64,000 nt of DNA from Cryptomeria japonica (lineage: Eukaryota > Streptophyta > Pinopsida > Cupressales > Cupressaceae), in assembly GCF_030272615.1 (NCBI RefSeq), contig NW_026729181.1, positions 1 through 64,000 on the forward strand. Reading direction: 5' to 3'. The first letter of the stretch is position 1. Each line of letters opens with the position of its first letter. The translations under genes were made by a program, and so were the position numbers. The notes beneath the pieces are model-generated. The model was not told the origin of the DNA. It saw only the letters and a list, made by a program, of their open reading frames with translations, and did not search any database. Shown one piece after another: positions 1 through 64,000 of this stretch.

Positions 1-290
1 TATGACTGAACGCCTCTAAGTCAGAATCCACGCTAGATGCGGCGCATCTCTCTCTCCGGCTGCATCGCGACCCGCAGTAGGGGTGCTCTTGCACCCCCAG
101 GGGCCCGTGTCATTGGCTACCTTCGATCGGCGCAACCGCCTGGTCGGAGCAACCTTGGATAACAATTTCAAGCTGTCGGCGAGAAGAATCTTTTGCAGAC
201 GACTTAAATAAGCGACGGGGTATTGTAAGTGGCAGAGTGGCCTTGCTGCCACGATCCACTGAGATTCAGCCCTCTGTCGCCTCGATTCGT
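1..290 (+). rRNA. 26S (25S-type) large-subunit rRNA gene, 3' end (partial)
   Basis: This is the final ~290 nt of the large-subunit rRNA (domain VI and the 3' terminus), transcribed rightward by Pol I as part of the 18S-5.8S-26S precursor. Recognisable plant landmarks are the opening TATGACTGAACGCCTCTAAG, the stretch around 166-190 (TAACAATTTCAAGCTGTCGG), CTTTTGCAGACGACTTAAAT at 190-209, GACGGGGTATTGTAAGTGG at 215-233, the hairpin GGCAGAGTGGCCTTGCTGCC at 231-250, and ATCCACTGAGATTCAGCCC near the end. The 3' terminus is placed at CTCGATTCGT (281-290) by analogy with plant 25S genes ending ...AGATTCG(A/T), so it may be off by a few bases. No disruption is visible. The 5' part lies outside the window. 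Confidence 0.97.
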
Positions 291-474
291 GCGACCTCTT
301 TTTTTTGGCTCTGTCGTAGGTGGGGTTTACAGTTCTAACCTTCTTCGTTGCTCGCTGACCCGCATCTCTATCTCCAAAGTCCCTCGAGGCGGGGTTCCTC
401 TGCCAGTGCCAAGTGCCAAGCGGGGGTTGCCGACGGTGCGACCCTTTCCTTTGCCCAAGGGTTGAGCGCGGTTT
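291..474 (+). other. 26S 3' flank (3' ETS) with T-tract
   Basis: This is spacer directly behind the 26S gene. A T8 tract (299-306) follows nine bases after the inferred 26S end, a place where plant pre-rRNA 3' processing or Pol I termination signals are expected, though no established plant consensus is present to prove it. The remaining sequence (GGTGGGGTTTACAGTTC..., CCTCGAGGCGGGGTTCC...) is not repeated elsewhere in the window. I see no gene. Confidence 0.5.
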
Positions 475-1163
475 GTGGCGCACTCTTTTCTTCCCCGGAT
501 GCCAAGTGTGGATGAAAATATGATGCGACCCTGGGTCCGCCTTCCTGTCAAAGGGCTGAGTGGGGTTTTCCAAGCTCTGAAGAGGGGTTTCTCATCCGGG
601 TGCCAAGATGGGGCAACCCTTGGGCCGCATTTTTTTCGTCCAAGTGCTGGGCGGGGCTCCGAAGAGGGGTTTCTCATCCGGGGGCCGAGCTGGGCAAAAC
701 CCTTGGGCCGCATTTTTTTTGTCCAAGTGTTGGGCGGGGCTTCGAAGAGGGGTTTCTCATCCAGGGGCCAAGCTGGGCAACCCTTGGGCCGCATTTTTTC
801 CGTCCAAGTGTTGGGCGGGGCTTCGAAGAGGGGTTTCTCATCCGGGGGCTGCACTTTTTTTGTCCAAGTGCCGGGCGGGGCTCCGAAGAGGGGTTTCTCA
901 TCCAGGTGCCAAGCTCGGCAACCCATGTGCCGCATTTTTTTCGTCCAAGTGCTAGGCGGGGCTCCGAAGAGCGGAAGTGGAAGTGGGGTTTCGGGCATTA
1001 CCCTCGAGCCACCTTTCCGTCCGAGAGTTTAGTGAGGCTTTTTACCGTTGCAGCTCCCCATGTCCGAACTGGGGATTTCTGGGTAGGGGCTTCGGGTGCG
1101 CATTACATTTTTGCCCAAGCGTCCAGTGGGGTTTCTGGTGCGCTCCGAAGTGGGGTTATTGGA
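475..1163 (+). repeat. 26S-proximal ~80-bp tandem repeats and degenerate flank
   Basis: Five copies of the core GAGGGGTTTCTCATCC start at 582, 664, 747, 828 and 888, giving periods of about 82, 83, 81 and 60 bp. Each unit also carries GGGCGGGGCTCCGAA, a CTTGGGCCGCAT segment and a T-run followed by GTCCAAGTG. From about 950 the pattern decays (GGAAGTGGAAGTGGGG...) and grades into the macrosatellite at 1164. Related words (CTCCGAAG.GGGGTTATTGGAGCGC, then a T7 run, GTCGGAGCG, GGTGGGGTTTCTCGCAT) recur inside the macrosatellite, for example at 2509-2573, so these repeats are probable relatives of that array. Function unknown. Confidence 0.8.
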
Positions 1164-2245
1164 GCGCATCAAAGGTGCGCAATGCTGGTGCGAACCCGGG
1201 AGCGCTCCGATGTGTGCTCCAAGGTGCGGCGTGCACGAAGTCCGAGCCCGGTTTGCCCCGGGTGCGCACCTCGCGTGCACCTTCGCCGGGGTGAGCACCT
1301 TGGTGTGCAGACCTTGGTTGGGTTGCGCGCCCTGGTGCGCACCAAGGAGCGCTCTGAAGTGTGCTCCAAGGTGCGGCGTGCACGAAGTCGGAGCCCGGTT
1401 TGCCCCGGGTGTGCACCTCGGGTGCGCACCTCGCGTGCACCTTCGCTGCGGTGGGCACCTTGGCTGGGTTGCGCGCCTTGGTGGGCACCATGCAGTGCAC
1501 GAAGTCGGAGCCCGGATTGCCCCGGGCGCGCACCTCCGCCAGGGTGGGCACCTTGGTGCGCACAACTTGCCTGGGCTGCGCACCAGGAAGGGCTCAAGAT
1601 GGCACCCGCGTTCCGTTTTTTTCACTATCTTTCAGAACGGAAATTTTAAAATCTCGTTTTTTTTTGCCTTTTCTGGAAATTAGTGAAGGCAGCGCATCAA
1701 AGGTGCGCAACGCTGGTGCGAACCTGGGAGCGCTCCGATGTGTGCTCCAAGGTGCGGCGTGCACGAAGTCGGACCCCGGTTTGCCCCGGGTGCGCACCTC
1801 GCGTGCACCTTGGTGCGCACACCTTGGCTGGGTTGCGCGCCCTGGTGGGCACCATGGTGCGCACCAAGGAGCGCTCCGAAGTGTGCTCCAAGGTGCGGCG
1901 TGCACGAAGTCGGAGCCCGGTTTGCCCCGGGTGCGCACCTCGCGTGCACCTTCGCCGCGGTGGGCACCATGGCGTGCACGAAGTCGGAGCCCGGTTTGCC
2001 CCGGGTGCGCACCTCGCGTGCACCTTCGCCGGGGTGGGCACCTTGGTGTGCAGACCTTGGCTGGGTTGCGCGCCCTGGTGGGCACCATGGTGCGCACCAA
2101 GGAGCGCTCCGAAGTGTGCTCCAAGGTGCGGCCTGCACGAAGTCGGAGCCCGGTTTGCCCCGGGTGTGCACCTCGGGTGGGCACCTTGGTGCGCATGCCT
2201 TGCCTGGGCTGCGCACCAGGGCGGGCTCAAGATGGCACCCGCGTT

Positions 2246-2337
2246 CCTTTTTTTTCACTATCTTTCAAAACGGAAATTTTAAAATCTCATTTTTTTTTGC
2301 CTTTTTCTGGAAATTAGTGAAGGCAGCGCATCAAAGG
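2246..2337 (+). repeat. AT-rich linker element (type copy)
   Basis: A ~90-bp AT-rich element set between GC-rich modules: a T-run, CACTATCTTTCAAAACGG, AAATTTTAAAATCTC, a T9-T10 run, GCCTTTTTCTGG, AAATTAGTGAAGGCAGC, then GCGCATCAAAGG. In unit 1 canonical copies have CACTATCTTTC at 1623, 2256, 2726 and 3221. A standard 7.9-kb unit has nine, for example in unit 2 at 6940, 7461, 7816, 8285, 8780, 9534, 10167, 10637 and 11132. All are in the same orientation. A remnant (TTCTCAATGTTTTCTTGCC) closes the long delta at 4279-4297. Every copy is preceded by GGGCTCAAGATGGCAC or a close variant. Function unknown. A polar T-rich element could act in termination, fork arrest or matrix attachment, but that is inference. 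Confidence 0.85.
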
Positions 2338-4965
2338 TGCGCACCTCGCTGCCCACCACGGTGCGCAACGCCGGTGGGCACCCGGGAGTGCTTCGAAGTG
2401 TGCTCCAAGGTGCTGCGTGCACGTTGTCGGAGCCCGGTTTGCCCCGGGTGCGCACCTCGCGTGCACCTTCGTCGGGGTGGGCACCTTGGCTGGGTTTGCC
2501 CCGGCTGCGCTCCGAAGCGGGGTTATTGGAGCGCCGCCTCTTTTTTTGTCGGAGCGTTTGGTGGGGTTTCTCGCATTGGCTCTTCCGAGGCCCGGTTGCC
2601 ACCCTGGCGCGCACGAAGTCGGAAGTAGGGTTAATTGCCCGGGTGCGCACCTTTGCCAGGGTGGGCACCTTACCTGGGCTGCGCACCAGGGCGGGCTCAA
2701 GATGGCACGCGCGTTCCGTTTTTTTCACTATCTTTCAAAACGGAAATTTTAAAATCTCCTTTTTTTTTTGCCTTTTCTGGAAATTAGTGAAGGCAGCGCA
2801 TCAAAGGTGCGCACCTCGCTGCCCACCTTGGTGTGCTCTGAGGTGCGCACCCGGGAGCGCTACGAAGTGTGCTCCAAGGTGCGGCGTGCACGTTGTCGGA
2901 GCCCGGTTTGCCCCGGGTGCGCACCTCGCCTGCACCTTGGCCGGGGTGGGCACCTTGGCTGGGTTTGCCCAGGGTGCGCTCCGAAGCGGGGTTACTGGAG
3001 CGCCCCCTCTTTTTTTGTCAGAGCGTTTGGTGGGGTTTCTCGCATTGGCTCTTCCCAGGCCCGGTTGTTGGGTGCGCTCCCACCCTGGCGCGCGCGAAGT
3101 TGGAAGTTGGGTTAATTGCCCGGGCGCGCACCTTCGCCAGGGTGGGCACCTTGGTGCGCACACCTTGGCTGGGCTGCGCACCAGGGCGGGCTCAAGATGG
3201 CACCAGCATTCCCTTTTTCTCACTATCTTTCAAAACAGAAATTTTAAAATCTCGTTTTTTTTTTGCCTTTTATGGAAATTAGTGAAGGCATCGCATCAAA
3301 GGTGCGCACCTCGCTGCCCACCTTGGTGTGCTCCGAGGTGCCCACCACGGTGCGCAACGCCGGTGCGAACCCGGGAGCGCCCCGATGTGTGCTCCAAGGT
3401 GCGGCGTGCACGAAGTCGGACCCCGGTTTGCCCCGGGTGCGCACCTCGCGTGCACCTTGGTGCGCACACCTTGGCTGGGTTGCGCGGCCTGGTGGGCACC
3501 ATGGTGCGCACCAAGGAGCGCTCCGAAGTGTGCTCCAAGGTGCGGCGTGCACGAAGTCGGAGCCCGGTTTGCCCCGGGTACGCACCTCGCGTGCACCTTC
3601 GCCGGGGTGGGCACCTCGGCTGGGTTGCGCGCCCTGGTGCGCACCAAGGAGCGCTCCGAAGTGTGCTCCAAGGTGCGGCGTGCACGAAGTCGGAGCCCGG
3701 TTTGCCCCGGGTGCGCACCTTCGCCGCGGTGCGCACCATGGCGTGCACGAAGTCGGAGCCCGGTTTGCCCCGGGTGCGCACCTCGCGTGCACCTTCGGCG
3801 GGGTTGCGCGCCCTGGTGCGCACCAAGGAGCGCTCCGAAGTGTGCTCCAAGGTGCGGCGTGCACGAAGTCGGAGCCCGGTTTGCCCCGGGTGCGCACCTC
3901 GCGTGCACCTTCGGCGGGGTTGCGCGCCCTGGTGGGCACCATGGTGCGCACCAAGGAGCGCTCCGAAGTGTGCTCCAAGGTGCGGCGTGCACGAAGTCGG
4001 AGCCCGGTTTGCCCCGGGTGCGCACCTCGCGTGCACCTTCGCCGCGGTGGGCACCATGGCGTGCACGAAGTCGGAGCCCGGTTTGCCCCGGGTGCGCACC
4101 TCGCGTGCACCTTCGCCGGGGTGGGCACCTCGGCTGGGTTGCGCGCCCTGGTGCGCACCAAGGAGCGCTCCGAAGTGTGCTCCAAGGTGCGGCGTGCACG
4201 AAGTCGGAGCCCGGTTTGCCCCGGGTGCGCACCTCGCGTGCACCTTCGCCAGGGTGGGCACCTCGGTGCGCACACCTTCTCAATGTTTTCTTGCCTTTTC
4301 TGGAAATTGGTGAAGGCAGCGCATCAAAGGTGCGCACCTCGGTGTGCTCCGAGGTGCGAACCCGAGAGCGCTCCGAGGTGCCCACGAAGTCGAAAGTCGG
4401 GTTAATTGCATTGTTTTCCCCGGGTGCGCTCCGAGGTGCGCAACATCGGCGCGCACCAAGGAGGGCTCCGAAGTGTGCTCCAAGGTGCGCACGATGGCGT
4501 GCACCTCTGGTGCGCACGATTCGGAGCTCGGTTTGACCGGGGTGCGCACACCTTGGCTGGGTTGCGCACCTTTTGTGCGCTCCAAGGTGCGCACGAAGTC
4601 GGAGCTCGGTTTGCCCCGGGTGCGCACCTTCGCCAGGGTGCGCACCTTGATGCGCACGCCTTGGCTGGGCTGCGCACCTTGGTGGGCGCCATGGTGCGCA
4701 CCTTTCGTGCGCTCCAAGGTGCGCACGAAGTCGGAGCTCGGTTTGCCCCGGGTGCGCACCTTGGTGGGCGCCATGGTGCACTCCGAGGTGCCCAAGATTG
4801 GTGCGCACCAAGGAGCGCTCCGAAGTGCGCTCCAAGGTGCGCGCGAAGTCGAAAGTTGGGTTAATTGTCCGGTTTGCCTCGGGTGCGCACCTTGCGTGCA
4901 CCTTCGCCAGGGTGGGCGCCTTGGTGCGCACACCTTGGCTGGGCTGCGCACACCTTGGCACCCGC

Positions 4966-5068
4966 GTTTCCTTCATTTTAAATTTTTTTTTTTTACAATC
5001 TCTCAAGTGGGAAATTCTATAATCTCAACTTTTTTTGCCTTTTCAGGAAACTTTTGAATGGAGCGCAT
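4966..5068 (+). repeat. Variant AT-rich linker beside the 5S gene
   Basis: A diverged member of the AT linker family: TTTCCTTCATTTTAAA, a T12 run, ACAATCTCTCAAGTGGG, AAATTCTATAATCTCAAC, a T7 run, GCCTTTTCAGGAAACTTTTG, then GAGCGCATCATTGG. One copy lies ~430 bp left of every 5S gene, that is, 3' of the 5S in its own reading direction: near 12890, 20816, 28739, 39013, 46936 and 52509 in units 2-7. It is the only linker that keeps a fixed distance from the 5S. Confidence 0.75.
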
Positions 5069-5494
5069 CATTGGTGCGCTCCGAAGTGTGCTCCAAAGCT
5101 CTCTCCAGCTGCGTGCACCTGCCCCGGCCGCGCACCCGGCCCCGCCCAGCTTCGCTCACCTATCCCGGGCGTCTGGTGCGGAACCTTAGAGTAAGAAACA
5201 TCACCGTGCACCTTGGCCAACGTGCGCGACTCGACCGAGCGCGCACTGGCCGAGGTGCACACCGATTTCACCTGGGTGCGCGCGCAGCACCTCGGGCGCA
5301 CCGGGGTGCGCGCACAACGCCCGGGTTGCACCGTGGCCTGTGTGCTCGGGGCGCCTCGGGTGCGCGCTCGGTGTCGCCCCCGCGCGCGCGGTAGTGCGGG
5401 CAGCGCACCCCGGCCCGGCCCGGCCCCGACGAGAACGCAAACGGGCAAAAGGTTTATTCAAATAGCATTGCGACGCCCGGCGAAAAACTAAAAA
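5069..5494 (+). other. GC-rich 3' flank of 5S gene (unit 1; repeated in all units)
   Basis: Non-coding spacer, very rich in CpG and in alternating purine-pyrimidine words (GTGCGCGCGC, GCGCGCGCGG near 5380-5391, GCCCGGCCCGGCCCC near 5412). It includes a less GC-rich patch, AAGGTTTATTCAAATAGC (5449-5466), and ends in the Pol III terminator. Units 3 and 7 have one extra C in the GTCGCCCCC run. No gene is visible. Confidence 0.7.
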
Positions 5495-5613
5495 AGGGTG
5501 CAACACCGGGACTTCCCGGGAGGTCACCCATCCCAGTACTACTCCGGCCCAAGCGCGCTTAACTGCGGAGTTCTGATGGGATCCGGTGCACTAACGCTGG
5601 TATGATCGCACCC
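5495..5613 (-). rRNA. 5S rRNA gene, copy 1
   Basis: A complete 119-nt 5S rRNA on the strand opposite to 26S. Read on the - strand it begins GGGTGCGATCATACCAGCG and ends GGTGTTGCACCC. The internal Pol III promoter is intact: box A (AGTTAAGCGCGCTTGGGC), intermediate element (GGAGTAGTACTGGGATG) and box C (GGGTGACCTCCCGGGAAG). The 5' and 3' ends can form helix I (GGGTGC with GCACCC). A T6 terminator follows at 5490-5495. Base -1 is C, as is usual in plants, but no clear TATA-like box is seen near -28. There are no substitutions at conserved positions, so it is probably functional. Full length plus terminator argues against a 5S promoter captured by a Cassandra-type element. Confidence 0.97.
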
Positions 5614-6002
5614 GTTATGAGCTTGTCGCAGTGTGTACTTAGCAAACCGCGACCCACGTGCGAATCCACCCCGGCCACCCACCCCCGTCGAGGTGCACAC
5701 CCTCCCTCGCGAAGTGCGCCCCGTTCGCCAAGTGTGAGCCCTGCCCGGGTGCGCGCACCTTGCTAGGGCGTCGGGTGTGCACCCGGCCCGGCCTACGTGC
5801 GTGCACCTGGAGGGGGCGTCGTGTGCGTGCAGTGTCCCGTCTGCAACGCGGTGCCCACACACCACCTCGGGCGCAACGACCTGCGCTCACATGTGGGCCG
5901 AGTGCACCTTGGTGCATGTTCGGGGCGCCTCGGGTGCACGCTCGATCTTGCCCCGGTGCACCAAGGCGCTCGGTTTGCCCCGGGTGCGCACTTGGTGCAA
6001 GG
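5614..6002 (+). other. 5' flank of 5S gene and spacer (unit 1; repeated in all units)
   Basis: The first ~45 bp (GTTATGAGCTTGTCGC... to GCAAACCGCGACCC) lie upstream of the 5S start and may hold its external promoter. Only C at -1 and a weakly AT-rich AAGTAC at about -27 to -22 could count as signals. The rest is CpG-rich spacer with GGTGCGCGCACC and GGTGCAC words and no open frame of credible composition. Confidence 0.6.
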
Positions 6003-6345
6003 TGGGCACCCAAAATAGGGATCAAGCACCAAAACACAAGTTTCGGGATGCAAAATGGGACCCAAGGACCACAAATGCGTTCCAAGACCCATGATGGGTC
6101 CACGAGAACAAAAATGTGTTCCGAGACTTAATAAACAAATATTGGGTTTTAGGAGAAGAAACATGCTCTGATGCCCAAAACGAGAATCGACCCCGAAAAG
6201 GCCACAGGCCAAAAGTGGGATGCGAGACAAAAAAAAATGGGACCCGAGGACCAAAATTGGGTTCCCAGGTCGAAGACAGGGCAACCGGACAAGAAACGAC
6301 CTCTAAGGCTCGAAATGAGTCCCGACGACTAAAACTTGACAAGAA
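6003..6345 (+). repeat. Purine-rich degenerate repeat tract (unit 1; repeated in all units)
   Basis: An A- and G-rich stretch built from degenerate words such as GCAAAATGGGACCCAAGGACC, CAAAAATGTGTTCCGAGAC, AAAATGGGACCCGAGGACC and AAACGACCTCTAAGG. It contrasts sharply with the CpG-rich sequence on either side. It contains AATAAACAAATATTGGG (6130-6146) and no credible gene. Origin unknown. It looks like an old short tandem repeat that has diverged. Confidence 0.6.
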
Positions 6346-6862
6346 GCACCCATCAGGCACCCAACTCGACACCCATGGGATGCCGACCCACCCGGGCTTC
6401 CACCTAGCACACCTTGGCACCCACCCACCCTCGCACCCAACCTCGCACCCAACTTAGCACCTTTGAACCCACATTGGCACTCACCCTGACCCTGGCACCT
6501 TGGAACCCACATTGGCACTCACCTTGACCCTGGCACCCACCTTTGCACTCACCTTGGGACCCACCCTGGCTCCCACCTCGGCACCCACCCAGACACCCAC
6601 CTTGGTTCCTTGGCACCCACCTTGGATCCTTGGCACCCACCCCGACACCCACCTTGGCACGCAACTTGGCTACTTGCCACCCACCTTGGCTCCTTGACGC
6701 CCACCCCGACAACCACCCCGTGACCTACCCTGGCTAGGGTTGGTGCACACCCACCCTGGTGCCCACCTTGGCACCCACCCTATGACCCACCTTGGCACGC
6801 ACCTTAGTACCCACCCCGTTACCCACCCTAGGACCCACCCCGTGACCCACCTTGGCCAGGGT
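6346..6862 (+). repeat. CCACC/CTTGGCA minisatellite (unit 1; repeated in all units)
   Basis: Imperfect short repeats of about 10-25 bp with the theme TTGGCACCCACC, with C-runs confined to the + strand and G-runs to the - strand. The tract ends at CCTTGGCCAGGGTGGGTG (6845-6862) and then switches to macrosatellite sequence (CCTTGGTGCGCAC). The - strand has frequent GGGTG spaced by 5-15 nt, so it could form G-quadruplexes or R-loops. Confidence 0.85.
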
Positions 6863-7885
6863 GGGTGCCTTGGTGCGCACAACTTGCCTGGGCTGCACAC
6901 CAGGGCGGGCTCAAGATGGCACCCGCGTTCCGTTTTTTTCACTATCTTTCAAAACGGAAATTTTAAAATCTCATTTTTTTCTTTTTTTTGCCTTTTCTGG
7001 AAATTAGTGAAGGCAGCGCATCAAAGGTGCGCAATGCTGGTGCGAACCCGGGAGCGCTCCGATGTGTGCTCCAAGGTGCGGCGTGCACGAAGTCCGAGCC
7101 CGGTTTGCCCCGGGTGCGCACCTCGCGTGCACCTTCGCCGGGGTGAGCACCTTGGCTGGGTTGCGCGCCCTGGTGCGTACCAAGGAGCGCTCTGAAGTGT
7201 GCTCCAAGGTGCGGCGTGCACGAAGTCGGAGCCCGGTTTGCCCCGGGTGTGCACCTCGGGTGCGCACCTCGCGTGCACCTTCGCTGCGGTGGGCACCTTG
7301 GCTGGGTTGCGCGCCTTGGTGGGCACCATGCAGTGCACGAAGTCGGAGCCCGGTTTGCCCCGGGCGCGCACCTCCGCCAGGGTGGGCACCTTGGTGCGCA
7401 CAACTTGCCTGGGCTGCGCATCAGGAAGGGCTCAAGATGGCACCCGCGTTCCGTTTTTTTCACTATCTTTCAGAACGGAAATTTTAAAATATCGTTTTTT
7501 TTTGCCTTTTCTGGAAATTAGTGAAGGCAGCGCATCAAAGGTGCGCAACGCTGGTGCGAACCTGGGAGCGCTCCGATGTGTGCTCCAAGGTGCGGCGTGC
7601 ACGAAGTCGGAGCCCGGTTTGCCTCGGGTGCGCCCTGGTGGGCACCATGGTGCGCACCAAGGAGCGCTCCGAAGTGTGCTCCAAGGTGCGGCCTGCACGA
7701 AGTCGGAGCCCGGTTTGCCCCGGGTGTGCACCTCGGGTGGGCACCTTGGTGCGCATGCCTTGCCTGGGCTGCGCACCAGGGCGGGCTCAAGATGGCACCC
7801 GCGTTCCTTTTTTTTCACTATCTTTCAAAACGGAAATTTTAAAATCTCATTTTTTTTTGCCTTTTTCTGGAAATTAGTGAAGGCA

Positions 7886-10236
7886 GCGCATCAAAGGTGC
7901 GCACCTCGCTGCCCACCACGGTGCGCAACGCCGGTGGGCACCCGGGAGTGCTTCGAAGTGTGCTCCAAGGTGCTGCGTGCACGTTGTCGGAGCCCGGTTT
8001 GCCCCGGGTGCGCACCTCGCGTGCACCTTCGTCGGGGTGGGCACCTTGGCTTGGTTTGCCCCGGCTGCGCTCCGAAGCGGGGTTATTGGAGCGCCGCCTC
8101 TTTTTTTGTCGGAGCGTTTGGTGGGGTTTCTCGCATTGGCTCTTCCGAGGCCCGGTTGCCACCCTGGCGCGCACGAAGTCGGAAGTAGGGTTAATTGCCC
8201 GGGTGCGCACCTTTGCCAGGGTGGCACCTTACCTGGGCTGCGCACCAGGGCGGGCTCAAGATGGCACGCGCGTTCCGTTTTTTTCACTATCTTTCAAAAC
8301 GGAAATTTTAAAATCTCCTTTTTTTTTTGCCTTTTCTGGAAATTAGTGAAGGCAGCGCATCAAAGGTGCGCACCTCGCTGCCCACCTTGGTGTGCTCTGA
8401 GGTGCGCACCCGGGAGCGCTACGAAGTGTGCTCCAAGGTGCGGCGTGCACGTTGTCGGAGCCCGGTTTGCCCCGGGTGCGCACCTCGCCTGCACCTTGGC
8501 CGGGGTGGGCACCTTGGCTGGGTTTGCCCAGGGTGCGCTCCGAAGCGGGGTTACTGGAGCGCCCCCTCTTTTTTTGTCAGAGAGTTTGGTGGGGTTTCTC
8601 GCATTGGCTCTTCCCAGGCCCGGTTGTTGGGTGCGCTCCCACCCTGGCGCGCGCGAAGTTGGAAGTTGGGTTAATTGCCCGGGCGCGCACCTTCGCCAGG
8701 GTGGGCACCTTGGTGCGCAAACCTTGGCTGGGCTGCGCACCAGGGCGGGCTCAAGATGGCACCAGCATTCCCTTTTTCTCACTATCTTTCAAAACGGAAA
8801 TTTTAAAATCTCGTTTTTTTTTTGCCTTTTATGGAAATTAGTGAAGGCATCGCATCAAAGGTGCGCACCTCGCTGCCCACCTTGGTGTGCTCCGAGGTGC
8901 CCACCACGGTGCGCAACGCCGGTGCGAACCCGGGAGCGCCCCGATGTGTGCTCCAAGGTGCGGCGTGCACGAAGTCGGACCCCGGTTTGCCCCGGGTGCG
9001 CACCTCGCGTGCACCTTGGTGCGCACACCTTGGCTGGGTTGCGCGGCCTGGTGGGCACCATGGTGCGCACCAAGGAGCGCTCCGAAGTGTGCTCCAAGGT
9101 GCGGCGTGCACGAAGTCGGAGCCCGGTTTGCCCCGGGTGCGCACCTTCGCCGCGGTGGGCACCATGGCGTGCACGAAGTCGGAGCCCGGTTTGCCCCGGG
9201 TGCGCACCTCGCGTGCACCTTCGCCGGGGTGGGCACCTCGGCTGGGTTGCGCGCCCTGGTGCGCACCAAGGAGCGCTCTGAAGTGTGCTCCAAGGTGCGG
9301 CGTGCACGAAGTCGGAGCCCGGTTTGCCCCGGGTGTGCACCTCGCGTGCACCTTCGCTGCGGTGGGCACCTTGGCTGGGTTGCGCGCCTTGGTGGGCACC
9401 ATGCAGTGCACGAAGTCGGAGCCCGGTTTGCCCCGGGCGCGCACCTCCGCCAGGGTGGGCACCTTGGTGCGCACAACTTGCCTGGGCTGCGCACCAGGAA
9501 GGGCTCAAGATGGCACCCGCGTTCCGTTTTTTTCACTATCTTTCAGAACGGAAATTTTAAAATATCGTTTTTTTTTGCCTTTTCTGGAAATTAGTGAAGG
9601 CAGCGCATCAAAGGTGCGCAACGCTGGTGCGAACCTGGGAGCGCTCCGATGTGTGCTCCAAGGTGCGGCGTGCACGAAGTCGGACCCCGGTTTGCCCCGG
9701 GTGCGCACCTCGCGTGCACCTTGGTGCGCACACCTTGGCTGGGTTGCGCGCCCTGGTGGGCACCATGGTGCGCACCAAGGAGCGCTCCGAAGTGTGCTCC
9801 AAGGTGCGGCGTGCACGAAGTCGGAGCCCGGTTTGCCCCGGGTGCGCACCTCGCGTGCACCTTCGCCGCGGTGGGCACCATGGCGTGCACGAAGTCGGAG
9901 CCCGGTTTGCCCCGGGTGCGCACCTCGCGTGCACCTTCGCCGGGGTGGGCACCTTAGTGTGCAGACCTTGGCTGGGTTGCGCGCCCTGGTGGGCACCATG
10001 GTGCGCACCAAGGAGCGCTCCGAAGTGTGCTCCAAGGTGCGGCCTGCACGAAGTCGGAGCCCGGTTTGCCCCGGGTGTGCACCTCGGGTGGGCACCTTGG
10101 TGCGCATGCCTTGCCTGGGCTGCGCACCAGGGCGGGCTCAAGATGGCACCCGCGTTCCTTTTTTTTCACTATCTTTCAAAACGGAAATTTTAAAATCTCA
10201 TTTTTTTTTGCCTTTTTCTGGAAATTAGTGAAGGCA
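7886..10236 (+). repeat. 2351-bp internal block (beta-gamma-delta-alpha'), unit 2 copy
   Basis: The block runs from one GCGCACCTCGCTGCCCACCA module start to the next, followed immediately by a second beta set at 10237. The first block of each multi-block unit has diagnostic differences from the terminal set: GGCTTGGTTTGCC instead of GGCTGGGTTTGCC (~8048), a one-base deletion in CCAGGGTGGCACC (~8217), and TCAGAGAGTTTGG instead of TCAGAGCGTTTGG (~8577). These show that first-position blocks descend from each other across units. Confidence 0.9.
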
Positions 10237-13200
10237 GCGCATCAAAGGTGCGCACCTCGCTGCCCACCACGGTGCGCAACGCCGGTGGGCACCCGGGAGT
10301 GCTTCGAAGTGTGCTCCAAGGTGCTGCGTGCACGTTGTCGGAGCCCGGTTTGCCCCGGGTGCGCACCTCGCGTGCACCTTCGTCGGGGTGGGCACCTTGG
10401 CTGGGTTTGCCCCGGCTGCGCTCCGAAGCGGGGTTATTGGAGCGCCGCCTCTTTTTTTGTCGGAGCGTTTGGTGGGGTTTCTCGCATTGGCTCTTCCGAG
10501 GCCCGGTTGCCACCCTGGCGCGCACGAAGTCGGAAGTAGGGTTAATTGCCCGGGTGCGCACCTTTGCCAGGGTGGGCACCTTACCTGGGCTGCGCACCAG
10601 GGCGGGCTCAAGATGGCACGCGCGTTCCGTTTTTTTCACTATCTTTCAAAACGGAAATTTTAAAATCTCCTTTTTTTTTTGCCTTTTCTGGAAATTAGTG
10701 AAGGCAGCGCATCAAAGGTGCGCACCTCGCTGCCCACCTTGGTGTGCTCTGAGGTGCGCACCCGGGAGCGCTACGAAGTGTGCTCCAAGGTGCGGCGTGC
10801 ACGTTGTCGGAGCCCGGTTTGCCCCGGGTGCGCACCTCGCCTGCACCTTGGCCGGGGTGGGCACCTTGGCTGGGTTTGCCCAGGGTGCGCTCCGAAGCGG
10901 GGTTACTGGAGCGCCCCCTCTTTTTTTGTCAGAGCGTTTGGTGGGGTTTCTCGCATTGGCTCTTCCCAGGCCCGGTTGTTGGGTGCGCTCCCACCCTGGC
11001 GCGCGCGAAGTTGGAAGTTGGGTTAATTGCCCGGGCGCGCACCTTCGCCAGGGTGGGCACCTTGGTGCGCACACCTTGGCTGGGCTGCGCACCAGGGCGG
11101 GCTCAAGATGGCACCAGCATTCCCTTTTTCTCACTATCTTTCAAAACGGAAATTTTAAAATCTCGTTTTTTTTTTGCCTTTTATGGAAATTAGTGAAGGC
11201 ATCGCATCAAAGGTGCGCACCTCGCTGCCCACCTTGGTGTGCTCCGAGGTGCCCACCACGGTGCGCAACGCCGGTGCGAACCCGGGAGCGCCCCGATGTG
11301 TGCTCCAAGGTGCGGCGTGCACGAAGTCGGACCCCGGTTTGCCCCGGGTGCGCACCTCGCGTGCACCTTGGTGCGCACACCTTGGCTGGGTTGCGCGGCC
11401 TGGTGGGCACCATGGTGCGCACCAAGGAGCGCTCCGAAGTGTGCTCCAAGGTGCGGCGTGCACGAAGTCGGAGCCCGGTTTGCCCCGGGTACGCACCTCG
11501 CGTGCACCTTCGCCGGGGTGGGCACCTCGGCTGGGTTGCGCGCCCTGGTGCGCACCAAGGAGCGCTCCGAAGTGTGCTCCAAGGTGCGGCGTGCACGAAG
11601 TCGGAGCCCGGTTTGCCCCGGGTGCGCACCTTCGCCGCGGTGCGCACCATGGCGTGCACGAAGTCGGAGCCCGGTTTGCCCCGGGTGCGCACCTCGCGTG
11701 CACCTTCGGCGGGGTTGCGCGCCCTGGTGGGCACCATGGTGCGCACCAAGGAGCGCTCCGAAGTGTGCTCCAAGGTGCGGCGTGCACGAAGTCGGAGCCC
11801 GGTTTGCCCCGGGTGCGCACCTCGCGTGCACCTTCGGCGGGGTTGCGCGCCCTGGTGGGCACCATGGTGCGCACCAAGGAGCGCTCCGAAGTGTGCTCCA
11901 AGGTGCGGCGTGCACGAAGTCGGAGCCCGGTTTGCCCCGGGTGCGCACCTCGCGTGCACCTTCGCCGCGGTGGGCACCATGGCGTGCACGAAGTCGGAGC
12001 CCGGTTTGCCCCGGGTGCGCACCTCGCGTGCACCTTCGCCGGGGTGGGCACCTCGGTTGGGTTGCGCGCCCTGGTGCGCACCAAGGAGCGCTCCGAAGTG
12101 TGCTCCAAGGTGCGGCGTGCACGAAGTCGGAGCCCGGTTTGCCCCGGGTGCGCACCTCGCGTGCACCTTCGCCAGGGTGGGCACCTCGGTGCGCACACCT
12201 TCTCAATGTTTTCTTGCCTTTTCTGGAAATTGGTGAAGGCAGCGCATCAAAGGTGCGCACCTCGGTGTGCTCCGAGGTGCGAACCCGAGAGCGCTCCGAG
12301 GTGCCCACGAAGTCGAAAGTCGGGTTAATTGCATTGTTTTCCCCGGGTGCGCTCCGAGGTGCGCAACATCGGCGCGCACCAAGGAGGGCTCCGAAGTGTG
12401 CTCCAAGGTGCGCACGATGGCGTGCACCTCTGGTGCGCACGATTCGGAGCTCGGTTTGACCGGGGTGCGCACACCTTGGCTGGGTTGCGCACCTTTTGTG
12501 CGCTCCAAGGTGCGCACGAAGTCGGAGCTCGGTTTGCCCCGGGTGCGCACCTTCGCCAGGGTGCGCACCTTGATGCGCACGCCTTGGCTGGGCTGCGCAC
12601 CTTGGTGGGCGCCATGGTGCGCACCTTTCGTGCGCTCCAAGGTGCGCACGAAGTCGGAGCTCGGTTTGCCCCGGGTGCGCACCTTGGTGGGCGCCATGGT
12701 GCACTCCGAGGTGCCCAAGATTGGTGCGCACCAAGGAGCGCTCCGAAGTGCGCTCCAAGGTGCGCGCGAAGTCGAAAGTTGGGTTAATTGTCCGGTTTGC
12801 CTCGGGTGCGCACCTTGCGTGCACCTTCGCCAGGGTGGGCGCCTTGGTGCGCACACCTTGGCTGGGCTGCGCACACCTTGGCACCCGCGTTTCCTTCATT
12901 TTAAATTTTTTTTTTTTACAATCTCTCAAGTGGGAAATTCTATAATCTCAACTTTTTTTGCCTTTTCAGGAAACTTTTGAATGGAGCGCATCATTGGTGC
13001 GCTCCGAAGTGTGCTCCAAAGCTCTCTCCAGCTGCGTGCACCTGCCCCGGCCGCGCACCCGGCCCCGCCCAGCTTCGCTCACCTGTCCCGGGCGTCTGGT
13101 GCGGAACCTTAGAGTAAGAAACATCACCGTGCACCTTGGCCAACGTGCGCGACTCGACCGAGCGCGCACTGGCCGAGGTGCACACCGATTTCACCTGGGT

Positions 13201-13417
13201 GCGCGCGCAGCACCTCGGGCGCACCGGGGTGCGCGCACAACGCCCGGGTTGCACCGTGGCCTGTGTGCTCGGGGCGCCTCGGGTGCGCGCTCGGTGTCGC
13301 CCCCGCGCGCGCGGTAGTGCGGGCAGCGCACCCCGGCCCGGCCCGGCCCCGACGAGAACGCAAACGGGCAAAAGGTTTATTCAAATAGCATTGCGACGCC
13401 CGGCGAAAAACTAAAAA

Positions 13418-13536
13418 AGGGTGCAACACCGGGACTTCCCGGGAGGTCACCCATCCCAGTACTACTCCGGCCCAAGCGCGCTTAACTGCGGAGTTCTGAT
13501 GGGATCCGGTGCACTAACGCTGGTATGATCGCACCC
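13418..13536 (-). rRNA. 5S rRNA gene, copy 2
   Basis: Identical to copy 1 by eye. It lies 7923 bp away in macrosatellite unit 2. T6 terminator at 13413-13418. Confidence 0.97.
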
Positions 13537-15808
13537 GTTATGAGCTTGTCGCAGTGTGTACTTAGCAAACCGCGACCCACGTGCGAATCCACCCCGGCCA
13601 CCCACCCCCGTCGAGGTGCACACCCTCCCTCGCGAAGTGCGCCCCGTTCGCCAAGTGTGAGCCCTGCCCGGGTGCGCGCACCTTGCTAGGGCGTCGGGTG
13701 TGCACCCGGCCCGGCCTACGTGCGTGCACCTGGAGGGGGCGTCGTGTGCGTGCAGTGTCCCGTCTGCAACGCGGTGCCCACACACCACCTCGGGCGCAAC
13801 GACCTGCGCTCACATGTGGGCCGAGTGCACCTTGGTGCATGTTCGGGGCGCCTCGGGTGCACGCTCGATCTTGCCCCGGTGCACCAAGGCGCTCGGTTTG
13901 CCCCGGGTGCGCACTTGGTGCAAGGTGGGCACCCAAAATAGGGATCAAGCACCAAAACACAAGTTTCGGGATGCAAAATGGGACCCAAGGACCACAAATG
14001 CGTTCCAAGACCCATGATGGGTCCACGAGAACAAAAATGTGTTCCGAGACTTAATAAACAAATATTGGGTTTTAGGAGAAGAAACATGCTCTGATGCCCA
14101 AAACGAGAATCGACCCCGAAAAGGCCACAGGCCAAAAGTGGGATGCGAGACAAAAAAAAATGGGACCCGAGGACCAAAATTGGGTTCCCAGGTCGAAGAC
14201 AGGGCAACCGGACAAGAAACGACCTCTAAGGCTCGAAATGAGTCCCGACGACTAAAACTTGACAAGAAGCACCCATCAGGCACCCAACTCGACACCCATG
14301 GGATGCCGACCCACCCGGGCTTCCACCTAGCACACCTTGGCACCCACCCACCCTCGCACCCAACCTCGCACCCAACTTAGCACCTTTGAACCCACATTGG
14401 CACTCACCCTGACCCTGGCACCTTGGAACCCACATTGGCACTCACCTTGACCCTGGCACCCACCTTTGCACTCACCTTGGGACCCACCCTGGCTCCCACC
14501 TCGGCACCCACCCAGACACCCACCTTGGTTCCTTGGCACCCACCTTGGATCCTTGGCACCCACCCCGACACCCACCTTGGCACGCAACTTGGCTACTTGC
14601 CACCCACCTTGGCTCCTTGACGCCCACCCCGACAACCACCCCGTGACCTACCCTGGCTAGGGTTGGTGCACACCCACCCTGGTGCCCACCTTGGCACCCA
14701 CCCTATGACCCACCTTGGCACGCACCTTAGTACCCACCCCGTTACCCACCCTAGGACCCACCCCGTGACCCACCTTGGCCAGGGTGGGTGCCTTGGTGCG
14801 CACAACTTGCCTGGGCTGCACACCAGGGCGGGCTCAAGATGGCACCCGCGTTCCGTTTTTTTCACTATCTTTCAAAACGGAAATTTTAAAATCTCATTTT
14901 TTTCTTTTTTTTGCCTTTTCTGGAAATTAGTGAAGGCAGCGCATCAAAGGTGCGCAATGCTGGTGCGAACCCGGGAGCGCTCCGATGTGTGCTCCAAGGT
15001 GCGGCGTGCACGAAGTCCGAGCCCGGTTTGCCCCGGGTGCGCACCTCGCGTGCACCTTCGCCGGGGTGAGCACCTTGGCTGGGTTGCGCGCCCTGGTGCG
15101 TACCAAGGAGCGCTCTGAAGTGTGCTCCAAGGTGCGGCGTGCACGAAGTCGGAGCCCGGTTTGCCCCGGGTGTGCACCTCGGGTGCGCACCTCGCGTGCA
15201 CCTTCGCTGCGGTGGGCACCTTGGCTGGGTTGCGCGCCTTGGTGGGCACCATGCAGTGCACGAAGTCGGAGCCCGGTTTGCCCCGGGCGCGCACCTCCGC
15301 CAGGGTGGGCACCTTGGTGCGCACAACTTGCCTGGGCTGCGCATCAGGAAGGGCTCAAGATGGCACCCGCGTTCCGTTTTTTTCACTATCTTTCAGAACG
15401 GAAATTTTAAAATATCGTTTTTTTTTGCCTTTTCTGGAAATTAGTGAAGGCAGCGCATCAAAGGTGCGCAACGCTGGTGCGAACCTGGGAGCGCTCCGAT
15501 GTGTGCTCCAAGGTGCGGCGTGCACGAAGTCGGAGCCCGGTTTGCCTCGGGTGCGCCCTGGTGGGCACCATGGTGCGCACCAAGGAGCGCTCCGAAGTGT
15601 GCTCCAAGGTGCGGCCTGCACGAAGTCGGAGCCCGGTTTGCCCCGGGTGTGCACCTCGGGTGGGCACCTTGGTGCGCATGCCTTGCCTGGGCTGCGCACC
15701 AGGGCGGGCTCAAGATGGCACCCGCGTTCCTTTTTTTTCACTATCTTTCAAAACGGAAATTTTAAAATCTCATTTTTTTTTGCCTTTTTCTGGAAATTAG
15801 TGAAGGCA

Positions 15809-18159
15809 GCGCATCAAAGGTGCGCACCTCGCTGCCCACCACGGTGCGCAACGCCGGTGGGCACCCGGGAGTGCTTCGAAGTGTGCTCCAAGGTGCTGCG
15901 TGCACGTTGTCGGAGCCCGGTTTGCCCCGGGTGCGCACCTCGCGTGCACCTTCGTCGGGGTGGGCACCTTGGCTTGGTTTGCCCCGGCTGCGCTCCGAAG
16001 CGGGGTTATTGGAGCGCCGCCTCTTTTTTTGTCGGAGCGTTTGGTGGGGTTTCTCGCATTGGCTCTTCCGAGGCCCGGTTGCCACCCTGGCGCGCACGAA
16101 GTCGGAAGTAGGGTTAATTGCCCGGGTGCGCACCTTTGCCAGGGTGGCACCTTACCTGGGCTGCGCACCAGGGCGGGCTCAAGATGGCACGCGCGTTCCG
16201 TTTTTTTCACTATCTTTCAAAACGGAAATTTTAAAATCTCCTTTTTTTTTTGCCTTTTCTGGAAATTAGTGAAGGCAGCGCATCAAAGGTGCGCACCTCG
16301 CTGCCCACCTTGGTGTGCTCTGAGGTGCGCACCCGGGAGCGCTACGAAGTGTGCTCCAAGGTGCGGCGTGCACGTTGTCGGAGCCCGGTTTGCCCCGGGT
16401 GCGCACCTCGCCTGCACCTTGGCCGGGGTGGGCACCTTGGCTGGGTTTGCCCAGGGTGCGCTCCGAAGCGGGGTTACTGGAGCGCCCCCTCTTTTTTTGT
16501 CAGAGAGTTTGGTGGGGTTTCTCGCATTGGCTCTTCCCAGGCCCGGTTGTTGGGTGCGCTCCCACCCTGGCGCGCGCGAAGTTGGAAGTTGGGTTAATTG
16601 CCCGGGCGCGCACCTTCGCCAGGGTGGGCACCTTGGTGCGCAAACCTTGGCTGGGCTGCGCACCAGGGCGGGCTCAAGATGGCACCAGCATTCCCTTTTT
16701 CTCACTATCTTTCAAAACGGAAATTTTAAAATCTCGTTTTTTTTTTGCCTTTTATGGAAATTAGTGAAGGCATCGCATCAAAGGTGCGCACCTCGCTGCC
16801 CACCTTGGTGTGCTCCGAGGTGCCCACCACGGTGCGCAACGCCGGTGCGAACCCGGGAGCGCCCCGATGTGTGCTCCAAGGTGCGGCGTGCACGAAGTCG
16901 GACCCCGGTTTGCCCCGGGTGCGCACCTCGCGTGCACCTTGGTGCGCACACCTTGGCTGGGTTGCGCGGCCTGGTGGGCACCATGGTGCGCACCAAGGAG
17001 CGCTCCGAAGTGTGCTCCAAGGTGCGGCGTGCACGAAGTCGGAGCCCGGTTTGCCCCGGGTGCGCACCTTCGCCGCGGTGGGCACCATGGCGTGCACGAA
17101 GTCGGAGCCCGGTTTGCCCCGGGTGCGCACCTCGCGTGCACCTTCGCCGGGGTGGGCACCTCGGCTGGGTTGCGCGCCCTGGTGCGCACCAAGGAGCGCT
17201 CTGAAGTGTGCTCCAAGGTGCGGCGTGCACGAAGTCGGAGCCCGGTTTGCCCCGGGTGTGCACCTCGCGTGCACCTTCGCTGCGGTGGGCACCTTGGCTG
17301 GGTTGCGCGCCTTGGTGGGCACCATGCAGTGCACGAAGTCGGAGCCCGGTTTGCCCCGGGCGCGCACCTCCGCCAGGGTGGGCACCTTGGTGCGCACAAC
17401 TTGCCTGGGCTGCGCACCAGGAAGGGCTCAAGATGGCACCCGCGTTCCGTTTTTTTCACTATCTTTCAGAACGGAAATTTTAAAATATCATTTTTTTTTG
17501 CCTTTTCTGGAAATTAGTGAAGGCAGCGCATCAAAGGTGCGCAACGCTGGTGCGAACCTGGGAGCGCTCCGATGTGTGCTCCAAGGTGCGGCGTGCACGA
17601 AGTCGGACCCCGGTTTGCCCCGGGTGCGCACCTCGCGTGCACCTTGGTGCGCACACCTTGGCTGGGTTGCGCGCCCTGGTGGGCACCATGGTGCGCACCA
17701 AGGAGCGCTCCGAAGTGTGCTCCAAGGTGCGGCGTGCACGAAGTCGGAGCCCGGTTTGCCCCGGGTGCGCACCTCGCGTGCACCTTCGCCGCGGTGGGCA
17801 CCATGGCGTGCACGAAGTCGGAGCCCGGTTTGCCCCGGGTGCGCACCTCGCGTGCACCTTCGCCGGGGTGGGCACCTTAGTGTGCAGACCTTGGCTGGGT
17901 TGCGCGCCCTGGTGGGCACCATGGTGCGCACCAAGGAGCGCTCCGAAGTGTGCTCCAAGGTGCGGCCTGCACGAAGTCGGAGCCCGGTTTGCCCCGGGTG
18001 TGCACCTCGGGTGGGCACCTTGGTGCGCATGCCTTGCCTGGGCTGCGCACCAGGGCGGGCTCAAGATGGCACCCGCGTTCCTTTTTTTTCACTATCTTTC
18101 AAAACGGAAATTTTAAAATCTCATTTTTTTTTGCCTTTTTCTGGAAATTAGTGAAGGCA
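15809..18159 (+). repeat. 2351-bp internal block, unit 3 copy
   Basis: Carries all three first-position diagnostic variants of the unit 2 copy, so it was inherited by whole-unit duplication and not made anew inside unit 3. Confidence 0.9.
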
Positions 18160-21100
18160 GCGCATCAAAGGTGCGCACCTCGCTGCCCACCACGGTGCGC
18201 AACGCCGGTGGGCACCCGGGAGTGCTTCGAAGTGTGCTCCAAGGTGCTGCGTGCACGTTGTCGGAGCCCGGTTTGCCCCGGGTGCGCACCTCGCGTGCAC
18301 CTTCGTCGGGGTGGGCACCTTGGCTGGGTTTGCCCCGGCTGCGCTCCGAAGCGGGGTTATTGGAGCGCCGCCTCTTTTTTTGTCGGAGCGTTTGGTGGGG
18401 TTTCTCGCATTGGCTCTTCCGAGGCCCGGTTGCCACCCTGGCGCGCACGAAGTCGGAAGTAGGGTTAATTGCCCGGGTGCGCACCTTTGCCAGGGTGGGC
18501 ACCTTACCTGGGCTGCGCACCAGGGCGGGCTCAAGATGGCACGCGCGTTCCGTTTTTTTCACTATCTTTCAAAACGGAAATTTTAAAATCTCCTTTTTTT
18601 TTTGCCTTTTCTGGAAATTAGTGAAGGCAGCGCATCAAAGGTGCGCACCTCGCTGCCCACCTTGGTGTGCTCTGAGGTGCGCACCCGGGAGCGCTACGAA
18701 GTGTGCTCCAAGGTGCGGCGTGCACGTTGTCGGAGCCCGGTTTGCCCCGGGTGCGCACCTCGCCTGCACCTTGGCCGGGGTGGGCACCTTGGCTGGGTTT
18801 GCCCAGGGTGCGCTCCGAAGCGGGGTTACTGGAGCGCCCCCTCTTTTTTTGTCAGAGCGTTTGGTGGGGTTTCTCGCATTGGCTCTTCCCAGGCCCGGTT
18901 GTTGGGTGCGCTCCCACCCTGGCGCGCGCGAAGTTGGAAGTTGGGTTAATTGCCCGGGCGCGCACCTTCGCCAGGGTGGGCACCTTGGTGCGCACACCTT
19001 GGCTGGGCTGCGCACCAGGGCGGGCTCAAGATGGCACCAGCATTCCCTTTTTCTCACTATCTTTCAAAACGGAAATTTTAAAATCTCGTTTTTTTTTTGC
19101 CTTTTATGGAAATTAGTGAAGGCATCGCATCAAAGGTGCGCACCTCGCTGCCCACCTTGGTGTGCTCCGAGGTGCCCACCACGGTGCGCAACGCCGGTGC
19201 GAACCCGGGAGCGCCCCGATGTGTGCTCCAAGGTGCGGCGTGCACGAAGTCGGACCCCGGTTTGCCCCGGGTGCGCACCTCGCGTGCACCTTGGTGCGCA
19301 CACCTTGGCTGGGTTGCGCGGCCTGGTGGGCACCATGGTGCGCACCAAGGAGCGCTCCGAAGTGTGCTCCAAGGTGCGGCGTGCACGAAGTCGGAGCCCG
19401 GTTTGCCCCGGGTACGCACCTCGCGTGCACCTTCGCCGGGGTGGGCACCTCGGCTGGGTTGCGCGCCCTGGTGCGCACCAAGGAGCGCTCCGAAGTGTGC
19501 TCCAAGGTGCGGCGTGCACGAAGTCGGAGCCCGGTTTGCCCCGGGTGCGCACCTTCGCCGCGGTGCGCACCATGGCGTGCACGAAGTCGGAGCCCGGTTT
19601 GCCCCGGGTGCGCACCTCGCGTGCACCTTCGGCGGGGTTGCGCGCCCTGGTGGGCACCATGGTGCGCACCAAGGAGCGCTCCGAAGTGTGCTCCAAGGTG
19701 CGGCGTGCACGAAGTCGGAGCCCGGTTTGCCCCGGGTGCGCACCTCGCGTGCACCTTCGGCGGGGTTGCGCGCCCTGGTGGGCACCATGGTGCGCACCAA
19801 GGAGCGCTCCGAAGTGTGCTCCAAGGTGCGGCGTGCACGAAGTCGGAGCCCGGTTTGCCCCGGGTGCGCACCTCGCGTGCACCTTCGCCGCGGTGGGCAC
19901 CATGGCGTGCACGAAGTCGGAGCCCGGTTTGCCCCGGGTGCGCACCTCGCGTGCACCTTCGCCGGGGTGGGCACCTCGGCTGGGTTGCGCGCCCTGGTGC
20001 GCACCAAGGAGCGCTCCGAAGTGTGCTCCAAGGTGCGGCGTGCACGAAGTCGGAGCCCGGTTTGCCCCGGGTGCGCACCTCGCGTGCACCTTCGCCAGGG
20101 TGGGCACCTCGGTGCGCACACCTTCTCAATGTTTTCTTGCCTTTTCTGGAAATTGGTGAAGGCAGCGCATCAAAGGTGCGCACCTCGGTGTGCTCCGAGG
20201 TGCGAACCCGAGAGCGCTCCGAGGTGCCCACGAAGTCGAAAGTCGGGTTAATTGCATTGTTTTCCCCGGGTGCGCTCCGAGGTGCGCAACATCGGCGCGC
20301 ACCAAGGAGGGCTCCGAAGTGTGCTCCAAGGTGCGCACGATGGCGTGCACCTCTGGTGCGCACGATTCGGAGCTCGGTTTGACCGGGGTGCGCACACCTT
20401 GGCTGGGTTGCGCACCTTTTGTGCGCTCCAAGGTGCGCACGAAGTCGGAGCTCGGTTTGCCCCGGGTGCGCACCTTCGCCAGGGTGCGCACCTTGATGCG
20501 CACGCCTTGGCTGGGCTGCGCACCTTGGTGGGCGCCATGGTGCGCACCTTTCGTGCGCTCCAAGGTGCGCACGAAGTCGGAGCTCGGTTTGCCCCGGGTG
20601 CGCACCTTGGTGGGCGCCATGGTGCACTCCGAGGTGCCCAAGATTGGTGCGCACCAAGGAGCGCTCCGAAGTGCGCTCCAAGGTGCGCGCGAAGTCGAAA
20701 GTTGGGTTAATTGTCCGGTTTGCCTCGGGTGCGCACCTTGCGTGCACCTTCGCCAGGGTGGGCGCCTTGGTGCGCACACCTTGGCTGGGCTGCGCACACA
20801 CCTTGGCACCCGCGTTTCCTTCATTTTAAATTTTTTTTTTTTACAATCTCTCAAGTGGGAAATTCTATAATCTCAACTTTTTTTGCCTTTTCAGGAAACT
20901 TTTGAATGGAGCGCATCATTGGTGCGCTCCGAAGTGTGCTCCAAAGCTCTCTCCAGCTGCGTGCACCTGCCCCGGCCGCGCACCCGGCCCCGCCCAGCTT
21001 CGCTCACCTGTCCCGGGCGTCTGGTGCGGAACCTTAGAGTAAGAAACATCACCGTGCACCTTGGCCAACGTGCGCGACTCGACCGAGCGCGCACTGGCCG

Positions 21101-21343
21101 AGGTGCACACCGATTTCACCTGGGTGCGCGCGCAGCACCTCGGGCGCACCGGGGTGCGCGCACAACGCCCGGGTTGCACCGTGGCCTGTGTGCTCGGGGC
21201 GCCTCGGGTGCGCGCTCGGTGTCGCCCCCCGCGCGCGCGGTAGTGCGGGCAGCGCACCCCGGCCCGGCCCGGCCCCGACGAGAACGCAAACGGGCAAAAG
21301 GTTTATTCAAATAGCATTGCGACGCCCGGCGAAAAACTAAAAA

Positions 21344-21462
21344 AGGGTGCAACACCGGGACTTCCCGGGAGGTCACCCATCCCAGTACTACTCCGGCCCA
21401 AGCGCGCTTAACTGCGGAGTTCTGATGGGATCCGGTGCACTAACGCTGGTATGATCGCACCC
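21344..21462 (-). rRNA. 5S rRNA gene, copy 3
   Basis: Identical to the other copies and 7926 bp from copy 2. T6 terminator at 21339-21344. The 3' flank has one extra C about 115 bp to the left. Confidence 0.97.
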
Positions 21463-23734
21463 GTTATGAGCTTGTCGCAGTGTGTACTTAGCAAACCGCG
21501 ACCCACGTGCGAATCCACCCCGGCCACCCACCCCCGTCGAGGTGCACACCCTCCCTCGCGAAGTGCGCCCCGTTCGCCAAGTGTGAGCCCTGCCCGGGTG
21601 CGCGCACCTTGCTAGGGCGTCGGGTGTGCACCCGGCCCGGCCTACGTGCGTGCACCTGGAGGGGGCGTCGTGTGCGTGCAGTGTCCCGTCTGCAACGCGG
21701 TGCCCACACACCACCTCGGGCGCAACGACCTGCGCTCACATGTGGGCCGAGTGCACCTTGGTGCATGTTCGGGGCGCCTCGGGTGCACGCTCGATCTTGC
21801 CCCGGTGCACCAAGGCGCTCGGTTTGCCCCGGGTGCGCACTTGGTGCAAGGTGGGCACCCAAAATAGGGATCAAGCACCAAAACACAAGTTTCGGGATGC
21901 AAAATGGGACCCAAGGACCACAAATGCGTTCCAAGACCCATGATGGGTCCACGAGAACAAAAATGTGTTCCGAGACTTAATAAACAAATATTGGGTTTTA
22001 GGAGAAGAAACATGCTCTGATGCCCAAAACGAGAATCGACCCCGAAAAGGCCACAGGCCAAAAGTGGGATGCGAGACAAAAAAAAATGGGACCCGAGGAC
22101 CAAAATTGGGTTCCCAGGTCGAAGACAGGGCAACCGGACAAGAAACGACCTCTAAGGCTCGAAATGAGTCCCGACGACTAAAACTTGACAAGAAGCACCC
22201 ATCAGGCACCCAACTCGACACCCATGGGATGCCGACCCACCCGGGCTTCCACCTAGCACACCTTGGCACCCACCCACCCTCGCACCCAACCTCGCACCCA
22301 ACTTAGCACCTTTGAACCCACATTGGCACTCACCCTGACCCTGGCACCTTGGAACCCACATTGGCACTCACCTTGACCCTGGCACCCACCTTTGCACTCA
22401 CCTTGGGACCCACCCTGGCTCCCACCTCGGCACCCACCCAGACACCCACCTTGGTTCCTTGGCACCCACCTTGGATCCTTGGCACCCACCCCGACACCCA
22501 CCTTGGCACGCAACTTGGCTACTTGCCACCCACCTTGGCTCCTTGACGCCCACCCCGACAACCACCCCGTGACCTACCCTGGCTAGGGTTGGTGCACACC
22601 CACCCTGGTGCCCACCTTGGCACCCACCCTATGACCCACCTTGGCACGCACCTTAGTACCCACCCCGTTACCCACCCTAGGACCCACCCCGTGACCCACC
22701 TTGGCCAGGGTGGGTGCCTTGGTGCGCACAACTTGCCTGGGCTGCACACCAGGGCGGGCTCAAGATGGCACCCGCGTTCCGTTTTTTTCACTATCTTTCA
22801 AAACGGAAATTTTAAAATCTCATTTTTTTCTTTTTTTTGCCTTTTCTGGAAATTAGTGAAGGCAGCGCATCAAAGGTGCGCAATGCTGGTGCGAACCCGG
22901 GAGCGCTCCGATGTGTGCTCCAAGGTGCGGCGTGCACGAAGTCCGAGCCCGGTTTGCCCCGGGTGCGCACCTCGCGTGCACCTTCGCCGGGGTGAGCACC
23001 TTGGCTGGGTTGCGCGCCCTGGTGCGTACCAAGGAGCGCTCTGAAGTGTGCTCCAAGGTGCGGCGTGCACGAAGTCGGAGCCCGGTTTGCCCCGGGTGTG
23101 CACCTCGGGTGCGCACCTCGCGTGCACCTTCGCTGCGGTGGGCACCTTGGCTGGGTTGCGCGCCTTGGTGGGCACCATGCAGTGCACGAAGTCGGAGCCC
23201 GGTTTGCCCCGGGCGCGCACCTCCGCCAGGGTGGGCACCTTGGTGCGCACAACTTGCCTGGGCTGCGCATCAGGAAGGGCTCAAGATGGCACCCGCGTTC
23301 CGTTTTTTTCACTATCTTTCAGAACGGAAATTTTAAAATATCGTTTTTTTTTGCCTTTTCTGGAAATTAGTGAAGGCAGCGCATCAAAGGTGCGCAACGC
23401 TGGTGCGAACCTGGGAGCGCTCCGATGTGTGCTCCAAGGTGCGGCGTGCACGAAGTCGGAGCCCGGTTTGCCTCGGGTGCGCCCTGGTGGGCACCATGGT
23501 GCGCACCAAGGAGCGCTCCGAAGTGTGCTCCAAGGTGCGGCCTGCACGAAGTCGGAGCCCGGTTTGCCCCGGGTGTGCACCTCGGGTGGGCACCTTGGTG
23601 CGCATGCCTTGCCTGGGCTGCGCACCAGGGCGGGCTCAAGATGGCACCCGCGTTCCTTTTTTTTCACTATCTTTCAAAACGGAAATTTTAAAATCTCATT
23701 TTTTTTTGCCTTTTTCTGGAAATTAGTGAAGGCA

Positions 23735-26085
23735 GCGCATCAAAGGTGCGCACCTCGCTGCCCACCACGGTGCGCAACGCCGGTGGGCACCCGGGAGTGC
23801 TTCGAAGTGTGCTCCAAGGTGCTGCGTGCACGTTGTCGGAGCCCGGTTTGCCCCGGGTGCGCACCTCGCGTGCACCTTCGTCGGGGTGGGCACCTTGGCT
23901 TGGTTTGCCCCGGCTGCGCTCCGAAGCGGGGTTATTGGAGCGCCGCCTCTTTTTTTGTCGGAGCGTTTGGTGGGGTTTCTCGCATTGGCTCTTCCGAGGC
24001 CCGGTTGCCACCCTGGCGCGCACGAAGTCGGAAGTAGGGTTAATTGCCCGGGTGCGCACCTTTGCCAGGGTGGCACCTTACCTGGGCTGCGCACCAGGGC
24101 GGGCTCAAGATGGCACGCGCGTTCCGTTTTTTTCACTATCTTTCAAAACGGAAATTTTAAAATCTCCTTTTTTTTTTGCCTTTTCTGGAAATTAGTGAAG
24201 GCAGCGCATCAAAGGTGCGCACCTCGCTGCCCACCTTGGTGTGCTCTGAGGTGCGCACCCGGGAGCGCTACGAAGTGTGCTCCAAGGTGCGGCGTGCACG
24301 TTGTCGGAGCCCGGTTTGCCCCGGGTGCGCACCTCGCCTGCACCTTGGCCGGGGTGGGCACCTTGGCTGGGTTTGCCCAGGGTGCGCTCCGAAGCGGGGT
24401 TACTGGAGCGCCCCCTCTTTTTTTGTCAGAGAGTTTGGTGGGGTTTCTCGCATTGGCTCTTCCCAGGCCCGGTTGTTGGGTGCGCTCCCACCCTGGCGCG
24501 CGCGAAGTTGGAAGTTGGGTTAATTGCCCGGGCGCGCACCTTCGCCAGGGTGGGCACCTTGGTGCGCAAACCTTGGCTGGGCTGCGCACCAGGGCGGGCT
24601 CAAGATGGCACCAGCATTCCCTTTTTCTCACTATCTTTCAAAACGGAAATTTTAAAATCTCGTTTTTTTTTTGCCTTTTATGGAAATTAGTGAAGGCATC
24701 GCATCAAAGGTGCGCACCTCGCTGCCCACCTTGGTGTGCTCCGAGGTGCCCACCACGGTGCGCAACGCCGGTGCGAACCCGGGAGCGCCCCGATGTGTGC
24801 TCCAAGGTGCGGCGTGCACGAAGTCGGACCCCGGTTTGCCCCGGGTGCGCACCTCGCGTGCACCTTGGTGCGCACACCTTGGCTGGGTTGCGCGGCCTGG
24901 TGGGCACCATGGTGCGCACCAAGGAGCGCTCCGAAGTGTGCTCCAAGGTGCGGCGTGCACGAAGTCGGAGCCCGGTTTGCCCCGGGTGCGCACCTTCGCC
25001 GCGGTGGGCACCATGGCGTGCACGAAGTCGGAGCCCGGTTTGCCCCGGGTGCGCACCTCGCGTGCACCTTCGCCGGGGTGGGCACCTCGGCTGGGTTGCG
25101 CGCCCTGGTGCGCACCAAGGAGCGCTCTGAAGTGTGCTCCAAGGTGCGGCGTGCACGAAGTCGGAGCCCGGTTTGCCCCGGGTGTGCACCTCGCGTGCAC
25201 CTTCGCTGCGGTGGGCACCTTGGCTGGGTTGCGCGCCTTGGTGGGCACCATGCAGTGCACGAAGTCGGAGCCCGGTTTGCCCCGGGCGCGCACCTCCGCC
25301 AGGGTGGGCACCTTGGTGCGCACAACTTGCCTGGGCTGCGCACCAGGAAGGGCTCAAGATGGCACCCGCGTTCCGTTTTTTTCACTATCTTTCAGAACGG
25401 AAATTTTAAAATATCGTTTTTTTTTGCCTTTTCTGGAAATTAGTGAAGGCAGCGCATCAAAGGTGCGCAACGCTGGTGCGAACCTGGGAGCGCTCCGATG
25501 TGTGCTCCAAGGTGCGGCGTGCACGAAGTCGGACCCCGGTTTGCCCCGGGTGCGCACCTCGCGTGCACCTTGGTGCGCACACCTTGGCTGGGTTGCGCGC
25601 CCTGGTGGGCACCATGGTGCGCACCAAGGAGCGCTCCGAAGTGTGCTCCAAGGTGCGGCGTGCACGAAGTCGGAGCCCGGTTTGCCCCGGGTGCGCACCT
25701 CGCGTGCACCTTCGCCGCGGTGGGCACCATGGCGTGCACGAAGTCGGAGCCCGGTTTGCCCCGGGTGCGCACCTCGCGTGCACCTTCGCCGGGGTGGGCA
25801 CCTTGGTGTGCAGACCTTGGCTGGGTTGCGCGCCCTGGTGGGCACCATGGTGCGCACCAAGGAGCGCTCCGAAGTGTGCTCCAAGGTGCGGCCTGCACGA
25901 AGTCGGAGCCCGGTTTGCCCCGGGTGTGCACCTCGGGTGGGCACCTTGGTGCGCATGCCTTGCCTGGGCTGCGCACCAGGGCGGGCTCAAGATGGCACCC
26001 GCGTTCCTTTTTTTTCACTATCTTTCAAAACGGAAATTTTAAAATCTCATTTTTTTTTGCCTTTTTCTGGAAATTAGTGAAGGCA
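23735..26085 (+). repeat. 2351-bp internal block, unit 4 copy
   Basis: First-position type with the same diagnostic variants. Its alpha' has the CACCTTGGTGTG state at ~25799. Confidence 0.9.
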
Positions 26086-29000
26086 GCGCATCAAAGGTGC
26101 GCACCTCGCTGCCCACCACGGTGCGCAACGCCGGTGGGCACCCGGGAGTGCTTCGAAGTGTGCTCCAAGGTGCTGCGTGCACGTTGTCGGAGCCCGGTTT
26201 GCCCCGGGTGCGCACCTCGCGTGCACCTTCGTCGGGGTGGGCACCTTGGCTGGGTTTGCCCCGGCTGCGCTCCGAAGCGGGGTTATTGGAGCGCCGCCTC
26301 TTTTTTTGTCGGAGCGTTTGGTGGGGTTTCTCGCATTGGCTCTTCCGAGGCCCGGTTGCCACCCTGGCGCGCACGAAGTCGGAAGTAGGGTTAATTGCCC
26401 GGGTGCGCACCTTTGCCAGGGTGGGCACCTTACCTGGGCTGCGCACCAGGGCGGGCTCAAGATGGCACGCGCGTTCCGTTTTTTTCACTATCTTTCAAAA
26501 CGGAAATTTTAAAATCTCCTTTTTTTTTTGCCTTTTCTGGAAATTAGTGAAGGCAGCGCATCAAAGGTGCGCACCTCGCTGCCCACCTTGGTGTGCTCTG
26601 AGGTGCGCACCCGGGAGCGCTACGAAGTGTGCTCCAAGGTGCGGCGTGCACGTTGTCGGAGCCCGGTTTGCCCCGGGTGCGCACCTCGCCTGCACCTTGG
26701 CCGGGGTGGGCACCTTGGCTGGGTTTGCCCAGGGTGCGCTCCGAAGCGGGGTTACTGGAGCGCCCCCTCTTTTTTTGTCAGAGCGTTTGGTGGGGTTTCT
26801 CGCATTGGCTCTTCCCAGGCCCGGTTGTTGGGTGCGCTCCCACCCTGGCGCGCGCGAAGTTGGAAGTTGGGTTAATTGCCCGGGCGCGCACCTTCGCCAG
26901 GGTGGGCACCTTGGTGCGCACACCTTGGCTGGGCTGCGCACCAGGGCGGGCTCAAGATGGCACCAGCATTCCCTTTTTCTCACTATCTTTCAAAACGGAA
27001 ATTTTAAAATCTCGTTTTTTTTTTGCCTTTTATGGAAATTAGTGAAGGCATCGCATCAAAGGTGCGCACCTCGCTGCCCACCTTGGTGTGCTCCGAGGTG
27101 CCCACCACGGTGCGCAACGCCGGTGCGAACCCGGGAGCGCCCCGATGTGTGCTCCAAGGTGCGGCGTGCACGAAGTCGGACCCCGGTTTGCCCCGGGTGC
27201 GCACCTCGCGTGCACCTTGGTGCGCACACCTTGGCTGGGTTGCGCGGCCTGGTGGGCACCATGGTGCGCACCAAGGAGCGCTCCGAAGTGTGCTCCAAGG
27301 TGCGGCGTGCACGAAGTCGGAGCCCGGTTTGCCCCGGGTACGCACCTCGCGTGCACCTTCGCCGGGGTGGGCACCTCGGCTGGGTTGCGCGCCCTGGTGC
27401 GCACCAAGGAGCGCTCCGAAGTGTGCTCCAAGGTGCGGCGTGCACGAAGTCGGAGCCCGGTTTGCCCCGGGTGCGCACCTTCGCCGCGGTGCGCACCATG
27501 GCGTGCACGAAGTCGGAGCCCGGTTTGCCCCGGGTGCGCACCTCGCGTGCACCTTCGGCGGGGTTGCGCGCCCTGGTGGGCACCATGGTGCGCACCAAGG
27601 AGCGCTCCGAAGTGTGCTCCAAGGTGCGGCGTGCACGAAGTCGGAGCCCGGTTTGCCCCGGGTGCGCACCTCGCGTGCACCTTCGGCGGGGTTGCGCGCC
27701 CTGGTGGGCACCATGGTGCGCACCAAGGAGCGCTCCGAAGTGTGCTCCAAGGTGCGGCGTGCACGAAGTCGGAGCCCGGTTTGCCCCGGGTGCGCACCTC
27801 GCGTGCACCTTCGCCGCGGTGGGCACCATGGCGTGCACGAAGTCGGAGCCCGGTTTGCCCCGGGTGCGCACCTCGCGTGCACCTTCGCCGGGGTGGGCAC
27901 CTCGGCTGGGTTGCGCGCCCTGGTGCGCACCAAGGAGCGCTCCGAAGTGTGCTCCAAGGTGCGGCGTGCACGAAGTCGGAGCCCGGTTTGCCCCGGGTGC
28001 GCACCTCGCGTGCACCTTCGCCAGGGTGGGCACCTCGGTGCGCACACCTTCTCAATGTTTTCTTGCCTTTTCTGGAAATTGGTGAAGGCAGCGCATCAAA
28101 GGTGCGCACCTCGGTGTGCTCCGAGGTGCGAACCCGAGAGCGCTCCGAGGTGCCCACGAAGTCGAAAGTCGGGTTAATTGCATTGTTTTCCCCGGGTGCG
28201 CTCCGAGGTGCGCAACATCGGCGCGCACCAAGGAGGGCTCCGAAGTGTGCTCCAAGGTGCGCACGATGGCGTGCACCTCTGGTGCGCACGATTCGGAGCT
28301 CGGTTTGACCGGGGTGCGCACACCTTGGCTGGGTTGCGCACCTTTTGTGCGCTCCAAGGTGCGCACGAAGTCGGAGCTCGGTTTGCCCCGGGTGCGCACC
28401 TTCGCCAGGGTGCGCACCTTGATGCGCACGCCTTGGCTGGGCTGCGCACCTTGGTGGGCGCCATGGTGCGCACCTTTCGTGCGCTCCAAGGTGCGCACGA
28501 AGTCGGAGCTCGGTTTGCCCCGGGTGCGCACCTTGGTGGGCGCCATGGTGCACTCCGAGGTGCCCAAGATTGGTGCGCACCAAGGAGCGCTCCGAAGTGC
28601 GCTCCAAGGTGCGCGCGAAGTCGAAAGTTGGGTTAATTGTCCGGTTTGCCTCGGGTGCGCACCTTGCGTGCACCTTCGCCAGGGTGGGCGCCTTGGTGCG
28701 CACACCTTGGCTGGGCTGCGCACACCTTGGCACCCGCGTTTCCTTCATTTTAAATTTTTTTTTTTTACAATCTCTCAAGTGGGAAATTCTATAATCTCAA
28801 CTTTTTTTGCCTTTTCAGGAAACTTTTGAATGGAGCGCATCATTGGTGCGCTCCGAAGTGTGCTCCAAAGCTCTCTCCAGCTGCGTGCACCTGCCCCGGC
28901 CGCGCACCCGGCCCCGCCCAGCTTCGCTCACCTGTCCCGGGCGTCTGGTGCGGAACCTTAGAGTAAGAAACATCACCGTGCACCTTGGCCAACGTGCGCG

Positions 29001-29266
29001 ACTCGACCGAGCGCGCACTGGCCGAGGTGCACACCGATTTCACCTGGGTGCGCGCGCAGCACCTCGGGCGCACCGGGGTGCGCGCACAACGCCCGGGTTG
29101 CACCGTGGCCTGTGTGCTCGGGGCGCCTCGGGTGCGCGCTCGGTGTCGCCCCCGCGCGCGCGGTAGTGCGGGCAGCGCACCCCGGCCCGGCCCGGCCCCG
29201 ACGAGAACGCAAACGGGCAAAAGGTTTATTCAAATAGCATTGCGACGCCCGGCGAAAAACTAAAAA

Positions 29267-29385
29267 AGGGTGCAACACCGGGACTTCCCGGGAGGTCACC
29301 CATCCCAGTACTACTCCGGCCCAAGCGCGCTTAACTGCGGAGTTCTGATGGGATCCGGTGCACTAACGCTGGTATGATCGCACCC
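29267..29385 (-). rRNA. 5S rRNA gene, copy 4
   Basis: Identical to the other copies and 7923 bp from copy 3. T6 terminator at 29262-29267. Confidence 0.97.
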
Positions 29386-31657
29386 GTTATGAGCTTGTCG
29401 CAGTGTGTACTTAGCAAACCGCGACCCACGTGCGAATCCACCCCGGCCACCCACCCCCGTCGAGGTGCACACCCTCCCTCGCGAAGTGCGCCCCGTTCGC
29501 CAAGTGTGAGCCCTGCCCGGGTGCGCGCACCTTGCTAGGGCGTCGGGTGTGCACCCGGCCCGGCCTACGTGCGTGCACCTGGAGGGGGCGTCGTGTGCGT
29601 GCAGTGTCCCGTCTGCAACGCGGTGCCCACACACCACCTCGGGCGCAACGACCTGCGCTCACATGTGGGCCGAGTGCACCTTGGTGCATGTTCGGGGCGC
29701 CTCGGGTGCACGCTCGATCTTGCCCCGGTGCACCAAGGCGCTCGGTTTGCCCCGGGTGCGCACTTGGTGCAAGGTGGGCACCCAAAATAGGGATCAAGCA
29801 CCAAAACACAAGTTTCGGGATGCAAAATGGGACCCAAGGACCACAAATGCGTTCCAAGACCCATGATGGGTCCACGAGAACAAAAATGTGTTCCGAGACT
29901 TAATAAACAAATATTGGGTTTTAGGAGAAGAAACATGCTCTGATGCCCAAAACGAGAATCGACCCCGAAAAGGCCACAGGCCAAAAGTGGGATGCGAGAC
30001 AAAAAAAAATGGGACCCGAGGACCAAAATTGGGTTCCCAGGTCGAAGACAGGGCAACCGGACAAGAAACGACCTCTAAGGCTCGAAATGAGTCCCGACGA
30101 CTAAAACTTGACAAGAAGCACCCATCAGGCACCCAACTCGACACCCATGGGATGCCGACCCACCCGGGCTTCCACCTAGCACACCTTGGCACCCACCCAC
30201 CCTCGCACCCAACCTCGCACCCAACTTAGCACCTTTGAACCCACATTGGCACTCACCCTGACCCTGGCACCTTGGAACCCACATTGGCACTCACCTTGAC
30301 CCTGGCACCCACCTTTGCACTCACCTTGGGACCCACCCTGGCTCCCACCTCGGCACCCACCCAGACACCCACCTTGGTTCCTTGGCACCCACCTTGGATC
30401 CTTGGCACCCACCCCGACACCCACCTTGGCACGCAACTTGGCTACTTGCCACCCACCTTGGCTCCTTGACGCCCACCCCGACAACCACCCCGTGACCTAC
30501 CCTGGCTAGGGTTGGTGCACACCCACCCTGGTGCCCACCTTGGCACCCACCCTATGACCCACCTTGGCACGCACCTTAGTACCCACCCCGTTACCCACCC
30601 TAGGACCCACCCCGTGACCCACCTTGGCCAGGGTGGGTGCCTTGGTGCGCACAACTTGCCTGGGCTGCACACCAGGGCGGGCTCAAGATGGCACCCGCGT
30701 TCCGTTTTTTTCACTATCTTTCAAAACGGAAATTTTAAAATCTCATTTTTTTCTTTTTTTTGCCTTTTCTGGAAATTAGTGAAGGCAGCGCATCAAAGGT
30801 GCGCAATGCTGGTGCGAACCCGGGAGCGCTCCGATGTGTGCTCCAAGGTGCGGCGTGCACGAAGTCCGAGCCCGGTTTGCCCCGGGTGCGCACCTCGCGT
30901 GCACCTTCGCCGGGGTGAGCACCTTGGCTGGGTTGCGCGCCCTGGTGCGTACCAAGGAGCGCTCTGAAGTGTGCTCCAAGGTGCGGCGTGCACGAAGTCG
31001 GAGCCCGGTTTGCCCCGGGTGTGCACCTCGGGTGCGCACCTCGCGTGCACCTTCGCTGCGGTGGGCACCTTGGCTGGGTTGCGCGCCTTGGTGGGCACCA
31101 TGCAGTGCACGAAGTCGGAGCCCGGTTTGCCCCGGGCGCGCACCTCCGCCAGGGTGGGCACCTTGGTGCGCACAACTTGCCTGGGCTGCGCATCAGGAAG
31201 GGCTCAAGATGGCACCCGCGTTCCGTTTTTTTCACTATCTTTCAGAACGGAAATTTTAAAATATCGTTTTTTTTTGCCTTTTCTGGAAATTAGTGAAGGC
31301 AGCGCATCAAAGGTGCGCAACGCTGGTGCGAACCTGGGAGCGCTCCGATGTGTGCTCCAAGGTGCGGCGTGCACGAAGTCGGAGCCCGGTTTGCCTCGGG
31401 TGCGCCCTGGTGGGCACCATGGTGCGCACCAAGGAGCGCTCCGAAGTGTGCTCCAAGGTGCGGCCTGCACGAAGTCGGAGCCCGGTTTGCCCCGGGTGTG
31501 CACCTCGGGTGGGCACCTTGGTGCGCATGCCTTGCCTGGGCTGCGCACCAGGGCGGGCTCAAGATGGCACCCGCGTTCCTTTTTTTTCACTATCTTTCAA
31601 AACGGAAATTTTAAAATCTCATTTTTTTTTGCCTTTTTCTGGAAATTAGTGAAGGCA

Positions 31658-34008
31658 GCGCATCAAAGGTGCGCACCTCGCTGCCCACCACGGTGCGCAA
31701 CGCCGGTGGGCACCCGGGAGTGCTTCGAAGTGTGCTCCAAGGTGCTGCGTGCACGTTGTCGGAGCCCGGTTTGCCCCGGGTGCGCACCTCGCGTGCACCT
31801 TCGTCGGGGTGGGCACCTTGGCTTGGTTTGCCCCGGCTGCGCTCCGAAGCGGGGTTATTGGAGCGCCGCCTCTTTTTTTGTCGGAGCGTTTGGTGGGGTT
31901 TCTCGCATTGGCTCTTCCGAGGCCCGGTTGCCACCCTGGCGCGCACGAAGTCGGAAGTAGGGTTAATTGCCCGGGTGCGCACCTTTGCCAGGGTGGCACC
32001 TTACCTGGGCTGCGCACCAGGGCGGGCTCAAGATGGCACGCGCGTTCCGTTTTTTTCACTATCTTTCAAAACGGAAATTTTAAAATCTCCTTTTTTTTTT
32101 GCCTTTTCTGGAAATTAGTGAAGGCAGCGCATCAAAGGTGCGCACCTCGCTGCCCACCTTGGTGTGCTCTGAGGTGCGCACCCGGGAGCGCTACGAAGTG
32201 TGCTCCAAGGTGCGGCGTGCACGTTGTCGGAGCCCGGTTTGCCCCGGGTGCGCACCTCGCCTGCACCTTGGCCGGGGTGGGCACCTTGGCTGGGTTTGCC
32301 CAGGGTGCGCTCCGAAGCGGGGTTACTGGAGCGCCCCCTCTTTTTTTGTCAGAGAGTTTGGTGGGGTTTCTCGCATTGGCTCTTCCCAGGCCCGGTTGTT
32401 GGGTGCGCTCCCACCCTGGCGCGCGCGAAGTTGGAAGTTGGGTTAATTGCCCGGGCGCGCACCTTCGCCAGGGTGGGCACCTTGGTGCGCAAACCTTGGC
32501 TGGGCTGCGCACCAGGGCGGGCTCAAGATGGCACCAGCATTCCCTTTTTCTCACTATCTTTCAAAACGGAAATTTTAAAATCTCGTTTTTTTTTTGCCTT
32601 TTATGGAAATTAGTGAAGGCATCGCATCAAAGGTGCGCACCTCGCTGCCCACCTTGGTGTGCTCCGAGGTGCCCACCACGGTGCGCAACGCCGGTGCGAA
32701 CCCGGGAGCGCCCCGATGTGTGCTCCAAGGTGCGGCGTGCACGAAGTCGGACCCCGGTTTGCCCCGGGTGCGCACCTCGCGTGCACCTTGGTGCGCACAC
32801 CTTGGCTGGGTTGCGCGGCCTGGTGGGCACCATGGTGCGCACCAAGGAGCGCTCCGAAGTGTGCTCCAAGGTGCGGCGTGCACGAAGTCGGAGCCCGGTT
32901 TGCCCCGGGTGCGCACCTTCGCCGCGGTGGGCACCATGGCGTGCACGAAGTCGGAGCCCGGTTTGCCCCGGGTGCGCACCTCGCGTGCACCTTCGCCGGG
33001 GTGGGCACCTCGGCTGGGTTGCGCGCCCTGGTGCGCACCAAGGAGCGCTCTGAAGTGTGCTCCAAGGTGCGGCGTGCACGAAGTCGGAGCCCGGTTTGCC
33101 CCGGGTGTGCACCTCGCGTGCACCTTCGCTGCGGTGGGCACCTTGGCTGGGTTGCGCGCCTTGGTGGGCACCATGCAGTGCACGAAGTCGGAGCCCGGTT
33201 TGCCCCGGGCGCGCACCTCCGCCAGGGTGGGCACCTTGGTGCGCACAACTTGCCTGGGCTGCGCACCAGGAAGGGCTCAAGATGGCACCCGCGTTCCGTT
33301 TTTTTCACTATCTTTCAGAACGGAAATTTTAAAATATCGTTTTTTTTTGCCTTTTCTGGAAATTAGTGAAGGCAGCGCATCAAAGGTGCGCAACGCTGGT
33401 GCGAACCTGGGAGCGCTCCGATGTGTGCTCCAAGGTGCGGCGTGCACGAAGTCGGACCCCGGTTTGCCCCGGGTGCGCACCTCGCGTGCACCTTGGTGCG
33501 CACACCTTGGCTGGGTTGCGCGCCCTGGTGGGCACCATGGTGCGCACCAAGGAGCGCTCCGAAGTGTGCTCCAAGGTGCGGCGTGCACGAAGTCGGAGCC
33601 CGGTTTGCCCCGGGTGCGCACCTCGCGTGCACCTTCGCCGCGGTGGGCACCATGGCGTGCACGAAGTCGGAGCCCGGTTTGCCCCGGGTGCGCACCTCGC
33701 GTGCACCTTCGCCGGGGTGGGCACCTTTGTGTGCAGACCTTGGCTGGGTTGCGCGCCCTGGTGGGCACCATGGTGCGCACCAAGGAGCGCTCCGAAGTGT
33801 GCTCCAAGGTGCGGCCTGCACGAAGTCGGAGCCCGGTTTGCCCCGGGTGTGCACCTCGGGTGGGCACCTTGGTGCGCATGCCTTGCCTGGGCTGCGCACC
33901 AGGGCGGGCTCAAGATGGCACCCGCGTTCCTTTTTTTTCACTATCTTTCAAAACGGAAATTTTAAAATCTCATTTTTTTTTGCCTTTTTCTGGAAATTAG
34001 TGAAGGCA
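31658..34008 (+). repeat. 2351-bp internal block, unit 5 first copy
   Basis: First-position type (GGCTTGGTTTGCC, CCAGGGTGGCACC, TCAGAGAGTTTGG). Followed directly by an extra block. Confidence 0.9.
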
Positions 34009-36360
34009 GCGCATCAAAGGTGCGCACCTCGCTGCCCACCACGGTGCGCAACGCCGGTGGGCACCCGGGAGTGCTTCGAAGTGTGCTCCAAGGTGCTGCG
34101 TGCACGTTGTCGGAGCCCGGTTTGCCCCGGGTGCGCACCTCGCGTGCACCTTCGTCGGGGTGGGCACCTTGGCTGGGTTTGCCCCGGCTGCGCTCCGAAG
34201 CGGGGTTATTGGAGCGCCGCCTCTTTTTTTGTCGGAGCGTTTGGTGGGGTTTCTCGCATTGGCTCTTCCGAGGCCCGGTTGCCACCCTGGCGCGCACGAA
34301 GTCGGAAGTAGGGTTAATTGCCCGGGTGCGCACCTTTGCCAGGGTGGGCACCTTACCTGGGCTGCGCACCAGGGCGGGCTCAAGATGGCACGCGCGTTCC
34401 GTTTTTTTCACTATCTTTCAAAACGGAAATTTTAAAATCTCCTTTTTTTTTTGCCTTTTCTGGAAATTAGTGAAGGCAGCGCATCAAAGGTGCGCACCTC
34501 GCTGCCCACCTTGGTGTGCTCTGAGGTGCGCACCCGGGAGCGCTACGAAGTGTGCTCCAAGGTGCGGCGTGCACGTTGTCGGAGCCCGGTTTGCCCCGGG
34601 TGCGCACCTCGCCTGCACCTTGGCCGGGGTGGGCACCTTGGCTGGGTTTGCCCAGGGTGCGCTCCGAAGCGGGGTTACTGGAGCGCCCCCTCTTTTTTTG
34701 TCAGAGCGTTTGGTGGGGTTTCTCGCATTGGCTCTTCCCAGGCCCGGTTGTTGGGTGCGCTCCCACCCTGGCGCGCGCGAAGTTGGAAGTTGGGTTAATT
34801 GCCCGGGCGCGCACCTTCGCCAGGGTGGGCACCTTGGTGCGCACACCTTGGCTGGGCTGCGCACCAGGGCGGGCTCAAGATGGCACCAGCATTCCCTTTT
34901 TCTCACTATCTTTCAAAACGGAAATTTTAAAATCTCGTTTTTTTTTTGCCTTTTATGGAAATTAGTGAAGGCATCGCATCAAAGGTGCGCACCTCGCTGC
35001 CCACCTTGGTGTGCTCCGAGGTGCCCACCACGGTGCGCAACGCCGGTGCGAACCCGGGAGCGCCCCGATGTGTGCTCCAAGGTGCGGCGTGCACGAAGTC
35101 GGACCCCGGTTTGCCCCGGGTGCGCACCTCGCGTGCACCTTGGTGCGCACACCTTGGCTGGGTTGCGCGGCCTGGTGGGCACCATGGTGCGCACCAAGGA
35201 GCGCTCCGAAGTGTGCTCCAAGGTGCGGCGTGCACGAAGTCGGAGCCCGGTTTGCCCCGGGTGCGCACCTTCGCCGCGGTGGGCACCATGGCGTGCACGA
35301 AGTCGGAGCCCGGTTTGCCCCGGGTGCGCACCTCGCGTGCACCTTCGCCGGGGTGGGCACCTCGGCTGGGTTGCGCGCCCTGGTGCGCACCAAGGAGCGC
35401 TCTGAAGTGTGCTCCAAGGTGCGGCGTGCACGAAGTCGGAGCCCGGTTTGCCCCGGGTGTGCACCTCGCGTGCACCTTCGCTGCGGTGGGCACCTTGGCT
35501 GGGTTGCGCGCCTTGGTGGGCACCATGCAGTGCACGAAGTCGGAGCCCGGTTTGCCCCGGGCGCGCACCTCCGCCAGGGTGGGCACCTTGGTGCGCACAA
35601 CTTGCCTGGGCTGCGCACCAGGAAGGGCTCAAGATGGCACCCGCGTTCCGTTTTTTTCACTATCTTTCAGAACGGAAATTTTAAAATATCGTTTTTTTTT
35701 GCCTTTTCTGGAAATTAGTGAAGGCAGCGCATCAAAGGTGCGCAACGCTGGTGCGAACCTGGGAGCGCTCCGATGTGTGCTCCAAGGTGCGGCGTGCACG
35801 AAGTCGGACCCCGGTTTGCCCCGGGTGCGCACCTCGCGTGCACCTTGGTGCGCACACCTTGGCTGGGTTGCGCGCCCTGGTGGGCACCATGGTGCGCACC
35901 AAGGAGCGCTCCGAAGTGTGCTCCAAGGTGCGGCGTGCACGAAGTCGGAGCCCGGTTTGCCCCGGGTGCGCACCTCGCGTGCACCTTCGCCGCGGTGGGC
36001 ACCATGGCGTGCACGAAGTCGGAGCCCGGTTTGCCCCGGGTGCGCACCTCGCGTGCACCTTCGCCGGGGTGGGCACCTTTGTGTGCAGACCTTGGCTGGG
36101 TTGCGCGCCCTGGTGGGCACCATGGTGCGCACCAAGGAGCGCTCCGAAGTGTGCTCCAAGGTGCGGCCTGCACGAAGTCGGAGCCCGGTTTGCCCCGGGT
36201 GTGCACCTCGGGTGGGCACCTTGGTGCGCATGCCTTGCCTGGGCTGCGCACCAGGGCGGGCTCAAGATGGCACCCGCGTTCCTTTTTTTTCACTATCTTT
36301 CAAAACGGAAATTTTAAAATCTCATTTTTTTTTGCCTTTTTCTGGAAATTAGTGAAGGCA
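34009..36360 (+). repeat. 2352-bp internal block, unit 5 extra copy
   Basis: This copy has terminal-type beta and gamma (GGCTGGGTTTGCC, CCAGGGTGGGCACC, TCAGAGCGTTTGG) joined to a short delta plus alpha' like those in first-position blocks. That chimeric structure is what unequal crossing-over between a terminal set and a first-position block would give. It is the extra 2352 bp that makes unit 5 longer. Confidence 0.88.
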
Positions 36361-39300
36361 GCGCATCAAAGGTGCGCACCTCGCTGCCCACCACGGTGCG
36401 CAACGCCGGTGGGCACCCGGGAGTGCTTCGAAGTGTGCTCCAAGGTGCTGCGTGCACGTTGTCGGAGCCCGGTTTGCCCCGGGCGCGCACCTCGCGTGCA
36501 CCTTCGTCGGGGTGGGCACCTTGGCTGGGTTTGCCCCGGCTGCGCTCCGAAGCGGGGTTATTGGAGCGCCGCCTCTTTTTTTGTCGGAGCGTTTGGTGGG
36601 GTTTCTCGCATTGGCTCTTCCGAGGCCCGGTTGCCACCCTGGCGCGCACGAAGTCGGAAGTAGGGTTAATTGCCCGGGTGCGCACCTTTGCCAGGGTGGG
36701 CACCTTACCTGGGCTGCGCACCAGGGCGGGCTCAAGATGGCACGCGCGTTCCGTTTTTTTCACTATCTTTCAAAACGGAAATTTTAAAATCTCCTTTTTT
36801 TTTTGCCTTTTCTGGAAATTAGTGAAGGCAGCGCATCAAAGGTGCGCACCTCGCTGCCCACCTTGGTGTGCTCTGAGGTGCGCACCCGGGAGCGCTACGA
36901 AGTGTGCTCCAAGGTGCGGCGTGCACGTTGTCGGAGCCCGGTTTGCCCCGGGTGCGCACCTCGCCTGCACCTTGGCCGGGGTGGGCACCTTGGCTGGGTT
37001 TGCCCAGGGTGCGCTCCGAAGCGGGGTTACTGGAGCGCCCCCTCTTTTTTTGTCAGAGCGTTTGGTGGGGTTTCTCGCATTGGCTCTTCCCAGGCCCGGT
37101 TGTTGGGTGCGCTCCCACCCTGGCGCGCGCGAAGTTGGAAGTTGGGTTAATTGCCCGGGCGCGCACCTTCGCCAGGGTGGGCACCTTGGTGCGCACACCT
37201 TGGCTGGGCTGCGCACCAGGGCGGGCTCAAGATGGCACCAGCATTCCCTTTTTCTCACTATCTTTCAAAACGGAAATTTTAAAATCTCATTTTTTTTTTG
37301 CCTTTTATGGAAATTAGTGAAGGCATCGCATCAAAGGTGCGCACCTCGCTGCCCACCTTGGTGTGCTCCGAGGTGCCCACCACGGTGCGCAACGCCGGTG
37401 CGAACCCGGGAGCGCCCCGATGTGTGCTCCAAGGTGCGGCGTGCACGAAGTCGGACCCCGGTTTGCCCCGGGTGCGCACCTCGCGTGCACCTTGGTGCGC
37501 ACACCTTGGCTGGGTTGCGCGGCCTGGTGGGCACCATGGTGCGCACCAAGGAGCGCTCCGAAGTGTGCTCCAAGGTGCGGCGTGCACGAAGTCGGAGCCC
37601 GGTTTGCCCCGGGTACGCACCTCGCGTGCACCTTCGCCGGGGTGGGCACCTCGGCTGGGTTGCGCGCCCTGGTGCGCACCAAGGAGCGCTCCGAAGTGTG
37701 CTCCAAGGTGCGGCGTGCACGAAGTCGGAGCCCGGTTTGCCCCGGGTGCGCACCTTCGCCGCGGTGCGCACCATGGCGTGCACGAAGTCGGAGCCCGGTT
37801 TGCCCCGGGTGCGCACCTCGCGTGCACCTTCGGCGGGGTTGCGCGCCCTGGTGGGCACCATGGTGCGCACCAAGGAGCGCTCCGAAGTGTGCTCCAAGGT
37901 GCGGCGTGCACGAAGTCGGAGCCCGGTTTGCCCCGGGTGCGCACCTCGCGTGCACCTTCGGCGGGGTTGCGCGCCCTGGTGGGCACCATGGTGCGCACCA
38001 AGGAGCGCTCCGAAGTGTGCTCCAAGGTGCGGCGTGCACGAAGTCGGAGCCCGGTTTGCCCCGGGTGCGCACCTCGCGTGCACCTTCGCCGCGGTGGGCA
38101 CCATGGCGTGCACGAAGTCGGAGCCCGGTTTGCCCCGGGTGCGCACCTCGCGTGCACCTTCGCCGGGGTGGGCACCTCGGCTGGGTTGCGCGCCCTGGTG
38201 CGCACCAAGGAGCGCTCCGAAGTGTGCTCCAAGGTGCGGCGTGCACGAAGTCGGAGCCCGGTTTGCCCCGGGTGCGCACCTCGCGTGCACCTTCGCCAGG
38301 GTGGGCACCTCGGTGCGCACACCTTCTCAATGTTTTCTTGCCTTTTCTGGAAATTGGTGAAGGCAGCGCATCAAAGGTGCGCACCTCGGTGTGCTCCGAG
38401 GTGCGAACCCGAGAGCGCTCCGAGGTGCCCACGAAGTCGAAAGTCGGGTTAATTGCATTGTTTTCCCCGGGTGCGCTCCGAGGTGCGCAACATCGGCGCG
38501 CACCAAGGAGGGCTCCGAAGTGTGCTCCAAGGTGCGCACGATGGCGTGCACCTCTGGTGCGCACGATTCGGAGCTCGGTTTGACCGGGGTGCGCACACCT
38601 TGGCTGGGTTGCGCACCTTTTGTGCGCTCCAAGGTGCGCACGAAGTCGGAGCTCGGTTTGCCCCGGGTGCGCACCTTCGCCAGGGTGCGCACCTTGATGC
38701 GCACGCCTTGGCTGGGCTGCGCACCTTGGTGGGCGCCATGGTGCGCACCTTTCGTGCGCTCCAAGGTGCGCACGAAGTCGGAGCTCGGTTTGCCCCGGGT
38801 GCGCACCTTGGTGGGCGCCATGGTGCACTCCGAGGTGCCCAAGATTGGTGCGCACCAAGGAGCGCTCCGAAGTGCGCTCCAAGGTGCGCGCGAAGTCGAA
38901 AGTTGGGTTAATTGTCCGGTTTGCCTCGGGTGCGCACCTTGCGTGCACCTTCGCCAGGGTGGGCGCCTTGGTGCGCACACCTTGGCTGGGCTGCGCACAC
39001 CTTGGCACCCGCGTTTCCTTCATTTTAAATTTTTTTTTTTTACAATCTCTCAAGTGGGAAATTCTATAATCTCAACTTTTTTTGCCTTTTCAGGAAACTT
39101 TTGAATGGAGCGCATCATTGGTGCGCTCCGAAGTGTGCTCCAAAGCTCTCTCCAGCTGCGTGCACCTGCCCCGGCCGCGCACCCGACCCCGCCCAGCTTC
39201 GCTCACCTGTCCCGGGCGTCTGGTGCGGAACCTTAGAGTAAGAAACATCACCGTGCACCTTGGCCAACGTGCGCGACTCGACCGAGCGCGCACTGGCCGA

Positions 39301-39541
39301 GGTGCACACCGATTTCACCTGGGTGCGCGCGCAGCACCTCGGGCGCACCGGGGTGCGCGCACAACGCCCGGGTTGCACCGTGGCCTGTGTGCTCGGGGCG
39401 CCTCGGGTGCGCGCTCGGTGTCGCCCCCGCGCGCGCGGTAGTGCGGGCAGCGCACCCCGGCCCGGCCCGGCCCCGACGAGAACGCAAACGGGCAAAAGGT
39501 TTATTCAAATAGCATTGCGACGCCCGGCGAAAAACTAAAAA

Positions 39542-39660
39542 AGGGTGCAACACCGGGACTTCCCGGGAGGTCACCCATCCCAGTACTACTCCGGCCCAAG
39601 CGCGCTTAACTGCGGAGTTCTGATGGGATCCGGTGCACTAACGCTGGTATGATCGCACCC
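39542..39660 (-). rRNA. 5S rRNA gene, copy 5
   Basis: Identical to the other copies. It lies 10275 bp from copy 4 because of the extra 2352-bp block in unit 5. T6 terminator at 39537-39542. Confidence 0.97.
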
Positions 39661-41932
39661 GTTATGAGCTTGTCGCAGTGTGTACTTAGCAAACCGCGAC
39701 CCACGTGCGAATCCACCCCGGCCACCCACCCCCGTCGAGGTGCACACCCTCCCTCGCGAAGTGCGCCCCGTTCGCCAAGTGTGAGCCCTGCCCGGGTGCG
39801 CGCACCTTGCTAGGGCGTCGGGTGTGCACCCGGCCCGGCCTACGTGCGTGCACCTGGAGGGGGCGTCGTGTGCGTGCAGTGTCCCGTCTGCAACGCGGTG
39901 CCCACACACCACCTCGGGCGCAACGACCTGCGCTCACATGTGGGCCGAGTGCACCTTGGTGCATGTTCGGGGCGCCTCGGGTGCACGCTCGATCTTGCCC
40001 CGGTGCACCAAGGCGCTCGGTTTGCCCCGGGTGCGCACTTGGTGCAAGGTGGGCACCCAAAATAGGGATCAAGCACCAAAACACAAGTTTCGGGATGCAA
40101 AATGGGACCCAAGGACCACAAATGCGTTCCAAGACCCATGATGGGTCCACGAGAACAAAAATGTGTTCCGAGACTTAATAAACAAATATTGGGTTTTAGG
40201 AGAAGAAACATGCTCTGATGCCCAAAACGAGAATCGACCCCGAAAAGGCCACAGGCCAAAAGTGGGATGCGAGACAAAAAAAAATGGGACCCGAGGACCA
40301 AAATTGGGTTCCCAGGTCGAAGACAGGGCAACCGGACAAGAAACGACCTCTAAGGCTCGAAATGAGTCCCGACGACTAAAACTTGACAAGAAGCACCCAT
40401 CAGGCACCCAACTCGACACCCATGGGATGCCGACCCACCCGGGCTTCCACCTAGCACACCTTGGCACCCACCCACCCTCGCACCCAACCTCGCACCCAAC
40501 TTAGCACCTTTGAACCCACATTGGCACTCACCCTGACCCTGGCACCTTGGAACCCACATTGGCACTCACCTTGACCCTGGCACCCACCTTTGCACTCACC
40601 TTGGGACCCACCCTGGCTCCCACCTCGGCACCCACCCAGACACCCACCTTGGTTCCTTGGCACCCACCTTGGATCCTTGGCACCCACCCCGACACCCACC
40701 TTGGCACGCAACTTGGCTACTTGCCACCCACCTTGGCTCCTTGACGCCCACCCCGACAACCACCCCGTGACCTACCCTGGCTAGGGTTGGTGCACACCCA
40801 CCCTGGTGCCCACCTTGGCACCCACCCTATGACCCACCTTGGCACGCACCTTAGTACCCACCCCGTTACCCACCCTAGGACCCACCCCGTGACCCACCTT
40901 GGCCAGGGTGGGTGCCTTGGTGCGCACAACTTGCCTGGGCTGCACACCAGGGCGGGCTCAAGATGGCACCCGCGTTCCGTTTTTTTCACTATCTTTCAAA
41001 ACGGAAATTTTAAAATCTCATTTTTTTCTTTTTTTTGCCTTTTCTGGAAATTAGTGAAGGCAGCGCATCAAAGGTGCGCAATGCTGGTGCGAACCCGGGA
41101 GCGCTCCGATGTGTGCTCCAAGGTGCGGCGTGCACGAAGTCCGAGCCCGGTTTGCCCCGGGTGCGCACCTCGCGTGCACCTTCGCCGGGGTGAGCACCTT
41201 GGCTGGGTTGCGCGCCCTGGTGCGTACCAAGGAGCGCTCTGAAGTGTGCTCCAAGGTGCGGCGTGCACGAAGTCGGAGCCCGGTTTGCCCCGGGTGTGCA
41301 CCTCGGGTGCGCACCTCGCGTGCACCTTCGCTGCGGTGGGCACCTTGGCTGGGTTGCGCGCCTTGGTGGGCACCATGCAGTGCACGAAGTCGGAGCCCGG
41401 TTTGCCCCGGGCGCGCACCTCCGCCAGGGTGGGCACCTTGGTGCGCACAACTTGCCTGGGCTGCGCATCAGGAAGGGCTCAAGATGGCACCCGCGTTCCG
41501 TTTTTTTCACTATCTTTCAGAACGGAAATTTTAAAATATCGTTTTTTTTTGCCTTTTCTGGAAATTAGTGAAGGCAGCGCATCAAAGGTGCGCAACGCTG
41601 GTGCGAACCTGGGAGCGCTCCGATGTGTGCTCCAAGGTGCGGCGTGCACGAAGTCGGAGCCCGGTTTGCCTCGGGTGCGCCCTGGTGGGCACCATGGTGC
41701 GCACCAAGGAGCGCTCCGAAGTGTGCTCCAAGGTGCGGCCTGCACGAAGTCGGAGCCCGGTTTGCCCCGGGTGTGCACCTCGGGTGGGCACCTTGGTGCG
41801 CATGCCTTGCCTGGGCTGCGCACCAGGGCGGGCTCAAGATGGCACCCGCGTTCCTTTTTTTTCACTATCTTTCAAAACGGAAATTTTAAAATCTCATTTT
41901 TTTTTGCCTTTTTCTGGAAATTAGTGAAGGCA

Positions 41933-44283
41933 GCGCATCAAAGGTGCGCACCTCGCTGCCCACCACGGTGCGCAACGCCGGTGGGCACCCGGGAGTGCTT
42001 CGAAGTGTGCTCCAAGGTGCTGCGTGCACGTTGTCGGAGCCCGGTTTGCCCCGGGTGCGCACCTCGCGTGCACCTTCGTCGGGGTGGGCACCTTGGCTTG
42101 GTTTGCCCCGGCTGCGCTCCGAAGCGGGGTTATTGGAGCGCCGCCTCTTTTTTTGTCGGAGCGTTTGGTGGGGTTTCTCGCATTGGCTCTTCCGAGGCCC
42201 GGTTGCCACCCTGGCGCGCACGAAGTCGGAAGTAGGGTTAATTGCCCGGGTGCGCACCTTTGCCAGGGTGGCACCTTACCTGGGCTGCGCACCAGGGCGG
42301 GCTCAAGATGGCACGCGCGTTCCGTTTTTTTCACTATCTTTCAAAACGGAAATTTTAAAATCTCCTTTTTTTTTTGCCTTTTCTGGAAATTAGTGAAGGC
42401 AGCGCATCAAAGGTGCGCACCTCGCTGCCCACCTTGGTGTGCTCTGAGGTGCGCACCCGGGAGCGCTACGAAGTGTGCTCCAAGGTGCGGCGTGCACGTT
42501 GTCGGAGCCCGGTTTGCCCCGGGTGCGCACCTCGCCTGCACCTTGGCCGGGGTGGGCACCTTGGCTGGGTTTGCCCAGGGTGCGCTCCGAAGCGGGGTTA
42601 CTGGAGCGCCCCCTCTTTTTTTGTCAGAGAGTTTGGTGGGGTTTCTCGCATTGGCTCTTCCCAGGCCCGGTTGTTGGGTGCGCTCCCACCCTGGCGCGCG
42701 CGAAGTTGGAAGTTGGGTTAATTGCCCGGGCGCGCACCTTCGCCAGGGTGGGCACCTTGGTGCGCAAACCTTGGCTGGGCTGCGCACCAGGGCGGGCTCA
42801 AGATGGCACCAGCATTCCCTTTTTCTCACTATCTTTCAAAACGGAAATTTTAAAATCTCGTTTTTTTTTTGCCTTTTATGGAAATTAGTGAAGGCATCGC
42901 ATCAAAGGTGCGCACCTCGCTGCCCACCTTGGTGTGCTCCGAGGTGCCCACCACGGTGCGCAACGCCGGTGCGAACCCGGGAGCGCCCCGATGTGTGCTC
43001 CAAGGTGCGGCGTGCACGAAGTCGGACCCCGGTTTGCCCCGGGTGCGCACCTCGCGTGCACCTTGGTGCGCACACCTTGGCTGGGTTGCGCGGCCTGGTG
43101 GGCACCATGGTGCGCACCAAGGAGCGCTCCGAAGTGTGCTCCAAGGTGCGGCGTGCACGAAGTCGGAGCCCGGTTTGCCCCGGGTGCGCACCTTCGCCGC
43201 GGTGGGCACCATGGCGTGCACGAAGTCGGAGCCCGGTTTGCCCCGGGTGCGCACCTCGCGTGCACCTTCGCCGGGGTGGGCACCTCGGCTGGGTTGCGCG
43301 CCCTGGTGCGCACCAAGGAGCGCTCTGAAGTGTGCTCCAAGGTGCGGCGTGCACGAAGTCGGAGCCCGGTTTGCCCCGGGTGTGCACCTCGCGTGCACCT
43401 TCGCTGCGGTGGGCACCTTGGCTGGGTTGCGCGCCTTGGTGGGCACCATGCAGTGCACGAAGTCGGAGCCCGGTTTGCCCCGGGCGCGCACCTCCGCCAG
43501 GGTGGGCACCTTGGTGCGCACAACTTGCCTGGGCTGCGCACCAGGAAGGGCTCAAGATGGCACCCGCGTTCCGTTTTTTTCACTATCTTTCAGAACGGAA
43601 ATTTTAAAATATCGTTTTTTTTTGCCTTTTCTGGAAATTAGTGAAGGCAGCGCATCAAAGGTGCGCAACGCTGGTGCGAACCTGGGAGCGCTCCGATGTG
43701 TGCTCCAAGGTGCGGCGTGCACGAAGTCGGACCCCGGTTTGCCCCGGGTGCGCACCTCGCGTGCACCTTGGTGCGCACACCTTGGCTGGGTTGCGCGCCC
43801 TGGTGGGCACCATGGTGCGCACCAAGGAGCGCTCCGAAGTGTGCTCCAAGGTGCGGCGTGCACGAAGTCGGAGCCCGGTTTGCCCCGGGTGCGCACCTCG
43901 CGTGCACCTTCGCCGCGGTGGGCACCATGGCGTGCACGAAGTCGGAGCCCGGTTTGCCCCGGGTGCGCACCTCGCGTGCACCTTCGCCGGGGTGGGCACC
44001 TTTGTGTGCAGACCTTGGCTGGGTTGCGCGCCCTGGTGGGCACCATGGTGCGCACCAAGGAGCGCTCCGAAGTGTGCTCCAAGGTGCGGCCTGCACGAAG
44101 TCGGAGCCCGGTTTGCCCCGGGTGTGCACCTCGGGTGGGCACCTTGGTGCGCATGCCTTGCCTGGGCTGCGCACCAGGGCGGGCTCAAGATGGCACCCGC
44201 GTTCCTTTTTTTTCACTATCTTTCAAAACGGAAATTTTAAAATCTCATTTTTTTTTGCCTTTTTCTGGAAATTAGTGAAGGCA
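41933..44283 (+). repeat. 2351-bp internal block, unit 6 copy
   Basis: First-position type with the diagnostic variants, ending in an alpha' that carries CACCTTTGTGTG as in unit 5. Confidence 0.9.
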
Positions 44284-47200
44284 GCGCATCAAAGGTGCGC
44301 ACCTCGCTGCCCACCACGGTGCGCAACGCCGGTGGGCACCCGGGAGTGCTTCGAAGTGTGCTCCAAGGTGCTGCGTGCACGTTGTCGGAGCCCGGTTTGC
44401 CCCGGGTGCGCACCTCGCGTGCACCTTCGTCGGGGTGGGCACCTTGGCTGGGTTTGCCCCGGCTGCGCTCCGAAGCGGGGTTATTGGAGCGCCGCCTCTT
44501 TTTTTGTCGGAGCGTTTGGTGGGGTTTCTCGCATTGGCTCTTCCGAGGCCCGGTTGCCACCCTGGCGCGCACGAAGTCGGAAGTAGGGTTAATTGCCCGG
44601 GTGCGCACCTTTGCCAGGGTGGGCACCTTACCTGGGCTGCGCACCAGGGCGGGCTCAAGATGGCACGCGCGTTCCGTTTTTTTCACTATCTTTCAAAACG
44701 GAAATTTTAAAATCTCCTTTTTTTTTTGCCTTTTCTGGAAATTAGTGAAGGCAGCGCATCAAAGGTGCGCACCTCGCTGCCCACCTTGGTGTGCTCTGAG
44801 GTGCGCACCCGGGAGCGCTACGAAGTGTGCTCCAAGGTGCGGCGTGCACGTTGTCGGAGCCCGGTTTGCCCCGGGTGCGCACCTCGCCTGCACCTTGGCC
44901 GGGGTGGGCACCTTGGCTGGGTTTGCCCAGGGTGCGCTCCGAAGCGGGGTTACTGGAGCGCCCCCTCTTTTTTTGTCAGAGCGTTTGGTGGGGTTTCTCG
45001 CATTGGCTCTTCCCAGGCCCGGTTGTTGGGTGCGCTCCCACCCTGGCGCGCGCGAAGTTGGAAGTTGGGTTAATTGCCCGGGCGCGCACCTTCGCCAGGG
45101 TGGGCACCTTGGTGCGCACACCTTGGCTGGGCTGCGCACCAGGGCGGGCTCAAGATGGCACCAGCATTCCCTTTTTCTCACTATCTTTCAAAACGGAAAT
45201 TTTAAAATCTCGTTTTTTTTTTGCCTTTTATGGAAATTAGTGAAGGCATCGCATCAAAGGTGCGCACCTCGCTGCCCACCTTGGTGTGCTCCGAGGTGCC
45301 CACCACGGTGCGCAACGCCGGTGCGAACCCGGGAGCGCCCCGATGTGTGCTCCAAGGTGCGGCGTGCACGAAGTCGGACCCCGGTTTGCCCCGGGTGCGC
45401 ACCTCGCGTGCACCTTGGTGCGCACACCTTGGCTGGGTTGCGCGGCCTGGTGGGCACCATGGTGCGCACCAAGGAGCGCTCCGAAGTGTGCTCCAAGGTG
45501 CGGCGTGCACGAAGTCGGAGCCCGGTTTGCCCCGGGTACGCACCTCGCGTGCACCTTCGCCGGGGTGGGCACCTCGGCTGGGTTGCGCGCCCTGGTGCGC
45601 ACCAAGGAGCGCTCCGAAGTGTGCTCCAAGGTGCGGCGTGCACGAAGTCGGAGCCCGGTTTGCCCCGGGTGCGCACCTTCGCCGCGGTGCGCACCATGGC
45701 GTGCACGAAGTCGGAGCCCGGTTTGCCCCGGGTGCGCACCTCGCGTGCACCTTCGGCGGGGTTGCGCGCCCTGGTGGGCACCATGGTGCGCACCAAGGAG
45801 CGCTCCGAAGTGTGCTCCAAGGTGCGGCGTGCACGAAGTCGGAGCCCGGTTTGCCCCGGGTGCGCACCTCGCGTGCACCTTCGGCGGGGTTGCGCGCCCT
45901 GGTGGGCACCATGGTGCGCACCAAGGAGCGCTCCGAAGTGTGCTCCAAGGTGCGGCGTGCACGAAGTCGGAGCCCGGTTTGCCCCGGGTGCGCACCTCGC
46001 GTGCACCTTCGCCGCGGTGGGCACCATGGCGTGCACGAAGTCGGAGCCCGGTTTGCCCCGGGTGCGCACCTCGCGTGCACCTTCGCCGGGGTGGGCACCT
46101 CGGCTGGGTTGCGCGCCCTGGTGCGCACCAAGGAGCGCTCCGAAGTGTGCTCCAAGGTGCGGCGTGCACGAAGTCGGAGCCCGGTTTGCCCCGGGTGCGC
46201 ACCTCGCGTGCACCTTCGCCAGGGTGGGCACCTCGGTGCGCACACCTTCTCAATGTTTTCTTGCCTTTTCTGGAAATTGGTGAAGGCAGCGCATCAAAGG
46301 TGCGCACCTCGGTGTGCTCCGAGGTGCGAACCCGAGAGCGCTCCGAGGTGCCCACGAAGTCGAAAGTCGGGTTAATTGCATTGTTTTCCCCGGGTGCGCT
46401 CCGAGGTGCGCAACATCGGCGCGCACCAAGGAGGGCTCCGAAGTGTGCTCCAAGGTGCGCACGATGGCGTGCACCTCTGGTGCGCACGATTCGGAGCTCG
46501 GTTTGACCGGGGTGCGCACACCTTGGCTGGGTTGCGCACCTTTTGTGCGCTCCAAGGTGCGCACGAAGTCGGAGCTCGGTTTGCCCCGGGTGCGCACCTT
46601 CGCCAGGGTGCGCACCTTGATGCGCACGCCTTGGCTGGGCTGCGCACCTTGGTGGGCGCCATGGTGCGCACCTTTCGTGCGCTCCAAGGTGCGCACGAAG
46701 TCGGAGCTCGGTTTGCCCCGGGTGCGCACCTTGGTGGGCGCCATGGTGCACTCCGAGGTGCCCAAGATTGGTGCGCACCAAGGAGCGCTCCGAAGTGCGC
46801 TCCAAGGTGCGCGCGAAGTCGAAAGTTGGGTTAATTGTCCGGTTTGCCTCGGGTGCGCACCTTGCGTGCACCTTCGCCAGGGTGGGCGCCTTGGTGCGCA
46901 CACCTTGGCTGGGCTGCGCACACCTTGGCACCCGCGTTTCCTTCATTTTAAATTTTTTTTTTTTACAATCTCTCAAGTGGGAAATTCTATAATCTCAACT
47001 TTTTTTGCCTTTTCAGGAAACTTTTGAATGGAGCGCATCATTGGTGCGCTCCGAAGTGTGCTCCAAAGCTCTCTCCAGCTGCGTGCACCTGCCCCGGCCG
47101 CGCACCCGGCCCCGCCCAGCTTCGCTCACCTGTCCCGGGCGTCTGGTGCGGAACCTTAGAGTAAGAAACATCACCGTGCACCTTGGCCAACGTGCGCGAC

Positions 47201-47464
47201 TCGACCGAGCGCGCACTGGCCGAGGTGCACACCGATTTCACCTGGGTGCGCGCGCAGCACCTCGGGCGCACCGGGGTGCGCGCACAACGCCCGGGTTGCA
47301 CCGTGGCCTGTGTGCTCGGGGCGCCTCGGGTGCGCGCTCGGTGTCGCCCCCGCGCGCGCGGTAGTGCGGGCAGCGCACCCCGGCCCGGCCCGGCCCCGAC
47401 GAGAACGCAAACGGGCAAAAGGTTTATTCAAATAGCATTGCGACGCCCGGCGAAAAACTAAAAA

Positions 47465-47583
47465 AGGGTGCAACACCGGGACTTCCCGGGAGGTCACCCA
47501 TCCCAGTACTACTCCGGCCCAAGCGCGCTTAACTGCGGAGTTCTGATGGGATCCGGTGCACTAACGCTGGTATGATCGCACCC
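47465..47583 (-). rRNA. 5S rRNA gene, copy 6
   Basis: Identical to the other copies and 7923 bp from copy 5. T6 terminator at 47460-47465. Confidence 0.97.
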
Positions 47584-48985
47584 GTTATGAGCTTGTCGCA
47601 GTGTGTACTTAGCAAACCGCGACCCACGTGCGAATCCACCCCGGCCACCCACCCCCGTCGAGGTGCACACCCTCCCTCGCGAAGTGCGCCCCGTTCGCCA
47701 AGTGTGAGCCCTGCCCGGGTGCGCGCACCTTGCTAGGGCGTCGGGTGTGCACCCGGCCCGGCCTACGTGCGTGCACCTGGAGGGGGCGTCGTGTGCGTGC
47801 AGTGTCCCGTCTGCAACGCGGTGCCCACACACCACCTCGGGCGCAACGACCTGCGCTCACATGTGGGCCGAGTGCACCTTGGTGCATGTTCGGGGCGCCT
47901 CGGGTGCACGCTCGATCTTGCCCCGGTGCACCAAGGCGCTCGGTTTGCCCCGGGTGCGCACTTGGTGCAAGGTGGGCACCCAAAATAGGGATCAAGCACC
48001 AAAACACAAGTTTCGGGATGCAAAATGGGACCCAAGGACCACAAATGCGTTCCAAGACCCATGATGGGTCCACGAGAACAAAAATGTGTTCCGAGACTTA
48101 ATAAACAAATATTGGGTTTTAGGAGAAGAAACATGCTCTGATGCCCAAAACGAGAATCGACCCCGAAAAGGCCACAGGCCAAAAGTGGGATGCGAGACAA
48201 AAAAAAATGGGACCCGAGGACCAAAATTGGGTTCCCAGGTCGAAGACAGGGCAACCGGACAAGAAACGACCTCTAAGGCTCGAAATGAGTCCCGACGACT
48301 AAAACTTGACAAGAAGCACCCATCAGGCACCCAACTCGACACCCATGGGATGCCGACCCACCCGGGCTTCCACCTAGCACACCTTGGCACCCACCCACCC
48401 TCGCACCCAACCTCGCACCCAACTTAGCACCTTTGAACCCACATTGGCACTCACCCTGACCCTGGCACCTTGGAACCCACATTGGCACTCACCTTGACCC
48501 TGGCACCCACCTTTGCACTCACCTTGGGACCCACCCTGGCTCCCACCTCGGCACCCACCCAGACACCCACCTTGGTTCCTTGGCACCCACCTTGGATCCT
48601 TGGCACCCACCCCGACACCCACCTTGGCACGCAACTTGGCTACTTGCCACCCACCTTGGCTCCTTGACGCCCACCCCGACAACCACCCCGTGACCTACCC
48701 TGGCTAGGGTTGGTGCACACCCACCCTGGTGCCCACCTTGGCACCCACCCTATGACCCACCTTGGCACGCACCTTAGTACCCACCCCGTTACCCACCCTA
48801 GGACCCACCCCGTGACCCACCTTGGCCAGGGTGGGTGCCTTGGTGCGCACAACTTGCCTGGGCTGCACACCAGGGCGGGCTCAAGATGGCACCCGCGTTC
48901 CGTTTTTTTCACTATCTTTCAAAACGGAAATTTTAAAATCTCATTTTTTTCTTTTTTTTGCCTTTTCTGGAAATTAGTGAAGGCA

Positions 48986-51900
48986 GCGCATCAAAGGTGC
49001 GCAATGCTGGTGCGAACCCGGGAGCGCTCCGATGTGTGCTCCAAGGTGCGGCGTGCACGAAGTCCGAGCCCGGTTTGCCCCGGGTGCGCACCTCGCGTGC
49101 ACCTTCGCCGGGGTGAGCACCTTGGCTGGGTTGCGCGCCCTGGTGCGTACCAAGGAGCGCTCTGAAGTGTGCTCCAAGGTGCGGCGTGCACGAAGTCGGA
49201 GCCCGGTTTGCCCCGGGTGTGCACCTCGGGTGCGCACCTCGCGTGCACCTTCGCTGCGGTGGGCACCTTGGCTGGGTTGCGCGCCTTGGTGGGCACCATG
49301 CAGTGCACGAAGTCGGAGCCCGGTTTGCCCCGGGCGCGCACCTCCGCCAGGGTGGGCACCTTGGTGCGCACAACTTGCCTGGGCTGCGCATCAGGAAGGG
49401 CTCAAGATGGCACCCGCGTTCCGTTTTTTTCACTATCTTTCAGAACGGAAATTTTAAAATATCGTTTTTTTTTGCCTTTTCTGGAAATTAGTGAAGGCAG
49501 CGCATCAAAGGTGCGCAACGCTGGTGCGAACCTGGGAGCGCTCCGATGTGTGCTCCAAGGTGCGGCGTGCACGAAGTCGGACCCCGGTTTGCCTCGGGTG
49601 CGCCCTGGTGGGCACCATGGTGCGCACCAAGGAGCGCTCCGAAGTGTGCTCCAAGGTGCGGCCTGCACGAAGTCGGAGCCCGGTTTGCCCCGGGTGTGCA
49701 CCTCGGGTGGGCACCTTGGTGCGCATGCCTTGCCTGGGCTGCGCACCAGGGCGGGCTCAAGATGGCACCCGCGTTCCTTTTTTTTCACTATCTTTCAAAA
49801 CGGAAATTTTAAAATCTCATTTTTTTTTGCCTTTTTCTGGAAATTAGTGAAGGCAGCGCATCAAAGGTGCGCACCTCGCTGCCCACCACGGTGCGCAACG
49901 CCGGTGGGCACCCGGGAGTGCTTCGAAGTGTGCTCCAAGGTGCTGCGTGCACGTTGTCGGAGCCCGGTTTGCCCCGGGCGCGCACCTCGCGTGCACCTTC
50001 GTCGGGGTGGGCACCTTGGCTGGGTTTGCCCCGGCTGCGCTCCGAAGCGGGGTTATTGGAGCGCCGGCTCTTTTTTTGTCGGAGCGTTTGGTGGGGTTTC
50101 TCGCATTGGCTCTTCCGAGGCCCGGTTGCCACCCTGGCGCGCACGAAGTCGGAAGTAGGGTTAATTGCCCGGGTGCGCACCTTTGCCAGGGTGGGCACCT
50201 TACCTGGGCTGCGCACCAGGGCGGGCTCAAGATGGCACGCGCGTTCCGTTTTTTTCACTATCTTTCAAAACGGAAATTTTAAAATCTCCTTTTTTTTTTG
50301 CCTTTTCTGGAAATTAGTGAAGGCAGCGCATCAAAGGTGCGCACCTCGCTGCCCACCTTGGTGTGCTCTGAGGTGCGCACCCGGGAGCGCTACGAAGTGT
50401 GCTCCAAGGTGCGGCGTGCACGTTGTCGGAGCCCGGTTTGCCCCGGGTGCGCACCTCGCCTGCACCTTGGCCGGGGTGGGCACCTTGGCTGGGTTTGCCC
50501 AGGGTGCGCTCCGAAGCGGGGTTACTGGAGCGCCCCCTCTTTTTTTGTCAGAGCGTTTGGTGGGGTTTCTCGCATTGGCTCTTCCCAGGCCCGGTTGTTG
50601 GGTGCGCTCCCACCCTGGCGCGCGCGAAGTTGGAAGTTGGGTTAATTGCCCGGGCGCGCACCTTCGCCAGGGTGGGCACCTTGGTGCGCACACCTTGGCT
50701 GGGCTGCGCACCAGGGCGGGCTCAAGATGGCACCAGCATTCCCTTTTTCTCACTATCTTTCAAAACGGAAATTTTAAAATCTCGTTTTTTTTTTGCCTTT
50801 TATGGAAATTAGTGAAGGCATCGCATCAAAGGTGCGCACCTCGCTGCCCACCTTGGTGTGCTCCGAGGTGCCCACCACGGTGCGCAACGCCGGTGCGAAC
50901 CCGGGAGCGCCCCGATGTGTGCTCCAAGGTGCGGCGTGCACGAAGTCGGACCCCGGTTTGCCCCGGGTGCGCACCTCGCGTGCACCTTGGTGCGCACACC
51001 TTGGCTGGGTTGCGCGGCCTGGTGGGCACCATGGTGCGCACCAAGGAGCGCTCCGAAGTGTGCTCCAAGGTGCGGCGTGCACGAAGTCGGAGCCCGGTTT
51101 GCCCCGGGTACGCACCTCGCGTGCACCTTCGCCGGGGTGGGCACCTCGGCTGGGTTGCGCGCCCTGGTGCGCACCAAGGAGCGCTCCGAAGTGTGCTCCA
51201 AGGTGCGGCGTGCACGAAGTCGGAGCCCGGTTTGCCCCGGGTGCGCACCTTCGCCGCGGTGCGCACCATGGCGTGCACGAAGTCGGAGCCCGGTTTGCCC
51301 CGGGTGCGCACCTCGCGTGCACCTTCGGCGGGGTTGCGCGCCCTGGTGGGCACCATGGTGCGCACCAAGGAGCGCTCCGAAGTGTGCTCCAAGGTGCGGC
51401 GTGCACGAAGTCGGAGCCCGGTTTGCCCCGGGTGCGCACCTCGCGTGCACCTTCGGCGGGGTTGCGCGCCCTGGTGGGCACCATGGTGCGCACCAAGGAG
51501 CGCTCCGAAGTGTGCTCCAAGGTGCGGCGTGCACGAAGTCGGAGCCCGGTTTGCCCCGGGTGCGCACCTCGCGTGCACCTTCGCCGCGGTGGGCACCATG
51601 GCGTGCACGAAGTCGGAGCCCGGTTTGCCCCGGGTGCGCACCTCGCGTGCACCTTCGCCGGGGTGGGCACCTCGGCTGGGTTGCGCGCCCTGGTGCGCAC
51701 CAAGGAGCGCTCCGAAGTGTGCTCCAAGGTGCGGCGTGCACGAAGTCGGAGCCCGGTTTGCCCCGGGTGCGCACCTCGCGTGCACCTTCGCCAGGGTGGG
51801 CACCTCGGTGCGCACACCTTCTCAATGTTTTCTTGCCTTTTCTGGAAATTGGTGAAGGCAGCGCATCAAAGGTGCGCACCTCGGTGTGCTCCGAGGTGCG

Positions 51901-54411
51901 AACCCGAGAGCGCTCCGAGGTGCCCACGAAGTCGAAAGTCGGGTTAATTGCATTGTTTTCCCCGGGTGCGCTCCGAGGTGCGCAACATCGGCGCGCACCA
52001 AGGAGGGCTCCGAAGTGTGCTCCAAGGTGCGCACGATGGCGTGCACCTCTGGTGCGCACGATTCGGAGCTCGGTTTGACCGGGGTGCGCACACCTTGGCT
52101 GGGTTGCGCACCTTTTGTGCGCTCCAAGGTGCGCACGAAGTCGGAGCTCGGTTTGCCCCGGGTGCGCACCTTCGCCAGGGTGCGCACCTTGATGCGCACG
52201 CCTTGGCTGGGCTGCGCACCTTGGTGGGCGCCATGGTGCGCACCTTTCGTGCGCTCCAAGGTGCGCACGAAGTCGGAGCTCGGTTTGCCCCGGGTGCGCA
52301 CCTTGGTGGGCGCCATGGTGCACTCCGAGGTGCCCAAGATTGGTGCGCACCAAGGAGCGCTCCGAAGTGCGCTCCAAGGTGCGCGCGAAGTCGAAAGTTG
52401 GGTTAATTGTCCGGTTTGCCTCGGGTGCGCACCTTGCGTGCACCTTCGCCAGGGTGGGCGCCTTGGTGCGCACACCTTGGCTGGGCTGCGCACACCTTGG
52501 CACCCGCGTTTCCTTCATTTTAAATTTTTTTTTTTTACAATCTCTCAAGTGGGAAATTCTATAATCTCAACTTTTTTTGCCTTTTCAGGAAACTTTTGAA
52601 TGGAGCGCATCATTGGTGCGCTCCGAAGTGTGCTCCAAAGCTCTCTCCAGCTGCGTGCACCTGCCCCGGCCGCGCACCCGGCCCCGCCCAGCTTCGCTCA
52701 CCTGTCCCGGGCGTCTGGTGCGGAACCTTAGAGTAAGAAACATCACCGTGCACCTTGGCCAACGTGCGCGACTCGACCGAGCGCGCACTGGCCGAGGTGC
52801 ACACCGATTTCACCTGGGTGCGCGCGCAGCACCTCGGGCGCACCGGGGTGCGCGCACAACGCCCGGGTTGCACCGTGGCCTGTGTGCTCGGGGCGCCTCG
52901 GGTGCGCGCTCGGTGTCGCCCCCCGCGCGCGCGGTAGTGCGGGCAGCGCACCCCGGCCCGGCCCGGCCCCGACGAGAACGCAAACGGGCAAAAGGTTTAT
53001 TCAAATAGCATTGCGACGCCCGGCGAAAAACTAAAAAAGGGTGCAACACCGGGACTTCCCGGGAGGTCACCCATCCCAGTACTACTCCGGCCCAAGCGCG
53101 CTTAACTGCGGAGTTCTGATGGGATCCGGTGCACTAACGCTGGTATGATCGCACCCGTTATGAGCTTGTCGCAGTGTGTACTTAGCAAACCGCGACCCAC
53201 GTGCGAATCCACCCCGGCCACCCACCCCCGTCGAGGTGCACACCCTCCCTCGCGAAGTGCGCCCCGTTCGCCAAGTGTGAGCCCTGCCCGGGTGCGCGCA
53301 CCTTGCTAGGGCGTCGGGTGTGCACCCGGCCCGGCCTACGTGCGTGCACCTGGAGGGGGCGTCGTGTGCGTGCAGTGTCCCGTCTGCAACGCGGTGCCCA
53401 CACACCACCTCGGGCGCAACGACCTGCGCTCACATGTGGGCCGAGTGCACCTTGGTGCATGTTCGGGGCGCCTCGGGTGCACGCTCGATCTTGCCCCGGT
53501 GCACCAAGGCGCTCGGTTTGCCCCGGGTGCGCACTTGGTGCAAGGTGGGCACCCAAAATAGGGATCAAGCACCAAAACACAAGTTTCGGGATGCAAAATG
53601 GGACCCAAGGACCACAAATGCGTTCCAAGACCCATGATGGGTCCACGAGAACAAAAATGTGTTCCGAGACTTAATAAACAAATATTGGGTTTTAGGAGAA
53701 GAAACATGCTCTGATGCCCAAAACGAGAATCGACCCCGAAAAGGCCACAGGCCAAAAGTGGGATGCGAGACAAAAAAAAATGGGACCCGAGGACCAAAAT
53801 TGGGTTCCCAGGTCGAAGACAGGGCAACCGGACAAGAAACGACCTCTAAGGCTCGAAATGAGTCCCGACGACTAAAACTTGACAAGAAGCACCCATCAGG
53901 CACCCAACTCGACACCCATGGGATGCCGACCCACCCGGGCTTCCACCTAGCACACCTTGGCACCCACCCACCCTCGCACCCAACCTCGCACCCAACTTAG
54001 CACCTTTGAACCCACATTGGCACTCACCCTGACCCTGGCACCTTGGAACCCACATTGGCACTCACCTTGACCCTGGCACCCACCTTTGCACTCACCTTGG
54101 GACCCACCCTGGCTCCCACCTCGGCACCCACCCAGACACCCACCTTGGTTCCTTGGCACCCACCTTGGATCCTTGGCACCCACCCCGACACCCACCTTGG
54201 CACGCAACTTGGCTACTTGCCACCCACCTTGGCTCCTTGACGCCCACCCCGACAACCACCCCGTGACCTACCCTGGCTAGGGTTGGTGCACACCCACCCT
54301 GGTGCCCACCTTGGCACCCACCCTATGACCCACCTTGGCACGCACCTTAGTACCCACCCCGTTACCCACCCTAGGACCCACCCCGTGACCCACCTTGGCC
54401 AGGGTGGGTGC
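48986..54411 (+). repeat. 5S-bearing macrosatellite, unit 7 (contracted; last unit, merges into minisatellite)
   Basis: Only one beta-gamma-delta set (from 49856) is present, so the 5S-to-5S distance to unit 6 is 5573 bp instead of 7923. Identity with the other units stops at 54411: they switch from GGCCAGGGTGGGTG to CCTTGGTGCGCAC and the next AT linker, whereas this one continues in CCACC minisatellite. It shares the GGGCGCGCACC variant (~49976) with the third beta set of unit 5 and the extra C of GTCGCCCCCC (~52917) with unit 3. Private changes include GGACCCCGGTTTGCCTCGGG (~49579) and GCGCCGGCTC (~50061). Confidence 0.9.
53038..53156 (-). rRNA. 5S rRNA gene, copy 7 (last)
   Basis: Identical to the other copies. 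It lies only 5573 bp from copy 6 because unit 7 has a single beta-gamma-delta set. T6 terminator at 53033-53038. It is the 5S nearest to the Pol I promoters, about 2.7 kb from the first promoter copy. Confidence 0.97.
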
Positions 54412-55610
54412 ACCCACCCTGGTGCCCACCTTGGCACCCACCCATCCTAGCACCCAGCCTGTGACCGGGCTTGGAACCCAACCTTGCACCCGCACCCGTC
54501 TTGGCCAGTGTGGGTGCGCACCCATCCTGGCACCCACGTTGTGACACACCCTTTAACCCACGCACCCTAGCACCCACGTTGGCACCCACCTTGGAACCCA
54601 ACCTAGCAACTTGGCACCCACCCCGTGACCCACCTTGGCATCCACCATAGCAGTCGCCGACTTGGCACCCACCTCGGCACCCACCTTGACACTTGTGGAC
54701 CCACCTTGCCACTCACCCTAGCATCGACCCATCCTAGCACCCACCCTGGCACCTTTGCACCCTAGCACTCACCCATCCTAGCACCTAACCTGTGACCCAC
54801 CTTGACACTCACCCTCGCACCCACCTTGGAACCCAACCTAGCACCCACCCACCCTGACACCAACCCTAGCACCTACCCACCCTTGCACCCACCCTGTGAC
54901 CCATCTTGGCACCCACCCATCCTACCACTCAACCTATCACCCACCTTCTCACCCACCTTGGCATCCACCTTAGCACCCACCCACACTGGCACCTTGGCAC
55001 CCACCTCGGGCAAGGTGGGTGCACACCCACCCTGGCACCCAATTTAGAACCCACCGAGCATGTTACCCACCTTGGCACCCACATTGCAGCCCACCCTAGT
55101 ACCCACCCTATGACCCACATTGGCATCCACACCCTAGCACCCAGGCACCTCGACACCCGCCTTGACACCCACCCTAGCACTGAACCTGTGACCCACCTTG
55201 GAACTCACCCTAGAACCCACCCACCCTGTGAACCACCTTGGCATCCACCTTAGCACCCACCCACCTTGGCACCCACTCTAGCACTCACCCATCCTAACAC
55301 CCAACTTGTTACCCACCTTGGCACCCGCCCTCGCGTCCACCTTGAAACCCACCCTAGCACCCACCCACGCAGGAGCCCACCTTGGCACCCAACCTAACAC
55401 CCACGCATCCTGGCACCCAACTTGTGACCCACCTTGGAACCCACCCTAGTACCCACCTTTGAACCCACTATATCACCAACCCACCTTGGCACCCACCCTA
55501 TGACCCTCTTTGGAATCCACCCTAGCACGCACCCACCCTGGCACCCACCATGGAGCGCACCCTAGCACCCACCCACCTCGGCACGCACCTCAACACCCAC
55601 CTTGGTGTGC
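54412..55610 (+). repeat. Extended CCACC minisatellite, diverged
   Basis: Continuation of the unit 7 minisatellite beyond the point where other units jump back to the module array. The theme stays (T/C)TGGCACCCACC with variants such as CCTAGCACCCACC, CCTGTGACCCACC and TTGGAACCCA. It is far less homogeneous than the unit copies, as expected for the edge of an amplified array. No gene is seen. Confidence 0.85.
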
Positions 55611-55790
55611 GCACTGCGCCAACCTCTCAAAGACCCTATGTGGTGCGCTCCAAAGTGTACACCTTTGGTGCGCTCCAAGGTGCGCACCTTTGGTGCACAC
55701 CGAGGTGCACACCAAAGTGTGCACCGAGGTGAGCACCAAAGTGCACTCCAGGGTGCACACCAAGGCGTGCACCTTTGGTGCGGTCAATGC
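55611..55790 (+). repeat. GTGCACACC/CTTTGGTGCG degenerate repeats
   Basis: This opens with a promoter-repeat tail lacking a promoter (GTGCGCACTGCGCCAACC, then TCAAAGACCCTATG), followed by short repeats of CACCTTTGGTGCGCTCCAAGG type that resemble the macrosatellite modules. It bridges the minisatellite and the first Pol I promoter copy. Confidence 0.65.
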
Positions 55791-55846
55791 AAACGAATTC
55801 GGAAGTTGGGGTCGATGTCCTAATCGCTGCTGCAGACTACACGTAT

Positions 55847-55879
55847 GAGAATCGGACAAATAGCTTTATATAGGGGAGG
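55847..55879 (+). promoter_or_regulatory. Pol I promoter-like element P1 (spacer promoter, family 1)
   Basis: TATATAGGGGAGG (55867-55879) matches the plant Pol I initiation consensus TATATA(A/G)GGGG, with the start predicted at the A before the G-run (55872). It is preceded by GAGAATCGGACAAATAGC, with one extra T in the spacer that other copies lack. A hairpin follows at 55907-55928, +35 from the start; its inner stem is GTGC/GCAC where other copies have GCGC/GCGC. Confidence 0.8.
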
Positions 55880-56004
55880 TGTTGCGTTTGATGGGTCGAC
55901 TCCCCTGGTTGTGTGCACTGCACCAACTTCAAAGACCCTGTCTTGTTTAAGAAGTCAAAAGTTGGGGTGGATGTCCTAATCATTGCTGCAGTCTACGCAT
56001 GTAT

Positions 56005-56036
56005 GAGAATCAGACAAATAGCTTATATAGGGGAGG
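56005..56036 (+). promoter_or_regulatory. Pol I promoter-like element P2 (family 1)
   Basis: TATATAGGGGAGG at 56024-56036 with the upstream block GAGAATCAGACAAATAGC abutting. Start predicted at 56029. Downstream hairpin at 56064-56085: GGTTG, bulged T, GCGC, loop ACT, GCGC, CAACC. Confidence 0.8.
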
Positions 56037-56224
56037 TGTTGCATTCGGTGGGTTGACTCCCCTGGTTGTGCGCACTGCGCCAACCTCAAAGACCCCGCAT
56101 AGCAGAAGAAGTCGGAAGTCGGATTTTGGTGAGCACCAAGGCGTGCACCTTTGGTGCGGTCAACGCAGACGAATTCAGAAGTTGGGGTGGATGTCCTAAT
56201 CGTTGTTGCAGGCTACACATGTAT

Positions 56225-56256
56225 GAGAATCAGACAAATAGCTTATATAGGGGAGG
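56225..56256 (+). promoter_or_regulatory. Pol I promoter-like element P3 (family 1)
   Basis: TATATAGGGGAGG at 56244-56256, start predicted at 56249, 220 bp after P2. The interval is longer than the usual 157 bp because a GGTGAGCACCAAGGCGTGCACC segment, related to that near 55731-55790, is inserted. Hairpin at 56284-56305 with one inner mismatch. Confidence 0.8.
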
Positions 56257-56381
56257 TGTTGGGTTTGATGGGTCAACTCCCTTGGTTGTGCGCATTACGC
56301 CAACCTCAAAGACCTTGTTTTCGTTAAGAAGTCAAAAGTTGGGGTCAATGTCCTAATGGCTCCTGCAGGCTACACATGTAT

Positions 56382-56413
56382 GAGAATCGGACAAATAGCT
56401 TATATAGGGGAGG
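56382..56413 (+). promoter_or_regulatory. Pol I promoter-like element P4 (family 1)
   Basis: TATATAGGGGAGG at 56401-56413, start predicted at 56406, exactly 157 bp from P3. The downstream hairpin at +35 is weakened: the right inner arm is ACGT. Confidence 0.8.
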
Positions 56414-56538
56414 TGTTGGGTTTGATGGGTCGACTCCCCTGGTTGTGCGCATTACGTCAACCTCAAAGACCTTGTTTTCGTTAAGAAGTCAAAAGTTGGG
56501 GTCGATGTCCTAATTGCTCCTGTAGACTACACATGTAT

Positions 56539-56570
56539 GAGAATCAGACAAATAGCTTATATAGGGGAGG
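56539..56570 (+). promoter_or_regulatory. Pol I promoter-like element P5 (family 1)
   Basis: TATATAGGGGAGG at 56558-56570, start predicted at 56563, 157 bp from P4. This is the most decayed downstream hairpin of the family (AGTTGTTCGCATTACACCAACC). Confidence 0.78.
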
Positions 56571-56695
56571 TGTTGGGTTTGATGGGTTGACTCCCCTAGT
56601 TGTTCGCATTACACCAACCTCAAAGACCTTGTTTTCGTTTAGAAGCCGAAAGTTGGGGTCGATGTCCTAATTGCTCCTGCAGGCTACGCATGTAT

Positions 56696-56727
56696 GAGAA
56701 TCAGACAAATAGCTTATATAGGGGAGG
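56696..56727 (+). promoter_or_regulatory. Pol I promoter-like element P6 (family 1, last)
   Basis: TATATAGGGGAGG at 56715-56727, start predicted at 56720, 157 bp from P5. The hairpin at 56755-56776 is fully paired, with loop ATT. A 38/52-bp minisatellite follows and separates this family from the next. Confidence 0.8.
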
Positions 56728-56869
56728 TGTTGGGTTTGATGGGTCGACTCCCCTGGTTGTGCGCATTGCGCCAACCTCAAAGACCCTGCATTGCGGATGA
56801 AGTCGAAAGTCAGAGTTTGGTGTGCTACAAGGTGTGGTCGAAGGTGCTCACCTAGGTGTGCACCTTTGG

Positions 56870-57480
56870 AGCACAGGAAAAGTGCCCTCCAAAAGTGCGC
56901 ACCTTTGGAGTGCACAAAAGTGCCCTCCAAAAGTGCGCACCTTTGGAGCGCAGAAAAGTGCCCTCCAAAAAGTGCCCTCCAAAAGTGCGCACCTTTGGAG
57001 CGCAGAAAAGTGCCCTCCAAAAAGTGCCCTCCAAAAGTGCGCACCTTTGGAGCGCAGAAAAGTGCCCTCCAAAAAGTGCCCTCCAAAAGTGCGCACCTTT
57101 GGAGCGCAGAAAAGTGCCCTCCAAAAGTGCGCACCTTTGGAGCGCAGAAAAGTGCCCTCCAAAAAGTGCCCTCCAAAAGTGCGCACCTTTGGAGCGCAGA
57201 AAAGTGCCCTCCAAAAAGTGCCCTCCAAAAGTGCGCACCTTTGGAGCGCAGAAAAGTGCCCTCCAAAAAGTGCCCTCCAAAAGTGCGCACCTTTGGAGCG
57301 CAGAAAAGTGCCCTCCAAAAAGTGCCCTCCAAAAGTGCGCACCTTTGGAGCGCAGAAAAGTGCCCTCCAAAAAGTGCCCTCCAAAAGTGCGCACCTTTGG
57401 AGCGCAGAAAAGTGCCCTCCAAAAGTGCGCACCTTTGGAGCGCACAAAAGTGCCCTCCAAAAGTGCGCACTTTTGGTGCG
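56870..57480 (+). repeat. 38/52-bp minisatellite between promoter families
   Basis: Thirteen copies of GTGCGCAC(C/T)TTTGG start at 56895, 56933, 56985, 57037, 57089, 57127, 57179, 57231, 57283, 57335, 57387, 57425 and 57463. Spacing is either 38 or 52 bp, and the 14-bp difference is one or two copies of AGTGCCCTCCAAAA. Near-perfect identity implies recent expansion. Open frames on both strands are an artefact of the repeat. Confidence 0.93.
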
Positions 57481-57564
57481 CACCAAGGCGCTGGTTCGGT
57501 CGTTGCAGGCGAGTTCGGAAGTTGGGGTCGATGTCCTGAGCGGAGGTGCAAACTACACAGGTGT

Positions 57565-57596
57565 CGGAATCGGACAAATAGCTTATATAGGGGAGG
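57565..57596 (+). promoter_or_regulatory. Pol I promoter-like element P7 (family 2)
   Basis: TATATAGGGGAGG at 57584-57596, start predicted at 57589. The upstream block is GTGTCGGAATCGGACAAATAGC. Hairpin at 57624-57645 (GGTTG, bulged A, GCGC, loop ACC, GCGC, CAACC) at +35. This is the first of four copies spaced 311 bp. Confidence 0.8.
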
Positions 57597-57875
57597 TGTA
57601 TGCTTCGATGGGTCGACTCCCCAGGTTGAGCGCACCGCGCCAACCTCAAAGACCCTACGGTATGGATGAAGTCGGAAGTTGGGTCCGATGACCAATTCGA
57701 TTAGTAGGTATGCTCATGAGGTCGGAATTTGGGTCCGATGACCTGCCATGTGCAGGAAGGCGAATGTTGACACTGTGCGTTGCAAGGTGCACACCAAGGC
57801 GCTGGTGCGGTCTTTTTAGTCGAGTTCGGAAGTTGGGGTCGATGTCCTGATCGGAGGTGCAAGCTACACAGGTGT

Positions 57876-57907
57876 GGGAATCGGACAAATAGCTTATATA
57901 GGGGAGG
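57876..57907 (+). promoter_or_regulatory. Pol I promoter-like element P8 (family 2)
   Basis: TATATAGGGGAGG at 57895-57907, start predicted at 57900, 311 bp from P7. Perfect hairpin at 57935-57956. Confidence 0.8.
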
Positions 57908-58186
57908 TGTATGCTTCGTTGGGTCGACTCCCCGGGTTGAGCGCACCGCGCCAACCTCAAAGACCCTACGGTATGGATGAAGTCGGAAGTTGGGTCCGAT
58001 GACCGATTCGATATGTAGGCATACTCGCGAGGTCGGAATTTGGGTCCGATGACCTGCCACGTGCAGGAAGGCGAATGTTGGCACTGTGCGTTGCAAGGTG
58101 CGCACCAAGGCGCTGGTTCGGTCGTTGGAGGCGAGTTCGGAAGTTGGGGTCGATGTCTTGATCGGAGGTGCAAACTACACAGGTGT

Positions 58187-58218
58187 GGGAATCGGACAAA
58201 TAGCTTATATAGGGGAGG
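58187..58218 (+). promoter_or_regulatory. Pol I promoter-like element P9 (family 2)
   Basis: TATATAGGGGAGG at 58206-58218, start predicted at 58211, 311 bp from P8. Hairpin at 58246-58267. Confidence 0.8.
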
Positions 58219-58497
58219 TGTATGCTTCGTTGGGTCGACTCCCCGGGTTGAGCGCACCGCGCCAACCTCAAAGACCCTACGGTATGGATGAAGTCGGAAG
58301 TTGGGTCCGATGACCGATTCGATATGTAGGCATACTCGCGAGGTCGGAATTTGGGTCCGATGACCTGCCATGTGCAGGAAGGCGAATGTTGGGACTGTGC
58401 GTCGCAAGGTGCGCACCAAGGCGCTGGTGCCGTCGTTGCAGTCGAGTTCGGAAGTTGGGGTCGATGTCCTGGTCAGAGGTGCAAACTACACAGGTGT

Positions 58498-58529
58498 GGG
58501 AATCGGACAAATAGCTTATATAGGGGAGG
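58498..58529 (+). promoter_or_regulatory. Pol I promoter-like element P10 (family 2, last)
   Basis: TATATAGGGGAGG at 58517-58529, start predicted at 58522, 311 bp from P9. Hairpin at 58557-58578. The following repeat part grades into a 50/56-bp minisatellite. Confidence 0.8.
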
Positions 58530-58680
58530 TGTATGCTTCGATGGGTCGACTCCCTGGGTTGAGCGCACCGCGCCAACCTCAAAGACCCTACAGTATGGAT
58601 GAAGTCGGAAGTTGGGTCCGATGACCGATTCGATACGTAGGCATATTGGCGAGGTCTGAATTTGTGTCCGATGACCTGCC

Positions 58681-58935
58681 ATGCGCAGGAAGGCGGAATT
58701 TGGGTCCGATGACCGAGTTGATGGCGTGCCATGCGCAGAAAGGCGGAATTTGGGTCCGATGACCGAGTTGATGTTGATGGCCCGCCATGCACAGGAAGGC
58801 GGAATTTGGGTCCGATGACCGATTTGAAGGCGTGCCATACGCAAAAAGGCGGAGTTTGGGTCCGATGACCGAGTTGATATTGATGGCCCGCCATGCGCAG
58901 GAAGGCGGAATTTGGGTCCGATGACCTGACATACG
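58681..58935 (+). repeat. 50/56-bp minisatellite
   Basis: GGCGGAATTTGGGTCCGATG-type words start at 58692, 58742, 58798, 58848 and 58904 (alternating 50 and 56 bp), each followed by GACCGAGTTGATG and GCC(C)GCCATGCGCAG. It is a local expansion of a piece of the 311-bp repeat. No gene. Confidence 0.85.
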
Positions 58936-59042
58936 CATGGAGTCCGACTCGGGGGCCGATGTTCGATTCGATGACTTGCATTGTGGGTAAAGTCGGAAGT
59001 TGTGGTCTTTGACCCGATTCGATGACCAGACTTCGGCTGCTT

Positions 59043-59074
59043 GAGAATCGGACAAATAACTTATATAGGGGAGG
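59043..59074 (+). promoter_or_regulatory. Pol I promoter-like element P11 (family 3)
   Basis: TATATAGGGGAGG at 59062-59074 with the upstream block GAGAATCGGACAAATAAC (AAC in place of AGC, a mark of family 3). Start predicted at 59067. The downstream region resembles the presumed ETS start at P13, including a hairpin at 59110-59183. Confidence 0.8.
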
Positions 59075-59109
59075 TAGTGTTCTCGAGCATCCTCCCCCCG
59101 TGCCCGTTT

Positions 59110-59183
59110 ATGTCGATTGATGCTGGTGCTCGACTGGTTGGAGCGCTCGGATGCAAAAATCTTGCACCAGGATTTATCGATTG
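59110..59183 (+). other. Promoter-proximal inverted repeat downstream of P11
   Basis: Arms 59110-59129 (ending GATGCTGGTGC) and 59164-59183 (GCACCAGGATTTATCGATTG) pair at about 14 of the 17 loop-proximal positions across a 34-nt loop. The loop-proximal stem is GGTGC/GCACC. Confidence 0.65.
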
Positions 59184-59483
59184 TGATGGACACGGCAAGT
59201 CTCCTGATTGCTATGCAGGAGCTCATCGTGAATCTCTATGCGGCCTTGGTATGGACTCGACCTGCGGAATGGTTCGGCAATGGTAGTCGCTCCAACACGT
59301 CCTTGCAATGGCCACAGAGGTGATTCGACTAGAGCTCCAGTCTAGCTTTTGGGTTGCTTGGCGGACTGGTATAGCCGCGATCGAGTTCCGGCCATGAACG
59401 TTTTAGATAGCTCTTGGGCTTTCTGGGACGGAAGTCGGAAGTTTGGGCTGTTGTCCGATTTGATGACCATTCTTCGGATGTGT

Positions 59484-59515
59484 GAGAATCGGACAAATAA
59501 CTTATATAGGGGACT
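59484..59515 (+). promoter_or_regulatory. Pol I promoter-like element P12 (family 3, variant)
   Basis: TATATAGGGGACT at 59503-59515. The G-run is kept but AGG after it is lost. Upstream block GAGAATCGGACAAATAAC. Start predicted at 59508, 441 bp after P11. Hairpin at 59542-59632. Confidence 0.72.
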
Positions 59516-59541
59516 GTGTTGTCTCACGCAGCCCCCTCCGT

Positions 59542-59632
59542 GCCCCTCTATCTCGACCGATGTTGGTGCTTGAAAGGGTTGGGATCGCTCGGATTTATAA
59601 ACGTGCACCACCATTTGTCGAGTGTGAGGGAC
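59542..59632 (+). other. Promoter-proximal inverted repeat downstream of P12
   Basis: Arms 59542-59569 (GCCCCTCTATCTCGACC...) and 59605-59632 (GCACCACCATTTGTCGAG...) pair at 21 of 28 positions across a 35-nt loop. The loop-proximal stem is GGTGC/GCACC as at P11. Confidence 0.7.
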
Positions 59633-59973
59633 GCGGCAGGTCTCCTAAATGCTATGCGGGCGCTCTCTGAGAATCTCTATCCGGCCTCGACACAGACTAG
59701 TCTTGCTGAATGGTTTGGCACTGGTAGTCGATCCAACACGTCGTTGTTGTGGCCGCCTAGGCGATTCGATTCGAGCCCCCGTCTAGCTTTTGGGTTGCTT
59801 GGCGGATTTTGCCCTATCCGCAAGTGAGCTCGGTCCCTAAACGTTCGAGAAACCCGATTGCTATGCGCCGACTCTCTTTCTTGCGAGCCTCCATCTAGCT
59901 TTTGGGTCTCTACGGAACGGAAGTCGGAATCTGGGACCGTTGTTTGATTCGACGAGGCAGACTACGGTTGTGC

Positions 59974-60005
59974 GAGAATCGGACAAATAACTTATATAGG
60001 GGAGG
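59974..60005 (+). promoter_or_regulatory. Pol I promoter P13, likely the gene promoter for the 18S-5.8S-26S precursor
   Basis: TATATAGGGGAGG at 59993-60005 directly behind GAGAATCGGACAAATAAC. Start predicted at 59998 (A before the G-run). It is the last such motif before the window end, and no further TATATAGGGG occurs in the following 4 kb, which is filled by ETS-type 188-bp repeats. It is therefore the best candidate for the promoter of the next pre-rRNA, with P1-P12 as spacer promoters. This is inference from position and consensus; another gene promoter could lie beyond the window. Confidence 0.78.
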
Positions 60006-60029
60006 TGTTGACTGGAGCATTCTCCCCCG

Positions 60030-60119
60030 TGCCCCTCTAACTCGACCAATGCTGGCGCTCGAACGGTGGTAGCGCTCGGATTTTCATTGAGCGCCAGCAT
60101 TGGTCGATTTAGAGGGGCA
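60030..60119 (+). other. Strong hairpin at the start of the 5' ETS (+32 from P13)
   Basis: Arms 60030-60060 (TGCCCCTCTAACTCGACC...GGCGCTC) and 60089-60119 (GAGCGCC...GAGGGGCA) are complementary over 31 nt with a single mismatch (position 60041 against 60108), enclosing a 28-nt loop. In RNA it would be a very stable stem beginning 32 nt from the predicted start. Related, weaker stems lie at the same place after P11 and P12. Confidence 0.85.
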
Positions 60120-60358
60120 TGCGAGATTCCCGAATGCTATGCGAGGGCTCTAACGGAAATGTCTATTGGTTTCGGTATGGATGCAATTGCGAGTGGTTCG
60201 GCAAAGGTAGTCGTTCCGATGCGTCCATGTCGTGGCCAAATCGATAATTCGATTTGAGCCCTCGTATAGCATTTGGGTCTCTCGATGTGATTCCGCATTC
60301 CAGTCCCTTTGGGCACTGCTTGAGCCGCATCCCAGGGGGTTCCCTTCCCAATAATCTG
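60120..60358 (+). other. 5' ETS leader between hairpin and repeat array
   Basis: Mostly single-copy ETS sequence, with words from family 3 (AATGCTATGCGAGGGCTC, TGGTTCGGCAAAGGTAGTCG) that also occur after P11 and P12. These words foreshadow the 188-bp repeat (GATTGCTATGCGGTGAGGC, GGTAGTCGCCCCAAGC). No gene. Confidence 0.6.
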
Positions 60359-63300
60359 CCTCGCAACCCGATTGCTATGCGGTGAGGCTCCTCGGCCGCC
60401 TCGGAACTATCTGTGTATCAGACGCATCGCGGGATAAGGGGTTGGCAACGGTAGTCGCCCCAAGCGCGTCCGATGCTTGGACCATTCCGAGGCGGCCCTG
60501 AAGCCTCTTCCGTCTAGCCGTTGGGTCCTTCTCGCCGCATCCCTCGCCTCGCACCCCGATTGCTATGCGGTGAGGCTCCTCGGCCGCCTCGGAACTATCT
60601 GTGTATCGGACGCGTCGCGGGATAAGGGGTTGTCACTGGTAGTCGCCCCAAGCGCGTCCGATGCTTGGACCATTCCGAGGCGGCCCTGAAGCCTCTTCCG
60701 TCTAGCCGTTGGGTCCTTCTCGCCGCATCCCTCGCCTCGCACCCCGATTGCTATGCGGTGAGGCTCCTCGGCCGCCTCGGAACTATCTGTGTATCGGACG
60801 CGTCGCGGGATAAGGGGTTGTCATTGGTAGTCGCCCCAAGCGCGTCCGATGCTTGGACCATTCCGAGGCGGCCCTGAAGCCTCTTCCGTCTAGCCGTTGG
60901 GTCCTTCTCGCCGCATCCCTCGCCTCGCACCCCGATTGCTATGCGGTGAGGCTCCTCGGCCGCCTCGGAACTATCTGTGTATCGGACGCGTCGCGGGATA
61001 AGGGGTTGTCACTGGTAGTCGCCCCAAGCGCGTCCGATGCTTGGACCATTCCGAGGCGGCCCTGAAGCCTCTTCCGTCTAGCCGTTGGGTCCTTCTCGCC
61101 GCATCCCTCGCCTCGCACCCCGATTGCTATGCGGTGAGGCTCCTCGGCCGCCTCGGAACTATCTGTGTATCGGACGCGTCGCGGGATAAGGGGTTGTCAC
61201 TGGTAGTCGCCCCAAGCGCGTTCGATGCTTGGACCATTCCGAGGCGGCCCTGAAGCCTCTTCCGTCTAGCCGTTGGGTCCTTCTCGCCGCATCCCTCGCC
61301 TCGCACCCCGATTGCTATGCGGTGAGGCTCCTCGGCCGCCTTGGAACTATCTGTGTATCGGACGCGTCGCGGGATAAGGGGTTGTCACTGGTAGTCGCCC
61401 CAAGCGCGTCCGATGCTTAGACCATTCCGAGGCGGACCCGAAGCCTCTTCCGTCTAGCCGTTGGGTCCTTCTCGCCGCATCCTTCGCCTCGCACCCCGAT
61501 TGCTATGCGGTGAGGCTCCTCGGCCGCCTCGGAACTATCTGTGTATCGGACGCGTCGCGGGATAAGGGGTTGTCACTGGTAGTCGCCCCAAGCGCGTCCG
61601 ATGCTTGGACCATTCCGAGGCGGACCCGAAGCCTCTTCCGTCTAGCCGTTGGGTCCTTCTCGCCGCATCCCTCGCCTCGCACCCCGATTGCTATGCGGTG
61701 AGGCTCCTCGGCCGCCTTGGAACTATCTGTGTATCGGACGCGTCGCGGGATAAGGGGTTGTCACTGGTAGTCGCCCCAAGCGCGTCCGATGCTTGGACCA
61801 TTCCGAGGCGGACCCGAAGCCTCTTCCGTCTAGCCGTTGGGTCCTTCTCGCCGCATCCCTCGCCTCGCACCCCGATTGCTATGCGGTGAGGCTCCTCGGC
61901 CGCCTTGGAACTATCTGTGTATCGGACGCGTCGCGGGATAAGGGGTTGTCACTGGTAGTCGCCCCAAGCGCGTCCGATGCTTGGACCATTCCGAGGCGGA
62001 CCCGAAGCCTCTTCCGTCTAGCCGTTGGGTCCTTCTCGCCGCATCCCTCGCCTCGCACCCCGATTGCTATGCGGTGAGGCTCCTCGGCCGCCTTGGAACT
62101 ATCTGTGTATCGGACGCGTCGCGGGATAAGGGGTTGTCACTGGTAGTCGCCCCAAGCGCGTCCGATGCTTGGACCATTCCGAGGCGGCCCCGAAGCCTCT
62201 TCCGTGTAGCCGTTGGGTCCTTCTCGCCGCATCCCTCGCCTCGCACCCCGATTGCTATGCGGTGAGGCTCCTCGGCCGCCTTGGAACTATCTGTGTATCG
62301 GACGCGTCGCGGGATAAGGGGTTGTCACTGGTAGTCGCCCCAAGCGCGTCCGATGCTTGGACCATTCCGAGGCGGCCCCGAAGCCTCTTCCGTGTAGCCG
62401 TTGGGTCCTTCTCGCCGCATCCCTCGCCTCGCACCCCGATTGCTATGCGGTGAGGCTCCTCGGCCGCCTTGGAACTATCTGTGTATCGGACGCGTCGCGG
62501 GATAAGGGGTTGTCACTGGTAGTCGCCCCAAGCGCGTCCGATGCTTGGACCATTCCGAGGCGGACCTGAAGCCTCTTCCCTCTAGCCGTTGGGGCTTTCT
62601 CGCCGCATCCCTCGCCTCGCACCCTGATTGCTATGCTGTGAGGCTCCTCGGCCGCCTTGGAACTATCTGTGTATCGGACGCATCGCGGGATAAGGGGTTG
62701 GCAGTGGTAGTCGCCCCAAGCGCATCCGATGCTTGGACCATTCCGAGGCGGCCCTGCAGCCTCTTCCGTCTAGCCGTTGGGGCCATCTCGCCGCATCCCC
62801 CACCTCGCACCACGATTGCTATGCGGTGAGGCTCCTTGGCCGCCTCGGAACTATCTGTGTATCGGACGCATCGCGGGATAAGGGGTTGTCACTGGTAGTC
62901 GCCCCAAGCGCGTCCGATGCTTGGACCATTCCGAGGCGGCCCTGCAGCCTCTTCCGTCTAGCCGTTGGGGCCATCTCGCTGCATCCCCCACCTCCTCGGC
63001 CGCCTCGGAACTATCTGTGTATCGGACGCATCGCGGGATAAGGGGTTGGCAGTGGTAGTCGCCCCAAGCGCGTCCGATGCTTGGACTATTCCGAGGCAGC
63101 CCTGCAGCCTCTTCCGTCTAGCCTTTGGGGCCATCTCGCCGCATCCCTCGCCTCGCACCCCGATTGCTATGCGGTGAGGCTCCTCGGCCGCCTGGGAACT
63201 ATCTTCGTATCGGACGCATCGCGGGATAAGGGGTTGTCACTGGTAGTCGCCCCAAGCGCGTCCGATGCTTGGACTATTCCGAGGCGGCCCTGTGGCCTCT

Positions 63301-64000
63301 TCCGTCTAGCCGTTGGGGCCATCTCGCCGCATCCCCCACCTCGCACCCCGATTGCTATGCGGTGAGGCTCTTCGGCCGCCTTGGAACTATCTTCGTATCG
63401 GACGCATTGCGGGATAAGGGGTTGTCACTGGTAGTGGCCCCAAGCGCGTCCGATGCTTGGACTATTCCGAGGCGGCCCTGCAGCCTCTTCCGTCTAGCCG
63501 TTGGGGCCATCTCGCCGCATCCCCCACCTCGCACCCCGATTGCTATGCGGTGAGGCTCCTCGGCCGCCTTGGAACTATCTTCGTATCGGACGCATCGCGG
63601 GATAAGGGGTTGTCACTGGTAGTCGCCCCAAGCGCGTCCGATGCTTGGACTATTCCGACGCGGCCCTGTGGCCTCTTCCGTCTAGCCGTTGGGGCCATCT
63701 CGCCGCATCCCCCACCTCGCACCCCGATTGCTATGCGGTGAGGCTCCTCGGCCGCCTTGGAACCATCTTCGTATCGGACGCATCGCGGGATAGGGGGCTG
63801 TCACTGGTAGTCGCCCCAAGCGTGTCCGATGCTTGGACCATTCCTAGGCGGCCCTGAAGCCTCTTCCGTCTAGCCGTTGGGGCCTTCCCGCCCCATCCCT
63901 CGCCTCGCACCCCCGATTGCTATGCGGTGAGGCTCCTCGGCCGCCTTGGAACCATCTGTGTATCGGACGCATCGCGGGATAAGGGGTTGGCACTGGCAGT
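60359..64000 (+). repeat. 188-bp tandem repeat array in the 5' ETS (~19 copies, runs off window)
   Basis: The period is exactly 188 bp. The word TGGAC(C/T)ATTCCGA (varying slightly) recurs at 60477, 60665, 60853, 61041, 61229, 61417, 61605, 61793, 61981, 62169, 62357, 62545, 62733, 62921, 63081, 63269, 63457, 63645 and 63833. One unit (62921-63080) is 160 bp, with a 28-bp deletion at CCCCCACC|TCCTCGGCC. Order within a unit: GATTGCTATGCGGTGAGG, CTCCTCGGCCGCCT, GGAACTATCTGTGTATCGG, TCGCGGGATAAGGGGTTG, TAGTCGCCCCAAGCGCGTCC, GGCGGCCCTGAAGCCTCTTC, TAGCCGTTGGGTCC, CTCGCCGCATCC. Early copies have GGTCCTTCTCGCC, later ones (from ~62733) GGGCCATCTCGCC, and copies from ~63195 ATCTTCGTATCGG, so subtypes are ordered along the array. 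Open frames of 60-94 codons inside it only reflect the period. Confidence 0.95.

Follow-up and report, generated by a model that had tools for sequence, protein, structure and literature searches.

Seven intact 5S rRNA genes on a macrosatellite in an apparent 35S rDNA spacer of Cryptomeria japonica

In algae, mosses, some Asteraceae and some gymnosperms, 5S rRNA genes are well known to be linked to 35S rDNA (PMC3409069, PMC4075780, PMC6526317). The DNA analyzed here, a stretch of 64,000 nucleotides from Cryptomeria japonica (hereafter the window), raises the question of how many 5S genes a linked spacer can hold and in what state they are kept. A covariance search against all Rfam families returned eight matches in the window, consisting of the 3' end of one large-subunit rRNA and seven 5S rRNAs. 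The 26S match (RF02543, 129.5 bits, model positions 3115-3401) lies on the plus strand at positions 1 to 290, where the gene is cut by the start of the window.

All seven 5S matches covered the complete RF00001 model (positions 1-120, E=1.7e-23), and every copy scored 110.8 bits compared to a gathering score of 38 bits. The genes are located on the minus strand at positions 5,495-5,613, 13,418-13,536, 21,344-21,462, 29,267-29,385, 39,542-39,660, 47,465-47,583 and 53,038-53,156, and direct comparison showed that their 119-bp sequence was identical in all copies. As originally predicted, box A, IE, box C and a T6 terminator were all present in this shared sequence. Box A (AGTTAAGCGCGCTTG), the IE (CCGGAG) and box C (GGGATGGGTG, at +80) occupied the places expected in a 5S gene, and box C fitted the plant consensus RGSWTGGGTG. 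The 3' end of the gene is formed by a run of six T residues followed by AGTTTTT; in the first copy this terminator tract spans positions 5,483-5,495 of the minus strand (T6 including the last base of the gene, AG, then T5), and the tract is the same in all copies. By their full-length RF00001 match, internal control region and T-run terminator, the seven sequences have the features expected of cytosolic 5S genes.

The upstream region was less typical. The base immediately preceding the gene is a C, a TAAGTA motif is found at -28 to -23, where plants usually carry a TATA-like box, and the GC dinucleotide occupies -9/-8 instead of -12. The predicted 5S RNA fold had a closed terminal helix and an energy of -48.1 kcal/mol, which is weak evidence when taken alone because it differed from that of shuffled sequences by a z score of only -1.56. 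A sensitive search of the whole window detected no degenerate or partial 5S sequence beyond the seven genes. The plant 5S sequence had no match in the viral and prokaryotic contigs that were scanned, and none in a literature search.

The absence of differences among copies had been emphasized in the original prediction. This was confirmed for the 119 bp of the gene but did not stand as evidence of selection, as the flanks were likewise identical. All copies remained identical across no fewer than 118 bp beyond the 3' end of the gene. To the right, counted from the gene 3' end, they agreed over at least 1,374 bp, a stretch made up of the gene and upwards of 1.2 kb of its 5' flank. Within a 1,974-bp block around each 5S gene, variation amounted to SNPs at two sites plus three indel events. 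At the rate of this block and without selection, a 119-bp segment would be expected to contain approximately 0.3 variable events, and the probability of observing none is 74%. Because the flanks are as identical as the genes, the lack of variation among the seven genes is little guide to selection; it appears to reflect homogenisation too recent for selection to be demonstrated. The functional evidence resides in the single shared sequence being an intact 5S gene and not in the identity between copies.

Successive 5S genes were separated by 7,923, 7,926, 7,923, 10,275, 7,923 and 5,573 bp, and the corresponding units carried 2, 2, 2, 3, 2 and 1 copies of a nested 2,351-bp subrepeat. The macro-units thus differ in length because they differ in the number of whole 2.35-kb subrepeats. 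Macro-unit 3 (positions 21,344-29,266, 7,923 bp) was used as the reference, and the full-length internal units were 99.94-99.99% identical to it. Unit 1 (5,495-13,417, 7,923 bp), composed of the 5S block and two subrepeats, was 99.975% identical; unit 2 (13,418-21,343, 7,926 bp) was 99.94% identical; and unit 5 (39,542-47,464, 7,923 bp) was 99.987% identical. Unit 4 (29,267-39,541, 10,275 bp) has a third subrepeat and unit 6 (47,465-53,037, 5,573 bp) has one. On the right, a partial unit 7 (53,038-54,411) matched the start of the other units at 100% over its first 1,374 bp, 5S gene included, and then diverged. On the left, a partial repeat adjoining the 26S gene (1,228-5,494) and lacking an upstream 5S gene was a diverged edge copy, 98.9% identical to positions 3672-7923 of unit 3 compared to at least 99.9% for the internal units. 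The original prediction of one 5S gene in each of seven large repeats was accordingly correct as to one gene per macro-repeat, but the repeats are not uniform; the array comprises six unequal inter-5S units and two partial ends. A homogenised interior with a decaying edge would be the usual picture of such an array, and the length changes by whole subrepeats suggest that copy number changes through unequal exchange. The further proposal that 5S number rises and falls with the macrosatellite gains support from these unit lengths, which already vary by whole subrepeats. A strong bias in T-runs was also noted for positions 1-55,000 (154 T7 runs on the plus strand of the window versus 7 A7 runs), and it sits in a recurring motif, TTTTTTTCACTATCTTTCAAAACGGAAATTTTAAAATCTC...TTTTTTTTTGCC, within the subrepeats.

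The sequences on either side of the array bear on whether it occupies a single 35S spacer. Between the 26S gene and the array, Tandem Repeats Finder (TRF) identified spacer minirepeats of approximately 83, 60 and 141 bp at positions 579-971. To the right, a degenerate C-rich tract of CACCC and ACCTTGG elements (54,412-55,620, GC skew -0.48 to -0.32) connects the 5S array to a promoter-like array; a similar C-rich tract follows each 5S gene. Thirteen Pol I-promoter-like motifs with the core ACAAATARCTTATATAGGGGA were located between positions 55,867 and 60,002, all on the plus strand and none on the minus strand. The motif reads ACAAATA(A/G)CTTATATAGGGGA, with the first occurrence at 55,867 and the last at 59,993. 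The core was 86-100% identical among the 13 copies and the flanks mostly 34-70%, and a conserved core amid divergent flanks is what would be expected of reiterated plant TATA-type Pol I promoters. The Pol I start of Podocarpus elongatus is of the TATA type (PMC4043768). The most distal motif (59,993) is likely the gene promoter and the others are likely spacer promoters. The 13 motifs (TATATAGGGG core) form families with 157-bp and 311-bp periods, and as candidate spacer promoters they are unusually numerous. From the end of the 26S gene to the most distal promoter-like motif (290-59,993) the distance is approximately 59.7 kb.

Beyond the promoter-like motifs, TRF identified approximately 19 copies of a 188-bp tandem repeat on the plus strand (60,358-63,996), which probably represent the 5' external transcribed spacer (ETS) preceding an 18S gene beyond the window. 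If so, the 188-bp repeats may be transcribed in every pre-rRNA. The Rfam search detected no 18S in the 64,000 nucleotides. The original placement of the array inside one 35S spacer is therefore made probable by the 26S gene on the left and by the Pol I-promoter-like and ETS-like sequences on the right, but the 18S gene itself would lie outside the window. Short inverted-repeat units (AAGTGCGCACCTTTGGAGCGCAGAAAAGTGCCCTCC...) at positions 56,880-57,480 yield spurious microRNA-family matches; microRNA and small-RNA Rfam matches at 55.6-61 kb were rejected, being far under their gathering scores and originating from inverted or tandem repeats. The observed/expected CpG ratio, taken as an indicator of long-term methylation, gave no information, as it was near 1 throughout the window; it rose slightly beside the 5S genes (1.2-1.3), and the C-rich tract alone had low values.

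Seven intact 5S genes on one strand, set in nested repeats between a 26S gene and promoter- and ETS-like sequence, point to a probable linked (L-type) 5S-35S unit, a familiar organisation that is taken unusually far here because the 5S gene is part of a homogenised macrosatellite within the spacer. The original interpretation was supported in part. An S-type organisation of these seven genes was ruled out by the 7.9-kb period and by the 26S and Pol I-promoter-like flanks, as opposed to tandems with short spacers. The usual L-type content of one 5S gene or a short tandem per spacer, which does not define the class, was replaced here by seven genes over 47.7 kb. That such content is the norm had been part of the original prediction, and plant reports agree, for example in Ephedra altissima (PMC6526317). 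The prediction had also called attention to the antisense orientation of the genes. All seven are indeed on the minus strand, but this is not distinctive, as L-type units usually carry the 5S gene on the opposite strand (PMC3095306, PMC3409069, PMC10138776). The orientation is unsurprising because it is the rule for linked 5S genes in Asteraceae (PMC3095306, PMC3409069) and is ordinary for spacer 5S genes in yeast, turtles, crocodiles and notothenioid fish (PMC10138776).

Several known systems resemble the locus in part. In Artemisia and other Asteraceae, as apparently here, the spacer between 26S and 18S holds the 5S gene; as here, that gene is oriented opposite to the 26S gene and has intact Pol III elements (PMC3095306, PMC3409069). 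Most L-type genomes have the 5S gene within approximately 1 kb of the 26S gene (PMC3409069); the Asteraceae spacers are short, with the gene no more than about 1 kb from 26S, whereas the first 5S gene here is 5.2 kb away and the seven are distributed across 47.7 kb. The NOR-5S genes of notothenioid fish, turtles and crocodiles share an opposite-strand position in the spacer, near 28S and among repeats, but notothenioid fish have one 5S gene per spacer plus canonical 5S genes elsewhere (PMC10138776), compared to seven per spacer in our sequence. Large repetitive spacers and linked 5S genes are documented in gymnosperms (PMC6526317, PMC4075780). Features of the 5S sequence and the length of the spacer here probably fit a gymnosperm host. 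The Ephedra L-type unit is similar in belonging to a gymnosperm, in having several 5S sequences per spacer and minisatellite flanks, and in being homogenised (PMC6526317). In E. altissima, three 5S sequences lie 9 bp apart, and one is functional and two are truncated pseudogenes (PMC6526317), whereas here there are seven intact genes with a period of approximately 7.9 kb and no pseudogene.

Among gymnosperms, 5S-35S linkage is also shared with Podocarpus and Ginkgo, the subject of work by Garcia and Kovarik in 2013 and Galian in 2012. According to Garcia and Kovarik, the 5S genes of Ephedra and Ginkgo are reportedly on the same strand as 35S; those of Podocarpus are reportedly on the opposite strand, as in this window. 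The 5S genes of Podocarpus and Ginkgo reportedly occur as single insertions or short tandems, and complete long spacers are not known to have been described in that work. Linkage in both genera is cited in PMC4075780. The difference lies in the number and spacing, seven intact 5S genes over 47.7 kb at intervals of approximately 8 kb; linkage and strand were already known. No comparable spacer with multiple spread 5S genes was found in the literature searched, a provisional result in that the main gymnosperm linkage studies fell outside that search.

We consider it probable that unequal crossing-over multiplied a segment of an L-type spacer bearing a single 5S gene on the opposite strand, each unit keeping an intact Pol III gene. 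One such gene would have entered an ancestral spacer, and amplification of the surrounding segment would have produced a macrosatellite of approximately 7.9-kb units, which recombination or exchange between spacers would keep alike. The 99.9% identity of the interior units, the 98.9% identity of the edge copy and the whole-subrepeat changes are the expected trace of unequal exchange. Pol III would read each 5S gene toward the 26S gene, and Pol I would initiate downstream of the 5S array, from the reiterated promoters (55.9-60.0 kb). Because of this downstream initiation, Pol I would not need to cross the 5S array, barring read-through from 26S. Because every macro-unit retains an intact Pol III gene, one rDNA unit could supply several 5S templates. 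Activity of these copies is plausible because the linked genes of Asteraceae are expressed (PMC3409069), and they are the transcribed ones in that family (PMC3095306, PMC3409069). Against this explanation, the -28 box is only TAAGTA-like, the GC dinucleotide is displaced, and a single rDNA unit was seen.

With a single spacer in view, the unit could be atypical, either a variant that has expanded or an orphan unit from the margin of the nucleolar organiser, with most rDNA units having short spacers and one 5S gene. Subrepeat number varies from one to three inside this one spacer, so spacer length is plainly unstable. The interior homogeneity and the ordered anatomy of 26S, spacer promoters and ETS-like sequence, however, resemble a normal unit, and we regard an atypical unit as unlikely; other rDNA units would probably carry the same arrangement.

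Alternatively, the 5S copies could be passengers of the satellite, intact at the time of a recent amplification and largely silent, with 5S rRNA supplied mainly by an S-type locus. Recent homogenisation alone accounts for the identity of the copies, some Asteraceae genomes carry both linked and unlinked 5S genes (PMC3095306), and the units of Ephedra carry 5S pseudogenes along (PMC6526317). Yet all seven genes retain the full Rfam score, internal promoter and T6 run, and there is no decayed 5S in the window, whereas silent spacer relics in Asteraceae show mutated boxes and lack terminators (PMC3095306). We therefore judge silent passengers unlikely.

A near-identical repeat is a classic source of copy-number error, and the assembler could have added copies to a true spacer with fewer macro-repeats. 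Exact repeats in the window reach at most 6,351 bp, which is below the length of typical long accurate reads, and private SNPs, indels and whole subrepeats distinguish the units; such reads could for these reasons resolve the array. Both flanks of the array are unique, and two adjacent units would suffice for the main finding. Expansion by assembly is thus quite improbable. An origin as part of Cassandra-type retrotransposon LTRs, which contain 5S sequence (PMC3095306), was rejected as scarcely conceivable, since no LTR pair surrounds the 5S gene, the tRNA-Met primer site is absent except for one motif with 2 mismatches once per unit, a terminator directly follows the gene where Cassandra has none (PMC3095306), the 5S score is full, and nine large ORFs tested gave no Pfam match to transposon proteins or other domains. 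As none of the nine matched Pfam, the large ORFs look like artefacts of composition.

The amplified L-type spacer, if representative, would bear on gene dosage. A 5S:35S ratio of approximately 7 is an extrapolation from one spacer, and it would not be biologically extreme because gnetophyte copy numbers give ratios from about 1.5 to 34. From the 5S and 18S copies per 1C in PMC6526317 (Table 2), we computed ratios of 1.5 for Welwitschia (3,800/2,500), 2.5 for Ephedra altissima (15,000/6,000) and 34 for Gnetum montanum (105,200/3,100). Complete gymnosperm spacers have been beyond reconstruction in published short-read work (PMC6526317).

We tentatively suggest, at slightly under an even chance, that every 5S gene of this lineage belongs to a multi-copy macrosatellite within 35S spacers, such that a variable satellite sets the number of templates per unit and the two gene families co-evolve as one locus. 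If true, both families would expand, contract and homogenise together, and a Pol III gene would tolerate amplification within a spacer of approximately 60 kb; whole mammalian rDNA units, at 35-45 kb (PMC11373518), are shorter than the distance from 26S to promoter here. A frequent reading of linked 5S-35S units is that they hold the two genes at a one-to-one dosage. Should units with several 5S genes be the rule, linkage would not mean equal dosage, and 5S number could drift with the spacer satellite.
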